The position numbers and the translations under genes are program-made. The notes under the pieces were generated by a model. The model had not been told where the DNA came from, did not search any database, and worked only from the letters and a program-made list of their open reading frames with translations. A DNA stretch of 64,000 nucleotides from Burkholderiales bacterium (GTDB lineage Bacteria > Pseudomonadota > Gammaproteobacteria > Burkholderiales > Casimicrobiaceae), in contig JAEUPL010000021.1 of the NCBI GenBank assembly GCA_016790165.1, positions 149,401 to 213,400 of the forward strand. Direction: 5' to 3'. Each line of letters opens with the position of its first letter. Position 1 is the stretch's first letter. Positions 1-64,000 of this stretch are shown here, piece after piece.

Positions 1-26
1 CAAGCGTTTTCAAGCCACTTGCGCAT
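1..26 (-). CDS. Start of a truncated gene, possibly lpxK
   Basis: Only eight codons are visible before the window edge, reading MRKWLENA. The frame is closed by a stop codon a few codons upstream, so the ATG at 26 is the likely start. The gene follows exbB-exbD on the same strand. In many beta- and gammaproteobacteria that position holds lpxK (tetraacyldisaccharide 4'-kinase of lipid A synthesis), and a short start with a tryptophan-leucine pair fits that family. The assignment rests mainly on gene order and is tentative. Confidence 0.3.
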
Positions 27-121
27 GAGGATGCGGCCCAGCCGCCCTGCCAGTCATTGCAGGGGCCAACCCCACTGCCACGAAGGCCGTTTCGCCATCC
101 CGGCGCATGGCGTTGCTTGCC

Positions 122-541
122 TTATTTGCCCGCAGACTGCGTGGCAAACGTGATGTTTGCAAACTGCGCCAGTCGCGCCGCTTCCATCACGTGCACGACG
201 TCCTGATGCTTCGCTGCAGCATCGGCGTGAATGATGATCACCGGGTCTGTGGTGCTCCCTGCGGCATCCTTGAGCATTTGGGCAAAGGCGGCGACACCAG
301 TGAACGTGAACGCGCGCTTATTGATCTCGAACCTGCCGGCCGCATCAATCGCGACTTGGATTTCCTTCGGCCGCTGCACCTGCTTCTCCGCATCGGCCTC
401 GGGAAGCGAAATCTTGAGTTCAGTAAATTTGCTATACGTCGTCGACGCCATCAGGAAGATCAGCACGACGAGCAAGACGTCGATCAACGGAATGAAGTTG
501 ATCTCCGGCTCTTCACGAAAGCGGCCACGGCGAAAGTTCAC
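122..541 (-). CDS. exbD: ExbD/TolR-family proton-channel subunit
   Basis: A 139-residue biopolymer transport protein. A short cytoplasmic N-terminus (MNFRRGRFREEPEINFIPL) leads into a single membrane helix at about residues 17-35 that carries the conserved Asp of the ExbD/TolR proton path (PLIDVLLVVLIFLM). A periplasmic domain of about 100 residues follows. With ExbB it forms an inner-membrane motor that uses the proton gradient to energise TonB- or Tol-type machinery. Its ATG overlaps the stop of exbB (ATGA), so the two are translationally coupled. No tonB is visible nearby, so whether it serves TonB, Tol or another partner cannot be settled. Confidence 0.93.
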   Translation of the reverse strand: MNFRRGRFREEPEINFIPLIDVLLVVLIFLMASTTYSKFTELKISLPEADAEKQVQRPKEIQVAIDAAGRFEINKRAFTFTGVAAFAQMLKDAAGSTTDPVIIIHADAAAKHQDVVHVMEAARLAQFANITFATQSAGK

Positions 542-1146
542 TTGCTGCGATCCCCGTGAAGGATATCGACCATTCGCGTCGCCTGCTGCTCCATTTCAAT
601 AAGCAGCGAGTCGACCTTACCGCGGAAATAGCGGTAGAACATCAGCGCGGGCACAGCCACAATGATACCCATGGCGGTGTTGTAGAGGGCCACCGAAATA
701 CCGTTCGCCAGACGTGTCGGATCCACGCCCGCGGTACCCGTGCTGCCGAAAATCTCGATCATGCCGATGATGGTGCCCAGCAGCCCCATCAGCGGTGCAG
801 CCGCCGCAATAGTACCAATCGCGTTCAAGTACTTTTCGAGTCCGTGGGCGACGACGACGCCAGTCTCTTCAATCGCTTCTTTCACCACGGGGCGCGGTGA
901 CTTGATATTGGCGAGCCCCGCTGCGAGCACCTGCCCCATCGGCCCCTGACCGGCGGTCAAATCAACGAGCTCCTGGGTCAGGCCCTGCTTGCGGTACTCA
1001 CCAATCACCTTATCAACCAGACCAGCGGGAAGAATCTGGGCGCGCCGCAACGTCCACGCGCGCTCGATGATCAGTGCCAACGCTGCAATCGACACAAAGA
1101 TAAGCGGCCAGATTGGCCAGCCGGCCGCCTTGATGATGTCCCACAT
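538..1146 (-). CDS. exbB: ExbB/TolQ-family proton-channel subunit
   Basis: A MotA/TolQ/ExbB proton channel protein of about 202 residues. I chose the ATG at 1146 (MWDIIKAAGWPIWPLI) over an upstream ATG at 1215. It places the first membrane helix at the N-terminus as in the family, and a GGAG lies about 10 bases upstream. Later helices include LNAIGTIAAAAPLMGLLGTIIGM and a last hydrophobic stretch near the alanine-rich GIIVAVPALMFYRYF. It is the scaffold of the ExbB-ExbD motor and comes first in the pair, overlapping exbD by four bases. Confidence 0.93.
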   Translation of the reverse strand: MWDIIKAAGWPIWPLIFVSIAALALIIERAWTLRRAQILPAGLVDKVIGEYRKQGLTQELVDLTAGQGPMGQVLAAGLANIKSPRPVVKEAIEETGVVVAHGLEKYLNAIGTIAAAAPLMGLLGTIIGMIEIFGSTGTAGVDPTRLANGISVALYNTAMGIIVAVPALMFYRYFRGKVDSLLIEMEQQATRMVDILHGDRSK

Positions 1147-1259
1147 GCCGGAGATGCTCCGATTAATCTGTAAGTTGCAGTGTAACGCCCGAGCGCGCTT
1201 TTCGATGCCACACACTCGGCAGGCGACTATTGCTTGTCCGCGATCACCCGTGCGTGCGG

Positions 1260-2978
1260 TCAGGTCGGCTTCCAGCCGTCTTTCAGTGTCGTGGCACGAT
1301 TGAATACCAGCGCGCCCGGCCGCGAGAGCTTGCGGTCGGCCGTGAAGTAACCATTGCGTTCGAACTGCCAGCTCTCATCCACCTTCGCGTTGGCCAGCGA
1401 GGGTTCCAGCCACGCGTTCACGATCTTGAGGGAATTCGGGTTCAGATAGTCTTTGTAGTCGCCCTCGCCCGCGTCCGGGTTCTCGACGTTGAACAGCCTG
1501 TCGTAGAGCCGCACCTCCGCCTGGATGCCGTCGAGCTTACTGACCCAATGAATCGCGCCCTTGACATTGCGCCCCCCGGTGCCGCTCTTGGTCGCCGGGT
1601 CGTACGTGGCATAGATCGCTATCACGTTGCCTGCCGCGTCCTTCTCGATACGCTCGCACTTGATGATGAAAGCGTGACGCAGCCTGACTTCGCCGCCGGG
1701 CACCAATCGGAAGAAGCCCTTCACGGGGTTCTCCATGAAGTCTTCACGCTCGATGAACACCTCGCGGGCGAACTTGAAATCACGCTTGCCACGTGACTCA
1801 TCATGCGGGTGCACCGGCGCCGAGCACGGTTCGAACTGGCCTTCCGGATAGTTTTCAATGACCACGCGGATGGGGTCAAGCACCGCCATCGCGCGGGAGG
1901 CGACGGCATCGAGATCGTCGCGCAACGCGCGTTCAAGGTCGCCCATATCGATCCACTGGTGCGCCTTTGATACGCCTGCACGTTCGGCGAACAGACGAAT
2001 CGACGCAGGCGTGAAGCCGCGGCGGCGCAGGCCCGCGAGCGTCCAGAAGCGCGGATCGTCCCAGCCGTCAACGTAGCCCTTCTCCACCAACTCAAGCAGC
2101 TTGCGCTTGCTCATCACGGTGTAGCTCAGGTTGAGCCTGGCAAACTCAATTTGTTGCGGATTCGGCGCGGGCAGCTTGCCCGACTCCACGAGGCGCTCGA
2201 GCACCCAGTCGTAAAGCGGACGGTGCGCTTCAAACTCAAGCGTGCACAGTGAGTGCGTGATGCGCTCGAGTGCATCGCTGATGCAATGCGTGTAGTCGTA
2301 CATCGGGTACACACACCACTTGGCACCCGTACGGTGATGCTCGGTATGGCGGATGCGATAGATCGCCGGATCGCGCAGATTGATGTTCGGCGATGCCATG
2401 TCGATTTTTAGGCGCAGGATGTGCGCGCCATCCGCGTGCAAGCCACGCTTCATCTCGTCAAAGAGACGAAGGTTCTCCGCCACGCTGCGGTCGCGAAACG
2501 GCGAATTCCTGCCGGGCTCAGTCAGCGTGCCGCGATTGACGCGCATTTCGTCGGCAGACTGACTGTCGACATAAGCGAGGCCACGCTCGATGAAATGCTG
2601 CGCAAACGCGTACAGCGTGTCGAAATAGTCACTGGCGTAGAAGAGCTTGTCGTTGAACGAGAAGCCCAGCCACTCGACCATCTCCTTGATCGAGTCTTCG
2701 TACTCGATGTCTTCCTTGACTGGATTGGTGTCGTCGAAACGCAGGTGGCAGACACCGCCGTAGTCCTTCGCCAGACCGAAATTCAGGCAGATCGACTTGG
2801 CGTGACCGATGTGCAAATAACCATTCGGCTCCGGCGGAAAGCGCGTGATGACCTTGCCGCCGTGCTTGCCGCTTGCATTGTCGGCATCGATGACCTGTCG
2901 AATGAAGTTGGAAACACTGGGCGACGATCTGTCGCCGGCGGAGTCGGACGCGATTTTGGGACTCGACGAAGCAGTCAT
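1260..2978 (-). CDS. glnS: Glutaminyl-tRNA synthetase
   Basis: A 572-residue class I aminoacyl-tRNA synthetase that charges tRNA-Gln with glutamine in the cytoplasm. The HIGH motif is at residues 56-59, preceded by [16 protein letters not shown]. The KMSKS equivalent is VMSKR at 288-292. Both are diagnostic of GlnRS rather than of a non-discriminating GluRS. The C-terminal anticodon-binding beta-barrels fill about residues 350-572. Length is slightly above the E. coli enzyme because of a 20-residue serine-rich N-terminal extension. It is encoded alone on the minus strand and ends about 110 bases before the exbB start. Confidence 0.98.
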
Positions 2979-3327
2979 TCAGGTGCAGCGAAAGTTGGGA
3001 GGCAGTTCATGTGCGGCTGCAACATTCTAGCGATGCGGTTTGTATCGAATTTCGATTCAGCAAATGGATTCAGGCTCAAAGTTGCCCACAGGGACTGTGG
3101 ATAACTATCGGAATAACTCGACGATTTCACGTCAAACCCGCATGGAATCGTTGTTCCTGCCTCTGCTCGCTGTCTGCGCCGAAAAAACATAAACTCGATC
3201 AATGAGTTACACCGATATTTCTAGCGTGTGGCGGTGTCATCGATGAGACGGCCACAAGAACTTTCCGAGCCGATCGCGCAGCTCGGCGAGCGCGCCACCG
3301 CAACGCACGATCAGCACGGCCGTGCCG
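2979..3327. other. Intergenic region between divergent glnS and xseA
   Basis: About 350 bases separating two divergently transcribed genes, so it must hold both promoters. I see no convincing protein: the minus-strand frame at 2975-3202 has no recognisable features. An imperfect inverted repeat, CCCACAGGGACTGTGGATAA, lies near 3086-3105. I could not assign a promoter with confidence. Confidence 0.5.
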
Positions 3328-4710
3328 ATGTTTGAGGCATCCTCGCCCTCCTCCGCCTTCACGAGTGCCACCGCGATCTCGGTGGGAGACCTGCTGCAAC
3401 GCGCGCGCGCTGCACTGGATCGTGCGCTGCCGCTGCTCTGGGTCGCCGGTGAGATATCTGGTTTCAAGCGGGCCGCGTCCGGGCACTGCTATTTCGACCT
3501 GAAGGACGACCAGGGCAGCGACGCGCAGATCGCCTGCGTGCTCTACCGCCATCGCGCCGCGCTGGTCGGCGTTGAGCTACGCGATGGTGTTCACGTCGAT
3601 TTGCGCCTACGGGCGGCGATTTACGAGCCACGGGGCAGTCTGCAATTTATGGTGGAGCAGGCGCGACTCGCGGGCATCGGACGACTGTACGAACAATTCC
3701 TGCGCGTGAAGGCGAAACTACAGGCAGAAGGATTGTTCGACGCGTCACGCAAGCGAACTCTGCCGCCGCTGCCGATGACGGTAGGGCTTGTCACGTCGTT
3801 GCACGCGGCCGCACTCGCCGATCTGCTGCGCGTCCTGCGCGACCGCTGGCCGCGACTACGTGTGGTGATTTATCCGTCGTTGGTGCAGGGCGTTGACGCC
3901 CCCGGTCAACTCATCCGCGCACTGGCAACCGCCAATGCCCGACGCGAGTGCGATCTGCTGGTCATTGCCCGAGGAGGTGGCAGCGCGGAGGACCTCTGGG
4001 CATTCAACGACGAAACGCTGGCGCGCGCTATCGCAGCGTCGGCACTACCGGTGGTCAGCGCGGTCGGCCACGAGACTGACTTTAGCCTCTGTGATCTGGT
4101 CGCCGACGTGCGGGCACCTACGCCAAGTGCGGCAGCTGCGTTGGTCGTACCGGAGCGCAGGGCGCTGATCGGTGCGGTCGAACAACTCGGAACGCGCATG
4201 CAATGGGCGGTGCGCGGCCGGCTCGACCGACTGCAGGAGCGCGTGGATCGCGCCGCCATGCAGTGCCGGAGCAGCGCAGCGTCGCTGCAGCCGTGGCGAG
4301 AACGATTGCTGCGACTCTCGAGCCTTCTTCCGCGGGCACTCATGATTGGATGGCCCGTGCGACAGCGGCGCCTGGACAACGTCGCGCGACGACTGTTGTT
4401 GAGCGACGCTACTCTCGCGATATCCCGCAACCGACTGGCGCCGCAGGCGCTGGCGCTGCGCACTGCCCTTGCCGACCGTCTCAGTATGGCTCGTCGTCGC
4501 GTGAGCCAAATGGAGCACGCGCTCGCTCTACTGAATCCAGACCGCGTGCTGGCCCGCGGCTACGCGATCGTGCAAACCGCTACCGGCGAGCCCGTCTCGT
4601 GCGTCGCAGACGTGCTGCCGGGCCATGCGCTGTCAATTCATCTTGACCAATGCACAATTGACGCCGAGGTAGTCGCTGTGCGGTCACATTCAACGGACAA
4701 AGTAGGTTGA
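3328..4710 (+). CDS. xseA: Exodeoxyribonuclease VII large subunit
   Basis: A protein of about 460 residues, full length for XseA. With the small subunit XseB (not in this window) it degrades single-stranded DNA into acid-soluble oligonucleotides during repair. The N-terminal OB-fold domain (SVGDLLQRARAALDRALPLLWVAGEISGF...GHCYFDLKD) is followed by the catalytic domain with the signatures ARGGGSAEDLWAFNDE and SAVGHETDFSL...DVRAPTPSAAA. A basic coiled-coil region follows, then the C-terminal LARGYAIV segment. The frame is open from a GTG at 3322; I prefer the ATG at 3328. There is no strong ribosome binding site for either. Confidence 0.96.
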   Translation: MFEASSPSSAFTSATAISVGDLLQRARAALDRALPLLWVAGEISGFKRAASGHCYFDLKDDQGSDAQIACVLYRHRAALVGVELRDGVHVDLRLRAAIYEPRGSLQFMVEQARLAGIGRLYEQFLRVKAKLQAEGLFDASRKRTLPPLPMTVGLVTSLHAAALADLLRVLRDRWPRLRVVIYPSLVQGVDAPGQLIRALATANARRECDLLVIARGGGSAEDLWAFNDETLARAIAASALPVVSAVGHETDFSLCDLVADVRAPTPSAAAALVVPERRALIGAVEQLGTRMQWAVRGRLDRLQERVDRAAMQCRSSAASLQPWRERLLRLSSLLPRALMIGWPVRQRRLDNVARRLLLSDATLAISRNRLAPQALALRTALADRLSMARRRVSQMEHALALLNPDRVLARGYAIVQTATGEPVSCVADVLPGHALSIHLDQCTIDAEVVAVRSHSTDKVG

Positions 4711-4766
4711 ATCGACAATGCCAATGTCATAGCATCTGGGGTTGGATTTTTCTGAGGAGGCCGCCG

Positions 4767-7151
4767 ATGCGATCCCTTTTAGCGGGCCTGACGCTCACAG
4801 CCGCGATGGCTTCGTACGCGAGCTGCCCCTTTAATGTGTCCGGGACTGGCACTCCGACCGATGCGGCAAGCTTCGACGCCCTTCGCGACGGCGTCCTCAT
4901 TACGCGCTATGCGCAAGGGTTACGTGGCGCAACCTTGGTGGCCGGCACAGGTGCTGCGACGCCAGCCACCGACAATCTGATCGCTGCGAATATCGCCGCG
5001 CTCGACGTCAACGGCGACGGCTTCCTTGATCTGCAAGACGTCACTGTCATCAACCGCGCCCTGTTCGGCTTCTCCCCGAACCTTCAGACCACAGGCGTCA
5101 CGCCTGTCAACTACGCCACGCGTACCAGCAGCGAGGCCATCAAGGCCTACATCGCCAATGGCTGCACCCTGACTTTTGCCGCACCAGCCAATGACCAAAT
5201 CGCGGCGTCACGTTTTCTGATTCAGTCGACGTTCGGGCCGTCGCGTTCCGATATCAATGCGTTTCTCGCGCTTGCCCCGGATGCTGCCGTTGCCGGTACG
5301 GACGATCACAAGAAGCGCCGCTCGACGTGGCTAACACAACAGTTCGCCACACCGCGCCTCGGAAGGCATTTTGACTACCTCCTGGCGAGAAAGGTGGAGT
5401 ACGACGCCCTGAGTCAGACGTTCTATGCCGAGATGAGCCGCGAGGCATTCTGGAAGCAAGCGCTCAAGGGTCCAGATCAGCTCCGACAGCGGCTGGCCTA
5501 CGCGCTGTCCCAAATTCTCGTGGTCTCTGAAAGTGGTGGGTCGAGTGATCCGTTTGAGTTGGCCGCGTATCTTGATCTGTTGGCCGACAATAGCTTTGGC
5601 AATTTTCGCGATATTTTGTACAAGGTCGCACTTTCACCGGCGATGGGCGAATACTTGAGCCATCTCCGCAATGACGGCGGTAGCGCGAATCCGAACGAAA
5701 ACTTCGCCCGCGAAATCCTGCAGTTGTTCGCGGTCGGCTTGGTGAATCTCAACCTCGACGGCACGCCCGCGACACCGCTCACCGCAAGCTACGACGAAAA
5801 CACCGTCAAAGGATTCGCCAAAGTATTCACCGGCTTTACCTTCGACGACCCGTATTGCCGCACCAACGATCCCGGCGAGCCTACCTATGCCATCGCCCGC
5901 AGCAACTGCCGCGATGGCTACTCAGCCCTGCACCCATCGTGGTATTGGTCGCCTGGCGACAACCCGCCCGCCAACGCCGGCGGTGAAACCTTCGGCCCGG
6001 TGCTCGCCGGGTGGCGACGTCCGATGGTGGCTTATGCAGGCAAACACAGCGCGCTGTCGAAGCAGTTGCTGAGCTACAGCTACGCAAGCCCCGTCTCCGC
6101 CTGCGTGTCAGCCGTCGCAACGGCATCGTCGGTCAACTTTGCCGGCGGTGCGGTGGGTGAGATCGCCGCCATCAACACCACGGGCTCCGGCGTGACCACT
6201 GGAACGCGAGTCAACGCGACGCAAGCCTATGCCACGCTGAACACCGCCATCGACAACATCTTCTGTCACCCGAACGTGGGCCCGTTCATCAGCAAGGCAC
6301 TCATCAAATTCTTTGTGACGTCCACACCGTCGCCCGCCTATGTCGCACGTGTTGCCGCCGTGTTCAACAACAACGGCAGCGGCGTCCGCGGCGACATGCA
6401 GGCGGTGATTCGTGCCATCCTCATGGATGACGAAGCGGTCACGCCCGCGACCACACTCACGGCGGGCGACTATCAGAAATTCGGCAAATTGCGCGAACCG
6501 GTCATCCGTCTCGCGTCCATGCTTCGCGCCTTCGGTGGTACCACGGCGTCGGGCCGCTACCCGCTCCACTACATCAACGACGTCGAATACGGCATCAGTC
6601 AGGGGCCGCTGCAGTCGCCCACGGTATTCAATTTTTACCTGCCCGACTTCGTACCTCCGGGTGCTGTCGCGGCGGCGGGCGCCACCGCGCCGGAGTTCCA
6701 GATCACCACGACGACCGCGATCGCATCGACACAAAATTTCCTGGGCAGCGTCATTTCCAGCAGCCACAACAACAACCTGTACAAGCAGAATGGCCTGGGC
6801 AATTTCTCGGGCACTTGCGACACCGGATCCGCCAGCACCAACGTCCCGGAATGCATCTTCTCCGACCTTTCGGACTTGTACGCCATTCAGGCCGATACCA
6901 ACGCCTTGTTCGACTACATCAATCTCGTCCTCCTCGGCGGGTCGCTCTCGTCCACCAACAAGGCAGCGCTGGTGGCAGCGCTTGACGGTGGATTCGCGCC
7001 ATGCCAGACGCCAACGAGCCGACCAGAATGCGTGGGAAGCCCTTCTAACGACCCATACCCATACACGAACTGGCAAACGAGGAAGCGCAACCGCGTCAAA
7101 GGCGCCCTTTGGCTCGCCGTCCACACGCCGGAATTCCAAATTCAACGCTGA
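4767..7151 (+). CDS. Secreted DUF1800 protein with N-terminal dockerin-like domain
   Basis: About 794 residues from the ATG at 4767, chosen because GAGGAGG lies 7 bases upstream and a signal peptide begins there (MRSLLAGLTLTAAMASYAS); the frame is open from 4707. After the signal comes a short module of about 85 residues with an EF-hand-like element (LDVNGDGFLDLQDVTVINR) and a segment TDAASFDALRDGVLITRYAQGL. The latter resembles the C-terminal modules of the RCC1 protein at 55557. The rest is a DUF1800 domain (RFLIQSTFGPS near its start, NENFAREILQLFAVGL in the middle). DUF1800 proteins are exported and of unknown function, and are typically encoded beside DUF1501 proteins, as here (20 bases downstream). 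Confidence 0.88.
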   Translation: MRSLLAGLTLTAAMASYASCPFNVSGTGTPTDAASFDALRDGVLITRYAQGLRGATLVAGTGAATPATDNLIAANIAALDVNGDGFLDLQDVTVINRALFGFSPNLQTTGVTPVNYATRTSSEAIKAYIANGCTLTFAAPANDQIAASRFLIQSTFGPSRSDINAFLALAPDAAVAGTDDHKKRRSTWLTQQFATPRLGRHFDYLLARKVEYDALSQTFYAEMSREAFWKQALKGPDQLRQRLAYALSQILVVSESGGSSDPFELAAYLDLLADNSFGNFRDILYKVALSPAMGEYLSHLRNDGGSANPNENFAREILQLFAVGLVNLNLDGTPATPLTASYDENTVKGFAKVFTGFTFDDPYCRTNDPGEPTYAIARSNCRDGYSALHPSWYWSPGDNPPANAGGETFGPVLAGWRRPMVAYAGKHSALSKQLLSYSYASPVSACVSAVATASSVNFAGGAVGEIAAINTTGSGVTTGTRVNATQAYATLNTAIDNIFCHPNVGPFISKALIKFFVTSTPSPAYVARVAAVFNNNGSGVRGDMQAVIRAILMDDEAVTPATTLTAGDYQKFGKLREPVIRLASMLRAFGGTTASGRYPLHYINDVEYGISQGPLQSPTVFNFYLPDFVPPGAVAAAGATAPEFQITTTTAIASTQNFLGSVISSSHNNNLYKQNGLGNFSGTCDTGSASTNVPECIFSDLSDLYAIQADTNALFDYINLVLLGGSLSSTNKAALVAALDGGFAPCQTPTSRPECVGSPSNDPYPYTNWQTRKRNRVKGALWLAVHTPEFQIQR

Positions 7152-7171
7152 TTCACGACGGAGAGCTTGCC

Positions 7172-9082
7172 ATGACCCCGAACGACTTTGCCCAGCGCCG
7201 TCAATTCCTCAAGTCCGCCACCGCCGCCGCCATCGCCGGTGGCCTTCCGACGCTGGACATGCTGACCAACGTTGCCCTCGCCGCAGCGCCAATTGGCAGC
7301 AACGAGGTGGACTCGGATTACAAAGCGATCGTCTGTGTCTTCCTCTACGGTGGGCAGGACACGCATAACGTGCTCATCCCCTATCAGGACGGCAATGCGG
7401 CAGGCACGGCCCTCGGCGCCACGACCGTTGAATTTGACCGCTACGCGCACGACCGCTCCAACTTCACCACCGCCAATCCGGGCGGCGACCCGGCGACGCA
7501 GACTGCTGCCACCGGCAACCTCGCCTACACCCGTGCACAACTCACCGCGACGGCCTTGCCCGAAACCACGGTCAACAGCCTCACGGGCACCGCGAATGCG
7601 ACGGCGGGCGGTTGGACAACCAATACCTATGGTCGCAAGTTCGCGCTGCACCCGAGCTACAGTGAACTGGCCTCCATTTACACCGGCAGCGGCAAACTTG
7701 CGGTCATCGCCAACGTCGGTCCGCTGGTGGCACCGCTGACGCGACAGCAGTGGTACACCGGGGCGGGTGCACGTCCGGTGAATCTGTACTCGCACGACGA
7801 CCAGCAAAAGGGCTGGATGAGTGGCACGGCGAACATCGCCAATCCCTCCATCGGGATTGCCGGCCGCCTGGCCTCACATCCGTTCGTCGCGGCGATGAAT
7901 GCAGGCGCCAAAATCTCCACGCAGGTCTCCGTCGATGGTACGAACATCTTCATGCTCACGCCCACCACGGCGCCCGTCGAGGCGATCCCGTATCAGGTCG
8001 GCACCGGCAGCATCGGCCGACTCAATCCGGTCACCACATCAACGGGCACCGTCGCCCCCGGCACGACCTGTGACACGCGGAGCACCTGGATTAACGGCAA
8101 CCCGACATCGGTGTATTGCGTTTCCGGGGGACCCATCGCAGTCAGCAACGGTTATTCCTGGGTGAGTTCGATGAACGCCGCGTTCCTCGCACGAATGAAC
8201 AGCGTGAGCGAAGGTACCTCGGTGTACAACGACCAGTGGCGGCAGACGATGCGCAAGTCGATTGACACACAGATCGCAGTCTCGCAGGCGTTCATCAATA
8301 GCCCGCCTTCCGAAGAAATCGTTGCGCCTTTTCAGACTGCCGCGGCGAACGGCCTCAGTCTCAGCGGAGGTTCGCTCGGCGCACAGCTGCGCATGGTGGC
8401 CGCCATGATCCGTGCCAGCGTTCAGCTCGGCGCCACCAATGCCAGCCCCATCAAACGCCAGATTTTTTTCGTCAGCATCGGCGGCTTCGATACGCACGGC
8501 GTGGAGTTCTGGACCAACAATCCAAATAACAACTCGCAACTCAGCAAAGCGATCAACGCCTTTTGGACCGCGATGGGCAACATCACGGTGCGCAATCCCG
8601 CTGTTCCAGGCGAAACGGCACAGAACCGGGTCACGCTATTTACGATGACCGATTTCGGTCGCACGCTCGACTCCAACGGCCACGGGTCAGACCATGGCTG
8701 GGGTAGTCATCACTTCGTTCTGGGTGGCGCGGTGAACGGCGGCAAGATCTACGGGCAGAACCACAACGTCACCTCGGCACCGGTCACGGCACCGATCTAT
8801 CTTCAGGTGGACAACACCGCCGGCGCGGTGCCACGAATCGGGCTATCACCCTACAGTGGCACCACGCGCATTCAGAATCAGCTGAATCACTCCCTTAACC
8901 GCGGCGAACTGCTGCCCACGACAGCGAGCGATGCCGTGGTGGCCACGATCGCCAACTGGTTCTACACCTCGCCGTCGGCCACCAATCCGATGGCAACCCC
9001 AAGCGAAGTGAACGCGCTGTTCCCAACGTTGGGCACGTCGCACCCGAACGGCTGGAACATGGGGTTCATGAACCTGGCGTAG
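7172..9082 (+). CDS. Tat-exported DUF1501 protein
   Basis: About 636 residues from the ATG at 7172, where an N-terminus with a twin arginine and a hydrophobic stretch begins (MTPNDFAQRRQFLKSATAAA). An in-frame start at 7109 lies inside the preceding gene and is less likely. The body is a DUF1501 domain, which belongs to the alkaline-phosphatase-like/sulfatase superfamily. The C-terminal half contains FDTHGVEFW and TMTDFGRTLDSNGHGSDHGWGSH, with Asp/His residues like those that bind metal in that superfamily. DUF1501 proteins are cofactor-bearing periplasmic or secreted proteins without an assigned reaction. It follows the DUF1800 gene by 20 bases. Confidence 0.88.
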   Translation: MTPNDFAQRRQFLKSATAAAIAGGLPTLDMLTNVALAAAPIGSNEVDSDYKAIVCVFLYGGQDTHNVLIPYQDGNAAGTALGATTVEFDRYAHDRSNFTTANPGGDPATQTAATGNLAYTRAQLTATALPETTVNSLTGTANATAGGWTTNTYGRKFALHPSYSELASIYTGSGKLAVIANVGPLVAPLTRQQWYTGAGARPVNLYSHDDQQKGWMSGTANIANPSIGIAGRLASHPFVAAMNAGAKISTQVSVDGTNIFMLTPTTAPVEAIPYQVGTGSIGRLNPVTTSTGTVAPGTTCDTRSTWINGNPTSVYCVSGGPIAVSNGYSWVSSMNAAFLARMNSVSEGTSVYNDQWRQTMRKSIDTQIAVSQAFINSPPSEEIVAPFQTAAANGLSLSGGSLGAQLRMVAAMIRASVQLGATNASPIKRQIFFVSIGGFDTHGVEFWTNNPNNNSQLSKAINAFWTAMGNITVRNPAVPGETAQNRVTLFTMTDFGRTLDSNGHGSDHGWGSHHFVLGGAVNGGKIYGQNHNVTSAPVTAPIYLQVDNTAGAVPRIGLSPYSGTTRIQNQLNHSLNRGELLPTTASDAVVATIANWFYTSPSATNPMATPSEVNALFPTLGTSHPNGWNMGFMNLA

Positions 9083-9190
9083 CGCGCAACGGGCGAACGC
9101 CCTGGCCGCATCGATGGCGTTGGTTCGTGATCGCCCGTGACGACGCGGCAGGCCTCGGAAGTGTCTAGCCGACGTATCATCGCAATCATC

Positions 9191-10729
9191 ATGAGGTTGT
9201 CGCACGTTTTGCAAACCGGTGTATGGTGCCGATTGCCGACGGTTCGCGCGCGGGCCGTCGCCGCTGCGTGGCTGCTGTTCAGCGCGGTGTCAGGCGCTCA
9301 GGATGCGAACCACGGAAAACAGCTCTACAACACATCGCTCGCACCCGGTGAGCTCAGCTGTAGCGCCGGCGCCTGCCATGGCCCCAATCCACTGGCACGG
9401 CAAAACAAAATCCAGAACGGCGATACACCCGACGGTATCGCGTTTGCGCTGAACACGGTCGTGCAGATGGCAGGTCTGCGAGGTCACATCAACGGCGCTC
9501 AGATTCTTGATCTTGCGGCGTACATCGCCGATCCGGCGTCGGCAACCGGAGCGCCGACCCTGCAACTCTCGCCCAGCGCGCTGAACTTTTCGGCCACAGC
9601 GCCAGGCAATACTGCGCCAGCGCAAACGCTCTCGATCAGCAACACCGGCACCGCCGCGCTTTCGATCGGCACCGTTTCGTCGTCGAGCAGCGAATTCCCG
9701 GTCACGACAAACTGCGCGACGGTCGCCGTTGGCAGCTCATGTACGGTGACCGCGGGCTTTGCGCCCGGCACCCTCGGGGCGCGCTCGGCAACGCTTTCCA
9801 TCGCTCACAACGACGTATCGCTCGCCAATCCCTTGCTGGTCGCGTTGACTGGGGATAGCGCCGCGGCCTTCGTGTCCTTCTCGCCGTCCGACGGGCTGAC
9901 GTTCCCACCAACCACCGTGGGACGAAACGCCATGATGCAGACCGTCGAGGTCAGCAACACCGGAAACCTGCCACTCACACTCGCCTCCGTTGCGCTCAAC
10001 CCCTCAGCGTCGTCGTTCGTGATTTCGGTGGCGGGGACGACGTGTGTATCGGGTTTCGTACTGGCTGCTGCGTCAACGTGCCTCCTCGGCATCGTTTACA
10101 CGCCGGCAGCGCCGGGCGGCGAACAAGTGCAACTGGTCATACAACACACGGGCATTGGCGGTTCGACCAGCCTCCCGGTGAGCGGCACCGGCGTTGCGGT
10201 AGGCGCCGGGAATGCCACCATGACCGAATTCCGCTACGCGCCGCTCGACTACTACTTCATGACCTCGCGCGAGGGGGAAAAGGCACTGCTCGATTCGCTC
10301 AACGGCTGGTCGCGGACCGGAGAGTCATTCCCGGTGTTGCCTGATAGCGGAGACGCCGGCAGCGGACGGAAGGGAATTTCGCGCTACTACTTCGATCAGG
10401 TCGCGCGCAACAATTCGCGCGGCAGTCACTTCTATACGCTGGTTGAGAGCGAAAAGCTGGCGCTCACCACACTGAACCCGGGTAACGCGCAACAACCCCG
10501 ATTGCCGTTTAACGAAGGCAGTGACGCGTGGGCGTACGCGCCGGTCATTGAGGGGGTGGGCGGGAGTTGCGCCAGCGGGCAGTTGCCGGTGTACCGTCTG
10601 TTTCGTGCCGCGGCAAAATTCCCCGACGACCCCAATCACCGCTTCACGACCAGCCGTGTGCTCTATGACCAGTTCGTCGCGCTCGGCTGGGACGGTGAGG
10701 GCGTGAAGTTTTGCGTTGCGGCGCAATAA
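9191..10729 (+). CDS. Secreted c-type-cytochrome-like protein with Ig-like repeats and C-terminal DUF5648-type domain
   Basis: About 512 residues from the ATG at 9191 (MRLSHVLQTG), which begins a signal-like segment ending SAVSGAQ; the frame is open from 9137. Mature residues start with a cytochrome-c-like domain (NHGKQLYNTSLAPGELSCSAGACHGPNP) whose haem motif is CSAGACH. That is CX4CH rather than the usual CX2CH. Two Ig-like repeats of the HYDIN/choice-of-anchor-D type follow (LQLSPSALNFSATAPGNTAPAQ and SPSDGLTFPPTTVGRNA). The last 150 residues (YAPLDYYFMTSREGEKALL...FTTSRVLYDQFVALGWDGEG) match the DUF5648 pattern. It probably acts outside the cytoplasm with the DUF1800/DUF1501 pair. Haem attachment through CX4CH is an inference. 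Confidence 0.75.
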   Translation: MRLSHVLQTGVWCRLPTVRARAVAAAWLLFSAVSGAQDANHGKQLYNTSLAPGELSCSAGACHGPNPLARQNKIQNGDTPDGIAFALNTVVQMAGLRGHINGAQILDLAAYIADPASATGAPTLQLSPSALNFSATAPGNTAPAQTLSISNTGTAALSIGTVSSSSSEFPVTTNCATVAVGSSCTVTAGFAPGTLGARSATLSIAHNDVSLANPLLVALTGDSAAAFVSFSPSDGLTFPPTTVGRNAMMQTVEVSNTGNLPLTLASVALNPSASSFVISVAGTTCVSGFVLAAASTCLLGIVYTPAAPGGEQVQLVIQHTGIGGSTSLPVSGTGVAVGAGNATMTEFRYAPLDYYFMTSREGEKALLDSLNGWSRTGESFPVLPDSGDAGSGRKGISRYYFDQVARNNSRGSHFYTLVESEKLALTTLNPGNAQQPRLPFNEGSDAWAYAPVIEGVGGSCASGQLPVYRLFRAAAKFPDDPNHRFTTSRVLYDQFVALGWDGEGVKFCVAAQ

Positions 10730-10743
10730 CGTCCAGTTGACCC

Positions 10744-11718
10744 ATGGCGAACCAGACGACCGACGGGGCAACGGCGGCCCCGTTCTATGAAACCGGCGAG
10801 CGGTCGGACGATCACCGCTTCCACTTCGGTGCGATGGCGAGCGCTTGCGAAGTGCGCCTGGCTGGCGTCTCCCGCGATGTGGCAGCAACATGGGCCGCGC
10901 AAGCCATCAACGAGGTGCGGCGCATTGAACTCAAGTATTCGCGCTACCTTGCGGACAGCGTCGTGTCGCGAATCAACGCATCGGCGGGCGTGGCTACCGG
11001 ATGCGAGCTCGACGCGGAAACGGCACAGTTGCTCGCGTTCGCGGATCAGCTTTTTCACCTGAGCGACGGCCTCTTCGATATCACGTCCGGCGTACTGCGC
11101 CGGGCGTGGAATTTCCGCGAGCCCCAGTTGCCCAGTCCAGATCGCATCGCGGCCCTGCTGCCGCTCGTGGGATGGCGCGAAGTGCGCCGGGAAACGGTGA
11201 AGGGCACGACCCGCGTGACCTTGCCACGCGCCGGCATGGAGCTTGACTTGGGTGGCTTTGGCAAGGAATACGCAGCCGACCGCGCGGCGGCACTGCTCAG
11301 TCAGGCAGGCGCAACACGCGGCCTGGTGAACCTGGGCGGCGACTTGCGCGCGCTTGGCCCCCAATCCGATGATGAGCCGTGGAGCATCGGCATCCAGCAC
11401 CCGCGCGATCCGGCGAGCACGATCGCCAGCATTCGACTGGCGCGCGGTGCGCTCACCACCAGTGGCGACTATGAGCGCTATTTTGATCTCGACGGCAAGC
11501 GTTACTGCCATATCCTCAATCCGCAGACTGGCTGGCCGATCGATGGATGGCAAGCAGTCAGCGTGGTTGCACCGCTCGCCGTCGCAGCGGGCGCGATGAG
11601 CACCATCGCCATGCTCAAGGGTGACGCCGCGGCGGCGTTCCTGGCCACCCAGCAGGTAGCCTGGCTGGGCGTTGACAAAGCTGGCGAAGTCATCCGCCAC
11701 GGAATAGCGACGTGCTGA
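10744..11718 (+). CDS. apbE: ApbE-family FAD:protein FMN transferase
   Basis: A 324-residue ApbE/flavin transferase, which uses FAD to attach FMN covalently to a threonine of a target flavoprotein. Family features include FGAMASACEVRL near the N-terminus, LSDGLFDITSGVLRRAW, ELDLGGFGKEYAADRAA, GLVNLGGDLRALG and the C-terminal CHILNPQTGWPI with ALTTSGDYERYF. No signal peptide or lipobox is evident, unlike many ApbE proteins, so it may work in the cytoplasm. It begins 14 bases after the cytochrome-like gene and probably shares its transcript. No obvious substrate carrying the usual flavinylation motif is visible in the neighbours. Confidence 0.92.
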   Translation: MANQTTDGATAAPFYETGERSDDHRFHFGAMASACEVRLAGVSRDVAATWAAQAINEVRRIELKYSRYLADSVVSRINASAGVATGCELDAETAQLLAFADQLFHLSDGLFDITSGVLRRAWNFREPQLPSPDRIAALLPLVGWREVRRETVKGTTRVTLPRAGMELDLGGFGKEYAADRAAALLSQAGATRGLVNLGGDLRALGPQSDDEPWSIGIQHPRDPASTIASIRLARGALTTSGDYERYFDLDGKRYCHILNPQTGWPIDGWQAVSVVAPLAVAAGAMSTIAMLKGDAAAAFLATQQVAWLGVDKAGEVIRHGIATC

Positions 11719-12170
11719 GGACGCACCAGCGGTCCGACGGTGCCATTGGCACCGATTCAGCGCCGGTAACAGCTTGGCGCGATTTCCAGACGGAATAGAC
11801 TGTATCTTGGGGGTTTCGGAACATTTGACCTCACAAGTCGACTTCATGCATTTCATGCGTTCAAGCACCGAATCGCCGTCGCTTTGCCGTGAAAGCTGTT
11901 GAGATTTGTTGTCGCGAAAACCCAACGCGTAGCCCGCTCATACCAGAGCGTGCCCGGCGGAATCCTTGCCGCGCTGCCAAACATCGCTACATTTACCGCA
12001 GGCCGTCTGCCGAATGCAATTGCTTACCTCCGCTCTCCGCAGCCCCGTGCTGCCTCCGTCTCCGGCGCCATGCCTTCTCCGGCATGCTCGGCTGCTGCGT
12101 TAACTGTGTCGAGCTGCCCTGCGCCCGCCCCCTTCCCGTTGTTTCTGTCTTTCTCCCCGCAAGGAACTTC
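11719..12170. other. Long non-coding stretch upstream of the PhoH gene
   Basis: About 450 bases between apbE and the chosen start of the PhoH-family gene. The frame is technically open from 11889, but that part lacks family similarity. The first half carries a copy of the dispersed palindromic repeat (11768-11900). The second half is pyrimidine-rich close to the gene and ends with AAGGAACTTC before the ATG at 12171. It must hold the promoter, which I cannot place. Confidence 0.5.
11768..11900. repeat. Dispersed palindromic repeat, copy 1
   Basis: Outer boxes AACAGCTT (from 11768) and AAAGCTGTT (ending 11900) are inverted relative to each other. They face a central palindromic box AAGTCGACTT at 11835-11844. 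The distance from the centre box to the right outer box (65 bases, 11836-11900) is the same as in the other copies at 28.3, 47.0 and 61.2 kb. Sequence between the boxes is poorly conserved, so it is the box layout that identifies the copy. Confidence 0.6.
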
Positions 12171-13616
12171 ATGACGCAATCCAAATCGCGTGTCGTGTCC
12201 ATTTCGTCGCGCTCGCCCAAGACGCGCGCCACGCCCACCAAACTGTTCGTGTTGGACACCAACGTGCTGATGCACGACCCGACCTCGTTGTACCGGTTTG
12301 AAGAACACGACATCTTTCTGCCCATCTGCACGCTGGAGGAACTCGACAATCACAAGAAGGGCACGCTGGAAGTCAATCGCAACGCGCGTCAGGCGTCGCG
12401 GTTCCTCGACGGGCTGGTCGGCGGCTTTGAGAATGGCATCGCCGAAGGCATTCCGCTGAACAAAGCCTCCCAGGGCAGCGCCACCGGCCGCCTGTTCCTG
12501 CAGACCGAACCAATCAGCGTGCAACTTCCGTCGTCGTTCGCACCGGGCAAGGCCGACAACGAGATCATCGCGGTCTGCCTGCACCTGCAGAAGAAGCTGC
12601 CGAAGCGCCACGTCGTGCTGGTGTCGAAGGACATCAACATGCGCATCAAAGCCCGTGCGCTGAACGTTGACGCAGAGGATTACTTCAACGACAAGGTGCT
12701 GGAAGACAGCGACCTTCTCTACACCGGCATGACCGAGTTGCCCGCCGATTTCTGGGAGAAGCACGGCAAGGGCGTCGAGAGCTGGCAACAGGGCGGCGCC
12801 ACCTTCTACAAGATCACCGGCCCGATCGTGCCCAAACTGCTGGTCAATGAATTCGTCTACACCGAGATCGACACGCCGTTCTACGCACGGGTGATCGCGA
12901 TCGAGGGCAAAAGCGCGACGTTGCAGACACTGCGCGACTTCGGCCACCACAAGAACGCTGTCTGGGGCATCACCGCGCGCAATCGCGAGCAGAACTTTGC
13001 CATGAACCTGCTGATGAACCCGGACGTGGACTTTGTTACCCTGCTCGGCCAGGCCGGTACCGGCAAGACATTGCTCACGCTTGCGGCGGGCCTGCAGCTC
13101 ACGCTGGACCAGAAAATCTACAACGAGATCATCATGACCCGCGTCACCGTGCCGGTCGGGGAGGACATCGGCTTTTTGCCGGGCACAGAGGAAGAAAAGA
13201 TGACACCATGGATGGGGGCGCTGGAGGACAACCTCGACGTGCTGATGGGCGCCGACAACCACGAGGGTGGCGACTGGGGCCGCGCCGCCAGCAACGAGTT
13301 GATCCGGTCACGCGTCAAGGTGAAGAGCCTCAACTTCATGCGCGGTCGTACCTTTCTGAACAAACTCCTCATCATCGACGAAGCACAAAACCTGACGCCG
13401 AAGCAAATGAAGACCCTGGTCACGCGCGCCGGCCCGGGCACCAAGGTGGTCTGCCTCGGCAACATCGCGCAGATCGATACGCCCTACCTCACCGAAGGTT
13501 CGTCCGGCCTGACCTACGTCGTCGACCGGTTTAAAGGCTGGCCACACGCCGGACACGTCACGCTGCAACGCGGCGAACGTTCACGGCTGGCGGATTACGC
13601 TGCAGAAATTCTTTGA
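12171..13616 (+). CDS. PhoH-family protein with N-terminal PIN domain
   Basis: 481 residues from the ATG at 12171 (MTQSKSRVVSISSR), preceded by AAGGAACTTC. The N-terminal PIN ribonuclease-like domain begins TKLFVLDTNVLMHDPTSLYRFEEH and keeps the acidic residues of PIN nucleases. The C-terminal PhoH ATPase has Walker A GQAGTGKT at residues 293-300 and Walker B LLIIDEAQNLTPKQMKTLVTR. This PIN-PhoH fusion (PhoH2/YlaK type) is linked to RNA unwinding and cleavage. Despite the name, phosphate-starvation control should not be assumed. It is transcribed alone. Confidence 0.94.
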   Translation: MTQSKSRVVSISSRSPKTRATPTKLFVLDTNVLMHDPTSLYRFEEHDIFLPICTLEELDNHKKGTLEVNRNARQASRFLDGLVGGFENGIAEGIPLNKASQGSATGRLFLQTEPISVQLPSSFAPGKADNEIIAVCLHLQKKLPKRHVVLVSKDINMRIKARALNVDAEDYFNDKVLEDSDLLYTGMTELPADFWEKHGKGVESWQQGGATFYKITGPIVPKLLVNEFVYTEIDTPFYARVIAIEGKSATLQTLRDFGHHKNAVWGITARNREQNFAMNLLMNPDVDFVTLLGQAGTGKTLLTLAAGLQLTLDQKIYNEIIMTRVTVPVGEDIGFLPGTEEEKMTPWMGALEDNLDVLMGADNHEGGDWGRAASNELIRSRVKVKSLNFMRGRTFLNKLLIIDEAQNLTPKQMKTLVTRAGPGTKVVCLGNIAQIDTPYLTEGSSGLTYVVDRFKGWPHAGHVTLQRGERSRLADYAAEIL

Positions 13617-13691
13617 TACGGCAGCGCTCGTCGCGCCAGCGCGGCACCGTACACTGCCGCGTCCGATATTGAGCGGGTCAGGAGGTTGATC

Positions 13692-14645
13692 ATGAAGAAA
13701 CTGTTGCAAAGCGTGGCCGTTGGCGCGCTGTTCGTTGCGCCGGCATCGGCACTGGCGCAGGGTGCGTTCCCTGAACGTGCCATCAACTACATCATCCCGT
13801 TCGTGCCGGGCGGCGAGAGCGATATCGCTGCGCGACTGCAAGGCAAGGTAGCCGCCAAGCTCACGGGCAAGGACTTCGTCGTGCAGAACAAAGCGGGCGC
13901 CGGTGGTGCGCTGGCCTGGGGCCAACTCAACAGCCTGCCGGGAGACGGCTACACCGTCGTCGGCAGCAACCTGCCGCATTTGATCCTGCAGCCGCTCGAA
14001 GGCCAGGTGCAGTACAAAACCGACGATATCGTGAACGTGTTCTTCTTTCACTACACGCCCGACGCGTTGGTGGTCGCTGCGGATTCGCCATATCGCACGT
14101 TTGCCGATCTGGCAGCCGCGGCCAAGGCTAGCCCTGGCAAGCTGACGATTGCCGGCAGCGGTACGAATTCTGCCAATCACATGGCGTTCCAGCGGCTCGA
14201 AGTGCAGGGCAAGCTGAAGATGACCTATGTCCCTTTCAAGGGAACGGGCGACCTGACGACGGCGCTGCTCGGCAAGCACGTTGACGCGGCGATGACGTAT
14301 CCGACGTTCGCCGTGGCGAACAAGGAAAAGACGCGTGTCCTCGCCGTGGCCACGCCGAACCGTCTTCCGCAGTTCCCCAATACACCGACTTTCCGTGAGC
14401 TCGGCTTCGACTGGGTGGACGGCGCCTACCGCGGCGTCGCGGTACCGAAGTCCACGCCCGAGGCAGTGCGCAAGCAGCTGTCAGAACTATTTTTCCGGAT
14501 CAACAACGAACCTGAGCACCGCAAGCAAATGCTGGATGGTGGTTACGAACAAATCGACGTCACCTACGAACAGATGGGCGAGTTCATGAAAAAACGCACC
14601 GCCGAAACGATGCCGCTGGCGCGCCAGATGGGGCTGGTCAAGTAG
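13692..14645 (+). CDS. Bug-family (TctC) tripartite tricarboxylate transporter receptor
   Basis: About 317 residues from the ATG at 13692, which sits 6 bases after a strong GGAGG. A signal peptide (MKKLLQSVAVGALFVAPASALAQ) leads into a Bug periplasmic binding domain: FPERAINYIIPFVPGGESDIAAR, then AGAGGALAWGQL, then the C-terminal EVRKQL-like region. Bug receptors capture small carboxylates in the periplasm for the TctAB permease. No tctA or tctB lies nearby, so this is one of the many orphan Bug proteins typical of Burkholderiales. The ligand cannot be predicted. Confidence 0.93.
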   Translation: MKKLLQSVAVGALFVAPASALAQGAFPERAINYIIPFVPGGESDIAARLQGKVAAKLTGKDFVVQNKAGAGGALAWGQLNSLPGDGYTVVGSNLPHLILQPLEGQVQYKTDDIVNVFFFHYTPDALVVAADSPYRTFADLAAAAKASPGKLTIAGSGTNSANHMAFQRLEVQGKLKMTYVPFKGTGDLTTALLGKHVDAAMTYPTFAVANKEKTRVLAVATPNRLPQFPNTPTFRELGFDWVDGAYRGVAVPKSTPEAVRKQLSELFFRINNEPEHRKQMLDGGYEQIDVTYEQMGEFMKKRTAETMPLARQMGLVK

Positions 14646-14709
14646 CGCGCACTGCACGAGGCCAACGAAGCGTCGCGTCGGGCTTGGCAGCGATGCGACG
14701 ACGGGACGG

Positions 14710-15405
14710 TCAGGCGATTTCGACGACGCCGCGCTCGGGCATCGGTTGCGCCGGTGCATTGGCGGCGCGCAGCTTCGCCATCTGCACACGCAGCCAGTCT
14801 ACCAGTGGCTGCCACGCTTCAAGCTGGTTCTCAGTGCGTGCCTTCGGCAAATCATAAATCGACACACCGTCGCGCGCGCATTGTGGATACACAACGCTGT
14901 CGGGCACAAACATCACGACGGGCAAGCCGCTGCGTTGAAAGAAACTGTTCAACTCTTGCGCCATGCGCGTTCGGCTGTCAGTCCGGCTGCCAACCAGGCC
15001 GATCGCTACCTTGCCAGACTGGACGTTGGTGTCTTGATGCAGTTTGATGAGAAATTTCGCGGTAGCTTCAATGTCGAACACCGACGGATTCACTGGCACC
15101 AATACAAAATTTGCGCGAGACAACAGGTAGGTACGATCCGCGCGACGCAGGCGAGCGTGCGTGTCGATCACCATCCACTGCGGCGCAAAGGCGCGCAGCT
15201 CTTCCATGTCGGTCTCTTCAGTCCACGACATGATCTTGGGCAGTGACGCTGGGCGCCGCGCCAGCCAGTTGGTCGCTGACTGCTGCTTGTCGAGATCCAT
15301 GATCACCACACGCTGCTTGGACTGCGCCAGCATGCCGGCGATGTTGGTCGCGAGCGTCGATTTGCCCGCGCCGCCTTTTGGATTGGCCACAAGAATGGTG
15401 TACAT
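14710..15405 (-). CDS. ParA/MinD-family ATPase, divergent paralogue
   Basis: 231 residues from the ATG at 15405 (MYTILVANPKGGAGKSTLATN), with the deviant Walker A KGGAGKST. An in-frame start further upstream (15474) adds a segment with no family similarity. The Walker B/switch II region reads WMVIDTHARLRRADRTYLLSRANFVLVP. The family normally has DTPP or DAPAG here, as the neighbouring paralogue does, so this copy has diverged at a nucleotide-sensing site. It lies 90 bases downstream of a second ParA-like gene with about the same fold and length, evidently a tandem duplication. No parB or centromere-like repeats are adjacent, so the cargo it positions is unknown. Confidence 0.88.
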   Translation of the reverse strand: MYTILVANPKGGAGKSTLATNIAGMLAQSKQRVVIMDLDKQQSATNWLARRPASLPKIMSWTEETDMEELRAFAPQWMVIDTHARLRRADRTYLLSRANFVLVPVNPSVFDIEATAKFLIKLHQDTNVQSGKVAIGLVGSRTDSRTRMAQELNSFFQRSGLPVVMFVPDSVVYPQCARDGVSIYDLPKARTENQLEAWQPLVDWLRVQMAKLRAANAPAQPMPERGVVEIA

Positions 15406-15495
15406 GCGCGGAAGTGTAGCGCGCGCCACGCTGAAAGCACCAGCCGACGCGGCTTGGGCTACCGCCGAACACATGCCATCAGCATAATGCAGTAG

Positions 15496-16146
15496 TCAGG
15501 GGCGATGCGATTTCGCCGCTACGGCCGTCTGCAACCAGTGCAGGATGGGCGGCCAGTCCCCCCATGCATCCTCGGCGCGCGAGCGCGGCTGGTCGAAGAT
15601 GGAGAGGCCGTCGCGTGCCGCATGCACATAGAGCTGCGAGTCGCGAATGTGCGTGAGCACGTCGAGCGACAAGGGTGCAAGGAAAGCATCCAGGTCAGAC
15701 GCAGCGATCGTGCGGCCGTCGACTTTGGAGCCCACAATCGCGAGCGCGCGCTTGCCGTCTTTCACCGGCTTCAGCGCCGTCAGTTCGCTCACAAAATCAG
15801 CCGTCGCTTCAAAGTCGAACGACGATGTCGCCACCGGCACCAGCACGGCATCGGCAACCTTGACCATCTCGGCGAGCGCGTGCCCGTGCAGCCCGGCAGG
15901 AGCGTCCACGATGAGCCATTGCGGCGCGTAGTCGCGAATGATCTTCGGGTCCGTGTCGGGAAGCGCACCGCGCACCTCGGGGAACCCGCGCGGGCGACGT
16001 CCCAGCCAGCGTGCAGCAGAGCGCTGACGATCCATATCCAGGATCACCACGCGCTGACGCTTGCCGGCCAGATAGGCCGCCAGATTGGTGGCGACAGTGG
16101 TCTTGCCGGCACCGCCCTTGGGATTGGCGACGAGTACGGTAAACAT
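15496..16146 (-). CDS. ParA/MinD-family ATPase
   Basis: 216 residues with a canonical ParA-type deviant Walker A at residues 9-17 (PKGGAGKTT) and an intact switch II (WLIVDAPAGLHGHALAEMVKVADAVLVP). It is upstream of, and probably co-transcribed with, the paralogue at 14710-15405, sharing motifs such as FDIEATA/FDFEATA and the C-terminal ARDG(V/L)SI(Y/F)D. Small ParA-like ATPases without ParB position plasmids, chemotaxis arrays, carboxysomes or other cargos. None of those cargos is encoded here. Confidence 0.9.
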   Translation of the reverse strand: MFTVLVANPKGGAGKTTVATNLAAYLAGKRQRVVILDMDRQRSAARWLGRRPRGFPEVRGALPDTDPKIIRDYAPQWLIVDAPAGLHGHALAEMVKVADAVLVPVATSSFDFEATADFVSELTALKPVKDGKRALAIVGSKVDGRTIAASDLDAFLAPLSLDVLTHIRDSQLYVHAARDGLSIFDQPRSRAEDAWGDWPPILHWLQTAVAAKSHRP

Positions 16147-16313
16147 GGCAAATGACAGGGAAATCAGGTCGGCTGGCAGTATAGGGCAGCGTTCGGCGAG
16201 ATGCGAATCCGGCGAACGACCCGGCGAGGGCTACTCACCCATTGCGCTGGCTAGGAGCCTGCGCGGCAGAAAATTCCTTCTGCGAATGACGAGTTCTTCT
16301 GCGTCGCAAACTC

Positions 16314-18338
16314 CTAGCGGAGCAAGTGCCGCGCCAAAAACGACTCCATCCTTGAGTAGAACTCGATTCGATTCTCCAGTTTGGCGTAGCCATGGCCCTC
16401 GTCGGTCTTGATCATCCATTCCACTGGCTTACCGAGCCGCAGCAGCGCGTCGCGCATTTTTTCTCCGTGGATCAATGGCACACGACGGTCCTCACCGCCG
16501 TATGCCATCAACACCGGCTTGTTAATGCGGTCGGCGTTTTGCGCGGGTGATGTCGCCTTGAGCTGTGCAGCATCGCGCTCCGGGTCGCCGACCATGATCG
16601 GAAACAGATAGCGCATGAAATCGCTGTCGCTGGCATCCGACCAGGTGACCGAGTGAAACAACTGCAGATCGGTCACGCCAACGTAATTGATCGCGCACTG
16701 AAACAACTCCGGAGTCCTGACGAGAGCCTGCATTGCGGCGTAGCCGCCGTAGCTGGCGCCGTAGATGCACAATCGCTTCGGATCGGCAATGCCTTGCTTG
16801 ACAGCCCACTGGGCGCTGTCGGTGACGTCGTCCTGCATCGCGAGCCCCCATTGTTTGAAGCTCGCGAGCAGATGTTTGTAGCCCATGCCCGTGGTACCGC
16901 GAAAATTCGGCTGCAACACGGCGTAGCCGCGCGAGGCCAGGAACTGCGCCTCGGCGTCCCAACGCCACGTGTAGCCTGGCACCCATGGCCCACCATGCAC
17001 GATCACCACCATCGGCAGTTGCTTCGCCGGCACACCACGCGGTACCGTCAGCAGCGCCGTCAGCGGCAGATCGTCGCGCGCAGCAAACTTCACAATGCGC
17101 GATTCCGCCATCTGCGCAGGCTTGATCCACGGCCGGGCGTCAATCAGAAATTCCAGCTTGGCGCTCTGGAAGTCGTAGAGATAGACGGTACCAGGCGATC
17201 GGTCAGACAACGAGTAAACCAGCATGCGCCGCGACTGCTGCGGCGGCGTGAAAAGATTCACTGCGTTGGGCAGCTTCGCATCGAATTGGCGCTGCAACGC
17301 TGCCCAGCGGTCGTCCAGCCAGGTAATGGTTTGCCGTTCGCCATTCCACCAGACGCCTGCCAGCTTGCGGCTGAGCGGGTCGAAGATCGGCGAGATCATG
17401 TCGTATTCGTCTCGCGACGCGAGCACCGCTTGTGTTTGCCCTTTGTCGTCAAGGCGAAGCAACGAGGCGGTCCCGCGCGTACCCGCGATCACCTTGCGGT
17501 CACGCAGCCCAAGGCCGTAGATCGCACCGTCGTAGCCGATGGCCACCGCACCATTGGCAGGCTCACGAAAGTCACCGTCGGACCACTTGACCCAGGGCGA
17601 TTTTTCATCGGCTCGGTAGTAGGTACGCGCAGTCGTGCCCTTCATACTGATCGCCCCGCGCGGCACGCCGGCGCGGTCCAGCGCCCAGCTCTGCACGTCG
17701 CCGGGGTTGTCGTAGCTCAAAAGCGTCTTGCGTGCCGTGCGCGTGTTGAGGCGGTAGACGTCGATGGCGTCGTAGCTTCGTTCGTTGACCGAGACGATCA
17801 GGTCATCGCTGCCGTCGTTCAGCGGCATCAGCACCCGGGTGACGCGGGGCCGCATCACCACCGCGGACCCGTCACCGTAGGGCAGAGCGAGCCGACGGGC
17901 ATTGTTGCCATCCCGGTCTACCGCGAAGAGCCCACCGGTGCGCCACGGGTTGATCTGTCCGACAGGATCGCTGGCATTGCCGCTGACAAAGGCGAGGCGC
18001 GTGGAGTTGACCCAATAGTGTTCAACCACGTCGGCATCGGGGAGCGTGGCGACCATGCGCGACGTGCGCCGCTCGACGTCGATGACGGCGAGACCTAACC
18101 GCCCACTGGCGCGCGCCAGAAAGGCCAAATGGTTGCCATCAGGCGAAAGCGCCGGTCGCAGCACGTCCGGCGCGCGAAAGAAATCTTGCAGGGGTACCTG
18201 GGTCGGTGCCGGACCCGGCGTTGTCTGCCCTTGCGCGTGCACACAGGTCGCGGCACTCGCCAGGATCACTGCGCGTGCAAGCCAAATCAGCGCATTACGC
18301 GCGGAGCGACTAGCCCCTGTCCAACGTTGACACATCAT
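16314..18338 (-). CDS. Secreted S9-family (prolyl oligopeptidase-like) peptidase
   Basis: About 674 residues. I start at the ATG at 18338 (MMCQRWTGAS), followed by a signal peptide ending CVHAQGQ; the frame opens at 18419. An N-terminal seven-bladed beta-propeller (LSPDGNHLAFLARA, DRDGNNARRLALP) caps a C-terminal alpha/beta hydrolase. The catalytic serine is in GASYGGYAAM, the aspartate in AYGGEDRRVP and the histidine in DEGHGYAK. It should cleave peptides in the periplasm or outside the cell. It stands alone between the ParA pair and the LytTR operon. Confidence 0.93.
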   Translation of the reverse strand: MMCQRWTGASRSARNALIWLARAVILASAATCVHAQGQTTPGPAPTQVPLQDFFRAPDVLRPALSPDGNHLAFLARASGRLGLAVIDVERRTSRMVATLPDADVVEHYWVNSTRLAFVSGNASDPVGQINPWRTGGLFAVDRDGNNARRLALPYGDGSAVVMRPRVTRVLMPLNDGSDDLIVSVNERSYDAIDVYRLNTRTARKTLLSYDNPGDVQSWALDRAGVPRGAISMKGTTARTYYRADEKSPWVKWSDGDFREPANGAVAIGYDGAIYGLGLRDRKVIAGTRGTASLLRLDDKGQTQAVLASRDEYDMISPIFDPLSRKLAGVWWNGERQTITWLDDRWAALQRQFDAKLPNAVNLFTPPQQSRRMLVYSLSDRSPGTVYLYDFQSAKLEFLIDARPWIKPAQMAESRIVKFAARDDLPLTALLTVPRGVPAKQLPMVVIVHGGPWVPGYTWRWDAEAQFLASRGYAVLQPNFRGTTGMGYKHLLASFKQWGLAMQDDVTDSAQWAVKQGIADPKRLCIYGASYGGYAAMQALVRTPELFQCAINYVGVTDLQLFHSVTWSDASDSDFMRYLFPIMVGDPERDAAQLKATSPAQNADRINKPVLMAYGGEDRRVPLIHGEKMRDALLRLGKPVEWMIKTDEGHGYAKLENRIEFYSRMESFLARHLLR

Positions 18339-18432
18339 CGCAGTGTGAACCCGGAACACAACGAAGCGAAGCTCATTGCGACGAACGACGATCCGTGTCG
18401 ATGAGTGACGACCAGGCACAACGCCGCCAGTG

Positions 18433-19185
18433 CTACATCTGCTTGAACAGGTGGAAGAAATGTCGGCTCACCGCAATTCGTTCGTTGCTCCCGCGCAAAA
18501 CGACCGAATGCTTTTCCACGCCATCGCGCGTGATGCGATTGATGCGCCGGACGTTGACGATGGCGCTACGGTGAACCTGCCAGAACACTTCCGGATCCAG
18601 CCCATCCATCAGTTCTCGCAACGACATCCGGATCAGCACGTCGTCGTTCTCAGTCACGACCCGCGTGTATTTGGTATCTGACTGGAAGAAGATCACGTCG
18701 TCCACGGGGAACATCTTCACATCCTGGCCAACCAGCGCCTTGATCCATTTCAGCCGTTCGGACGTTTTCGGTGTCTGACTGTTCAGCAGGTGCACCACCG
18801 GCGTCAAATCATCGGGGGGCGAATCAATGTTCGCGAGGAGCCGCGCGATGGTGACGTTCAGGCGTTCTTCCTCGATGGGCTTCAGCAAATAGTCGACGGC
18901 CCCGCGCTCGAAGGCCTCGACCGCGAACTGATCGTAGGCCGTGCAAAACACGATCCGCGAACGGTCGCCAATCTCCGCCGCCACTTCAAGCCCCGTCTTC
19001 ACAGGCATGCGGATGTCGAGGAAGCAGACATCCGGCGACGTTGCCTCAAACTGCGCGAGCGCATCCTCACCGTTCACTGCCTCTGCGACGATCTGGACCC
19101 TATCGCTATGGGCCTCCAGCAACTCGCGCATCCGCTCGCGCATCAGCGGTTCGTCGTCGGCATACAGGGCTCTTAACCTTTCCAT
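18433..19185 (-). CDS. LytTR-family response regulator (AlgR/LytR type)
   Basis: 250 residues. The receiver domain covers about 5-120 with phosphoacceptor Asp57 (CFLDIRMP), preceding acidic pair ADDEP and later Lys in YLLKPIEEE. A LytTR DNA-binding domain covers about 145-250 (GQDVKMFPVDDVIFFQSDTKYTRVV, WQVHRSAIVNVRRI, SRHFFHLFKQ). Its gene starts 30 bases after the histidine kinase gene and is surely its cognate partner. It is the last gene of a run that starts with DUF47 and pit. Confidence 0.94.
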   Translation of the reverse strand: MERLRALYADDEPLMRERMRELLEAHSDRVQIVAEAVNGEDALAQFEATSPDVCFLDIRMPVKTGLEVAAEIGDRSRIVFCTAYDQFAVEAFERGAVDYLLKPIEEERLNVTIARLLANIDSPPDDLTPVVHLLNSQTPKTSERLKWIKALVGQDVKMFPVDDVIFFQSDTKYTRVVTENDDVLIRMSLRELMDGLDPEVFWQVHRSAIVNVRRINRITRDGVEKHSVVLRGSNERIAVSRHFFHLFKQM

Positions 19186-19215
19186 GGCGATTCGTCTGGT
19201 AGGAGGGCGAAATAG

Positions 19216-20319
19216 TCAGTTCGTGGTTGCCGTCGACTCGGCGTCGGCAACCACGGGGATTTGTAGTAACGCGATGCAGCCGCTCGGCGAGTTCTGGGTC
19301 AGCTGCACGCGCGCCGAGTCGCCGTAAATCGCCCGCAGGCGCTGTGCGATGTTCGAAAGGCCCAAGCCGCCACCCGCATCCTTCGACACCGTGGAGGTCA
19401 GGCCGACACCGGTATCGATGACGCGAATTTCGACGCACGCATCGGCCAGTGTTGCGGTTACGTCGATGCGGCCACCGTCGCGGGCGGGTTCGATGCCGTG
19501 TTTGACGGCGTTCTCCACCAGTGTCATGACCAGTGCCGGCGGCAGCTCTACGGCGTCCACTGCCGCATCCGCCTGCACCGAGAACGCCAGCCGATCCCGC
19601 ATGCGCGTCTGCATGATCGCCAGATAGGCGGAAATCTGCTCGAACTCACGCCGTACCGTCGCTTTGTCGTCCCGCATCGACGGGATCGACATACGCAGAA
19701 ATCGCACCAGATGGCCGATCAATCTGGAGGCCTCGGGCGCACCTTTCTGCGCCAGCTGCTGCGCTGCCGCCAACGTGTTGAACAGGAAGTGCGGCTCAAT
19801 TTGAGCCTGTAGAAGTCGAAGGCGGGTTTCGGTCAACTGCCGTTGCACATCGCTTTCCTGTTTTTCGCTGGACAGGCGGCGATTGGTGATGGTGATCTGC
19901 TGCGCGCGCAGATACACGACGGCGCCGACAATCGCAGCGTAGAGCAACCCCGCCGAGACGCCTGCCACCAGCATGGCCTGGAAGCGCAGGTAGAACGTCT
20001 GACGCAAGTCGTTTCCGTAGTAGCGATCCAGCGTCGCACCAATCAGAAACGCAATAAATACCGCTGCAATCGGTGCCGCAACAGAGATGTGAATCAGCTT
20101 GCGCGCGAGTGTCGCCGTCGGAGAGAAGACCGGCACCACTGCCAGGCCCAACAAAAAAAACAAAACGTTCAGCGCTGGCCACGCTTCAAAAAAGGCGATG
20201 TCGGGCACCCACCACGCAGCGAGAGCGGCCATCACCACAGCCAGCGGCACCGACGCGAACAGCCATCGCGGTAGCGCGATCGACGGTGCACCACGCGAGT
20301 TGTTCGCTTCGCCGGCCAT
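19216..20319 (-). CDS. LytS/AlgZ-type sensor histidine kinase
   Basis: 367 residues with four to five membrane helices in the first 150 residues (WLFASVPLAVVMAALAAWWV, WPALNVLFFLLGLAVVPVF, SVAAPIAAVFIAFLIGA, MLVAGVSAGLLYAAIVGAVVYL). A coiled linker and the His_kinase domain follow, with phosphoacceptor His in LQAQIEPHFLFNTLAAAQ, then the HATPase_c domain (LVENAVKHGIEPARDGG, IRVIDTGVGL). There is no recognisable sensor domain beyond the membrane part. It begins 9 bases after the pit stop codon and precedes the LytTR regulator. A role in sensing linked to phosphate or the envelope is inference only. Confidence 0.93.
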   Translation of the reverse strand: MAGEANNSRGAPSIALPRWLFASVPLAVVMAALAAWWVPDIAFFEAWPALNVLFFLLGLAVVPVFSPTATLARKLIHISVAAPIAAVFIAFLIGATLDRYYGNDLRQTFYLRFQAMLVAGVSAGLLYAAIVGAVVYLRAQQITITNRRLSSEKQESDVQRQLTETRLRLLQAQIEPHFLFNTLAAAQQLAQKGAPEASRLIGHLVRFLRMSIPSMRDDKATVRREFEQISAYLAIMQTRMRDRLAFSVQADAAVDAVELPPALVMTLVENAVKHGIEPARDGGRIDVTATLADACVEIRVIDTGVGLTSTVSKDAGGGLGLSNIAQRLRAIYGDSARVQLTQNSPSGCIALLQIPVVADAESTATTN

Positions 20320-20328
20320 TGCGGGCGA

Positions 20329-21339
20329 TCAGAACAGGTGTTTGCCGGCCCACCACGCGATAGCAGCCATAAACGCGGATGCCGGGATGGTGAACACCCA
20401 CGCCCAGACGATGCTGCCGGCAATCCCCCAGCGCACCGCCGTCACCTTGCGTGCGGCGCCGACGCCGACGATTGAACCCGTAATCGTGTGCGTGGTGGAC
20501 ACCGGAATGCCGAAGGACGACGCAACAAACAACGTGATTGCCCCCCCCGTTTCAGCGCAGAAACCACCCACGGGCTTCAGTTTGGTGATTTTTTGCCCCA
20601 TCGTCTTCACAATGCGCCACCCACCAAACAGGGTACCGAGTGAGATGGCAGCATAGCAGGAGACGATGACCCAGTAGGGCGGTGTCGGTGCGCCTTTCGC
20701 AACCACGCCCGATATCAGCAATAACAACCAGATGATGCCCATCGTCTTTTGTGCATCGTTGCTGCCATGGCCAAGGCTGTATAGCGCACAAGAAACCAGT
20801 TGACCCCGCCGGAACCACTTGTCGACGCGCCGCGGCGTGCTGCGATGAAACAGCCAGGACACCGCCAGCATCAACAATGCCCCTAGAACGAAGCCCATGA
20901 GCGGTGAAACGATGATAAATACCACCGTCTTGCCGATCCCCGATCCGATCAGTGCGCTCGTGCCCGCCTTCGCCACCGTCGCGCCAATCATGCCTCCGAT
21001 CAGCGCATGAGACGACGACGACGGGATGCCGTAGTACCACGTCACCACGTTCCACAAGATGGCCCCTACGAGTGCGCCAAAGATCACGTGGGAGTCGACG
21101 ACCGACGGATCGACCATGCCTTTACCAATGGTGGCCGCGACGTGCAGGCCGAAAATAAAGAGCGCCAGAAAATTGAAGCAGGCCGCCCAAATCACTGCCT
21201 GGCCGGGCCGCAGCACCGCCGTCGACACAATGGTGGCAATGGCGTTGGCGGCATCGTGAAAGCCGTTCATGAAATCGAATGCCAGCGCGAGTGCGACCAG
21301 CATCACGATGACCCAAAGGGCAACGACGGTGGGTTCCAT
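20329..21339 (-). CDS. pit: Low-affinity inorganic phosphate permease, Pit family
   Basis: 336 residues, a polytopic inner-membrane protein of the PiT/PHO4 family that moves metal-phosphate with protons. The N-terminal repeat shows FDFMNGFHDAANAIATIVSTAVL and the C-terminal repeat FGIPVSTTHTITGSIVGVGAARK, both signature PiT duplications. YSLGHGSNDAQKTMGII marks the second GxNDxxK-like element. It follows the DUF47 gene by 47 bases, the usual pairing of Pit with its accessory protein. Confidence 0.94.
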   Translation of the reverse strand: MEPTVVALWVIVMLVALALAFDFMNGFHDAANAIATIVSTAVLRPGQAVIWAACFNFLALFIFGLHVAATIGKGMVDPSVVDSHVIFGALVGAILWNVVTWYYGIPSSSSHALIGGMIGATVAKAGTSALIGSGIGKTVVFIIVSPLMGFVLGALLMLAVSWLFHRSTPRRVDKWFRRGQLVSCALYSLGHGSNDAQKTMGIIWLLLLISGVVAKGAPTPPYWVIVSCYAAISLGTLFGGWRIVKTMGQKITKLKPVGGFCAETGGAITLFVASSFGIPVSTTHTITGSIVGVGAARKVTAVRWGIAGSIVWAWVFTIPASAFMAAIAWWAGKHLF

Positions 21340-21386
21340 AAGTGAACTTGTCTCGTGAAGTCAGCGAAGTGTGGTCGGTGGTCCGA

Positions 21387-22025
21387 TCACGCGTTTTCGA
21401 TCACGATGCCCTGCATCACATTGGCGACATCCTCACAGCGATCCGTCACCGTTTCAAGCAACTCGTAAATCGCCTTGAGCTTGATCAGTTGTACCGCCTC
21501 GCGTTCCGTACGAAACAGTTTGGAGATGGCACTGCGCATGACGCGATCAGCATCCGACTCGAGTCGATCAATTTCCTCACAAATTTTGAGAATGGTCGCC
21601 GCGTTGTCCATATTGGGCAGCAGCGCCACGGCCGATTTCACGCGCTCACTACATTGCAAGCAGATCTCGGCCAACTGCTTCGCCTCGGGCGTGACCGTCT
21701 TGATGTCGTAGAGCGATACCGATTCCGCTACGTCCTGTATCAGATCCAGCACATCATCCATATTCGAGATGAGCTGATGAATTTCCTCGCGGTCCAGCGG
21801 CGTGATGAACGTTTTGTGCAACAACTGAATGGCTTCCCGCGTGTACGTGTCGCCGCGTTTCTCGATAGCATCGATGGCGTTGGCGTGATCGCGCAGGTCC
21901 GTCGCGCCCTCACCGAGCGCGTTCATCAGTGCGACCAACTCCTTGCCGCCTTCGACAATTTCGTGCGCGTGCAGATTAAAGAGCTCGAAAAAGCGTCCTT
22001 CTTGCGGCATCAAACGGCCAAACAT
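21387..22025 (-). CDS. DUF47 (PhoU-like) Pit accessory protein
   Basis: 212 residues, mostly alpha-helical, of the DUF47/YkaA family related to PhoU. It opens MFGRLMPQEGRFFELFNLHA, and EGGKELVALM, KRGDTYTREAIQLLHKTFITPLDREEIHQLISNMDDVLDLIQD is typical. These proteins are thought to regulate the Pit permease encoded with them, analogous to PhoU with Pst. It heads the DUF47-pit-kinase-regulator run. The two-component genes in the same run are unusual company. Confidence 0.93.
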   Translation of the reverse strand: MFGRLMPQEGRFFELFNLHAHEIVEGGKELVALMNALGEGATDLRDHANAIDAIEKRGDTYTREAIQLLHKTFITPLDREEIHQLISNMDDVLDLIQDVAESVSLYDIKTVTPEAKQLAEICLQCSERVKSAVALLPNMDNAATILKICEEIDRLESDADRVMRSAISKLFRTEREAVQLIKLKAIYELLETVTDRCEDVANVMQGIVIENA

Positions 22026-22145
22026 CGTAATCCCTCGCGTATAGAAAGTTGGCTGAATTCTAGTGCTTCAACGCAGAGCGGATTGGGCAACGCGAAGGCG
22101 GTCGACTGGACCAGCGGCAGTGGTGCAAGACAAGCGAACGGCGCT

Positions 22146-23222
22146 TCAGCGGCGAATGATCGTCTCGCCGTATTCCGCGATCAGCTCCGCCAGCTTGCGG
22201 ATTGTGAGCGGCGCCGACCCTTCCGCCTTATTGTTCACCACCAGAAACGACTCCTGCCGATTGCGTGCCGCTTCGACGATCAGGTTCGCCACCTGGCGTC
22301 GACCGTCGGGATCTTCGTCCACCAGTGCGGCGAAAGGCGCATAGCGTGCCTTCGCCTCCTCGTAACGAAATCCGGAGTGCAGGCTCCAGCGAATCGTGAG
22401 CGGCAGTCGCCCGCTTTCGCGCCAGAAGCGCGTCTGCGCGGCCGCGTCTGGCATCCGGGCATGGATAGCGATGCAATGCGTCGCGCATCCTGCACACAGT
22501 GCTGCCAGGTAGTCGTCAGTGAGCAGCTCCGGGTCGCGCACCTCGACGGCGTAGAAAGCCGGCGAAGACAACCGCGGCAGTGCAAGCAGGAATTCGGCAA
22601 GTGCATCGGCAAACCGCTGCGGCGATCTTGTGAAGCGCGGCCCGAGAGGTGGAAACTGAAACACGAGCGGGCCACAGGTTTCGCCGAGCCCCTGCACCGC
22701 TGGCCACACGAACTGCGCTGCGGCGAGCGCGGCGTCAAGAAAGGCGGCGTTGTCGCTCCATTGGCCGCTGTCGCTGCGCAGCCGGGGCCCGGTAAACAGC
22801 ATAGGCGCTTTGACCAGAAAGCGAAAATCCGTAACCACGCCACGCACCTGCGCCGCGTAGCGCCGAAAATCGGTCTCGCTGATCGGTGCGTAGAACGTGC
22901 GATCAATGCCGACCGTCTTCAGCAGGGGATGTCGCGCGTAAGCCGTGAGTCCGTATCGAGAAAGCTTTTGCTCGGGGTAGGTGTCCCCGTAGACCAAGCC
23001 GGCCCAGCCCGCGAAACTCCACGACGATGTGCCAAAACGGGCACCTGGCGGCATGCCCGACGCGAGCTCGGCCAGCGCCGCATCGACAGCAGCGGACTGC
23101 ACCGAATCAGCGCGAGCGGCGGCGCGGGCCTGCGACGGTCTGGCCACATCGCGAACTACGCCGTGCCCACGAAGGCCTACGCTCGAAGCACCGCCAAAAA
23201 GGTCAAACTGATCGCTGGACAC
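22146..23222 (-). CDS. DUF72 domain protein
   Basis: 358 residues of the DUF72/YecE family, a TIM-barrel-like fold of unknown activity. Recognisable parts are FGTSSWSFAGWAGLVYG, FYAPISETDFRRYAAQVRG, FVVKAP-like FRFLVKAPMLF, GPLVFQFPPLGPRF, YAVEVRDPELL and FLVVNNKAEGSAPLTIRKLAELI. It starts at a GTG (23222) with the N-terminus MSSDQFDLFGG. It is monocistronic on the minus strand. Confidence 0.9.
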   Translation of the reverse strand: MSSDQFDLFGGASSVGLRGHGVVRDVARPSQARAAARADSVQSAAVDAALAELASGMPPGARFGTSSWSFAGWAGLVYGDTYPEQKLSRYGLTAYARHPLLKTVGIDRTFYAPISETDFRRYAAQVRGVVTDFRFLVKAPMLFTGPRLRSDSGQWSDNAAFLDAALAAAQFVWPAVQGLGETCGPLVFQFPPLGPRFTRSPQRFADALAEFLLALPRLSSPAFYAVEVRDPELLTDDYLAALCAGCATHCIAIHARMPDAAAQTRFWRESGRLPLTIRWSLHSGFRYEEAKARYAPFAALVDEDPDGRRQVANLIVEAARNRQESFLVVNNKAEGSAPLTIRKLAELIAEYGETIIRR

Positions 23223-23300
23223 CCTGTTGAGCGTACTACGACGAGCTGATCACGGCCAGTACGCGATCATGACACGCGATTCCCAACCGCAATTTCGGCA

Positions 23301-23972
23301 CTACTCGTAGTAAAGCGAGGGCTGACGCCGGGTCGGTTCCGCTTTCGGTACGAGGTCCAAGCGGGCTTCTACCACCTGCACGGTGCTGGCGTCGAATGAC
23401 AGACGTCGTGGCATCGCTGGCGTCACCTGACCTGGCAACAGCAGGCTTGGATGAGCCACAAATACATTGTGCTCACCTGTACCCACGCCTTCGATGACCA
23501 CAGAGCCATTCTTCCCGGTCTTGCCAAACCACGGGGTATCCACGACGTAAACGTGCGCACTCATCCAGTCGTGGATCAGACACTGCAACGTGACTTGGCC
23601 GGGTTTGTCGAGCAACACCGCCTCCGGCTCGCGACGCGTGTAGACCCTGTGTTCGAAGACGGTCGGCCCCGACAGCACCTTGACGTGGTGCTCGGTGCGA
23701 TCACGGTTGGGAAAGCGTACCTTGGTGCCGACCTGCACCACGGAGACAAACGGCTCGAACTTGTAATAGGATTGCTCCACGATGGCCGTGGCATCGGGCT
23801 TGACGGCGGGTGCCCTGCCTGTGACGGGCACGGCATAGACCACGGCGTTCTGCACCGGGTTGCCGTTACGATCCTTGATCTGGGCGACCAGCGTGCCCGC
23901 GACGGCGGTGTCAGCTATCAGGGCTGCGACCACGCCGGGCATCCAAACGATGAGCGAACGGTTTATTGCCAT
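23301..23972 (-). CDS. Periplasmic cupredoxin-like (methylamine utilization family) protein
   Basis: 223 residues with an N-terminal signal peptide ending ADTAVAG. A carboxypeptidase-regulatory-like beta domain (LVAQIKDRNGNPVQNAVVYAVP) is followed by a cupredoxin-like part. Potential type 1 copper ligands appear in order: His of TEHHVKVL, Cys and His of LQCLIHDWM, and the adjacent Met. Relatives are annotated as methylamine utilization proteins, but no methylamine dehydrogenase genes are present here, so the name should not be read as a function. Electron transfer or copper binding in the periplasm is the reasonable inference. Confidence 0.8.
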   Translation of the reverse strand: MAINRSLIVWMPGVVAALIADTAVAGTLVAQIKDRNGNPVQNAVVYAVPVTGRAPAVKPDATAIVEQSYYKFEPFVSVVQVGTKVRFPNRDRTEHHVKVLSGPTVFEHRVYTRREPEAVLLDKPGQVTLQCLIHDWMSAHVYVVDTPWFGKTGKNGSVVIEGVGTGEHNVFVAHPSLLLPGQVTPAMPRRLSFDASTVQVVEARLDLVPKAEPTRRQPSLYYE

Positions 23973-24002
23973 GCTACGTCCCCGCTTTCCGGTAAATCCT
24001 CA

Positions 24003-24146
24003 ATGAGTCAGACGCAACACGCGGCCTGTCTGCGCCAGCAGAGCGCCTTGTCCGCCCTGCGAATGCAACCACCCAGCCTCTTGCCTGAACTGCACAGGCA
24101 ACTCTACGTCAACCTGGTCACGCTGTCATCCTTCACCGCACGATAA
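24003..24146 (+). CDS. Possible small protein translationally coupled to the next gene
   Basis: A 47-codon frame (begins MSQTQHAACLRQQSALSALR, ends LVTLSSFTAR) whose stop overlaps the ATG of the following gene as TAATG. The overlap is what suggests translation. There is no recognised family, no clear ribosome binding site, and the composition is not decisive. The same frame continues upstream as antisense to the cupredoxin-like gene, so chance remains likely. Confidence 0.25.
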   Translation: MSQTQHAACLRQQSALSALRMQPPSLLPELHRQLYVNLVTLSSFTAR

Positions 24147-24592
24147 TGCCGCTGGCCCTTGGTTTTCGCGTGCTCTGGGCACTGCCTGTCAGTGTGCTGG
24201 CATTGCCACTGCTCCCGCTTGCGCTTTGGCGTGGACACTGGAGGGCGACAGGCGGCGCGCTGGAAATCACGAGCCCTGCGCTGTCCTGGTTCCTGCGCGG
24301 CGTTTGGTTCCGCTGGCTGGCCGGAGGCAATGGCTTCGCAGCCGCAACGATCGGGCAAGTCATCATCGCGCGTGATGCCGATTGCCTGACGCGTTGCCGA
24401 GCACACGAGCTTGCGCATGTGCGGCAATGCCTACGTTGGGGCCCGCTATTCCCATTCGCCTACATCGCCGCCGGCCTGTACGCTGCATGGCGCGCACGAG
24501 CCTTCCAGGCGTACTACTGGGACAACGCGTTCGAGCGCGAGGCGCGCGCCGCCGAGGAAGGCTCCCAATGCGAGGCGCGTTCGCTCAGTTAG
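24146..24592 (+). CDS. Small membrane protein with a HELAH (HExxH) motif
   Basis: 148 residues, no named function. A hydrophobic N-terminus (LGFRVLWALPVSVLALPLLPLALW) may be a membrane helix. The middle has SRALTH-free but charged RARDADCLTRCR-like sequence leading into AHELAHVRQCLRWGPLFPF, an HExxH zinc-protease signature. A second hydrophobic stretch (FAYIAAGLYAAW) follows, and the end (YYWDNAFEREARAAE) offers a Glu downstream of HExxH as a possible third ligand, as in gluzincins. Activity as a metallopeptidase is possible but unproven; the protein is much shorter than known integral membrane peptidases. Confidence 0.6.
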   Translation: MPLALGFRVLWALPVSVLALPLLPLALWRGHWRATGGALEITSPALSWFLRGVWFRWLAGGNGFAAATIGQVIIARDADCLTRCRAHELAHVRQCLRWGPLFPFAYIAAGLYAAWRARAFQAYYWDNAFEREARAAEEGSQCEARSLS

Positions 24593-24676
24593 CGCCAGTT
24601 GGCCCGGATATTTCATGCGCGACGGAATGCAGTGGCGCGGGAACTTCGCGCGCAGGTTGCGATGGCCGCTCGCAGC

Positions 24677-24698
24677 GCCGATAGCGCGTGCTATCGGC
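24677..24698. other. Perfect 9-bp hairpin
   Basis: GCCGATAGC and GCTATCGGC are perfect inverted arms around a 4-base GCGT loop, in the 294-base gap between the HELAH gene and the convergent rimO. No T-tract follows on either strand, so it is not a standard intrinsic terminator. It may be a transcript-end structure. Confidence 0.45.
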
Positions 24699-24886
24699 CA
24701 GGGGGCTGTCGCAAGATGCGCCCAATTGCACCGCCGATGCACCCGCAGCAGGAAAACCAAAATGGCTTCGATGAACGACTCACAAACCCGCATCCACGCT
24801 TGCTCGCAGCCATGTTTTCCTACGACCCCATCAAGTATCCGGGCTAGTCACGAACGTGGTTTGGGTACGCTGCGAGACGCGACCAA

Positions 24887-26266
24887 TCAGTCGTCGCGCT
24901 CATAGCCCGGCAGCACGGCGATCAGGTCGTGTTCGGTCGCCTCCACGACGGTGACTGCGACGATGTCGCCAACCTTGAGCTCGTCACCATTTTGCACGTG
25001 GACAAGGCCGTCGATCTCCGGCGCGTCGGCCCATGAGCGGGCGACAGCGATGTTGTCCTGTACGTCGTCAACAATGACTTCGATCTCACGACCAATCTTC
25101 GCTCGCAAGCGCGCCTCACTGATCTCGGCCTGCACGTCCATGAAGCGCTCGCGGCGTTCTTCCTTCACTTCGTCGGGCAACTGGTCCGGCAGATCGTTGG
25201 CTGTCGCGCCGTCAACCGGCGAGTAAGCGAAGCAACCCACGCGATCCAGTTGCGCCTCGCGCAGGAAGTCGAGCAGTTCCTCAAACTCAGCCTCGGTCTC
25301 GCCCGGAAAGCCAACGATGAACGTGGATCGGATGGTGAGATCCGGGCACGCTGCACGCCACGCACGGACGCGCTCGATGTTTTTCTCGCCGCTAGCCGGG
25401 CGCTTCATGAGCTTGAGAATGCGCGGATTCGCGTGCTGGAACGGCACGTCGAGGTAAGGTAGCACGCGCCCACCGGATGCCAGTGTGCTCTGCGCCATCA
25501 GCGGCATAACGTTGTCGACACTTGGATACGGATACACGTAATGCATGCGCGTCCAAACGCCGAGCGTGCCGAGCGTTTCCGCAAGCTCGAGCATGCGGGT
25601 CTTGACCGGCTTGCCGTTGACGAAGTCGGTCCGGTACTTGACGTCGACACCGTAGGCCGACGTATCCTGCGAGATGACCAGCAGTTCCTTCACGCCCGAC
25701 TTGACCAGAGACTCCGCCTCGCGCATCACCTCGCCGATCGGCCGGCTGACCAGATCGCCACGCATCGAGGGGATGATGCAGAAGCTGCAACGGTGATTGC
25801 AGCCTTCGGAGATCTTCAGATACGCGTAATGCCTGGGCGTAAGCTTGACGCCGTGATCGGGGACGAGATCGATGAACTGGTGATGCGGTTTGGGGAGATG
25901 CGTATGCACCGCATCCATCACCTCGTTCGGTGCGTGTGGACCCGTGACTGCGAGGACTTTCGGGTGGATGTTGCGGATGAAATCGCCATCCTGCTTGGCA
26001 CCCAGGCAGCCGGTCACAATGACCTTGCCGTTCTCGGCGATCGCCTCGCCAATCGCATCAAGCGATTCCGCGACCGCATCGTCGATGAAACCGCAGGTGT
26101 TGACGACCACGAGATCGGCGTCGGCGTAGTCGCCTACCGTGGCATAGCCCTCGGCTTTCAGGCGGGTCAGCACCTGTTCGCTGTCGACGAGGGCTTTCGG
26201 GCAGCCTAACGACACAAAGCCAACTTTTGGCGCTGTCAGATTACTTTGCAACTTGGTACTGCTCAT
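24887..26266 (-). CDS. rimO: Ribosomal protein S12 methylthiotransferase RimO
   Basis: 459 residues. RimO adds a methylthio group to Asp88 of ribosomal protein S12 using SAM and two iron-sulfur clusters. The N-terminal MTTase domain starts [19 protein letters not shown] with its cysteines. The radical-SAM motif is [19 protein letters not shown] (CxxxCxxC) and the TRAM domain occupies the C-terminus ([27 protein letters not shown]). RimO is distinguished from MiaB by [12 protein letters not shown]. It is a single gene, convergent with the HELAH gene. Confidence 0.97.
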
Positions 26267-26296
26267 GGTGAATGGGTCGGGACGCGCGCCAAAAGA

Positions 26297-26424
26297 GGAC
26301 GAATGACGAAGGACGAATGACGCAAAGCTTTGCGGTCATTGACTCTCGTTCGATGCAGGACACCCACCCGCAGGCAGTCAGAAGCGGCCGCGTCGTCTGG
26401 CGCGAAGCGCGTTCGTCATTCGTC
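26297..26424. repeat. Direct and inverted GACGAATGACGAA repeats
   Basis: GGACGAATGACGAA at 26297-26310 is followed directly by GGACGAATGACG (26311-26322). A perfect 13-base inverted partner TTCGTCATTCGTC lies at 26412-26424, 101 bases away. The whole sits between rimO and the end of phaR. Such motifs are usually dispersed through intergenic DNA; transcripts through it would fold into a long stem. Confidence 0.55.
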
Positions 26425-26440
26425 GGGCGCGCTCTGCGCG

Positions 26441-27049
26441 CTACTTCTTTTCGCCGCCAGGAAACCCCGGGAAGGGGAAACCGGGGAAGAATTGCTTGGT
26501 GCTTTCCTGCATCTTTTGCTGCATGTCGAGGAACATCTTGCTCGACTGCTCAAGGTAGTTGCCCATCACGCCCTGCATGGCAGGCGCCTGCATCTGCATG
26601 AACTGCTGCCAGACTTCGGAGCCCACCTTGGCCGGATCGCCCCCGGCGCCGCCGAGCATGGCGCCGCCCTGCTCGGCCATCTTCTTCTGGAAATCCATGA
26701 ACGCGCGCACGTTCTGCTCGAACAGGCCGCCCACCACGCCCTGCATTGCTCCACCGTAAAAGCGGATCATCTGGGCGAGCATCTCGTTGGAGAACATCGG
26801 CACACCGGCCGCTTCTTCCTCGAGGATGATCTGCAGCAAGATCGCCCGGGTCAACTCTTCGTTGGTCTTGGCGTCGCGCACCTGGAACGGCGTGTTCTCC
26901 ACCACCATCTGCTTGACGTCGGCGAGCGTGATGTAGCCGCTGGTGGCCGTGTCATACAGTCGGCGGTTCGGATACTTTTTGATGATGCGCATCGCCGAAC
27001 GCGCGCCGCGTGTGCTGCCGAAGCCTGTTTTGGTTGCCATCGTCGCCAT
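26441..27049 (-). CDS. phaR: Polyhydroxyalkanoate synthesis repressor PhaR
   Basis: 202 residues. PhaR represses phasin synthesis when no PHA granules are present and is titrated off DNA by binding to granules. The N-terminal DNA-binding/PHB-binding part is MRIIKKYPNRRLYDTATSGYITLADVKQMV, the family signature, followed by KTNEELTRAILLQIILEEE. The C-terminus is Met/Gln/Gly-rich (MQMQAPAMQGVMGNYLEQSSKMFLDMQ), suited to granule binding. It is divergent from the phasin gene, whose promoter carries two matching palindromes. An ATG at 27040 is an alternative start. Confidence 0.96.
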   Translation of the reverse strand: MATMATKTGFGSTRGARSAMRIIKKYPNRRLYDTATSGYITLADVKQMVVENTPFQVRDAKTNEELTRAILLQIILEEEAAGVPMFSNEMLAQMIRFYGGAMQGVVGGLFEQNVRAFMDFQKKMAEQGGAMLGGAGGDPAKVGSEVWQQFMQMQAPAMQGVMGNYLEQSSKMFLDMQQKMQESTKQFFPGFPFPGFPGGEKK

Positions 27050-27252
27050 CCTTGAGTCGTTCTTGTTCTGCCGCGCCGGGCTGCTGCTTGCGTCAGACTT
27101 CTCTAGCGTCAGCGGTTTGTGCAGTGCGCCATTGTAGTGCAGCCGAGCGTGGTCGCAATGGCCGGAAGCACCATCTAGCGGCGCTTTGCGCAGGATTGCC
27201 TAGCGCCGGCCGCGCAGCGTTTGAAACCACTTCTAGGAGAACCGACTCTAAT

Positions 27253-27269
27253 TTGCTGCATCGCAACAA
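27253..27269. promoter_or_regulatory. PhaR-type operator 1 upstream of the phasin promoter
   Basis: TTGCTGCATCGCAACAA is an interrupted palindrome: TTG-TGC and GCA-CAA arms about the centre. It ends 7 bases before the -35 element. The TGC/GCA-rich symmetry is what known PhaR operators show. Binding itself is inference. Confidence 0.6.
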
Positions 27270-27276
27270 ATAGTGC

Positions 27277-27305
27277 TTGACTTGGCTGGGGGTCATCCCT
27301 AACAT
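27277..27305 (+). promoter_or_regulatory. Sigma-70 promoter of the phasin gene
   Basis: TTGACT (27277-27282) and TAACAT (27300-27305) are separated by exactly 17 bases, a good match to the sigma-70 consensus (5/6 and 4/6). Transcription should start near 27312, about 50 bases before the phasin ATG. Confidence 0.65.
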
Positions 27306-27319
27306 TCGTTTTGTGCGCC

Positions 27320-27336
27320 GCAGCAAATTTTGTTGC
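27320..27336. promoter_or_regulatory. PhaR-type operator 2 downstream of the transcription start
   Basis: GCAGCAAATTTTGTTGC is a near-perfect palindrome (7 of 8 arm bases match) just after the predicted start of transcription. Together with operator 1 it brackets the promoter. This is the arrangement described for PhaR control of phaP in Ralstonia/Cupriavidus. Confidence 0.6.
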
Positions 27337-27363
27337 ACAACCCATCACCCTCAGGAGAAACCT

Positions 27364-27897
27364 ATGATCCCCGTTTTCGAACAAGTCGCTGAAATGAACC
27401 GTGCTTACCTCGCCAACGTGCTCAAAGGCGTTGACGCTGCCGTTGCGTATGGCACCAAGGCTTCGAGCTTTGGCGTGAAAGCAGCCAACGAATTCGCCGC
27501 CGCGACCGCTGCTGACCTCCACGCGCTGGCCGCTGTCAAAGCGCCGCAAGACCTCGTCCCGCTGCGCGCCAAGCAGCTCGAAGAGAAGGCTGACTGGGCC
27601 ACGTCGACCGGCCGCGCCGCGCTCGACCTGTTTGCTTCCGCCCAAACCGAAGCCATGCAGTTCGCCGAAGCGCAAGCTGCTGAAGCTGCCAAGTCCTTCG
27701 TAGCCAACCTCGACAAGCTTGCCAAGAACGCCCCGCAAGGCGTGCCGGGCGCTGAGTACGCGCTCTCCGCTGTGAAAGCTGGCGTCGAAACGTCGATGGC
27801 TGCCTTCGAAACCGTTGCCAAGGCAACGAAAGAAGGCGTTGAATTCGCCGGCTCGCAAGTCAAAGCGGCTGCCAAGGCTGCTCCGAAGCGCAAGTAA
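27364..27897 (+). CDS. phaP: Phasin family protein (PHA granule coat)
   Basis: 177 residues from the ATG at 27364 (MIPVFEQVAEMNRAYLANVL), 7 bases after CAGGAG; the frame opens earlier at 27277 without support. It is alanine- and lysine-rich and fully helical, with the phasin_2 pattern (DLVPLRAKQLEEKADWATSTGRAALDLF...MQFAEAQAAEAAKSF). The C-terminus VKAAAKAAPKRK resembles the lysine-rich tails of betaproteobacterial phasins. It coats polyhydroxyalkanoate granules in the cytoplasm. The divergent neighbour is phaR and the promoter has two PhaR-like sites. Confidence 0.93.
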   Translation: MIPVFEQVAEMNRAYLANVLKGVDAAVAYGTKASSFGVKAANEFAAATAADLHALAAVKAPQDLVPLRAKQLEEKADWATSTGRAALDLFASAQTEAMQFAEAQAAEAAKSFVANLDKLAKNAPQGVPGAEYALSAVKAGVETSMAAFETVAKATKEGVEFAGSQVKAAAKAAPKRK

Positions 27898-28140
27898 TTC
27901 GCTTCGCCGGATGCCGCGCTTCGGCGCGATATCCAGAATCGGCAACACACTCCAAGTGGCGCTGAACGGGTCAACCGCCGGCGCCGCAATGAAACAGGGA
28001 TCGTGCCGATCCTACCCAACCCGGTAGGGCAACGACACCCTTCGTCATGAGACGCTACACGCTCCCTCGTTGACGATGACTCGACAATCACCCGCCCTCC
28101 TCCTTCCTCCTCCGCGAAGGTGATTGCGAAGTCCCTCCCG

Positions 28141-28175
28141 CCCGCCTGAGCCTGCTCGGCGGGTTTTTTCTTTTT
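28141..28175 (+). terminator. Intrinsic terminator downstream of the phasin gene
   Basis: CCCGCC and GGCGGG arms (28141-28146 and 28158-28163) with a 11-base loop are followed immediately by TTTTTTCTTTTTTT. It is oriented to stop plus-strand transcription, about 245 bases after the phasin stop codon. Confidence 0.75.
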
Positions 28176-28241
28176 TTGCGCCGGACGCCGAAGCCAACAC
28201 CCGCGCCGGTACGTCGATGAGCGACCTCACCCGTGTGGCCC

Positions 28242-28363
28242 ATCAGCTTTTTGGCTTTGATCACCAGCCAATGGCCATTCGAGGCAATTTTTCTCGCCAG
28301 TCGACTATCAACAAAATTTCGCTGCAGCGACCGTGCGCTGGTCGATAGCTTCAAAAAGCTGTT
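28242..28363. repeat. Dispersed palindromic repeat, copy 2
   Basis: Read on the minus strand: AACAGCTTTT at the start (28363-28354), then GCTATCGACC, the centre box AGTCGACT (28306-28299), then AAAAGCTGAT at the end (28251-28242). The 65-base spacing from first box to end of centre box equals copies 1 and 3. It shares GCTATCGACCAGC and TTTTGTTGA-like stretches with the copy at 46980, showing sequence homology beyond the boxes. Confidence 0.7.
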
Positions 28364-28398
28364 AAGTCAGGCAACGCAAACGCCGCATCCGCGCCGTG

Positions 28399-29193
28399 TC
28401 AGTAGCCGAGTGCAGCGGCAGTCACCAAACCCGCTTCCAGTGTGAATTTTCCGGCAGCGATCCCCGCCACCATCGAGTCGCGCGGCACCTTGGCAAAACG
28501 TTCGACTTCGCCGTCCTGATTCGTCGGCTCGCGGTCATTGGGTACCGTGGCGCGGTACCAATCGATGCGTTCGCTGATATAGCCGCTCGCGCCGTCAGAG
28601 GTGGGTTTATGCAGATGCACGACGCCGCCCCAGGCCAGCCCAAAGAGTTCATCGAGCCTGAATCCAGCCTCCTCCCACGTCTCCCGTTCAAGGGCACGCT
28701 CCGGCGTGTCGACGGCAGTGACCATGCCACCCATCAGCGTGTCCCACTGGCCAGGATCGTTCGCCTTGTTGAGTGCGCGCTGCTGTACCCAGAAGTGACC
28801 GTCTGACGTCTCGCCGACCAGGTGCACGGCGCGAGTGCGCAACCCGAGCGGCCGCACTGCGGCGCGCTCGATGCTGCCGAGCATGTGGCCGCGCACGTCG
28901 TAGACGGGCAGTTGCTCGTTGCGCCAGACATGGGTAAAGCCGAGGTCCCGCATCGCGAGCGCAATGCGGGCGAGGCTCTCCGTCAGATTGCCATCGATGA
29001 TCCAGCCGTTCGCGGTATCGCGCAGCGGCGACAGGTTCTGAAAACTGAAGGTATGCGCGATCTGGCGCAACACTTTCGCCTCGGCGTCGCCAATCTCGAC
29101 ACCGCCCCACGACAGCGGCACCCGCTCGCGCAGCGGCGGCTGGTTGGCTTCAGCGCGAAGTTTGTGCACCCAGTCGGGGGCGGATTGCAGCAT
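28399..29193 (-). CDS. DUF4743/Nudix hydrolase with altered Nudix box
   Basis: 264 residues. The N-terminal half (NQPPLRERVPLSWGGVEIGDAEAKVL...GFTHVWRNEQLPVYD) matches the DUF4743 extension found in a Nudix group related to thiamine-diphosphate-like hydrolases and eukaryotic YJR142W-type proteins. The Nudix box is GMVTAVDTPERALERETWEEAGF. Against GX5EX7REUXEEXGU the first Glu is Asp and U before the Trp is Thr, while the metal-binding REXXEE core is kept. It is the last gene of the leftward phosphonate operon, 12 bases after the DMGDH-like gene. Its role there is unknown; pyrophosphate cleavage or damaged-cofactor clean-up are options. Confidence 0.85.
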   Translation of the reverse strand: MLQSAPDWVHKLRAEANQPPLRERVPLSWGGVEIGDAEAKVLRQIAHTFSFQNLSPLRDTANGWIIDGNLTESLARIALAMRDLGFTHVWRNEQLPVYDVRGHMLGSIERAAVRPLGLRTRAVHLVGETSDGHFWVQQRALNKANDPGQWDTLMGGMVTAVDTPERALERETWEEAGFRLDELFGLAWGGVVHLHKPTSDGASGYISERIDWYRATVPNDREPTNQDGEVERFAKVPRDSMVAGIAAGKFTLEAGLVTAAALGY

Positions 29194-29205
29194 GGCCGGT
29201 CAACT

Positions 29206-31632
29206 TCAAGCAGTTTTCACAGGCCAGCGATCATAAAGCTTCACTGCAACGCGCTCGCCCCAAAGCTCGATGGCTGCGGGTGTACCGGTGTGCGCGACAT
29301 TGGCTCCGGCCCCACGCACATAGCCCAGCGCCACGCACGCGCCGGCCAGTGGGCTCCATCCCACGGACGCAATCTCGCCCACCGTTTCACCGTTGAGCAC
29401 AATGGATTCGCCGCCCCAGGCGTACGCTGCCGACGAATCGAACACGAGGGTCACGAGTTTCTTGCGCAATGGTTTGCCTTGCGATGCGACCGAGGCCGCC
29501 TTGCCGATGAACTCGGCATCGCGATCCAGCTTCACGGCGTAGGCCAGGCCCGCCTCCCACGGAGACTCATCCGGCCCCAGTTCGGCGCCCCAGGCGCGGC
29601 GGCCCTGTTCGATGCGCAATGCATCCAGCGCGTAGTAGCCAGCGTCCCTCAGGCCGAGGTCGGCACCCGCCTCGTGCAGCGCGAGGTACACGTGCCGTGC
29701 CATCTCGACGGGAACGTACAACTCATAGCCCGGCCCGCCGACATAGCTCATGCGCGCAGCGCGTACTCGCGCAAAACCCACATCAATCTCGCGCGTCCAC
29801 GAAAACTTGAGCGACGCCGGTGTCATGTCGTCCGGGCTCACGCGGGCGAGCAGTGCCGGCGCGTTCGGCCCCATCACGGAGAGCACCGCGTATTGCGTGG
29901 TGACGTCCGTCAGCACAGCGAACTCATCGCTGCCGATGTGCCGCGATATCCAGTCAAAGTCCCGCGTCGTCTGCGCCGAGCCGGTGATGATCAGAAAGCG
30001 GTCAGCGGCCAACCGAATCACGGTGAGATCGCTCTCAAATCCACCGCGCGCATTCAGCATGGCGGTGTAGACCATGCGATCCACCGGTACGTCCACTTCG
30101 TTGGCACACAGTCGCTGCAACACCCCGAGCGCGTCGCGCCCCTGCAGCAGGAGCTTCGAGAATGAGGTCTGGTCGTAGAGCGCCACCGCCTCGCGCGTGG
30201 CGCGTTGCTCCTCGATCATCCACGACAGCCAGCCGGGTGTGCCCAGCGTGTGGTCCGGACGCGCCGCTCCAGGCGGCTTGAAGTAATTGGCGCGCTCCCA
30301 GCCGTTCTTGCTGCCAAACTCCGCGTTCTTGCTGGCGAGCAGGTCGTACAGCGGCGACGTGCGCAGCGGGCGGGCCGTCTCCAGCTCCTGTCGCGGCCAG
30401 CGCATCGCGTAGTGCAGGCCGAGCGTCTCAGCGGTGCGATCGAACAGCGCGCGGCGATTGCCCGTGAAACTCCCAAAGCGCCTGATATCCACGTCCCACA
30501 GATCGCCCGGCGGCTCGCCGCCAACGATCCACTCAGCAATCAGGCGCCCGGCACCGCCGGAGTTGGCGATGCCCGCCGAGTTGAAGCCAGCAGCGACGAA
30601 GTAGTTGCGCAGCTCCGGCGCCTCACCAAGGATAAAGTTACCGTCAGGCGTAAAGCTTTCAGGCCCGTTCAGCAGCATCTTGATCTCGGCCGTTTCGAGG
30701 CACGGCGTGCGATGGATCGCGTTGGTCATCAGGATTTCGAACTGATCCCAATCCTCGCCGAGCAGTTCAAACTGGAACGTGGATGGAATCGGATCCACTG
30801 TCCACGGCTTGGCCTTCGGCTCGAAGCCCCCCATCAGCAGGCCACCGACTTCCTCCTTGTAGTAGATAAAGCCATCCGGGTCGCGCACCACAGGCATCAT
30901 CGGGTCCACGCCGCCGATCTTGCCGGTCACGATGTAGAAATGCTCCGCCGAATACAGCGGCACGTTCACGCCCGCAAGGCGCCCGAACTGCCGCGCCCAC
31001 TGACCGGCACAGTTCACCAGCACCTCGCAGCGCACGTCACCCCGCGTGGTACGCACGCCGACAGCGCGCCCGCGCTCGACGATCACCCCGGTGACTTCGA
31101 TGTCCTCTACGATGCGTACGCCACGATTGCGGGCGCCCTTGGCGAGTGACATCGCGAGGTCCGCCGGATTGGCTTTGCCATCGCCCGGAATCCAGATCGC
31201 GCCCGTCAGGTCGTCCGTCCGCATCACCGGCACCCGCTCGAGAATCTCGGCACGCGAGATCTCGTGGACCTCAACACCGAAGCTCCGCGCCAGCGCGATC
31301 TGCTTCTTGAGCACTTTCAGGCGCTCTGGCGTCGCCGCAACGTTGACGCTGCCACACTGCTTCCAGCCCGTCGCCAGGCCGGTTTCCGCCTCCAGCGTCG
31401 AGTACAGCTCAATGCCGTACTTGCTCATCTGGGTCATGTTGCGGTTGGGCCGCATCTGGCCGATCAGGCCGGCGGCGTGCCATGTGGTGCCGCAGGTGAG
31501 TTTGCCCTGCTCCAGCAACAGCACATCACGTTTACCCAGTTTGGCGAGGTGATAAGCCGTCGAGCAGCCCGCGATACCGCCGCCAACGATGACCACTTCC
31601 GCCTGAGCAGGCAACATAGATGATTGGGACAT
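29206..31632 (-). CDS. Dimethylglycine/sarcosine dehydrogenase-like FAD and folate enzyme
   Basis: 808 residues. The N-terminal FAD domain of the DAO superfamily has AEVVIVGGGIAGCSTAYHLAKLG and then CGTTWHAAGLIGQMR, where His52 aligns with the histidine that binds FAD covalently in dimethylglycine dehydrogenase. An FAO-M linker (YDLLASKNAEFGSKNGWERANYF) leads to a C-terminal GcvT/aminomethyltransferase domain (LNARGGFESDLTVIRL, SYVGGPGYELYVP, YYALDALRIEQGRRAWGAELGP). The family oxidatively removes N-methyl groups and passes them to tetrahydrofolate. It lies 13 bases downstream of the DMT permease gene within the phosphonate operon, so an N-methylated glycine or aminophosphonate is a likely substrate; which one cannot be read from sequence. 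Confidence 0.88.
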   Translation of the reverse strand: MSQSSMLPAQAEVVIVGGGIAGCSTAYHLAKLGKRDVLLLEQGKLTCGTTWHAAGLIGQMRPNRNMTQMSKYGIELYSTLEAETGLATGWKQCGSVNVAATPERLKVLKKQIALARSFGVEVHEISRAEILERVPVMRTDDLTGAIWIPGDGKANPADLAMSLAKGARNRGVRIVEDIEVTGVIVERGRAVGVRTTRGDVRCEVLVNCAGQWARQFGRLAGVNVPLYSAEHFYIVTGKIGGVDPMMPVVRDPDGFIYYKEEVGGLLMGGFEPKAKPWTVDPIPSTFQFELLGEDWDQFEILMTNAIHRTPCLETAEIKMLLNGPESFTPDGNFILGEAPELRNYFVAAGFNSAGIANSGGAGRLIAEWIVGGEPPGDLWDVDIRRFGSFTGNRRALFDRTAETLGLHYAMRWPRQELETARPLRTSPLYDLLASKNAEFGSKNGWERANYFKPPGAARPDHTLGTPGWLSWMIEEQRATREAVALYDQTSFSKLLLQGRDALGVLQRLCANEVDVPVDRMVYTAMLNARGGFESDLTVIRLAADRFLIITGSAQTTRDFDWISRHIGSDEFAVLTDVTTQYAVLSVMGPNAPALLARVSPDDMTPASLKFSWTREIDVGFARVRAARMSYVGGPGYELYVPVEMARHVYLALHEAGADLGLRDAGYYALDALRIEQGRRAWGAELGPDESPWEAGLAYAVKLDRDAEFIGKAASVASQGKPLRKKLVTLVFDSSAAYAWGGESIVLNGETVGEIASVGWSPLAGACVALGYVRGAGANVAHTGTPAAIELWGERVAVKLYDRWPVKTA

Positions 31633-31645
31633 GCGCGATCCTCCG

Positions 31646-32509
31646 TCAGGCCAGACGCAACGCCATCACCCCCGCCACGATGACGCAGGTGCCGAGCGCT
31701 CGCCGCGCCGTAAATTGTTCCTTGAGCAACCAGGTGCCGAGCAGCGCGGCGAAAAGTACAGATGTTTCGCGCAGCGCCGCTACCGTGGCGACCGGCGCGC
31801 GGGTCATGGCCCATAGCGCGATGCCGTACGAACCCAGCGACGCCAGAGCCCCGCCCATTGCCACGGGCCAGCGTTTGCGTGCATACGGCCAGGCCGCGCG
31901 GCCGCGCCGGGCGAGCACGATGAAGGCAAACGGCCATCCGTCCAGCACAAAGAGCGCCACCACATATTGCACGGCGTTGCCGGATGCGCGTGCCCCCAGC
32001 GCATCAATCACGGTATACACCGCGATGACGACTGCATTGGCAAGTGCAAACAAGGTGGCGCGGCGATTGTCGAGCGCATGGCGACTGAGTCCCAATACCA
32101 GTACCCCCGCGCAAATCCCCATCACCCCCGCCCAGCCAAGCGGCGTCAGCGACTCACCGACCGTCATCACCGCCGAGAACGCAACCAGCATGGGCGCCAC
32201 ACCGCGCATGAGCGGATAGGTCAGACCCATGTCGCCGTGCTTGTAAGCCCCGGCGAGAGCGATGTAGTAGCCAATGTGGATGATGACCGACGCCAGGATG
32301 AAGGGCCACGAAGCACTGCCAGGCAAGCCAACCACCAGCAGCAACGGCAGCGCAATCAACGAGCCGAGCAGATGGATGAGGGCCGTATCGAGTGCCTTGT
32401 CCGTGCTCGATTTGACCAGTACGTTCCAGCTGGCGTGCAGCAGGGCGCCGAACAGGACGACCAGCACAACCGGCCAGGTCAGCGCCAGCGGTACAGCAGG
32501 CGACGTCAT
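31646..32509 (-). CDS. EamA/DMT-family permease
   Basis: About 287 residues from the ATG at 32509, which overlaps the stop of the HD gene as ATGA; the frame opens further upstream inside that gene. Ten predicted membrane helices in two EamA repeats (LTWPVVLVVLFGALLHASWNVL..., ...MTRAPVATVAALRETSVLFAALLGTWLLKEQF). DMT permeases commonly export amino acids or amines; some import. Its tight position between the HD oxygenase and the DMGDH-like gene implies it carries a substrate or product of this pathway. Confidence 0.88.
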   Translation of the reverse strand: MTSPAVPLALTWPVVLVVLFGALLHASWNVLVKSSTDKALDTALIHLLGSLIALPLLLVVGLPGSASWPFILASVIIHIGYYIALAGAYKHGDMGLTYPLMRGVAPMLVAFSAVMTVGESLTPLGWAGVMGICAGVLVLGLSRHALDNRRATLFALANAVVIAVYTVIDALGARASGNAVQYVVALFVLDGWPFAFIVLARRGRAAWPYARKRWPVAMGGALASLGSYGIALWAMTRAPVATVAALRETSVLFAALLGTWLLKEQFTARRALGTCVIVAGVMALRLA

Positions 32510-33075
32510 CCCCCGGACGCGGAAGGCGGCGCCGCCGTCACAACTCGCGACGCGCGAGCCAGAAAGTGCTCCAGCCCTGGCGTGCGCAAACCGGCGACCT
32601 TGGCCATGTCGTCCCAACGCCGAAGGCGCACCGCATCGGCTGCGCCTGGCTGGTCGATAAATGCGGCCGCCTCGCCATCGCTGAACACGCCGCCCTGCAG
32701 AGCGAGGCTTCGTTTTGAATCATCCGAAAGCGCGGCGTAGTAACCGCTATCCGTCGCACACAGGTAACGCTTGGCGTCAACGTGCAGCTTGATGCCGTCA
32801 AGCACGGCGTCTTCGAACAAGCCTCGCAGGAACGGCAGCGCCCGATACTGATGAACATCGTCGACGCCGCGTAGCGTCGGCGTCTCGCCGAGGTCGTGCA
32901 ACAGATGGCCGAGATCGTGCAACAGTGAGGCAGTCACCAGCGCATCGTCGGCGCCCTCGCCCTCCGCGAGTGCTGCCGTCTGCAGTGCGTGCTCGAGTTG
33001 GGTGACGGGTTCGCCGGAGTACTGCTCGTGCCCGCGTTCTGCGAACAGCCGCCGGATGTCGTCGATGCTCAACAT
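32506..33075 (-). CDS. PhnZ/TmpB-like HD-domain diiron oxygenase
   Basis: 189 residues of the HD-domain family associated with phosphonate operons, whose studied members PhnZ and TmpB are mixed-valence diiron oxygenases. They cleave the C-P bond of 1-hydroxy-2-aminoethylphosphonate, or its trimethyl form, to glycine or glycine betaine plus phosphate. All expected iron ligands are present: His29 (QLEH), His53-Asp54 (LLHDLGH), His75, His98 and Asp155 (RRWDD). Tyr19 and Glu22 in YSGE match the Tyr/Glu pair that guards the iron site in PhnZ, and KRYL (102-105) matches the substrate-binding lysine segment. No PhnY*/TmpA-type 2-oxoglutarate dioxygenase is encoded in this window. It lies 13 bases after phnY. 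Confidence 0.87.
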   Translation of the reverse strand: MLSIDDIRRLFAERGHEQYSGEPVTQLEHALQTAALAEGEGADDALVTASLLHDLGHLLHDLGETPTLRGVDDVHQYRALPFLRGLFEDAVLDGIKLHVDAKRYLCATDSGYYAALSDDSKRSLALQGGVFSDGEAAAFIDQPGAADAVRLRRWDDMAKVAGLRTPGLEHFLARASRVVTAAPPSASGG

Positions 33076-33088
33076 GGTCGGCTCCGCC

Positions 33089-34549
33089 CTAGACCCACGG
33101 CAAGGAGTAGGTCTTGATGTTGGTGAAGCTCTTCATGGCTTCCTGAACGCCTTCCTTGTAGCCGAGTCCGGAATCCTTGATGCCGCCGAAAGGCGTCAGC
33201 TCCAAACGGTAGCCTGGTACTTCGCGCACGTTGACGGTGCCAACATCAAGTTCACTGATAAAGCGCGTGATGTAGTCAAGCCGGTTGGTGCACACCGCGC
33301 TGGACAGGCCGTAGGCCGTGCCATTGGAGATGCGAATCGCCTCGTCCACACTGCGAAAGCGGATGATCGGAGACACGGGGCCGAACGTTTCCTCGCGCAC
33401 GACCATCATCGCCGGATCAACGCGGTCAAGCACGGTCGGTGAATAAAGGGCGCCACGACGCTGATTGCCGACCAGCAGCCGCGCCCCCTGACTCACCGCT
33501 TCATTGACGCGGCTTTCGAACAATCGCGCCGCGGGCTCGTCGATGACGGTGCCCATCTCCACCTTCGGATCGGACGGATCGCCGAACGTCCATGCTTTTG
33601 TCTTGGCCACCACCTGCTCGGTGAAGGCGTCGGCGACTGACTCGTGCACCAGCATGCGCTTGATCGCCGTACAGCGCTGTCCGCTGTTCTTGTACGAGCC
33701 CTGCACCGCCAGCGTGGAGGCTTCGTCAATGTCGGCGTCCTCCATCACGATGATCGGATCGTTGCCCCCGAGCTCCAGCACCATGCGCCGGTATCCTGCC
33801 TTGCTGGCGATGTACTTGCCAATCGCAACACCACCGGTAAAGGTGATCAGGTCAACGTGCTCGTTGGTCAGCAGTTCGTCGGCGATCTCGCGCGGATCAC
33901 CGGTAACGACCGAAAGCATTTCGGGCGGCAGGCCCGCTTCGTACAGAAAGTCCGCCAGCAGAATCGCGGAGAACGGCACCTTCTCCGAGGGCTTGAGCAC
34001 CATGCGGTTGTTGGTGGCCACACTGGGCACCACTTTATGTGCCACCTGATTCATCGGGTGGTTGAACGGTGTGATGGCTGTGATCACGCCCAGCAGCGGC
34101 GAACGCTGGGTATAGACGCGCCGTTTCTTGCCGTGATGCGTGAGGTCGCAGCTGAAGACCTGCCCGTCGTCTTTCAGCACCTCATTGGCGCCGAACAGGA
34201 AGACGTCGCTGACCCGGCCCGCCTCGTAGACGGCATCCTTCATGCAGAGGCCCGCCTCAGCGGAGATCAGCGCGGCCACCTCGTCCTTGCGCCGGTTGGC
34301 AATGTCCGCCGCACGGTTGAGGATCGCGGCGCGCTCATAGCGCGTGAGCTTCGATTGGTACGCATGGCCCGTGCTGAACGCGCTGCGAACCTCGTCCAGC
34401 GTCGCCTTGGGCACGGTCCCGATGACCGCTTCCGTGTAGGGGTTATGAACCGCGATGGCACGGTCTGCCGTGCGGTCCCCGCCCACACGCTTGCCGTTGA
34501 TGCGCATCGCGTTGAGGTGATGATCAAGAATGAACTGCTGGATGCTCAT
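33089..34549 (-). CDS. phnY: Phosphonoacetaldehyde dehydrogenase
   Basis: 486 residues, NAD(P)-dependent aldehyde dehydrogenase. The motifs include ITPFNHPMNQVAHKVVPS, the glutamate in MVLELGGNDPIIV and the catalytic cysteine in NSGQRCTAIKRM. ALDHs of this subgroup found between a phosphonoacetate hydrolase gene and a PhnW system oxidise phosphonoacetaldehyde to phosphonoacetate. The gene sits directly downstream of phnA, 51 bases apart. The assignment rests on context plus overall PhnY-like sequence (DHHLNAMRINGKRVG...PYTEAVIGTVP). Oxidation of another aldehyde cannot be excluded. Confidence 0.85.
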   Translation of the reverse strand: MSIQQFILDHHLNAMRINGKRVGGDRTADRAIAVHNPYTEAVIGTVPKATLDEVRSAFSTGHAYQSKLTRYERAAILNRAADIANRRKDEVAALISAEAGLCMKDAVYEAGRVSDVFLFGANEVLKDDGQVFSCDLTHHGKKRRVYTQRSPLLGVITAITPFNHPMNQVAHKVVPSVATNNRMVLKPSEKVPFSAILLADFLYEAGLPPEMLSVVTGDPREIADELLTNEHVDLITFTGGVAIGKYIASKAGYRRMVLELGGNDPIIVMEDADIDEASTLAVQGSYKNSGQRCTAIKRMLVHESVADAFTEQVVAKTKAWTFGDPSDPKVEMGTVIDEPAARLFESRVNEAVSQGARLLVGNQRRGALYSPTVLDRVDPAMMVVREETFGPVSPIIRFRSVDEAIRISNGTAYGLSSAVCTNRLDYITRFISELDVGTVNVREVPGYRLELTPFGGIKDSGLGYKEGVQEAMKSFTNIKTYSLPWV

Positions 34550-34600
34550 GGAAATTGGATGCAGCGCGCAAGAAAGGGTGATTAACGAACCGGACGAACG

Positions 34601-35836
<1,236 letters not shown>

Positions 35837-36637
35837 TTAAGCGGCTTTGGTTTCCCGTTGAGTGTTCTCGCCCGACGCCGTGCGGCTCTGCCGCCGCAAG
35901 TCGTTGGCGATCGTGCGTTCCTTGCTTTCCATGACGTGATCGAACATGGCGCGGCCGGCGGCCTCTGGGTCACCCGAGGCGATGGCTTTCAGAATCTGGC
36001 GATGTTCTCCCGCCGAGATCGGCATCAGCCAGCCGTCGGCCAGATTGAGCCGGCGGAACAGCGCGAGCTCCTTGATCAGTTTGCGGTAGATCGATGTGAG
36101 CTTGCGGTTGCCCACCATCTCGACCAGACGGTCGTGAAACTTGAGGTTCAGGAGGTGATAGGTGCGCGTATCGTTCACCTTGACCGCGCGCTCCATGGCG
36201 TCGACGAGCGCCTTGATTTCCTTTTGCTGTGCGGGCGTGATGTTCTTCGCCAGCTGACGGCCCACGAGCTCATCCATCGCCGCGCGCAGGTCGAAAATTT
36301 CGATCGCCTCGTCAATGGGGATATCGCGCACGAACACGCCCCGGTTCTTCTCGGTACGAACGAGTCCGGCCTCTTCCAGCATCCGGAACGCCTCGCGAAC
36401 CGGGCCGCGGGAGACGCCCATCTTTTCAGCCAGGGTGGCCTCCACCAGCTTGCTGCCGGGAGCGTACTCACCGGCGAGAATCGCGCGCTCGATGTCCTGC
36501 TGCACCAGCGTGGTCAGCGAACTGGTCTGCAACAGCGCGATGGTTGCCAGCGAATCGCCGGTGAGCGCGGACGCCGGCGGCAGGACAGGCGCAACGCCAG
36601 TCGTCGCCCCGTTGATGGCGTCGACATCAGCGGCCAT
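35837..36637 (-). CDS. GntR-family (FCD type) regulator of the phosphonate operons
   Basis: About 266 residues from the ATG at 36637, preceded at 7 bases by GGGGAGG; an upstream ATG at 36700 lies too close to the predicted promoter. The winged-helix N-domain (ILAGEYAPGSKLVEATLAEKMGVSRGPVREAFRMLEEAGLV) and an FCD ligand domain (IFDLRAAMDELVGRQLAKNITPAQ, LKFHDRLVEMVGN, EHRQILKAIASGDPEAAGRAMFDHV) are clear. First gene of the leftward operon and divergent from the importer operon. It likely represses both through the palindrome at 36716-36735 until a phosphonate or aldehyde is bound. Confidence 0.9.
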   Translation of the reverse strand: MAADVDAINGATTGVAPVLPPASALTGDSLATIALLQTSSLTTLVQQDIERAILAGEYAPGSKLVEATLAEKMGVSRGPVREAFRMLEEAGLVRTEKNRGVFVRDIPIDEAIEIFDLRAAMDELVGRQLAKNITPAQQKEIKALVDAMERAVKVNDTRTYHLLNLKFHDRLVEMVGNRKLTSIYRKLIKELALFRRLNLADGWLMPISAGEHRQILKAIASGDPEAAGRAMFDHVMESKERTIANDLRRQSRTASGENTQRETKAA

Positions 36638-36698
36638 CGCCACACCTCCCCGGCTCTGCGTGTTCGACAGCGGATGTGATTTTGCTGCGCATGACAGC

Positions 36699-36728
36699 AT
36701 TTGACTCGGTCAATCGCAGATTGTCAAC
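36699..36728 (-). promoter_or_regulatory. Promoter of the leftward regulator/phnA operon
   Basis: Read on the minus strand, TTGACA (36727-36722) and TCAAAT (36704-36699) are 17 bases apart. The -35 lies inside the perfect palindrome, so binding there would block this promoter. The predicted leader to the ATG at 36637 is about 55 bases. Confidence 0.55.
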
Positions 36729-36735
36729 AATCTGC
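36716..36735. promoter_or_regulatory. Perfect palindromic operator between the phosphonate operons
   Basis: GCAGATTGTCAACAATCTGC: two 9-base arms around a 2-base centre. A degenerate second copy with the same core (ATTGACAAATAATCTG) lies at about 36744-36759, across the -35 of the rightward promoter. The size and symmetry suit a GntR/FCD dimer. Binding is inferred. Confidence 0.7.
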
Positions 36736-36744
36736 AAAAAACAA

Positions 36745-36772
36745 TTGACAAATAATCTGTGGTCGGTCTAAA
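36745..36772 (+). promoter_or_regulatory. Promoter of the importer/phnW operon
   Basis: TTGACA (36745-36750) matches the -35 consensus exactly. TCTAAA (36767-36772) is a moderate -10 at 16 bases spacing. The -35 overlaps the degenerate second operator. This leaves an untranslated leader of about 180 bases before the ATG at 36959. Confidence 0.5.
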
Positions 36773-36958
36773 ACGGCTCAGCGACGGCGCGAAAGGGGCT
36801 TCGTGCGTGACATCTGACCGTGTTCAGGGCCACGCAGGAAAGCAGCTAGCGGATACGGCACGACACCTGCCAACGAGAGAGCAAACGCTCCCGCGCATCC
36901 GTCACAGCGTTGTCATGGACTGGTCACATCATTGCAAGTTTTGTGAAGGAGCCGCGAT

Positions 36959-37996
36959 ATGCGTATGTCTGATTTGTTCCGCCTCAGTGCCGTAGCGGGA
37001 ACCGTGCTGTTTGCTTCCCTGGGTTTTGCGCAAAAGACCACGCTGACGGTCTACACCGCCCTTGAAACCGACCAACTCAAAGCCTATGAGCAGGGCTTTT
37101 ACAAGGCCCATCCGGATGTCGAAATCAAGTGGGTGCGCGACTCCACGGGCGTCGTGACCGCCAAGCTGCTCGCGGAGAAAGCAAACCCGGTCGCCGATGC
37201 AGTGATGGGGGTCGCCGCGTCCAGCCTTGCGCTACTCGACAAGCAGGGCATGCTCGAACCCTACGCTCCAGCGGGTCTCGGCGCCATCCTGCCGCAATAC
37301 AAGGACAAGAAGTCGCCGCCCGCGTGGTTCGGCATGGACGTCTGGGGCGCAACCATTTGCTTCAACGCCGTCGAAGCCGCAAAAAAGAACATCCCGAAAC
37401 CCGAGACCTGGAAGGACCTGACCAAGCCGGTCTACAAGGGCCAGATCGTGATGCCGAACCCGGCATCCAGCGGCACCGGCTTCTTCGACGTGACAGCGTG
37501 GCTTACGCTGTTCGGTGACGATGGCGGCAAGGGCGGCGGGTGGCAGTTCATGAACGGGCTGCACGAGAACATTGCGCAGTACACGCACTCGGGCTCCAAG
37601 CCCTGCAACATGGCGGCCTCGGGTGAGTTCGTGCTAGGCATCTCGTTCGAGTACCGTGGCAACAGCAACAAGGCCAAGGGCGCACCGATTGATCTGGTGT
37701 TCCCGAAAGAAGGCCTTGGCTGGGATCTCGAAGCCTTCGCCATTCACAAGGGCACCAAGAAACTGGACGCGGCGAAGAAACTGGCCGACTGGGCATCCAG
37801 CAAGGACGCGATGGCGCTGTACGGCAAGAACTTCGCCATCACTGCCGTACCTGGCATGGCGCCGCCGCTGCCGAATGTGCCGGCCGACTACGAGTCGCGT
37901 CTGGTGAAGATGGACTTCGCCTGGGCGGCCGAGAATCGCGAGCGCATCCTCGCCGAATGGACGAAGCGCTACGACGGCAAGACCGAGAAGCGCTGA
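36959..37996 (+). CDS. Aminoethylphosphonate-type ABC transporter substrate-binding protein
   Basis: 345 residues with a signal peptide (MRMSDLFRLSAVAGTVLFASLGFAQ) and a periplasmic binding fold of the iron/AEP group (TTLTVYTALETDQLKAYEQGF). GAAGGAG lies 8 bases before the ATG. The phosphonate subgroup is indicated by WGATICFNAVEAAKKNIPKPETWKDLTKPVYKGQIVMPNPASSGTGF-type sequence and by the neighbours. It should deliver 2-aminoethylphosphonate or a relative to the permease encoded downstream. Whether it is closer to the PhnS or the AepX group needs phylogeny. Confidence 0.85.
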   Translation: MRMSDLFRLSAVAGTVLFASLGFAQKTTLTVYTALETDQLKAYEQGFYKAHPDVEIKWVRDSTGVVTAKLLAEKANPVADAVMGVAASSLALLDKQGMLEPYAPAGLGAILPQYKDKKSPPAWFGMDVWGATICFNAVEAAKKNIPKPETWKDLTKPVYKGQIVMPNPASSGTGFFDVTAWLTLFGDDGGKGGGWQFMNGLHENIAQYTHSGSKPCNMAASGEFVLGISFEYRGNSNKAKGAPIDLVFPKEGLGWDLEAFAIHKGTKKLDAAKKLADWASSKDAMALYGKNFAITAVPGMAPPLPNVPADYESRLVKMDFAWAAENRERILAEWTKRYDGKTEKR

Positions 37997-38094
37997 TAGC
38001 ACGCAGCCGGGCTTTCACCGAGCCACTGCCTTTTCCCGCCCGCAGCCATCCGATCGTGATGGCTGTGTGGCCTGTTTCATGCTCTGCAGAGTCC

Positions 38095-39192
38095 ATGACT
38101 GATCCGACCGTCGCCGCCTCCTACCTCAAGCTCTCCGGCGTCCACAAGGCATTCGGCGCGTTCACTGCGCTGAAGTCCATTGACCTCGACATTCGGCAAG
38201 GCGAATTCGTCTGCTTCCTCGGGCCTTCCGGTTGCGGCAAAACCACGTTGCTGCGAATCATTGCCGGCCTCGAAACGCCGACCGCGGGTCGCGTTGAGCA
38301 AGGCGGACGGGACATCACGACAGCACCACCCGCGGAGCGCGACTACGGCATCGTGTTTCAGAGTTACGCGCTTTTTCCGAACCTGACCGTCGCCGATAAC
38401 GTCGCCTACGGATTGGTTAACCGACGGACGCCGCGCGACGACGTCCAGCGTCGCGTGACCGAATTGCTCAAGCTGGTAGGTCTACCCGGCAGCGAGAAAA
38501 AGTTTCCGGGCCAGCTTTCCGGCGGGCAGCAGCAGCGGATTGCGCTGGCCCGAGCGCTGGCCACGTCACCCGGACTGCTCCTGCTCGATGAGCCACTGTC
38601 CGCGCTGGATGCGCTCGAACGCGTTCGCCTGCGTCAGGAAATCCGCGCCCTGCAGCAAAAGGTCGGGGTCACCACCATCATGGTCACACACGATCAGGAA
38701 GAGGCGCTCTCGGTCGCCGACCGCATCGTGGTGATGAATCATGGTGTGATCGAACAGGTGGGCGACGCAATCAGCGTGTACCGCGAGCCCGCCACGCCCT
38801 TCGTTGCCGACTTTGTCGGCAAGGTCAACGTGCTGCCCGGGCGCATTGCGACGGGCGAGCTCAGCGTTGGCACATTCCGGTTGCGCAACGATGCGACAGC
38901 GCGCGCCGCCGACGGCGAGGTCAAGGTCTACTTGCGCCCGGAGGATGTGCTCGCGCGCCCGACCCGTGGTGGTGCACCCAGCTTCGCGACTGACGATCCG
39001 AACGTGTTTGACGCCGAAATCGAAAAGATCGAGTTTCTCGGGTCGTTCTGCCACGTTCACGTTCGCAGCGACGCCTTTGCGCCAAATCGGCTGACGGTTT
39101 ATCTCTCGCTGAATTTCCTGACCGAGCAGGCACTCTCGGTAGGCTCCATGCTGCGCCTCAAGCTGTTGCCCGAACGGCTGCGGGTGTTCTGA
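38095..39192 (+). CDS. Aminoethylphosphonate-type ABC transporter ATPase
   Basis: About 365 residues from the ATG at 38095 (MTDPTVAASYLKLSGVHKAF); upstream in-frame ATGs at 37957 and 38059 overlap or adjoin the binding-protein gene and fit less well. Walker A GPSGCGKTT, signature LSGGQQQRIALARAL, Walker B LLLLDEPLSALD, and a C-terminal TOBE-like domain (VNVLPGRIATGELSVGTFRLRND). Energises uptake together with the fused permease that starts two bases after its stop. Confidence 0.9.
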   Translation: MTDPTVAASYLKLSGVHKAFGAFTALKSIDLDIRQGEFVCFLGPSGCGKTTLLRIIAGLETPTAGRVEQGGRDITTAPPAERDYGIVFQSYALFPNLTVADNVAYGLVNRRTPRDDVQRRVTELLKLVGLPGSEKKFPGQLSGGQQQRIALARALATSPGLLLLDEPLSALDALERVRLRQEIRALQQKVGVTTIMVTHDQEEALSVADRIVVMNHGVIEQVGDAISVYREPATPFVADFVGKVNVLPGRIATGELSVGTFRLRNDATARAADGEVKVYLRPEDVLARPTRGGAPSFATDDPNVFDAEIEKIEFLGSFCHVHVRSDAFAPNRLTVYLSLNFLTEQALSVGSMLRLKLLPERLRVF

Positions 39193-39193
39193 T

Positions 39194-40933
39194 ATGACGG
39201 CTGTGACCTCGCCAGGCGGCGAAGCCGGGGCTGCTGCACCTGCGGCGACGCGTCTCGTGCAACGGGTTCACTGGTCGGATCGCGTCGCGCACGTCTGGCT
39301 GGTCGCGATTGCCCTGCTGCTCCTCGCGTTCCTCGCGGCGCCGCTGGCAGCAATCCTGATGCAGGCCTTCGAAGGCAAGGATCGCGAGTTTGTCGGACTC
39401 AGCAATTTCATCGCCTACGCCCGCACACCGGCCCTGCTGTCGAGCCTGTGGAACAGTGTGTGGGTATCGATGGCGGTCACGGCCATCACCATCCCGGTGG
39501 CGTTTGTGTTCGCCTACGGGCTCACGCGCTCGTGCATGCCCTGGAAACCGCTGTTTCGAGGCATCAGCCTGATTCCGCTGCTCGCGCCGTCACTGCTCTC
39601 TGCGATCTCGCTGATCTACTGGTTCGGCAATCAGGGCATTGCCAAGGGTTTTATGCAGGCACTGGGCATCCAGCAGATTTACGGCGCACCGGGGATTGTG
39701 CTCGCGGAGTGCTTCGCAGTGTTTCCGCACGCGCTGATGATCCTGATCACGGCGCTGAGCCTGGCCGACGCCCGCCTGTACGAGGCCGCTGCCGCGATGG
39801 GCACCAGTCGGGTACGCAAGTTCTTCACCATCACCCTGCCCGGAGCCAAATACGGCCTGCTCTCTGCCGCGCTGGTTACCTTTACGCTGGTGATGACTGA
39901 CTTCGGCATCCCGAAGGTGATTGGCGGTAACTTCAACGTGCTGGCAACTGACGTGTTCAAGCTGGTGATCGGTCAGCAGGACTTCGCCAAGGGCTCAGTC
40001 GTCGCGCTGCTGCTGTTGCTGCCGGCGGTATTTACCTTCGCTGTGGATCACTACGTCAGTCGCCGGCAAACGGCGATGCTCACGGCCCGCGCGGTACCGT
40101 ACAAAGCTCTGCCCAGCAAGGGCTTTGACCGGATCATGCTGCTCTGCTGCAGCGTCATTGCCCTGCTAATGCTTGCAATGCTCGGCATGGCCATCTTTGC
40201 TTCGTTCGCGAGCTTCTGGCCATACAACCTGACGCCCAGCCTCCGGCACTACGTGCTCGGTCTCGTTGATGGCGAGGTCGGCGAAGGCTTCATCAACAGC
40301 CTGAAGATGGCCGGCGGCTCCGCCCTGTTCGGTACCTTGCTGGTGTTCTTTGGTGCCTATCTGCTCGATAAGACGAAAGGTGCGCCGCTGTTACGCGGGC
40401 CGGTGAAAATGCTGGCGATGTTGCCGATGGCGGTGCCCGGTCTGGTACTGGGCCTCGGTTACATCTTCTTTTTCAACGCGCCGGGGAACCCGCTGCATGG
40501 GCTCTACCAGACCACGGCGCTCTTGACGCTCTGCACGATCATTCACTTCTACACGACCGGGCATCTCACGGCAGTCACCGCGCTCAAGTCGCTCGACAGC
40601 GAGTTTGAAGCGGTCAGCGCTTCACTCAAGGTGCCGTGGTTCCGCACCTTCTGGCGTGTCACCTTGCCCATCTGCACCCCAGCAATGGTCGATATCGCCC
40701 GATACTTCTTCGTCAACGCCATGACCACCATTTCCGCTGTGGTGTTCCTTTACTCGCCCGAGACCAAGGTCGCTTCGATCGCCATCCTGAACCTCGACGA
40801 GGCTGGCGAAATTGGCGCGGCCGCCGCGATGGCCGTCATGATCGCGGCGATTTCCGCCGTCGCCACCGGTGTCTTCATGCTGCTTGCCCGCTGGGTCGAT
40901 CGCCGTACCCAGGCCTGGCGCGGCCCCCGATAG
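39194..40933 (+). CDS. Aminoethylphosphonate-type ABC transporter permease (fused)
   Basis: 579 residues, two binding-protein-dependent permease domains in one chain. The first membrane set covers about 30-290 and the second about 310-570. Each has the EAA-type loop that contacts the ATPase: EAAAAMGTSRVRKFFTITLPG in the first half and EAVSASLKVPWFRTFWRVTLPI in the second. This fused form is the one used by the AEP importers of the PhnU2-type and ferric-type group. Stop and next start (phnW) are 10 bases apart. Confidence 0.9.
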   Translation: MTAVTSPGGEAGAAAPAATRLVQRVHWSDRVAHVWLVAIALLLLAFLAAPLAAILMQAFEGKDREFVGLSNFIAYARTPALLSSLWNSVWVSMAVTAITIPVAFVFAYGLTRSCMPWKPLFRGISLIPLLAPSLLSAISLIYWFGNQGIAKGFMQALGIQQIYGAPGIVLAECFAVFPHALMILITALSLADARLYEAAAAMGTSRVRKFFTITLPGAKYGLLSAALVTFTLVMTDFGIPKVIGGNFNVLATDVFKLVIGQQDFAKGSVVALLLLLPAVFTFAVDHYVSRRQTAMLTARAVPYKALPSKGFDRIMLLCCSVIALLMLAMLGMAIFASFASFWPYNLTPSLRHYVLGLVDGEVGEGFINSLKMAGGSALFGTLLVFFGAYLLDKTKGAPLLRGPVKMLAMLPMAVPGLVLGLGYIFFFNAPGNPLHGLYQTTALLTLCTIIHFYTTGHLTAVTALKSLDSEFEAVSASLKVPWFRTFWRVTLPICTPAMVDIARYFFVNAMTTISAVVFLYSPETKVASIAILNLDEAGEIGAAAAMAVMIAAISAVATGVFMLLARWVDRRTQAWRGPR

Positions 40934-40943
40934 GTAGCTCCCC

Positions 40944-42068
40944 ATGTCACACGACCGCATTCTGCTCACCCCCGGCCCACTGACCACATCGCTGCAAACC
41001 AAGCTCGCGATGTTGCGCGATTGGGGTTCGTGGGATGCCGAGTTCAACGTCGTCACCGCGCGCGTCCGGCAAAGCCTGCTGCGCATCGTCCACGGCGAAG
41101 AGACCCACGTCGTCGTTCCGCTGCAGGGCAGCGGCACCTTCAGCGTCGAGGCGGCTGTCGCGACCGTCGTGCCACGCCGCGGTCACGTGCTGGTGCTTGA
41201 CAACGGCGCATACTGCAAGCGTGCTGCCAGGCTCACCACGATGATGGACCGGCGCTGCACCGTCATGTCGTTCCCCGATCACGAGCCGGTGTCGCCCGCC
41301 GCGCTGCGCGAGAAGCTCGCAGGCGACGCAAGCATCACGCACGTCATCCTCATTCACTGCGAAACCGGGGCGGGCGTGCTGAATCCGCTGGCAGAAGTTG
41401 CTGAAATCTGCGCCGCGCAAGGCAAGGGCCTCATCATCGACGCCATGAGCTCGTTTGCCGCGCTGGAAATTGACGCGCGGAAGACCCGCTTCGACGCGCT
41501 GATCGCGGCCAGCGGCAAGTGCCTGGAAGGCGTGCCTGGCATGGGTTTCGTGTTCATCCGCAAGGCGGTTCTTGACGGGTGTGCGGGCAACAGTCAGTCG
41601 CTGGCAATGGACTTGCACGACCAGTACGTCTACATGGAAAAGACCGGCCAGTGGCGCTTCACCCCACCCACCCATGTGGTGGTGGCACTGGCCGAAGCCA
41701 TCGCCCAGTTTGAGGCAGAGGGCGGGCAGCCGGCGCGTCTCGACCGCTACACCCGCAACTATGAAACACTGGTGAGCGGCATGGGCGCACTGGGCTTCAA
41801 ACCGTTTCTCGACCCAGCGGTACAAGCGCCGATCATCGTCACCTTTCACGCACCAGCGCATCCAAACTACGACTTCAAGCGCTTCTACGACGCAGCGAAG
41901 GCGCGCGGCTTTATCCTCTACCCGGGCAAGCTGACGCAAGTCGAGACCTTCCGCGTCGGCTGCATCGGCGCCATCACCCCAGTGGAAATTGAGCAAGCCG
42001 TGCACGCCGTCGCGCTGGCGCTCAAGGATCTCGGCATTCCGTCCGGCGCGCCCGCGGCGCACTTGTAG
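40944..42068 (+). CDS. phnW: 2-Aminoethylphosphonate:pyruvate transaminase
   Basis: 374 residues, PLP-dependent class V aminotransferase. PhnW moves the amino group of 2-aminoethylphosphonate to pyruvate, giving phosphonoacetaldehyde and alanine. Diagnostic parts: [67 protein letters not shown], the PLP lysine in [16 protein letters not shown], and [16 protein letters not shown]. Length is that of known PhnW. Its product is the substrate of the PhnY/PhnA pair encoded on the opposite strand. Confidence 0.95.
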
Positions 42069-42171
42069 GAGCGGATGGAAGCAATCACACACCGAGCTGG
42101 TCGTCCATGTGCGCAGCGGCCCGCCGCGTCGGCCAGTCGCAGCACTGCAAGACTTTGATAGGGAGACACAC

Positions 42172-43539
42172 ATGGCAACCCGTCCGCAGAAAGAACATCC
42201 CGCGCTGTCCGCTATGCGCACGTCTGGCGCGAGCAAAGTCAAGGTGGCTGTCAGCGATATCGACGGCATCCTGCGCGGCAAGTATCTGCACCGCGACAAG
42301 TTCTTTGGCGCTGCGGACAGTGGCTTCGGTTTTTGCGATGTCGTGTTCGGCTGGGACGCTCACGACAACTGCTACGACAACACGACGGTGACCGGCTGGC
42401 AGCACGGCTTCCCTGACGCGCTGGCACGCCTCGATCTCAACACACATCGCCAGGTGCCGTGGGACAGCAACGTCAATTTCTTCCTCGGTGAATTTGTCAA
42501 TGCCGATGGCTCGCCCTTTCCGGTGTGTCCACGGCAGACGCTGAAGCGCGTGCTGAAACGCGCCGAGAAGCTCGGCGTGCAACCGATGACGGGCATGGAG
42601 TTTGAGTGGTTCAACTTCGTCGAGACGCCGCAAAGCTGGGCCGAGAAGCGCGGCGTCGCCCCGACCCCGCTCACACCCGGCATGTTTGGCTATTCGCTGC
42701 TGCGGATGGCGGACAACCAACCCTTCTTCAATGCGTTGATGGACGACATGCTCGCCTTTGGCGTGCCGCTTGAAGGGCTGCACACCGAGACCGGCCCCGG
42801 TGTTTATGAGGCGGCCATCGCCTTCAGCGAAGCGCTGGAACAAGCTGACCGCGCCATTCTCTTCAAGACCGGTGCCCGCGAGATTGGCAAGCGCTACGGC
42901 ATCATGCCCAGCTTCATGGCCAAATGGAACCAGCAATATCCCGGCTGCAGTGGGCACCTGCACCAAAGCCTCTCCGACGGCAAAAAGAACCTCTTCTTCG
43001 ACGCCAAAGGTCCGCGCGCGATGAGCAAACTCTTCGAGAGCTACCTCGCCGGTCAGGTGGCGTGCCTGATGGAGTTTGCGCCAATGTTCTGGCCCACCAT
43101 CAACAGTTACAAGCGTCTAGTCGATGGCTTCTGGGCCCCCGTGAAGCCGACGTGGGGCATGGACAACCGCACCGCGAGCTTCCGCGTCATTGCTGGCTCG
43201 CCGAAAGCCACCCGCCTGGAGACACGCTGCCCTGGCGCCGATGTCAACCCTTACCTCGCTGCCGCCGCGCTGATCGCCGCCGGCCTGCATGGCGTGGAGA
43301 AAGGCCTCAAGCTCACCACGCCGCCGATCACCGGCACCAATCAGGGTGCCGAGAACATTCCCCGCGCGCCGAGAACGCTGATTGAAACTACGCGCAATTT
43401 CCGCAACTCCAGCATCGCACGCGACTGGCTTGGCGACACCTTCGTTGACCACTTCGCCGCGACTCGCGAATGGGAATGGCGGCAGTGGCAGGACGCCGTC
43501 ACCGACTGGGAACTGAAACGCTACTTCGAAATCATCTAA
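42172..43539 (+). CDS. Glutamine-synthetase-like amine:glutamate ligase
   Basis: 455 residues from the ATG at 42172 with TAGGGAG 9 bases upstream; the frame is open further upstream without homology. All GS catalytic blocks are kept: GMEFEWFNF, LEGLHTETGPGVYEAAI, CSGHLHQSLSDGKKNLF, MDNRTASFRV and RLETRCPGADVNPYLAAAALIAAGL. It is not a housekeeping GlnA: it lacks the C-terminal adenylylation tyrosine motif and resembles the group that gamma-glutamylates amines (GlnA4, PauA and IpuC types). It follows phnW by about 100 bases and is followed by an alcohol and an aldehyde dehydrogenase. That suggests gamma-glutamylation of an amino alcohol or related amine before oxidation. The substrate is inference. 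Confidence 0.85.
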   Translation: MATRPQKEHPALSAMRTSGASKVKVAVSDIDGILRGKYLHRDKFFGAADSGFGFCDVVFGWDAHDNCYDNTTVTGWQHGFPDALARLDLNTHRQVPWDSNVNFFLGEFVNADGSPFPVCPRQTLKRVLKRAEKLGVQPMTGMEFEWFNFVETPQSWAEKRGVAPTPLTPGMFGYSLLRMADNQPFFNALMDDMLAFGVPLEGLHTETGPGVYEAAIAFSEALEQADRAILFKTGAREIGKRYGIMPSFMAKWNQQYPGCSGHLHQSLSDGKKNLFFDAKGPRAMSKLFESYLAGQVACLMEFAPMFWPTINSYKRLVDGFWAPVKPTWGMDNRTASFRVIAGSPKATRLETRCPGADVNPYLAAAALIAAGLHGVEKGLKLTTPPITGTNQGAENIPRAPRTLIETTRNFRNSSIARDWLGDTFVDHFAATREWEWRQWQDAVTDWELKRYFEII

Positions 43540-43556
43540 CGCTGCAGCACACGCGC

Positions 43557-44690
43557 ATGTCGATCTCTTCCTTTTCCTTCCCCACCACCATCAAGTTTGG
43601 CGTCGGCGCCCGCAAAGGAGTCGCCGATCACCTGCGCGAACAAGGGCTCAAGCGCCCGCTGATCGTCACTGACCGTGCACTGGGTGCGCTGCCCGTGCTC
43701 GCCGAATTCAAGGCAACGCTGACCGGACTGGATACCGCCGTCTATTCCGGCGTGTTTGGCAACCCGACTTGCGCGCAAGTGATGGACGGCGCGGCGGCGT
43801 ACAAGGCGCACGGCGCCGATTGCGTGATTGGCTTCGGCGGCGGCGCCGCGCTGGATGTCGCCAAGATCGTCGGCGTAGCGGCCACACACGAAGGAGACAT
43901 CCTGGAGTACGTGTGGGATCACCCGCAGGTACGGCCCATTACGCAGCCGCTGCCGTACTTCGTGGCATTGCCGACGACCTCGGGCACCGGCTCGGAAGTT
44001 GGCCGCTCATCGGTCGTCAGTGAGAACGACACGCATTTGAAGCGCGTCGTGTTCAGCCCCAAGATTCTCGCGCGCTGCGTGTTCGCCGACCCGGAATTGA
44101 CCGTGGGCCTGCCGCCCGCCGTCACCGCCGCCACCGGCATCGACGCGTTGACGCATAACGTCGAGAGCTACCTCTCGCCCGCCTACCACCCGCTGTGCGA
44201 TGGTATTGCGCTGGAAGGCACGCGCATCGCGGCGCGCGCGCTGCTGACCGCCGTCCGCGAACCAGGCAACCTGCAAGCGCGCAGCGACATGATGATGGCG
44301 TCGATGATGGGCGCCATCGCGTTCCAGAAGGATCTAGGTGCGGTGCATTCCTGCGCGCACGCGCTTGGCGCCGTCAACGACCTCCATCACGGTCTGGCCA
44401 ACGCGCTGATGATCGATACGGTGATGGCGTGGAACCATGAAGTGGTCCCCCGGAAGTTCGACGAACTGGCGCACGTCTGCGGCGTGGCCGGGGGTGGCAC
44501 GGCCTTCGTGCCGTGGCTCAAATCGCTCAAAGCGAGCATCGGCATCACCGGCTCACTCAAGTCGCACGGTGTGACTGAAGCGCATCTGCCGCGTCTCGTC
44601 GATATCGCCACCCGCGACATCTGCCACCAGACCAACCCGCGGCCCTGCAGCGGCGCCGACTTTGACCGGTTGTTCCGCGCGGCGATGTAG
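43557..44690 (+). CDS. Iron-type (group III) alcohol dehydrogenase
   Basis: 377 residues from the ATG at 43557, 17 bases after the ligase stop; the frame opens upstream within that gene. NAD-binding region VIGFGGGAALDVAKIVGVAATH and metal site residues in TGIDALTHNVESYLSPAYHPLCD, KDLGAVHSCAHALGAVNDLHHGLANALM (three His) are complete. Two roles fit the setting: oxidising a gamma-glutamyl amino alcohol, or interconverting 2-hydroxyethylphosphonate and phosphonoacetaldehyde, as the related PhpC-type enzymes do in phosphonate biosynthesis. Confidence 0.9.
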   Translation: MSISSFSFPTTIKFGVGARKGVADHLREQGLKRPLIVTDRALGALPVLAEFKATLTGLDTAVYSGVFGNPTCAQVMDGAAAYKAHGADCVIGFGGGAALDVAKIVGVAATHEGDILEYVWDHPQVRPITQPLPYFVALPTTSGTGSEVGRSSVVSENDTHLKRVVFSPKILARCVFADPELTVGLPPAVTAATGIDALTHNVESYLSPAYHPLCDGIALEGTRIAARALLTAVREPGNLQARSDMMMASMMGAIAFQKDLGAVHSCAHALGAVNDLHHGLANALMIDTVMAWNHEVVPRKFDELAHVCGVAGGGTAFVPWLKSLKASIGITGSLKSHGVTEAHLPRLVDIATRDICHQTNPRPCSGADFDRLFRAAM

Positions 44691-44720
44691 CCGCACCGCC
44701 TCACCTCATACGGCAACATC

Positions 44721-46094
44721 ATGGCAACTCTCGCAATCATCAACCCAGCCACCGGCGTGCAAATCGACGAAGTGCCGGCGGACGACGCAGCCACCGTTGC
44801 GCTCAAGGCCGCGCAGGCGCGCGCCGCACAGCCGCGCTGGCAGCGCGTGCCACTCGCCGAGCGAAAGGCGTGCATCGATCGCTTCCGCGCGCTGGTGGTG
44901 CGCGATCTTGAATCGCTCGCCCGCACATTGACGCTCGATACCGGCAAACCTATCCGTCAGGCGCGCAACGAGCTGAACGGACTGCTTGGCCGCATCGACT
45001 TCTTCCTGGGAAGCGTAGAGCGTTCAACCGGCACCGAAACCGTGTTCGACGAAGGCGGCATGCGCGAACAGATTGAGCACGTGCCACTCGGGGTGGTCGC
45101 CAACATTTCAGCGTGGAACTACCCGTGGTTCGTTGGCGGTAACGTCTTCGTGCCTGCGCTGCTGACCGGCAACACGGTGCTCTACAAGCCGTCTGAGTAC
45201 GCCACCCTGACCGGGCTTGAGATCGCCCGTCTGCTCTACGAGGCAGGCGTGCCCTACGATGCTTTCATCACGCTGGTGGGCGATGGCAGCGTCGGCGCAG
45301 CGCTGATGGAACAGCGAATCGATGGACTCTTTTTCACCGGCTCCTACGCCACCGGCGCTCGCATCGCACGGACGATGGGCTCGAGCATGGTCAAGCTGCA
45401 ATTGGAGCTGGGCGGCAAAGACCCAACCTATGTACGCGCCGATGCAAATATCAAGAACGCAGCGGAATCGCTGGCCGATGGTGCGATGTACAACACCGGT
45501 CAGAGCTGCTGTTCGGTCGAACGCATTTATGTGCACGCTGCCGTCTACGATGAATTCGTGCGCCACTTTGTCGACGTGGTGAACACGTTCAAAGTCGGCG
45601 ACCCCATGGCGGAAGACACCTACATCGGCGCCATCACCCGCGCGCCGCAGCTTGACGTGCTGGACGCCCAGGTCGAAGACGCGCGGCGCAAGGGCGGGCG
45701 CCTGCTGGTCGGCGGTCATCGCCTGCCAGGGCCAGGCAACTGGTATGCGCCCACCGTTTACGCCGACGTTAACCACTCGATGGAGTTGATGCGCGAGGAG
45801 AGTTTCGGCCCCATCATCGGTATCCAGAAAGTGGCTGACGATGCCGAGGCCGTGGCGATGATGAACGACACACGCTATGGCCTCACCGCTGGCGTTTACA
45901 CGCCGGACGAAGCGGTCGCGCGAAACATCCTTTCGCACGTCAAAGCCGGGAGCGTGTACTGGAACTGCTGCGACCGCGTGAGCCCTCGCCTGCCGTGGAG
46001 CGGTTACGGTGATTCCGGCATTGGCCTCACGCTCTCCACCTATGGCATCCAGACCTTCTGCCGTACGAAGGCGTGGCATCTGCGCAGCGCATGA
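44721..46094 (+). CDS. NAD(P)-dependent aldehyde dehydrogenase
   Basis: 457 residues. ISAWNYPWFVGGNVFVPALLTGNTVLYKPSE, the glutamate in LQLELGGKDPTYV and the catalytic cysteine in MYNTGQSCCSVERI (two adjacent Cys) are clear. At the C-terminus SPRLPWSGYGDSGIGLTLSTYG is typical of the betaine/gamma-aminobutyraldehyde-like group. It follows the alcohol dehydrogenase by 30 bases, so it probably oxidises that enzyme's product. It is distinct from the PhnY-type ALDH of the leftward operon. Confidence 0.9.
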   Translation: MATLAIINPATGVQIDEVPADDAATVALKAAQARAAQPRWQRVPLAERKACIDRFRALVVRDLESLARTLTLDTGKPIRQARNELNGLLGRIDFFLGSVERSTGTETVFDEGGMREQIEHVPLGVVANISAWNYPWFVGGNVFVPALLTGNTVLYKPSEYATLTGLEIARLLYEAGVPYDAFITLVGDGSVGAALMEQRIDGLFFTGSYATGARIARTMGSSMVKLQLELGGKDPTYVRADANIKNAAESLADGAMYNTGQSCCSVERIYVHAAVYDEFVRHFVDVVNTFKVGDPMAEDTYIGAITRAPQLDVLDAQVEDARRKGGRLLVGGHRLPGPGNWYAPTVYADVNHSMELMREESFGPIIGIQKVADDAEAVAMMNDTRYGLTAGVYTPDEAVARNILSHVKAGSVYWNCCDRVSPRLPWSGYGDSGIGLTLSTYGIQTFCRTKAWHLRSA

Positions 46095-46786
46095 TGGTTG
46101 TGTCACGCCCGCAACTTGTCCTGTTCGATCTTGACCACACGCTGCTCGATGGCGACAGCGATGTACTGTGGTGCGACTACCTGATTCGCCACGGCGTGCT
46201 CAACGCCGGCGAGTTTTCGGCGCGAAACGCCGACATGGATGCCCGCTATCGTGCCGGTGCTGTTTCGCCACGCGAATTTTGCAATTTTTACGTCAGTACG
46301 CTGGCCGGGCGGAGCGCAGTGGATTGGGCGCCGGTGCGCGACGCGTGGTTTGCTGAGGACGTGCGGCCACGCATCTCGCAGGCCGCGCGCGATCTGGTGC
46401 AACGCCACCTGCGAGCCGGTGCGCGCGTGGTGATGACCACTGCGACCAACCGCTTTCTCGTCGAACGCACGGCTGCCGAGTTTGGCATCACGCATCTTCT
46501 TGCGACCGAGCCTGAGTGCGTCGACGATCAATTCACCGGGCGCACCACCGGCGAGCTCAACATGCGCGAGGGCAAGGTGGCGCGTCTGGCCGCATGGCTG
46601 CTCGAGCGCAACGAACCGGGTCGCACCACGCTCGCCAACTTTGACAGTACCGCCTACAGCGATTCGACCAACGATCTGCCGCTGCTGCAAGCCGTCGATC
46701 ACCCCGTCGCAGTGAACCCCGACGCGCGCCTGCACGCCTGGGCGACGATGCACGGTCACCCGGTGATCTCACTGCGGACAACGTAG
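46091..46786 (+). CDS. HAD-IB family phosphatase
   Basis: About 231 residues from the ATG at 46091, which overlaps the ALDH stop (ATGATG over TGA). Motif I is LVLFDLDHTLLDGDSD, motif II in RVVMTTATNRFLVE, and motif III/IV LANFDSTAYSDSTNDLPLLQAVDHPVAVNPD, the SerB/CicA-like HAD-IB pattern. Expected activity is hydrolysis of a small phosphomonoester. The position at the end of the rightward operon, coupled to the ALDH, suggests a substrate from the same catabolic route. Identity is unknown. Confidence 0.87.
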   Translation: MMVVSRPQLVLFDLDHTLLDGDSDVLWCDYLIRHGVLNAGEFSARNADMDARYRAGAVSPREFCNFYVSTLAGRSAVDWAPVRDAWFAEDVRPRISQAARDLVQRHLRAGARVVMTTATNRFLVERTAAEFGITHLLATEPECVDDQFTGRTTGELNMREGKVARLAAWLLERNEPGRTTLANFDSTAYSDSTNDLPLLQAVDHPVAVNPDARLHAWATMHGHPVISLRTT

Positions 46787-46979
46787 GAGCTCCGGCCCAC
46801 CGTTCGCCGTGCCGCGGCCGACACAACGGCCGAGTCATGGCAGGCGGGGGCGGTCTGGTCCGCGCCCCCCCAACAACGGTTTCGGCGAACTCGACCGGCC
46901 CGCCCATCCCGCAATTCGCGCATGCTCGAACGCGCTGCGCGCACCGCGCAACGCCCATTCACCCCGTCGCAGCAGACTC

Positions 46980-47103
46980 AACAGCTTTTCATGGCTATCG
47001 ACCAGCCCTCGGTCGATAGCAGCGGTTTTTTGTTGAAGTCGACTAGGCCAATAATTCGATACGCAGCGCCTATTCGGCGGTCGTTGCAAAGGAAAAGCTG
47101 ATT
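46980..47103. repeat. Dispersed palindromic repeat, copy 3
   Basis: AACAGCTTTT (46980-46989), a perfect 10-bp hairpin, centre box AAGTCGACT (47036-47044) and AAAAGCTGATT (47093-47103). The best-preserved copy: its first half aligns through most of its length with copy 2 (28242-28363). The boxes also occur at 11768-11900 and, for the left half, at 61155-61220. Confidence 0.7.
46994..47030 (+). terminator. Hairpin with T-tract inside repeat copy 3
   Basis: GCTATCGACC and GGTCGATAGC are perfect 10-base arms with a 7-base loop (46994-47020). After AGCGG comes TTTTTT (47025-47030). The few bases between stem and T-tract make it a slightly loose intrinsic terminator. It could end the rightward phosphonate operon 210 bases after its last gene. 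Confidence 0.5.
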
Positions 47104-47193
47104 CGCTGCGTGTCATGGCGTGAGCGCGGTCGTCCCGCGGGCTTGGCAGCCTCTCCCCGCCACGTCATGACACGTAGCCAGTTTTGCAGCGCG

Positions 47194-47263
47194 ACGCGGC
47201 GCGCAGAAACACAGCCGTGCGTCCGCGATCTGCACTCCTGCCCATCTGCGCAAGTATTTCAGC
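47194..47263 (+). repeat. Degenerate copy of the MITE-like element
   Basis: ACGCGGCGCGCAGAAACACA (47194-47213) and CTGCCCATCTGCGCAAGTAT-type sequence to AGC at 47263 match, on the opposite strand, the element at 49197-49349. About 70 internal bases present in that copy are missing here. With the second copy it forms an inverted pair around the TPR gene. Confidence 0.6.
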
Positions 47264-47415
47264 CGCCTGCCAGGGGATCACTGAACCAGTCTGTACGATG
47301 CGACGTGTGCGTGAAAATTGTTCAACGTGTCCTTGGCGCGGTGAAGATGCGCCCGCAACCGGTGACCCAGCAGCAACGGTCGCGGCACACTCGGGATGAT
47401 GCACAATCGGTGGCA

Positions 47416-49176
47416 ATGATCGAAAACTCGCCCTCTCCGTTCGACCACGATGCCCCAGCCATCACTCGTGAGCTCGATCGGATTTTGGGCAGCCAGACAT
47501 TTGCCCGATCCGCGCGGTCGCGCGACCTGCTGCGCTACCTGATTCAGACCACGCGACGTGACGGCGCACCGCGCATCAAGGAAACGACGCTCGCGCTCGA
47601 AGTGTTTGGCCGCTCTCCCTCGGAGTACGACTCGGCCACCGATGGCATCGTGCGAGTGTCGATGAACCGGCTGCGCGAATTGCTCGACCGCTACTACGAC
47701 GCCGAAGGGCACGCTGCGACGCTACGCATCGACATTCCACGCGGAACCTACTCGCCGGTGGTGCGCAAACAGCCGCTTGACACGTTGCCCGCATCGCCAC
47801 GACTTGCCGTATTGCCGCTCAGCAATTTCACCGGAGACGCCACGCGCAACGCGCTCTGCGATGGCCTCGCTGAAGATCTCATCGATGCCTTGACGCGGGT
47901 GCCCGGCTTGCGCGTCATCGCGCGAACCTCGAGCTTTCGTTATCGGGACGCGGCGCGCGACATCCGGGCGATTGCACGCGAACTTGGTGCCGACCTCGTG
48001 CTGGAGGGAAGCGTTCAGGCGGCAGGCGAACTGTTGCGCGTGACCGCTCAGCTCATTCTGGCGCGTGATGGCACTCACCTATGGAGCCACGCGTTCATCA
48101 TCGCCGAAGACGAGCGCACGTCGTTGCAGCAGGCGCTGATTGAACTGATGTCACGCGCGGTAAACACGACCGCGCCGCTGCCAGATGCGCCGTCCGCGGC
48201 CATGATCAGCCCGCGAATCCAGAGCCTCGTTGACCAGGCGCGCGGCTTGAACGTCACTCAGGTGCCCGACAATCTTGCCTTTGCCGAGACGCTTGCGCAA
48301 CGGGCCTGCAGCCTCGCACCGGACTTTGCCGATGCTTGGTTCGTACTGGCGATGGTGCGCTACTCCCGGCACGCCAATCCGTCGGGGGCGATGAGCACCT
48401 CTCCGGGCGGACTGCGCCCCTGTCAGGAAGCACTGGAGCGGGCGCTGGCGATCCGGCCGGATTCTCCACAGGCGTTATCGCTATCGGCCTACCTGTTGAT
48501 CACGGCGGAGCGACGCTGGGCTGATGCCCTTGAGCGTGCCAAGCGTGCAGTCGCACTCGCACCGAACCACGGCGGCGTCAACGGGCGGCTCGCCTTCATT
48601 CAACTGGCATTGGGTAGCGCGGATGAGGCGGTGCGCATTTACCAGCACGTGTGTGCGCTGGATCCTCTCGCACCACCCGCGCGCTATCACCATGCCCTGG
48701 CGATGGCCGCTGCCGGAGACATCGACGAGGCGCTCGCGACAGTCGCAACCGCCCGCGAGGAACTGGGCGACTCAATTTTCGCGCGTGACACCGAATGCGC
48801 CATCCACGAATTCAACAGCGATTACGCGCGTGCGCTCGCGGTCGCGATCAGCGCGCTACAGCGGTTTCCTGGCGCCACTCATCTATTGCTGCACCGGGCC
48901 CACTGTACGGCAGCGCTGGGCGACATCAACGGTGCGCGTGCGCTGATGGCGCCATTCCCCGACTCGAAGGCATACCCGGCGGGTGGCTATCTCCGGGCCT
49001 TCGTGGAAGCGGGTGGACCGCAGCTTGACCTCGCTTTCAAGTGCGCTGAATCGGTTGTCGCTTGCCAGGAGCCGTCGTTGATGTTGTTGCCATTTCACCC
49101 GGCATTCGAACGCCTGCGCGCCGACACGCACTGGCCCGAATTTGCCCGACAGGTTTTGCACTACCCGCTGCCGTGA
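47416..49176 (+). CDS. TPR protein with winged-helix-like and TolB-like adenylate-cyclase-associated domains
   Basis: 586 residues from the ATG at 47416 (MIENSPSPFDHDAPAITREL). The first 110 residues (LDRILGSQTFARSARSRDLLRYLIQ...KETTLALEVFGRSPSEYDSATDGIVRVSMNRLRELLDRYY...IDIPRGTYSPVV) are the small DNA-binding-like domain common at the N-terminus of such TPR proteins. Next is a TolB-like domain (RLAVLPLSNFTGDATRNALCDGLAEDLIDALTRVPGLRVIARTSSF), then about eight TPR-like helices to the end. No cyclase catalytic domain is present. Probably a regulator; target unknown. It is flanked by inverted MITE-like repeats. Confidence 0.8.
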   Translation: MIENSPSPFDHDAPAITRELDRILGSQTFARSARSRDLLRYLIQTTRRDGAPRIKETTLALEVFGRSPSEYDSATDGIVRVSMNRLRELLDRYYDAEGHAATLRIDIPRGTYSPVVRKQPLDTLPASPRLAVLPLSNFTGDATRNALCDGLAEDLIDALTRVPGLRVIARTSSFRYRDAARDIRAIARELGADLVLEGSVQAAGELLRVTAQLILARDGTHLWSHAFIIAEDERTSLQQALIELMSRAVNTTAPLPDAPSAAMISPRIQSLVDQARGLNVTQVPDNLAFAETLAQRACSLAPDFADAWFVLAMVRYSRHANPSGAMSTSPGGLRPCQEALERALAIRPDSPQALSLSAYLLITAERRWADALERAKRAVALAPNHGGVNGRLAFIQLALGSADEAVRIYQHVCALDPLAPPARYHHALAMAAAGDIDEALATVATAREELGDSIFARDTECAIHEFNSDYARALAVAISALQRFPGATHLLLHRAHCTAALGDINGARALMAPFPDSKAYPAGGYLRAFVEAGGPQLDLAFKCAESVVACQEPSLMLLPFHPAFERLRADTHWPEFARQVLHYPLP

Positions 49177-49196
49177 TGCTCGCCGGGTCTATCAAA

Positions 49197-49349
49197 CTGC
49201 TGAAATGTTTGCGCGGATGGGCAGGAATGCAGATCGCACGCAGGGCAAGGCGGTTTCTGCGGCCCGTAGCCGTCGCTATGGGCAAGAAAACCAACGCCGC
49301 CATGCGTTCGAGGCTGCGTTTCTGCGCGCCGCGTGAAGTATTTCAGCAG
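49197..49349. mobile_element. MITE-like element with terminal inverted repeats
   Basis: A 153-base element starting CTGCTGAAATGTTTGCGCGG (49197-49216) and ending in the inverted near-copy CCGCGTGAAGTATTTCAGCAG-type sequence (49329-49349; about 15 of 20 bases match). It has no coding capacity. A degenerate inverted copy lies at 47194-47263. It sits 20 bases after the TPR gene, so it also covers that gene's terminator region. Confidence 0.6.
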
Positions 49350-49402
49350 CCGGCTAGACATAATTTGGCGGCACCGCTCCCAACCACCCGCTCCATACCG
49401 AC

Positions 49403-50554
49403 ATGATCGCCAGCCGCCTCGCCCACATTGAACCGTTTCATGTGATGGAGATTGCCACGCATGCGCGGGCGCTGGAGGCGGCGGGCCGCGACGTGATTCA
49501 CATGGAAATCGGCGAGCCGGACTTCCCCTCGCCCGCGCCTGTTGTCGCCGCAGCACAGGCGCTGCTGTCCAGCGGACAGATTTACTACACCAGCGCACTC
49601 GGTATCCGGCCGCTACGAGAAGCGATCAGCGGGCACTATCGCCGCGTGCATGGACTCGACATCGCCCCAGAGCGCATCATTGTCACGGCGGGCGGGTCCG
49701 CCGCCCTGCTGCTCACGTGTGCATTGCTCGTCGATCACGAGGACGAGATCCTGCTCACCGACCCCTCCTATCCCTGCAACCGGCACTTCGTGCGTTTGAT
49801 GGGCGGCGTACCGCGCACGGTGCCGGTCGGACCGGAAATGCGCTACCAGTTTTCGGCCAGTCAGATCGATCGGGCGTGGGGGCCGCGCACACGAGGGGTA
49901 CTGGTCGCGAGCCCGTCCAATCCCACGGGCACCAGCCTGCCCGAGGGGGAGCTCGCGCGCATCGTCGATTGTGTGGCGGCACGCAAAGGCGTGCTCATCT
50001 CAGACGAGACATACGCCGGCCTCAACTACGGACGTCCGCCGGAGACTGCGCTCAAGCACAGCCACGACGCCTTTGCGATCAGCAGCTTCTCCAAATACTG
50101 GAACATGACGGGTTGGCGCCTCGGCTGGTTGGTCGCGCCCGAGCGCCATGTACGTGATCTGGAAAAACTGGCGCAGAACCTCTACATCTCACCGGCGGCG
50201 CTATCGCAGCATGCCGCGCTCGCCTGCTTTTCCGAGGAAGCGTACGTGATCGCTGAGCAGCGCCGCCGTGAGTTCGAACGCCGACGGAACTACTTCGTTG
50301 CGGCGCTTCGCGGCATCGGTTTTGAGATTCCGGTCGTGCCGGATGGTGGCTTTTTTGTGTACGCGGATGTCAGTCGCTTCGCGCGCGACAGCGAGGCCTT
50401 CGCGACGGAGATTCTCGATCGTACCGGCGTCGCATTCGCGCCCGGCGTCGACTTCGGTAACGCTCGCGCAAAGGAACACGTGCGCATGGCCTATGCGGTC
50501 AATCTGGATAAGCTGCAGGAAGGCGTGCGTCGGCTCGCAGCAGCGCTCACGTGA
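49403..50554 (+). CDS. Class I/II PLP-dependent aminotransferase
   Basis: 383 residues of the aspartate aminotransferase fold. VIHMEIGEPDFPSPAPV, YYTSALGIRPLREAISGHY, the Asn/Pro/Asp block SPSNPTGTSLPEGELARIVD, SDETYAGLNYG, the PLP lysine in SSFSKYWNMTGWRLGW, and the C-terminal arginine in HVRMAYAVNLDKLQEGVRRL are present. Substrate is not apparent; it resembles the ACC-synthase/YbdL-like and alanine-type groups. It starts without a clear ribosome binding site and ends before a bidirectional terminator. Confidence 0.92.
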   Translation: MIASRLAHIEPFHVMEIATHARALEAAGRDVIHMEIGEPDFPSPAPVVAAAQALLSSGQIYYTSALGIRPLREAISGHYRRVHGLDIAPERIIVTAGGSAALLLTCALLVDHEDEILLTDPSYPCNRHFVRLMGGVPRTVPVGPEMRYQFSASQIDRAWGPRTRGVLVASPSNPTGTSLPEGELARIVDCVAARKGVLISDETYAGLNYGRPPETALKHSHDAFAISSFSKYWNMTGWRLGWLVAPERHVRDLEKLAQNLYISPAALSQHAALACFSEEAYVIAEQRRREFERRRNYFVAALRGIGFEIPVVPDGGFFVYADVSRFARDSEAFATEILDRTGVAFAPGVDFGNARAKEHVRMAYAVNLDKLQEGVRRLAAALT

Positions 50555-50577
50555 GCGCGGACGGGCCGAGCAAATAA

Positions 50578-50602
50578 AAAGGCGGCCTGCCCGGCCGCCT
50601 TT
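50578..50602. terminator. Bidirectional intrinsic terminator
   Basis: AAAGGCGGCC and GGCCGCCTTT form a perfect stem of 10 bases with a TGCCC loop. It lies between the convergent aminotransferase and DUF3501 genes and has A/T runs on both sides, so it can serve both. Confidence 0.85.
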
Positions 50603-50643
50603 GTCGCGAACGACACCCCGCCGACGCGCAGCGCGTTGAACTG

Positions 50644-51240
50644 CTACTTGAGGTCGGCAACCAGGGCGTTGCGCACCGTTTGTGGCAGCGGATTGATCGC
50701 CGCCTTGTAGCGCGGATGATCCACGCCCATCGCCAGCCCGACACCGTACTTCAGAGCGGCCTTCATTTCCTTGGTCAGTTCGAACCGCAGGAAATGCACC
50801 GTTGACGGACCGTAATCCGCCTCGCGATCAATGTCTTCGTCGGCGATTGAGTAAAGCTTCGAGCTTCCCTCGACCTGAATCCAGATGCGGTCTTCGATCC
50901 CGATCAGGTGCGAGAGCTGGCGCTTTTTCTCGACATCGTCGACGAATTCGAGCGTCATCGTCGCCTTGAAATTGCTGCCATCGGGAATCAGCGGCAGGTA
51001 GGCATCCAGCTCGCTTTGGACGCCCTCCTGATCCACTGTCTCGGCGAACAGCATTTCCTGAATCTGATAGCGAACCGTCATCTCGTCCTCAAAATTGAGC
51101 GTGAGATGGTTTCCGAGGTGAACCGTGCGATTTTTTTTGTGCGCCATCACCTCTGCCTGAAAGGTAGGACGCCGCTTCGCGTAATCGTCGAGCGACCAAA
51201 GGTTGGCCCGTGACAGTACGGGCGTCGACTTCTTTGCCAT
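50644..51240 (-). CDS. DUF3501 family protein
   Basis: 198 residues from the ATG at 51240 (MAKKSTPVLSRANLWSLDDYAKRR). DUF3501 features: FQAEVMAHKKNRTVHLGNHLTLNFEDEMTVRYQIQEML, PLIPDGSNFKATMTLEF, DYGPSTVHFLRFELT. Members are often encoded beside rubrerythrin and Fe-S oxidoreductase genes, which are absent here. No activity is established. It ends at the shared terminator at 50578-50602. Confidence 0.88.
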   Translation of the reverse strand: MAKKSTPVLSRANLWSLDDYAKRRPTFQAEVMAHKKNRTVHLGNHLTLNFEDEMTVRYQIQEMLFAETVDQEGVQSELDAYLPLIPDGSNFKATMTLEFVDDVEKKRQLSHLIGIEDRIWIQVEGSSKLYSIADEDIDREADYGPSTVHFLRFELTKEMKAALKYGVGLAMGVDHPRYKAAINPLPQTVRNALVADLK

Positions 51241-51470
51241 GTTGCAATCCGTGAGTAAGCTGGAAAACCCAATCGGCGGGCTGGCTTCTGCTGGCGCCCT
51301 GCTCGACATACCGGATTTGGTGCTACGCGGCGCAGCCGGTCCGATCTCGTTGCCGATTCGACCTGCCTACACCCACTCCTGCGTGCACTCATTTGAGCGG
51401 TAGACCAGAATTTTAGGTTTGCAGTTCCAAAAAAGCCAGTCTTTACCTTGAGAAAGTCGCTCTAAATACG

Positions 51471-51497
51471 AAAAACGCACCAGCACGGTGCGTTTTT
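51471..51497 (-). terminator. Intrinsic terminator of aceB
   Basis: AAAAACGCACC and GGTGCGTTTTT form a perfect 11-base stem around AGCAC (51471-51481 and 51487-51497). Located 15 bases after the malate synthase stop; read on the minus strand it ends in a T-run. Confidence 0.85.
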
Positions 51498-51512
51498 CGG
51501 GAGCCCGCCGCG

Positions 51513-53093
51513 CTAGATTTCTTCGTACAGCGGCAACGTCAGGAACTCAGCAAACGCCTCCTGCGTGCTCATCTGAGTAAAGATTGCGGCCGCGCGGTCA
51601 AACTTGCCGTCAAAGCCACCCGCCTTGATCTTGGCGAGCTCTTCGGGGACCATCGCTCTGACCATCTCGGCGGTGACCTTGCGGCCGTCGTCCAGCACGC
51701 CCTTCGGCGAGCGGATCCACTGCCAGACCTGTGAGCGCGAGATTTCGGCAGTGGCGGCATCTTCCATGAGATTGTGGATCGGCACACAGCCGTTGCCCGC
51801 GAGCCATGCCCCCAGGTAGTGGATGCCGACGTTGATGTTCATGCGCAGGCCCGCCTCGGTAATCGGCGTTTCCGGCTGGAAATTCAACAAGTCGGCCGCC
51901 GACACATTCACTTCGGGCTTCTGCTTTGACCATTGGTTCGGAGCGTCTCCCAGCACAGCGACGAATTCCTTCATCGACGCCTCCACCAATCCCGGATGCG
52001 CCACCCAGCCACCATCGTAGCCGTCGGTCGCGTCGCGCTTCTTGTCCGCGATGATGCCGGCCATCGCGACGGCGTTTTTCTCCGGATCGTTCTTGATCGG
52101 AATGAGCGCGCTCATGCCGCCAATCGCCGGCGCACCGCGCTTGTGACAGGTTTTGAGCAGCAGCAGGGCGTATGCGCGCATGAACGGTGCGGTCATCTTC
52201 ACCTGCGCGCGATCTGCCAGGCAGAAGTTGCGATCAAGCTTGAACTTCTTGATGCAGGAAAAGATGTAATCCCAGCGCCCTGCGTTGAGGCCTGCACTGT
52301 GTTCGCGCAGTTCGTAGAGGATTTCCTCCATCTCGAACGCGGCGACGATGGTCTCGATCAGCACCGTCGCCTTGATCGTGCCCTGCGGCAAACCGAGCTC
52401 GTTCTGCGTCATCACGAAAACGTCATTCCAGAGTCGCGCTTCAAGGTGCGACTCCATCTTGGGCAAGTAGAAGAACGGCCCCGCACCGCGCGCGATTTGC
52501 TCCTTCGCGTTGTGGAACATGAACAACGCAAAGTCGAAGATGCCGCCGTGCACGCGCTGGCCATCGATCAATACATGCTTCTCGTCGAGGTGCCATCCGC
52601 GCGGACGCACCTGAAGCGTGGCGACCTTGTCGTTGAGTTTGTAGCTCTTGCCGTTCTGCTCAAGCGTGAGCGTGCGGCGGATCGCGCGACCGAGGTTGAT
52701 CTGCCCCTGAATCTGATTGTCCCAAGACGGCGAGTTCGAGTCTTCGAAATCGGTCATGTAGCTGTCAGCGCCAGAATTGAAGGCGTTGATCACCATCTTC
52801 GCGTCGACCGGCCCAGTAATCTCGACGCGACGGCATTCGAGCGCCTTGGGCAGCGGCGCTACCTTCCATTCGCCGTCGCGAATGTGTTTGGTTTCGGCGA
52901 GGAAGTCAGGCCGTTCGCCGGCATCGAGGCGTTTGGCGCGTTCGACGCGCGCGGCGAGCAGTTGCTGGCGGCGCGGCTCAAAAGCCCGGTGCAGCTTGGC
53001 GACCAACGCCATTGCTTCGGGCGTCAGAATCGTCGCAAAGTCGGGGGAAATCGGGGCATTGATCTGGATGCCGGTTCCGTAGTTGGTGGTCAT
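51513..53093 (-). CDS. aceB: Malate synthase A
   Basis: 526 residues from the ATG at 53093 (MTTNYGTGIQINAPISPDFATILTPEA), the usual length for the A isoform. It condenses glyoxylate with acetyl-CoA to malate in the glyoxylate bypass. Conserved blocks: GPVDAKMVINAFNSGADSYMTDFEDSNSPSWDNQIQGQINL, PRGWHLDEKHV, KMESHLEARLWNDVFV, ATVLIETIVAAFEMEEILYELREHSAGLNAGRWDYIFSCIKKF, and GYDGGWVAHPGLV. It is monocistronic; isocitrate lyase is not in the window. Confidence 0.98.
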   Translation of the reverse strand: MTTNYGTGIQINAPISPDFATILTPEAMALVAKLHRAFEPRRQQLLAARVERAKRLDAGERPDFLAETKHIRDGEWKVAPLPKALECRRVEITGPVDAKMVINAFNSGADSYMTDFEDSNSPSWDNQIQGQINLGRAIRRTLTLEQNGKSYKLNDKVATLQVRPRGWHLDEKHVLIDGQRVHGGIFDFALFMFHNAKEQIARGAGPFFYLPKMESHLEARLWNDVFVMTQNELGLPQGTIKATVLIETIVAAFEMEEILYELREHSAGLNAGRWDYIFSCIKKFKLDRNFCLADRAQVKMTAPFMRAYALLLLKTCHKRGAPAIGGMSALIPIKNDPEKNAVAMAGIIADKKRDATDGYDGGWVAHPGLVEASMKEFVAVLGDAPNQWSKQKPEVNVSAADLLNFQPETPITEAGLRMNINVGIHYLGAWLAGNGCVPIHNLMEDAATAEISRSQVWQWIRSPKGVLDDGRKVTAEMVRAMVPEELAKIKAGGFDGKFDRAAAIFTQMSTQEAFAEFLTLPLYEEI

Positions 53094-53342
53094 GGCGTGA
53101 GCGTCGTGTAAAGTTGTTGGATGCAATTTAATGGTGAGCAGCCCAGCCGTTCCGAAGTGCGTCAATTTGTGGACGCCGGGACGGTGTGGCTATGCCGTGC
53201 GACTCGGTGAGAGTTTATTGCAATTTGGAAGCGATTTCCACCATTCGGAAAAACGCATCTGGCTGGCTTCGTTTCGTTTTTGGCGAAAACAGTCGATTAT
53301 CGGTTACCGGAAGAAAATGACGGTTCACCCCTCGAGCGGACA

Positions 53343-55436
53343 ATGACCTCGATGCTTCGGCTCGACGATCTCATCCGCGTGCTTGATCGCAGCAGTGCGA
53401 TGTGCGCGTGCTTTGAAATGGATGGGCGGCTGAGTTATTGCACACTCGCCTACGCCAAGCATGCCGGCATCGCGCGAGAACAGTTGCTCGGCATGCACTA
53501 CCTCGACTTCGTCGCGCCTGACAGCATCGCGAGCATCGTCGCCAGCCGACCGCTCATTGAGCGGGGTGAACCGGCCACGTACAAGCGCGAATTCGTCGCC
53601 GAGGACGGTCAGCCGAGGGCGGTAGAGATCGTCGTCCGTCCTCTGCAGCTGACCGATCGCCAGGTGCTTGTTTCGTCGGTCATCGACATTTCCACGCATC
53701 ATCAGGCGGCGATCACGCAAGCGCAATCGTTGCTGCGCATGCAAAAGTTCTTCGAGGCGACGCACGAAGGCATCCTTTTTCATGTCGATGGACGCATTCA
53801 GGACGTCAACCCGTCGCTGCTCGCCATCCTTGGCTACAACGCCAGTGAAGTGGTCAATCACGACATTCTCGAATTTGTGCCCGCATCCGAACGGGATCAG
53901 GTACGTCCACCGAGCGGGGAGCGCATCCCCGCATCCGAGGTGAGAGAGACGCTGGTGAAGGCCAAGGACGGGCGCGAAGTACCGATCGAATTCATCGTGC
54001 GCGACATCGAGTGGATGGGTGGCGAGCAGCGCATGGTCGTTATCCGCGATCTGACCGAACGCAAACGCGCGGAACAGCGCATTCGCCACCTCGCGCTGCA
54101 CGATGCCCTGACCGGGCTCCCGAATCGGGCCTATCTTGAACATCACCTTAATGATCTGATCGCAAAGACGTGCGGGACGAACCGAGTCTTCGCGTTGATG
54201 TTCATTGACTTGGACCATTTGAAGCGAATCAACGATTCGCTCGGCCATGCAGCGGGTGATGGTGTGCTGCAGGCGATCGCGGCGCAGCTCTCGGACTTCT
54301 GTGCAGACCCGGCACGTCGTGCGGTCAACGCGTGGGCCGCGCGTCTGGGCGGGGACGAATTCGTTGTCACCTGCGAAACGCGAACGCGCGCCGATGCCGG
54401 GGCCATCGTGTCGAGCGTTGAGCGGCTGTTCGACTTTCCCATCAAGGCGAAGGCGCGTGAATTCCTGGTCACCGCCTCCATTGGCGTCGCCATCTATCCT
54501 GACGATGGCGCCTCGAGCGAATTGTTGTTGCAGCACGCCGACGGCGCGATGTACGCGGCCAAGGCTGGAGGTCGCGATGGCGTTCGCTACTTTGACCAGG
54601 CCATCGCGAAGGCGGCCGAAGAGGCGCTACAGATTGAGCACGAGCTCCGCCTCGCGCTCTCGCGTGGCGAGTTCCGCCTCCACTTTCAGCCGGAATTGAG
54701 GAGTCAGGACAACGCGCTGAGGAGCGTGGAAGTTCTGCTGCGATGGCAACATCCGAGCCGGGGCATGTTGTCGCCTGACAGTTTTCTGCCCGTCGCCGAA
54801 GGATTGCGCCTCATTCAGCCGATCAGCAACTGGGTGCTCGAGCAATCGCTAGCCCAGATGCGTGTCTGGCAAGACGCTGGTTTGTCGGTCGCGCGCATCT
54901 CCGTCAACCTGTCGGACCACCTGATCGCCTCCACGCGGGCAGTCGACGACTTGCTGGACAAAATTGCGCAGCAGGGGATCGATCCGGCGCGGATTGAGCT
55001 GGAGTTGACGGAGCGGCTCATGATGCGGCGTAACCCGGCGCTGGTGGAAGATCTGCATCGCTTGCGTGCAGCGGGTATCCGTCTCGCAATTGACGACTTT
55101 GGCACGGGGCTGTCGTCGCTGTCACGCCTGCGTTCCCTGCCCTTCGATACGATCAAGATTGACCGCAGTTTTGTGGCGGATTTGCCGACATCGAGCAGCG
55201 CGATTGCCGTGGTCGAAGCGATCATGGATCTCGCCCGCGGCCTGTCCGTGGATGCCGTGGCCGAAGGCGTGGAGAACGCCGCTCAGCTGGAGTGTCTGAT
55301 TGGCTGCGGCTGTCAGGCCGTGCAGGGCTATTTTCTGGCGCCGCCCATGCCCGCAGACGAGTTTGAACGCTGGCTGAACATGCGCTCCGCGGGACTGACG
55401 GGTGCCGGTGTTGACGCAGGGTGTAACGACATGTAA
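53343..55436 (+). CDS. PAS-PAS-GGDEF-EAL cyclic-di-GMP enzyme
   Basis: 697 residues from the ATG at 53343 (MTSMLRLDDLIRVL). Two PAS domains (about 15-255) are followed by GGDEF (DALTGLPNRAYLEHHL, intact RLGGDEFVV) and EAL domains. No RxxD inhibitory site is seen before GGDEF. The EAL signature reads EVL (VEVLLRWQHPSRG), but the other catalytic blocks are kept: VNLSDHLI, LELTERLMM, IDDFGTGLSSLSRLRSLPFDTIKIDRSFV, AEGVEN. It could both make and degrade c-di-GMP. No transmembrane helices, so cytoplasmic. Confidence 0.94.
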   Translation: MTSMLRLDDLIRVLDRSSAMCACFEMDGRLSYCTLAYAKHAGIAREQLLGMHYLDFVAPDSIASIVASRPLIERGEPATYKREFVAEDGQPRAVEIVVRPLQLTDRQVLVSSVIDISTHHQAAITQAQSLLRMQKFFEATHEGILFHVDGRIQDVNPSLLAILGYNASEVVNHDILEFVPASERDQVRPPSGERIPASEVRETLVKAKDGREVPIEFIVRDIEWMGGEQRMVVIRDLTERKRAEQRIRHLALHDALTGLPNRAYLEHHLNDLIAKTCGTNRVFALMFIDLDHLKRINDSLGHAAGDGVLQAIAAQLSDFCADPARRAVNAWAARLGGDEFVVTCETRTRADAGAIVSSVERLFDFPIKAKAREFLVTASIGVAIYPDDGASSELLLQHADGAMYAAKAGGRDGVRYFDQAIAKAAEEALQIEHELRLALSRGEFRLHFQPELRSQDNALRSVEVLLRWQHPSRGMLSPDSFLPVAEGLRLIQPISNWVLEQSLAQMRVWQDAGLSVARISVNLSDHLIASTRAVDDLLDKIAQQGIDPARIELELTERLMMRRNPALVEDLHRLRAAGIRLAIDDFGTGLSSLSRLRSLPFDTIKIDRSFVADLPTSSSAIAVVEAIMDLARGLSVDAVAEGVENAAQLECLIGCGCQAVQGYFLAPPMPADEFERWLNMRSAGLTGAGVDAGCNDM

Positions 55437-55556
55437 CGTCGCCCCCGTGGGCGGTAGCAGCAACTGGTCGGAGAGTACCCTATCATCTGGGCGCTCAATC
55501 GCACGCCTGTCAGCGCCTGCACAGCGCGGCGTCGAATTCGACGGAGGGTCACCGCC

Positions 55557-58163
55557 ATGCAGCTAGTTCAAACACTGTTCGTGCTTGTCGTCGCGTTGTG
55601 GTGCGGGACGACCCAAGCCGTGAGCCCAAACGCTTACAGCAGCATCGTCGCTGGGCAGTTTCACAACTGCGCCATTCGCGCTACGGGCGGAACGGTGGAC
55701 TGCTGGGGCTTGAACAAGCGCGGTCAACTCGGTAACGGATCTCTGACGACAAGCTCAAACCCCACGGCGGTGTCGGGGCTGACTGGGGTGCTGGAGTTAT
55801 CCGCCGGTGACAACCACACGTGCGCGCGCCTGAGTGGAGGCATCGTACGCTGCTGGGGGTTTGGCGGCACGGGCCAACTGGGACAGGGCGCTTTTGCGAG
55901 CAGCACAACGCCCGCGTCCAGCGTACTCAGTAACGCCATCTCGATTGGCGGCGGCGCGAATCACACCTGTGCCGTGGTCAGCGGAGGAAATGTCCACTGC
56001 TGGGGACATAACACCCAAGGCCAACTCGGCAACAACTCGGGCACCTATAGCAATGTGCCTGTGCTGGTGGCCGGTATCGCGAATGCCGTACAGGTGGTGG
56101 GTGGAACCTACCACACGTGCGTACGCCGTACCGACGGCACCATCTGGTGCTGGGGCAATCGCAGTGTCGGACAGTTCGGGGACGGTCTGCTTACACCCGC
56201 GGCGACGCATGTGCCGACGCAGACGTCGGGCCTGACGGGAATGGCGAACCTCTACGCGGGGCATTTCCACACCTGCGCCCGGTCCGCGACGGGCACCATA
56301 TCCTGCTGGGGTCTGAACGACAGCTATCAGTATCGCAGCGTTACGGTCGGCAACGTGTCCACCGTGCCGGTCGCCGTCCTCAGCGGTGTCGCCGGGATGG
56401 CAACCGCGGGCGATCACTCGTGCTTCTACGATTCGACCGGTTACACGGTTTGCGTGGGTGGCAATCGCACCGGGCAACTGGGCGACGGAACGTTTCTGGC
56501 CAGCAACGAAGTGGTTGAAGTGGTCGATGTCAATACCACACAGACGATGGGTTTGGGCGACACCCACAGCTGCTCGATTCTGCAGGGGGGTGGTGTGCGC
56601 TGCTGGGGTTCCAACGCGTTCGGCCAGATTGGTGATGGCGCGGTCGCCTTCAGCAGAACGCCGGTCACCGTCTCATCCATCACCACAGCCACGCAGGTCG
56701 CCGGTGGGTTGGGCACAACCTGTGCCCGTCTCAACGATGCCACGGTGCGGTGTTGGGGCTACAACAACGCAGGGCAGCTCGGCCCGGGCAACGAATCTGT
56801 ACTGCAGAGCAACACGCCCGTGGCGATTTCGGGGCTGACTGGGGTCACGCGTATCGCGGCAAGTCAGAACGCTTACTGCGCGGTGGTTGCTGGCGGTGCG
56901 GTGAAGTGCTGGGGCGGCAACGCGAACGGGGAACTGGGCAACAACAGCACGGCATCAAGCAGCACGCCGGTCACAGCCATCGGCCTCACCAACGTGGTGG
57001 ACATCTCGGGCGGAGCGAACTACTTCTGTGCGGTCACGTCCTCCGGGGCTGTGTATTGCTGGGGAGCCAATCAGGCGCGGCAACTCGGTTACTCGGGTGC
57101 CGGATCGCTGGTGCCCGTCGCGGTATCCATCAGCAGCGTTGCGATCGCCGATGCCGTCAAGGTGGTCGCCGGTGCCGAGCACGCGTGCGTGGTTCGTGGT
57201 GTGAGCAACGAACTGACCTGCTGGGGGCAAAACCTCTCTGGCCAGATTGGCAAGTCACCGAATGGTGGCCTCGAACTGCCTTATGTGGTTCCGGGTATCA
57301 GCGGCGTGCTGAGTGTTGCCGCTTCAACCAACAACACGTGCGTCGGACTCAGCACCGGCGGCGCGAAGTGCTGGGGGTATAACAGCGATGGACAGTTGGG
57401 CTCTGGCAGCACCTCACCGACAGTCAGCATCTCACCGGTCACTGTCACCGGTTTGCCGGTGGGCAGCACCGTCTCGGAGCTCGTCGGATCGTCGGACTAC
57501 ATTTGCGCGCGACTGAGTACGGGGGCCGTGTACTGCTGGGGCCTCGCGACGCTGGGTGAAAACGGCAATGCGGCCAGCGTGCTCTTGTCCGCAACCATAG
57601 TGAGCGGCCTGAGCAGCGCGACCGACCTCGGTGCGGGGCCGGTTCACACCTGCGTGGTGCTCACCAGTGGGTCAATTCAGTGCTTTGGCCACAACGGGTT
57701 CGGGCAACTCGGCAATGGTGCCGGCCCACTGCCCACGGCACTGAGCCGCCCTGCCCTGCCCGCCAGCTGTTCGCTCGACTTCGACGGGGACGGCTCGGTC
57801 GACGCGGTGACGGATGCAACGATGCTGCTGCGTGCCGCCGCTGGCTGGCGTTCCGCGACGGTTACGCAGGGGGCGATCGGCGCGGACGCCACTCGTCGCA
57901 CCTGGATCGACGTTGGTCCGTTCTTGACGGAGGTCTGTAAGGTAGGCGGCGCCAGCATCGCAGCGGGCTGTTCGCCAGATATTGACGGCGACGGCCAGGT
58001 TCGGGCGACGACCGATGGCATCTTGCTGTTACGGGCCGCACTGGGCCTCGGCAACGCCGCGGTGACCAACGGTGCCATTGGCGCCGGAGCAACGCGCACT
58101 AGCTGGAGTGCGATTCGCACCTACCTGAGCGGCACCTGCGGTATGACGGGGCTTGCCCCCTAA
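55557..58163 (+). CDS. Secreted RCC1-repeat protein with C-terminal dockerin-like modules
   Basis: 868 residues from the ATG at 55557, with GGAGGG about 8 bases upstream and a signal peptide (MQLVQTLFVLVVALWCGTTQA). The body is about 13 RCC1-like repeats with the WG(x)N...GQLG(N/D)G pattern and frequent CW/HxC pairs (e.g. CWGLNKRGQLGNGS, CWGHNTQGQLGNNS), expected to form one or two beta-propellers. Two C-terminal modules of about 60 residues (CSLDFDGDGSVDAVTDATMLLRAAAG, CSPDIDGDGQVRATTDGILLLRAALG) each carry an EF-hand-like loop. They resemble the N-terminal module of the DUF1800 protein at 4767. Probably outer or extracellular; partner unknown. Confidence 0.87.
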   Translation: MQLVQTLFVLVVALWCGTTQAVSPNAYSSIVAGQFHNCAIRATGGTVDCWGLNKRGQLGNGSLTTSSNPTAVSGLTGVLELSAGDNHTCARLSGGIVRCWGFGGTGQLGQGAFASSTTPASSVLSNAISIGGGANHTCAVVSGGNVHCWGHNTQGQLGNNSGTYSNVPVLVAGIANAVQVVGGTYHTCVRRTDGTIWCWGNRSVGQFGDGLLTPAATHVPTQTSGLTGMANLYAGHFHTCARSATGTISCWGLNDSYQYRSVTVGNVSTVPVAVLSGVAGMATAGDHSCFYDSTGYTVCVGGNRTGQLGDGTFLASNEVVEVVDVNTTQTMGLGDTHSCSILQGGGVRCWGSNAFGQIGDGAVAFSRTPVTVSSITTATQVAGGLGTTCARLNDATVRCWGYNNAGQLGPGNESVLQSNTPVAISGLTGVTRIAASQNAYCAVVAGGAVKCWGGNANGELGNNSTASSSTPVTAIGLTNVVDISGGANYFCAVTSSGAVYCWGANQARQLGYSGAGSLVPVAVSISSVAIADAVKVVAGAEHACVVRGVSNELTCWGQNLSGQIGKSPNGGLELPYVVPGISGVLSVAASTNNTCVGLSTGGAKCWGYNSDGQLGSGSTSPTVSISPVTVTGLPVGSTVSELVGSSDYICARLSTGAVYCWGLATLGENGNAASVLLSATIVSGLSSATDLGAGPVHTCVVLTSGSIQCFGHNGFGQLGNGAGPLPTALSRPALPASCSLDFDGDGSVDAVTDATMLLRAAAGWRSATVTQGAIGADATRRTWIDVGPFLTEVCKVGGASIAAGCSPDIDGDGQVRATTDGILLLRAALGLGNAAVTNGAIGAGATRTSWSAIRTYLSGTCGMTGLAP

Positions 58164-58216
58164 AACAGGCGGCGGGGTCGCTGCATCGATCGCCCCGGAG
58201 CCGCGCGTCGGCGTGG

Positions 58217-59116
58217 CTACTCCGGCGCCGCAGCCGCCTCGTCGGTCTTTGCCAGTTTGCCCTGGCGCCGACCGTCGTGCAGCACATAAAGCCCGCTGCC
58301 CAGAATGAACACCATGCCGAGCAGGGTGAAGGCGTCCGGCAGGTTGTCAAACACGAACCAGCCCCAGAAGGTCGCGACGAGCAGTTGCACGTACATGAAC
58401 GGCGCCAGCGTCGAGGCGTCGGCGCGCGCGTAGGCCTTGATCAGAAACCAGTGTCCGAGCGGGCCGACCACGCCAATCGCCGGCAGAATCAGCCATTCCG
58501 CCAGTCCGTCGGGCAGCCGCGCCGTCGCGGGCGCCACTGCGCTCAGCGCGATGGCACCGATGGCGTTGGCGTGAAAGAGCAGCGTCAGGGAATCGGCTTC
58601 GTTGGCCACCTTGCGCGTGAGCACCAGATAGGTGGCGTACATCACTGCCGAGCCCAGCGCGGCGATCGCGCCCACACCGGCATGGGCGACACCCGGCCGC
58701 AGCGCAATCAGCACGCCGGCAAACCCCATGCCCAGCGCTACCCAATGCGCACGCCGTGGCCGTTCGCGCAGCAGCAATGCCGACAAAATCATCACGATCG
58801 TCGGCGTGACGAACGACACGGTCGCCGCTTCGACCAGCGGCAAATGCTTGAGTGCAGTCCAGAAGCAGAGCGTACTCGACACCAGCGTCAAACCGCGCAG
58901 CACCTGCACCCCCGGCCGCGGCGCGTGGGCGAACTTCCAGCCGCGCTGGCGCAACAGCCAGATGCCGAGCAGCACCGTCGGGATCAGGTAACGCAGCCAC
59001 ACGGCAGCCGTCAGCGGGTAGCTTCTGGCAACCCATTTCGCTGCCGCATCCATCGTCGCAAATAGCGTGATACCGCCGAGAAGCCAGAGAAGCGCGGGTC
59101 GTTGCTCCGGCGTCAC
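58217..59116 (-). CDS. EamA/DMT-family permease
   Basis: 299 residues, ten membrane helices in two EamA halves (LWLLGGITLFATMDAAAKWVARS..., ...MYVQLLVATFWGWFVFDNLPDAFTLLGMVFILGSGLYVL). It starts at a GTG whose last bases overlap the lolD stop (GTGA), so it is coupled to lolD. The link to lipoprotein release is probably only co-transcription. Substrate unknown; it is a different subgroup from the DMT gene at 31646. Confidence 0.88.
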   Translation of the reverse strand: MTPEQRPALLWLLGGITLFATMDAAAKWVARSYPLTAAVWLRYLIPTVLLGIWLLRQRGWKFAHAPRPGVQVLRGLTLVSSTLCFWTALKHLPLVEAATVSFVTPTIVMILSALLLRERPRRAHWVALGMGFAGVLIALRPGVAHAGVGAIAALGSAVMYATYLVLTRKVANEADSLTLLFHANAIGAIALSAVAPATARLPDGLAEWLILPAIGVVGPLGHWFLIKAYARADASTLAPFMYVQLLVATFWGWFVFDNLPDAFTLLGMVFILGSGLYVLHDGRRQGKLAKTDEAAAAPE

Positions 59117-59832
59117 ACCGATGGCTCCAGCGCTGCGAGCACACCACGGGTGAGCGTGAGCACACGATCGCAGCGCGCGGCGAGCGCACGATCGTGAGTG
59201 ACGAGCACCAGCGCAGCGCGGCGCTCGCGCGTGGCGGCGAGCAGCATGTCGAACACACGCTCGCCATTTTCGAGATCGAGATTGCCCGTCGGCTCATCGG
59301 CCAGCACGCACGCGGGCTCGGTCACCAGTGCGCGGGCAATGGCCACGCGTTGCCGTTCGCCGCCCGAGAGCTCTGACGGGAGGTGATGCAGGCGGTGCTC
59401 AAGGCCGACGTGCGCGAGCAAGGCCCGGGCGCGCGATTCCGCATCGGCCACGGCCATGCGGCGAATCCGCAAGGCAAGCGCCACGTTTTGCAAAGCCGTC
59501 AGTTCGGCGAGCAAATGGTGAAACTGATACACGAAGCCGAGCGAGCGGTTACGCAGGTCGCCGCGAGCGGCATCCGATAGCGCAGCAAGCGGCTGCCCCA
59601 TCAACGTCACGCTCCCGGCGGTGGGTCGATCCAACCCCCCGAGCAGGTGCAGCAACGTGCTCTTGCCCGAACCGGACGCACCAACGATGGCAATCGACTC
59701 GCCCGCGTGCACCGCGAACGACACCTCCGTCAGCACCACCGTACTGGCGGGGCCACTGTCATAGCGGCGCGCCAGCCCGTCGGCGGCGAGCACGCACACA
59801 CGATCGGACGCCAAGACGGCCTGCTCACTCAT
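59113..59832 (-). CDS. lolD: Lipoprotein-releasing system ATPase LolD
   Basis: 239 residues from the ATG at 59832 ([13 protein letters not shown]). Walker [10 protein letters not shown], signature [15 protein letters not shown], Walker [39 protein letters not shown] is typical of LolD/MacB-type ATPases. It powers extraction of lipoproteins from the inner membrane to LolA. It overlaps the upstream permease gene by 8 bases. Confidence 0.93.
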
Positions 59833-61090
59833 AGCGCAACGCCTCCGCGGGGTTGATGCGACTGGCGCGCCAACTGGGGTAGAGCGTGGCCAGCAGCGAC
59901 AGACCAAGACTCGTGAGCACGATGGTCGCGACATCCGCCGCCAGCACTTTGGAGGGCAGTTCAGTGATCAGGTAAATCGTTTTGTCGATGAAGGTGACGC
60001 CGAACACGCGCTCGATGAAGCCCACAACGTGGTCCAGATTCAGCGCGACCAACAGACCGAGCGCAAGCCCCAAAAGGGTGCCGACGACGCCAATCACCGC
60101 GCCCTGCACCACAAAAATCTGCATCACACTGCCCGGCCGCGCACCAAGCGTGCGCAGGATAGCGATGTCCGCCTCTTTGTCGGTCACCACCATCACCAGC
60201 GTGCTGACCAGATTGAACGCCGCGACCGCCACGATCAGCGTGAGGATGATGAACATCACCCGCTTTTCCATCTGCACGGCTTTGAAGAAACTGGCGTTCT
60301 GCGTCGTCCAGTCGGAAATGCCCAAGCCCGGCGGCAACGAGCGCAGCCAGCCGTCAGACACCGCGCGCGCCTTCATCAGGTCGTGCAACTTCACACGGAT
60401 GCCCGTCACGGCATCGCCGAATTGGTAAAGGCGCTGCGCGTCATTCACATGGATCAGTGCCACGCGGGAATCGGCCTCAATCCAGCCGACTTCGAACAGG
60501 CCGATGACGGTGAAGCTTTTGACGCGAGGCACGCTGCCGGCCGGCGTCACCGTGCCCTGCGGCGTGATCAGTGCCACTTTTTCGCCCACACGGACGCCCA
60601 GGCCCCGCGCCAGGTCTACCCCCAGCACGACGCCCCATTCGCCGGGTTTCAATGCGTCGAGGCTGCCGATCTTCATGTGCTTTTGCACCGTGGCGACCCG
60701 CTGCTCGCTGGCCGGCTCAATGCCGCGAATCAGCGACGGTTTGTTGACCTCACCGTTGACCCAAAGGCCCTCGCCCTGCACGTAGGGCGCCAGCGCCGCG
60801 ACTTCAGGGTTCTGCTTGAGGGTGGCGGCGACGGCCGGCCAGTCGTTCAGCGGCGAGCCTTCGCCCTGGCTGTAGCCTTTGACTTCGACGTGCGCAGTCG
60901 TCGCGAGGATGCGCTCACGCAACTCGCTCTGAAAGCCGTTCATCACGGAGATGACGATAATGAGTGCCGCTACGCCGAGCGCGATGCCCAGCATCGAAAT
61001 CAGGGAAATGAAGGAGATGAAACTGTTGCGACGCTTGGCGCGCACATAGCGCAGGCCAAGCTCCAGCTCGTAGCGGGCGGGGAAGGACAT
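59825..61090 (-). CDS. lolC: Lipoprotein-releasing system permease LolC/LolE type
   Basis: 421 residues from the ATG at 61090 (MSFPARYELELGLRYVRAKRRNSFISFISLISMLGIALGV). MacB-like architecture: N-terminal membrane helix, a large periplasmic domain (about 45-270) and three C-terminal helices ending [16 protein letters not shown]. Only one such permease accompanies lolD here, so it may work as a homodimer, as proposed for LolF-type systems. A possible start far upstream (61276) reads through the repeat at 61155-61220. Confidence 0.92.
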   Translation of the reverse strand: MSFPARYELELGLRYVRAKRRNSFISFISLISMLGIALGVAALIIVISVMNGFQSELRERILATTAHVEVKGYSQGEGSPLNDWPAVAATLKQNPEVAALAPYVQGEGLWVNGEVNKPSLIRGIEPASEQRVATVQKHMKIGSLDALKPGEWGVVLGVDLARGLGVRVGEKVALITPQGTVTPAGSVPRVKSFTVIGLFEVGWIEADSRVALIHVNDAQRLYQFGDAVTGIRVKLHDLMKARAVSDGWLRSLPPGLGISDWTTQNASFFKAVQMEKRVMFIILTLIVAVAAFNLVSTLVMVVTDKEADIAILRTLGARPGSVMQIFVVQGAVIGVVGTLLGLALGLLVALNLDHVVGFIERVFGVTFIDKTIYLITELPSKVLAADVATIVLTSLGLSLLATLYPSWRASRINPAEALRYE

Positions 61091-61154
61091 CGGCAGCGAT
61101 TCTACGTGGCAGTGATGGGCACGGTTGCCGCAGGGGATCAAAGGTAGACCGGCT

Positions 61155-61220
61155 AACAGCTTTTCGGTTCCAGCGACCGCCAGATAAAGGCTGGTTCGCA
61201 CTTTCTGCATAAAGTCGACT
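61155..61220. repeat. Dispersed palindromic repeat, copy 4 (left half)
   Basis: AACAGCTTTT at 61155-61164 and AAGTCGACT at 61212-61220, the same 66-base spacing as the other copies, followed by AAGCC as in copy 3 (AGGCC). The right outer box is not recognisable. The rest of the 303-base gap (61091-61393) between lolC and the divergent ATP-grasp gene must hold both promoters; I see none I can place. Confidence 0.6.
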
Positions 61221-61393
61221 AAGCCGAAAAATCGGCTGGAATCACCGCCCGGCAGTCCATAGAGCCAGAAAGTCATACGCAGCGTTTAGGTGCTCGGCTG
61301 CGTGGCGCTCCGGCGCCCTGCAACCCCGTCCGGGCGGCACAGCGATTGCTAGGCAGGGTGATCTACTATCGCGATTGTTGTCCCCGCCTGGCC

Positions 61394-62917
61394 ATGAACA
61401 TGCACGCCATCACCCTGCCGCCCGCTCACCATTTCGACGAAATGCTCGTCACCTCCGGGGCGCCGGAGCATGGACAGACGCAGAGCCAAAGCCAATCGGC
61501 CAGCGGCCAGACGCAATCGCAGGATCAAGGCACGCGCGCCCACTACGCCGCCTACAACAACTGGCTGCAATCCTCGCCCGAGCAAACGCTCGCCCAGCGG
61601 CGCGCGCAGGCGGATCTGCTGTTCCGCCGCATTGGCATCACCTTCACGGTCTACGGCGACGAGGGCGGCACCGAGCGGCTGATCCCTTCCGACGTCATCC
61701 CGCGCATCATCACCGCCGACGAGTGGAGCTATCTCGAAAAGGGCCTCACGCAGCGCGTGACCGCGATCAACCGATTCCTCGCTGATATCTACCACGACCA
61801 GGCGATCCTGAAAGCGGGGTTGGTTCCGCGCGAACAGATCGAAGGCAACGCGCAGTTCCAGACCAAAATGGTCGGCGTCAAGGTGCCGCACGACACCTAT
61901 GTGTCGATCACCGGCGTTGACATTGTGCGCAATAACGACGGCAAGTACTACGTACTCGAGGACAACCTGCGCGTCCCCTCGGGCGTGAGCTACATGCTGA
62001 TGAACCGCAAGATGATGATGCGGCTGTTCCCGGAGCTCTTTCTACGGCAAACCGTGCGCCCGGTGGAACACTACCCGGCACTCCTGCTACAGACGCTGAA
62101 AGAAGCCACCGACGTCGACAACCCGAATGTGGTGCTGCTGACGCCCGGCCGCTTCAACAGCGCGTACTTTGAGCACACCTTCCTCGCGCAGCAGATGGGC
62201 GTCGAGCTGGTCGAAGGGCAGGATCTGTTCGTCAAGGACGACTACGTCTACATGCGCACCACCAGCGGCCCGCAGCGGGTGGACGTGATGTACCGCCGGC
62301 TCGACGACGTCTTCCTCGATCCGCAGGCGTTCCGGCCGGATTCGGTGCTTGGCGTGCCGGGCCTGTTCAATGCCTACGTCAAGGGCAACATCGTGATCTG
62401 CAACGCCATCGGCACTGGCGTCGCCGACGACAAATCGATCTATCCCTACGTGCCGGACATGATCAAGTTCTACCTCGACGAGGACCCGATCCTGAACAAC
62501 GTGCCGACCTACCAATGCCGCAAGGCGAACGACCTCTCCTACGTGCTCGCCAACATGAAGGATCTCGTGGTCAAGGAGGTTCACGGCGCCGGTGGTTACG
62601 GCATGCTGGTCGGCCCGGCGGCGACCGCGAAAGAAGTGGAAGACTTCGCCGCGGTGGTGAAGGCCAACCCGACCAACTACATCGCGCAACCTACCCTGTC
62701 GCTCTCGTCCTGCCCCACCTTCGTCGAGTCCGGCATCGCGCCACGCCACATCGACCTGCGGCCCTTCGTACTGACCGGACGCGAGGTGCGCATGGTACCG
62801 GGCGGCCTGACGCGCGTTGCGTTGCGAGAAGGCTCGCTGGTGGTGAACTCGTCTCAGGGCGGCGGCACCAAAGACACCTGGGTGCTTGGAGATGAACACA
62901 GCGCGGGAGGCAACTGA
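61394..62917 (+). CDS. Circularly permuted ATP-grasp protein (DUF404/DUF407)
   Basis: About 507 residues from the ATG at 61394 (MNMHAITLPPAHHFDEML); the ATG at 61400 is an alternative. A Gln/Ser-rich tail precedes the type 2 circularly permuted ATP-grasp fold: RRIGITFTVYGDEGGTERLIPSDVIPRI, VSITGVDIVRNNDGKYYVLEDNLRVPSGVSYMLMNR, VVLLTPGRFNSAYFEHTFLA, VVKEVHGAGGYGMLVGP. Such proteins always pair with an alpha-E protein, here two bases downstream, and usually with a transglutaminase. They are proposed to make or modify a peptide; the product is unknown. Confidence 0.93.
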   Translation: MNMHAITLPPAHHFDEMLVTSGAPEHGQTQSQSQSASGQTQSQDQGTRAHYAAYNNWLQSSPEQTLAQRRAQADLLFRRIGITFTVYGDEGGTERLIPSDVIPRIITADEWSYLEKGLTQRVTAINRFLADIYHDQAILKAGLVPREQIEGNAQFQTKMVGVKVPHDTYVSITGVDIVRNNDGKYYVLEDNLRVPSGVSYMLMNRKMMMRLFPELFLRQTVRPVEHYPALLLQTLKEATDVDNPNVVLLTPGRFNSAYFEHTFLAQQMGVELVEGQDLFVKDDYVYMRTTSGPQRVDVMYRRLDDVFLDPQAFRPDSVLGVPGLFNAYVKGNIVICNAIGTGVADDKSIYPYVPDMIKFYLDEDPILNNVPTYQCRKANDLSYVLANMKDLVVKEVHGAGGYGMLVGPAATAKEVEDFAAVVKANPTNYIAQPTLSLSSCPTFVESGIAPRHIDLRPFVLTGREVRMVPGGLTRVALREGSLVVNSSQGGGTKDTWVLGDEHSAGGN

Positions 62918-62919
62918 TC

Positions 62920-63864
62920 ATGCTGAGCCGCGTCGCCTCCCACCTCTACTGGATGAGCCGTTACCTCGAGCGCGCCGAAAACATGGCGCGTATTCTCGAT
63001 GTCACGCAGTCGCTCGCGATGCTCGACCGCTCGGCCGATTCCGGCGGCGCCATGACGCCGATCGTGATCACTGAAGCGCAGGCGGAGTTCGCCGCGACCC
63101 ACCTGCCCGCGACGTACGAAAACGTCGTCGCCTTCCTCGCCTGGGATCGCCAGCACCCCTCCTCCATCCGCAACTGCATCGAGTCCACGCGCGAGAACGC
63201 CCGTGCGGTGCGTGGCTCCATCACCAGCGAGATGTGGGAAAACATCAACGACACCTGGATCGCCTTCCAGGAAAAGTCGCGCAGCATCAATCCGCTGATG
63301 ACCGGCAACGAATTTTTCGAATGGGTCAAGGAGCGCTCGCATCTCTTCCGCGGCATCACCTTCGCCACCGCGCGGCGTGACCAGCCGTATCACTTCGTTC
63401 GTCTCGGCACCTTCATCGAACGCGCCGACAACACGGCGCGCATCCTAAACGTGAAGTACGCCGACGAGGCACCCGATACGTTTGAGGAAACGGAAGTCGA
63501 CAAGGAAACCGACTACTACAGGCTTTCTGCGGTGCTGCGCTCGGTCTCCGCGCTCGAAGCCTATCGCGATACCTATCGCGACGTGATCGACGCCCGCCGC
63601 GTCGCCGAGATCATGATCTTCGACCCGAAACTGCCACGCTCACTACGCTACTGCATGGACGAAGCCACCGCAGTCATCGACAGCCTGCCCACCGAGAGCA
63701 GCCGCATCCCGCGCCGCATCGTTGCTGAAATCAACGCCAAGCTACGCTACGGCACCATCGACGAAGTGCTCGACTACGGCCTCAAGCGCTACCTCGCTGA
63801 TTTCCTGATGGATATGGTCAAGCTCGGGGGTTCGGTGAATGCGGCTTATATGGAGACGCGCTAG
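62920..63864 (+). CDS. Alpha-E (DUF403) domain protein
   Basis: 314 residues, all-helical alpha-E family. MLSRVASHLYWMSRYLERAENMARILDVTQ is the signature N-terminus, with a second ERADNTARILNVKY element. Its ATG lies two bases after the ATP-grasp stop and its ribosome site (GGGAGG) is inside that gene. Its TAG stop is contained in the GCTAGC target of the IS481-family element, so the insertion left the protein intact but separates it from whatever gene followed, probably the transglutaminase of this operon type. Confidence 0.93.
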   Translation: MLSRVASHLYWMSRYLERAENMARILDVTQSLAMLDRSADSGGAMTPIVITEAQAEFAATHLPATYENVVAFLAWDRQHPSSIRNCIESTRENARAVRGSITSEMWENINDTWIAFQEKSRSINPLMTGNEFFEWVKERSHLFRGITFATARRDQPYHFVRLGTFIERADNTARILNVKYADEAPDTFEETEVDKETDYYRLSAVLRSVSALEAYRDTYRDVIDARRVAEIMIFDPKLPRSLRYCMDEATAVIDSLPTESSRIPRRIVAEINAKLRYGTIDEVLDYGLKRYLADFLMDMVKLGGSVNAAYMETR

Positions 63865-64000
63865 CTGTTAAGTTGCAATAGGTTCTTCCCGCTGAGTCGG
63901 GAAGCTGGAGGCTTGTGGCCCAAGGCCGAATGGGGCCTGCGGGCGTTGTAGTAGGCCAGGAAGGACGGCAGCCAAGCGGTGCGCTCGGCGCTGTTGTTCC
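63861..64000 (-). CDS. IS481-family transposase, C-terminal part (cut by window edge)
   Basis: Reading leftward from the window end, the last 46 codons give an integrase-core C-terminus of the IS481/IS3 kind: FLAYYNARRPHSALGHKPP, then a Leu/Asn-rich end LLQLNS and a TAG stop at 63863-63861. Its final codons run through the terminal inverted repeat, as in IS481. The transposase stop overlaps the stop of the alpha-E gene on the other strand. Confidence 0.88.
   Translation of the reverse strand, partial: NNSAERTAWLPSFLAYYNARRPHSALGHKPPASRLSGKNLLQLNS
63866..64000. mobile_element. IS481-family insertion sequence, left end
   Basis: The element begins with TGTTAAGTTGCAATAGGTTC, similar in pattern to the IS481 end. 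It directly abuts GCTAGC (63860-63865), which fits the NCTAGN target duplicated by IS481. The right end is outside the window, so the duplication cannot be checked here. Confidence 0.8.

Follow-up and report, generated by a model that had tools for sequence, protein, structure and literature searches.

2-Aminoethylphosphonate (AEP) and ethanolamine are the head groups of phosphonolipids and phospholipids, respectively, and the AEP pathway and the gamma-glutamyl ethanolamine pathway are each already known. In the portion of PMC8154272 drawn on here, phnZ was found in 24 of 75 phnWAY clusters. The Pbf oxidoreductases, as presented in part of PMC10590968, yield phosphonoacetaldehyde directly, and loss of the flap Glu of GlnA is described, in the relevant section of PMC6529630, for GlnA4 and PauA7.

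Here we analyze a locus from a Burkholderiales bacterium within a 64,000-nucleotide stretch of contig JAEUPL010000021.1 (the window). Judged from its sequence, the locus is probably a catabolic cluster of two operons that serve head-group-like amines, in which one regulator would control an AEP core, a gamma-glutamyl ethanolamine module, and an enzyme resembling dimethylglycine dehydrogenase (DMGDH). In searches covering open-licence PMC papers, we found none on a combined AEP and ethanolamine cluster.

Gene content and regulation

Open reading frames and family scans located every gene named in the initial annotation, which had counted 13; there are 15 when the three importer genes are taken separately (Table 1). 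The left operon is as tightly packed as had been noted, with gaps of 9 to 51 bases or overlap (9, 51, 13, overlap, 13, and 12 in the list of open reading frames). PhnT2 probably starts at 38095, the TIGR03265 match beginning at residue 55.

Gene content and order are kept in the eight other phnA-bearing genomes of the window's genus, as far as their stretches or contigs reach, and for this reason we regard the cluster as more than a product of chance. All 15 genes are present in four of these eight stretches; the Nudix gene is 70 to 92% identical in five of the eight, the remainder being cut or lacking the gene.

Of 46 distinct divergent promoters, 45 carry an operator-like motif, which in the window is an inverted repeat between the operons; among 16 GS loci without phn genes, not one has it. 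A single GntR regulator acting at the predicted operator would probably govern both operons. A promoter scan of the divergent region returned no sigma-70-like sites and one terminator-like site, versus 0.4 in shuffles.

TABLE 1 Features of the two operons and the region between them, in window coordinates
Feature	Position	Strand	Evidence
Nudix hydrolase, final gene of the left operon	29193-28399	-	PF00293, 48 bits
DMGDH-like two-domain FAD oxidoreductase/folate-binding protein, 808 aa	31632-29206	-	DAO, FAO_M, GCV_T, GCV_T_C
EamA/DMT permease (phn_DUF6)	32509-31646 (start chosen among candidates)	-	TIGR03340, 277.5 bits, just below cut-off of 288.15
PhnZ/TmpB-like HD oxygenase (Phn-HD)	33075-32506	-	TIGR03276, 237.8 bits, cut-off 214.6
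PhnY phosphonoacetaldehyde dehydrogenase	34549-33089	-	TIGR03250, 858 bits, cut-off 636
PhnA phosphonoacetate hydrolase	35827-34601	-	TIGR02335, 608 bits, cut-off 408
GntR/FCD regulator, phnR_burk type	36700-35837	-	TIGR03338, 333 bits, cut-off 272
Inverted repeat CAGATTGT-CA-ACAATCTG, predicted GntR operator	36717-36734		Motif comparison
PhnS2, AEP-type ABC importer substrate-binding protein	36959-37996	+	TIGR03261, 498 bits, cut-off 393
PhnT2, AEP-type ABC importer ATPase	37957-39192 (longest ORF)	+	TIGR03265, 498 bits, cut-off 458
PhnU2, AEP-type ABC importer permease	39194-40933	+	TIGR03262, 782 bits, cut-off 593
PhnW AEP:pyruvate transaminase	40944-42068	+	TIGR02326, 480 bits, cut-off 401
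GS-like ligase, proposed gamma-glutamylethanolamide synthetase	42172-43539	+	PF00120, 302 bits
Fe-ADH, proposed gamma-glutamylethanolamide dehydrogenase	43557-44690	+	PF00465/PF25137
ALDH, proposed gamma-glutamyl-aminoacetaldehyde dehydrogenase	44721-46094	+	PF00171, 437 bits
HAD-IB hydrolase	46073-46786 (start 46073 or 46091)	+	TIGR01490, 128.5 bits, cut-off 98.3

The phosphonate core

The GntR regulator, PhnA, PhnY, the HD oxygenase, the permease, the AEP importer, and PhnW form a core of the known phnWYA type: PhnW, PhnY, and PhnA are encoded together, each above its curated cut-off. The importer genes match TIGR03261, TIGR03265, and TIGR03262, which we take to be the components of AepXVW. 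From families with known biochemistry, we infer that the importer would take up AEP and that PhnW, PhnY, and PhnA would convert it to alanine, acetate, and phosphate. No PbfA was seen in the window's cluster.

The HD protein exceeds the TIGR03276 cut-off and carries the HD signature, which places it in the PhnZ/TmpB HD oxygenase family; it falls below the equivalog models for TmpB and PhnZ1 (scores of 160.7 and 146, versus 300). Its His and Asp positions match those of PhnZ by eye in an alignment with the TmpB and PhnZ structures, and which of these positions bind iron is our assumption. The enzyme would split an aminophosphonate bearing a 1-hydroxyl group, with (R)-1-hydroxy-AEP the likeliest candidate, into glycine and phosphate. 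It had initially been listed among the extra genes; its presence is not unusual, as 24 of 75 phnWAY clusters include phnZ (PMC8154272, in the portion cited above).

A module resembling the gamma-glutamyl ethanolamine pathway

Many Burkholderiales carry a four-gene set of GS, Fe-ADH, a PuuD-like hydrolase, and ALDH, in which the window's GS-like ligase, Fe-ADH, and ALDH have their orthologs. On sequence grounds, the module is best read as the gamma-glutamyl ethanolamine route, previously described in Streptomyces, Chromohalobacter, and Phaeobacter. Going by the conserved gene set and the permeases that neighbor it, the GS-like ligase would join glutamate to ethanolamine, Fe-ADH and then ALDH would oxidize the resulting alcohol, by way of the aldehyde, to gamma-glutamylglycine, and a PuuD-type hydrolase would release glycine and glutamate. 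The Phaeobacter route, as given in part of PMC10132767, consists of these four steps.

The ligase/ADH/ALDH route suggested in the initial annotation is incomplete here. No PuuD-like gene that could serve as the gamma-glutamylglycine hydrolase lies in the window's operon, so that we describe the module as working like the gamma-glutamyl ethanolamine pathway, not as a full member of it. Relatives encode the hydrolase within the operon. The window's genus, whose operon lacks it, would need to supply the enzyme from another locus; the genome's best PuuD-like match, on contig C5, shows 37% identity across a portion of the query.

Compared with the genome's own GlnA, the window's GS-like protein and all 11 other aligned GS-like rows (12 of 12) have Trp in place of the ammonium-type flap Glu; the Asp is kept, and the Tyr region is gapped in the alignment. 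The window's Glu-to-Trp change is in keeping with the loss in GlnA4 and PauA7 described in that section of PMC6529630.

Some phn-free copies of the four-gene set adjoin an ethanolamine permease, which lends weight to the earlier guess that amino alcohols are among the substrates. Permeases above the ethanolamine cut-off (381.75) lie next to the set in loci L053 (625.6) and L143 (624.7), those of L052 and L054 are 95 to 98% identical to the L053 permease, and a near-cut-off permease (360 to 372 bits) lies between phnW and GS in L131, L149, and L150. The permease-linked GS of L052 to L054 and L143 nests among phn-linked GS. None of the 17 genomes of the window's genus encodes EutB, for which an E. 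coli control was positive, and this favors the gamma-glutamyl reading. A point against it is that no permease above the ethanolamine cut-off was found in these 17 genomes.

A supposed ethanolamine TRAP importer in L058, guessed from gene sizes, was identified by Pfam as beta-lactamase-family and amidohydrolase proteins. Locus L040 holds a TRAP substrate-binding protein and a large permease.

The permease was present in just 9 of the 120 loci examined, two of them with a distant GS. The GS-like ligase scores below the cut-offs of the NCBIfam models for GlnA, type III, and gamma-glutamylputrescine enzymes, and neither Fe-ADH nor ALDH has an NCBIfam equivalog above cut-off. Both observations would suit a module that applies gamma-glutamyl logic to another amino alcohol, such as alaninol or 3-aminopropanol; we consider this unlikely, however, given that the sole substrate-named transporter beside the set belongs to the ethanolamine permease family, and does so in several lineages.

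Linkage to phnW across the Burkholderiales

The ligase, ADH, and ALDH had initially been grouped with the phn genes, and a neighborhood analysis agrees that this linkage is not rare: where a named GS locus offers 1.5 kb or more of upstream sequence, phnW lies at most 4.5 kb upstream of GS in 53 of 67 cases. Among the 64 named GS loci whose downstream sequence reaches 5 kb or more, Fe-ADH, the PuuD-like gene, and ALDH follow in that order in 51, an alcohol and an aldehyde dehydrogenase lie beside the ligase in 57 (as they do in the window), and the PuuD-like hydrolase is present in 52. By the distance rule Fe-ADH is absent from five named loci with room, two of which (L084 and L127) do show it. 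Earlier, narrower distances had given Fe-ADH in 51 of 75; the rules were changed after that result had been seen, and the count was replaced. The HAD-IB gene comes next after ALDH in 41 of the 53 named loci that extend far enough.

Matches to GS at E values up to 1e-60 were found in 37 of the 300 order-sample genomes. With orthologs cut at 66% identity, a value picked after seeing a gap down to 52%, phnA is absent (E up to 1e-100) from 5 of the 14 order-sample genomes with a GS ortholog, which counts against the joint reading. No GS ortholog was found beyond the order in a class sample of 321 genomes, where the window's own was the sole match (E up to 1e-170).

The module could be a mere neighbor of the phosphonate genes, unconnected with them in function or regulation. 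It stands without phnW, by the distance rule, in 14 of the 67 named loci, and in sister genera (L048 and L050) the module and phnW are encoded on opposite strands. Such independence is nevertheless improbable when set against linkage that recurs under many genus names and against the spacing in the window, where GS lies 103 bases past phnW and the following gaps are 17 and 30 bases.

The DMGDH-like protein and other candidate substrates

The best solved relative of the DMGDH-like protein is dimethylglycine dehydrogenase (472.7 bits over the full length), and full-length similarity together with the DAO, FAO_M, GCV_T, and GCV_T_C domains assigns it to that type by sequence. It scores far below the cut-offs of TIGR03364 (65.8 versus 285.1) and TIGR03329 (26.5 versus 632.8). 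Its clade occurs solely in phn clusters within a biased sample. The linkage to phn genes proposed earlier holds in the genus and sister genera; in the order at large, no more than 3 of 13 DMGDH-like matches (E up to 1e-150) fall within phn clusters. The protein probably strips N-methyl groups and transfers them to folate, perhaps as an N-demethylase for methylated aminophosphonates, which were also among the substrates guessed initially; this would be the weakest step of the proposed mechanism.

In L046, a GbcA-like Rieske gene lies next to a DMGDH-like gene. Fe-ADH scores 252 bits against the choline dehydrogenase model of Bacillus, and ALDH scores 315 bits against the betaine-aldehyde dehydrogenase model, both far below cut-off (550 and 668.6, respectively). 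A route in which Fe-ADH and ALDH turn choline into glycine betaine, with the DMGDH-like enzyme taking it further and the GS-like protein a bystander, would accommodate these observations. We hold it to be very improbable, however: most named loci have GS and PuuD-like genes, superfluous for choline oxidation, and phn-free sets were observed without DMGDH-like genes. We give hardly any credence to 2-hydroxyethylphosphonate, a substrate suggested initially from which Fe-ADH would supply PhnY with phosphonoacetaldehyde: the chemistry is simple and an alcohol dehydrogenase lies near PhnY, but Fe-ADH reaches only 149.7 of the 423.7 bits set as cut-off for TIGR03405, the model of phosphonate Fe-ADH, the same set is found without phn genes, and GS and the second ALDH would be left without a role. 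The wider substrate set then envisaged is supported, in that the cluster would serve more than AEP, and is narrowed to ethanolamine.

Proposed function

A two-operon cluster for head-group-like amines is the reading that we favor. A more specific scheme, in which AEP and ethanolamine are degraded in parallel under one regulator while a phosphonate-dedicated demethylase passes the N-methyl groups of methylated AEP to folate, leaving AEP for PhnW, is tentative and rather doubtful. Conservation of a joint cluster would imply that many Burkholderiales handle AEP and ethanolamine as a single resource. The proposal offers a testable function for the unexplained GS-like, Fe-ADH, PuuD-like, ALDH, and DMGDH-like genes of phn clusters, and it makes testable a tie between phosphonate use and nitrogen and one-carbon supply, beyond phosphate alone.

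Comparison with described systems

The window has a GS-like ligase and alcohol and aldehyde dehydrogenases in common with Streptomyces coelicolor (GlnA4), as set out in part of PMC6529630, with Fe-ADH where S. coelicolor has a short-chain dehydrogenase. The route of Phaeobacter and Chromohalobacter salexigens, in the portion of PMC10132767 cited here, shares the ligase and both dehydrogenases with the window and the amidohydrolase with the window's relatives; Phaeobacter has a TRAP importer, unlike the window. In contrast to these ethanolamine routes, as far as those texts describe them, the module here sits in a phosphonate cluster, and the hydrolase is PuuD-like (class C26-type) in the window's relatives and missing from the window's operon.

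Like the N-methyl-AEP oxidoreductases PbfB, PbfC, and PbfD, the DMGDH-like protein is a DAO-domain FAD oxidoreductase in an AEP cluster; it is set apart, by their description in part of PMC10590968, by its folate-binding GCV_T part and its resemblance to dimethylglycine dehydrogenase throughout. The AepXVW importer is an ABC importer adjoining phnW or phnWAY, as in the window, and the word ethanolamine does not occur in the main text of the paper describing it (PMC8316502). With phnWYA (phnWAY) clusters, some of which have phnZ, the window shares PhnW, PhnY, PhnA, an importer, a regulator, and the HD gene; to the clusters presented in that portion of PMC8154272, it adds the GS/Fe-ADH/ALDH module and the DMGDH-like gene.

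Gene content of the cluster and its conservation

The two divergent gene runs described in the initial annotation were confirmed by the ORF list and family scans. The GntR regulator, PhnA, PhnY, the HD oxygenase (Phn-HD), the three importer genes, and PhnW all scored above their NCBIfam cut-offs; the DMT permease fell slightly below that of TIGR03340 (277.5 versus 288.15 bits), and the GS-like ligase, Fe-ADH, and ALDH exceeded no named equivalog in the NCBIfam scan of window proteins. The DMGDH-like protein carries DAO, FAO_M, GCV_T, and GCV_T_C domains, and 30 bases separate ADH from ALDH.

Coordinates of features in the window and in loci (L numbers) of relatives
Feature	Location	Strand	Remark
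Left gene run	window, 36700-28399	-	
Right gene run	window, 36959-46786	+	
Inverted repeat CAGATTGT-CA-ACAATCTG	window, 36717-36734		predicted operator
Na/Pi-cotransporter with PhoU-like tail	L050:13859-15583; L040:4368-6065; L111:6395-8056		TIGR00704, over cut-off
TRAP substrate-binding protein and large permease	L040:9556-12013		within a phn cluster, flanked by its GntR and importer genes
Rieske and DMGDH-like pair	L046:7924-11875		between importer and GntR gene
IclR-family regulator	L050:18996-19850		akin to BhcR (305.9 of 350 bits)
Adjoining PuuD-like and PuuC-like genes	L182:6042-8385 (contig C5)		neighbors are DUF898 and M48 peptidase genes

Matches to phnA (E ≤0.001) were found in 24 of 60 relatives, that of genome G048 being weak (8e-6). 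Strong matches occurred in 9 of 17 genus genomes, the window's own among them, and the other eight share its gene order as far as their stretches or contigs extend; all 15 genes are present in L031, L032, L033, and L037. Genus members in the order samples had GS and phnA together (G000 and G005) or neither (G002, G007, G009, G011, and G016).

In many relatives the Na/Pi-cotransporter gene neighbors phnY or dmt genes; the window's cluster lacks it. A possible role is the export of excess phosphate during growth with AEP as the N or C source. The genome from which L040 came (G057) also holds GS about 15 kb away.

A shared operator-like motif

Forty-eight divergent regions were found, 46 of them distinct; TTGTCAACAA occurred in 45 of the 46 and ATTGTCAACAAT in 42. 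Mononucleotide shuffles gave an expectation of 0.0 per set of regions, and because the regions share ancestry, we treat the recurrence as conservation and not as independent recurrence. The exact 12-mer of the motif occurs once in the 3.76-Mb genome, at this site, with one-mismatch copies at five more places (reversed-pattern control, 0). TTGTCAACAA was found in 0 of 16 GS loci without phn genes in the stretch examined, one of which (L059) has a phn cluster about 15 kb away in its genome. We predict that the GntR protein binds this motif.

A proposed ethanolamine module joined to the phn core

Scanning the GS protein against named genomes yielded 306 relatives, and the best 80 were used for locus counts. 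Titles among these 80 mostly named Burkholderiales genera or families, or beta-proteobacteria without further assignment; unexpected labels included those of two MAGs ("delta proteobacterium," L129; "Bordetella parapertussis," L112). Within this set, phnW lay ≤4.5 kb from GS in at least 53 of 67 loci with ≥1.5 kb upstream. Loci with ≥5 kb downstream contained Fe-ADH in at least 59 of 64, ALDH in at least 57, a PuuD-like gene in at least 52, and all three, ordered ADH, PuuD, ALDH, in at least 51. These counts are lower bounds: Fe-ADH was detected in L084 and L127 despite a failed distance rule, and phnW of L072 lies outside the rule. Of 53 named loci with enough downstream sequence, 41 have a HAD gene after ALDH. 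ADH and ALDH without PuuD occur in L071, L073, L074, L078, and L087, all with the window's downstream neighbors; the first four duplicate genomes that are included in the genus counts. A single phn/GS cluster in Ramlibacter montanisoli (L140) holds two importer gene sets and two ALDH matches.

Across 300 genomes of the order, a GS ortholog (≥66% identity) was present in 14, phnA (E ≤1e-100) in 27, and both in 9 (Fisher p = 1.5e-7, which overstates independence because the nine fall in four genera). GS and phnA share a contig, ≤20 kb apart, in 6 of the 14 GS-bearing genomes and lie on separate contigs in three (G137, G242, and G300), whose GS has the ethanolamine permease; phnA at that threshold is absent from the remaining five, of which G241 and G270 have importer genes near GS, G241 additionally phnW.

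We read the GS-like, Fe-ADH, and ALDH set as a probable gamma-glutamyl ethanolamine route. Ethanolamine permeases (cut-off, 381.75 bits) stand beside phn-free GS sets in L053 (625.6) and L143 (624.7), with the same permease in L052 and L054 (95 and 98% identity to L053). In a quick GS tree of 104 rows, L052 to L054 and L143 nest within phn-linked rows (fork support, 93), and we therefore take their GS to be the same enzyme. A permease slightly below the cut-off (360 to 372 bits) lies between phnW and GS in L131, L149, and L150, and a permease also accompanies two more divergent GS genes (48 and 51% identity), scoring above the cut-off in L067 (617.6) and below it in L063 (350.8). Since a permease of this kind was seen in 9 of 120 loci (L031 to L150), this evidence is supporting rather than general. 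Searches for EutB were negative in all 17 genus genomes and positive in the E. coli control.

Among solved relatives of the window's GS, 5dm3, a C. salexigens structure, ranks second (226 bits). Where the organism's own GlnA has the flap Glu, the window's GS and all 11 other GS-like rows aligned have Trp; the Asp is retained, and the Tyr region is gapped in the alignment. Glu327 and Tyr179 are missing from GlnA4 and PauA7 according to PMC6529630, which is also the source for the residue roles.

The PuuD-like protein of relatives is related to gamma-Glu-GABA hydrolase (102.8 bits versus a cut-off of 266). Its best match in the window's genome (37% identity), which has a PuuC-like gene (668 of 850 bits) next to it on contig C5, is a candidate for the hydrolase missing from the window's operon. 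None of the 17 genus genomes showed a permease above the ethanolamine cut-off; the window organism's own assembly is 91.9% complete.

The DMGDH-like enzyme

The nearest solved kin of the DMGDH-like protein are dimethylglycine dehydrogenases (full length, 472.7 bits). Twelve of the 300 genomes in the order sample had matches reaching E 1e-150, 13 in all, of which 3 lay within phn clusters (G000, G005, and G241 contig C16); with ≥58% identity, 3 of 4 were in phn clusters. In a tree of 26 rows, one clade (100/100) unites 15 phn-linked rows, 14 of them distinct and including the window's, in a sample biased by the choice of most phn-linked rows from stretches picked for phnA. Its nearest outsider, L171, is phn-free, and L046 is phn-linked yet falls outside the main clade. 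We read the enzyme as probably serving N-demethylation of methylated aminophosphonates, with ordinary use of dimethylglycine or sarcosine as a serious rival reading. Its gene is independent of the HD oxygenase, because L041, L047, L048, and L050 carry it with no HD gene detected. In L046, a Rieske oxygenase gene resembling GbcA (371 bits; cut-off, 670) sits next to the DMGDH-like gene, and the pair, with the operator-like motif on both flanks, is a possible trimethyl-AEP demethylation module. In sister genera (L050 and L041), the gene for the IclR-family regulator comes after that for the DMGDH-like protein.

Comparison with known systems

Our searches of open-licence PMC papers found none on the conserved joining of the phn core with the proposed ethanolamine module or on the phn-linked DMGDH-like clade. 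The phn core belongs to a cluster type that is already known, as is the gamma-glutamyl ethanolamine route in other organisms. PMC10132767 describes one Phaeobacter operon with the same four activities and calls its genes close relatives of C. salexigens and A. tumefaciens genes.
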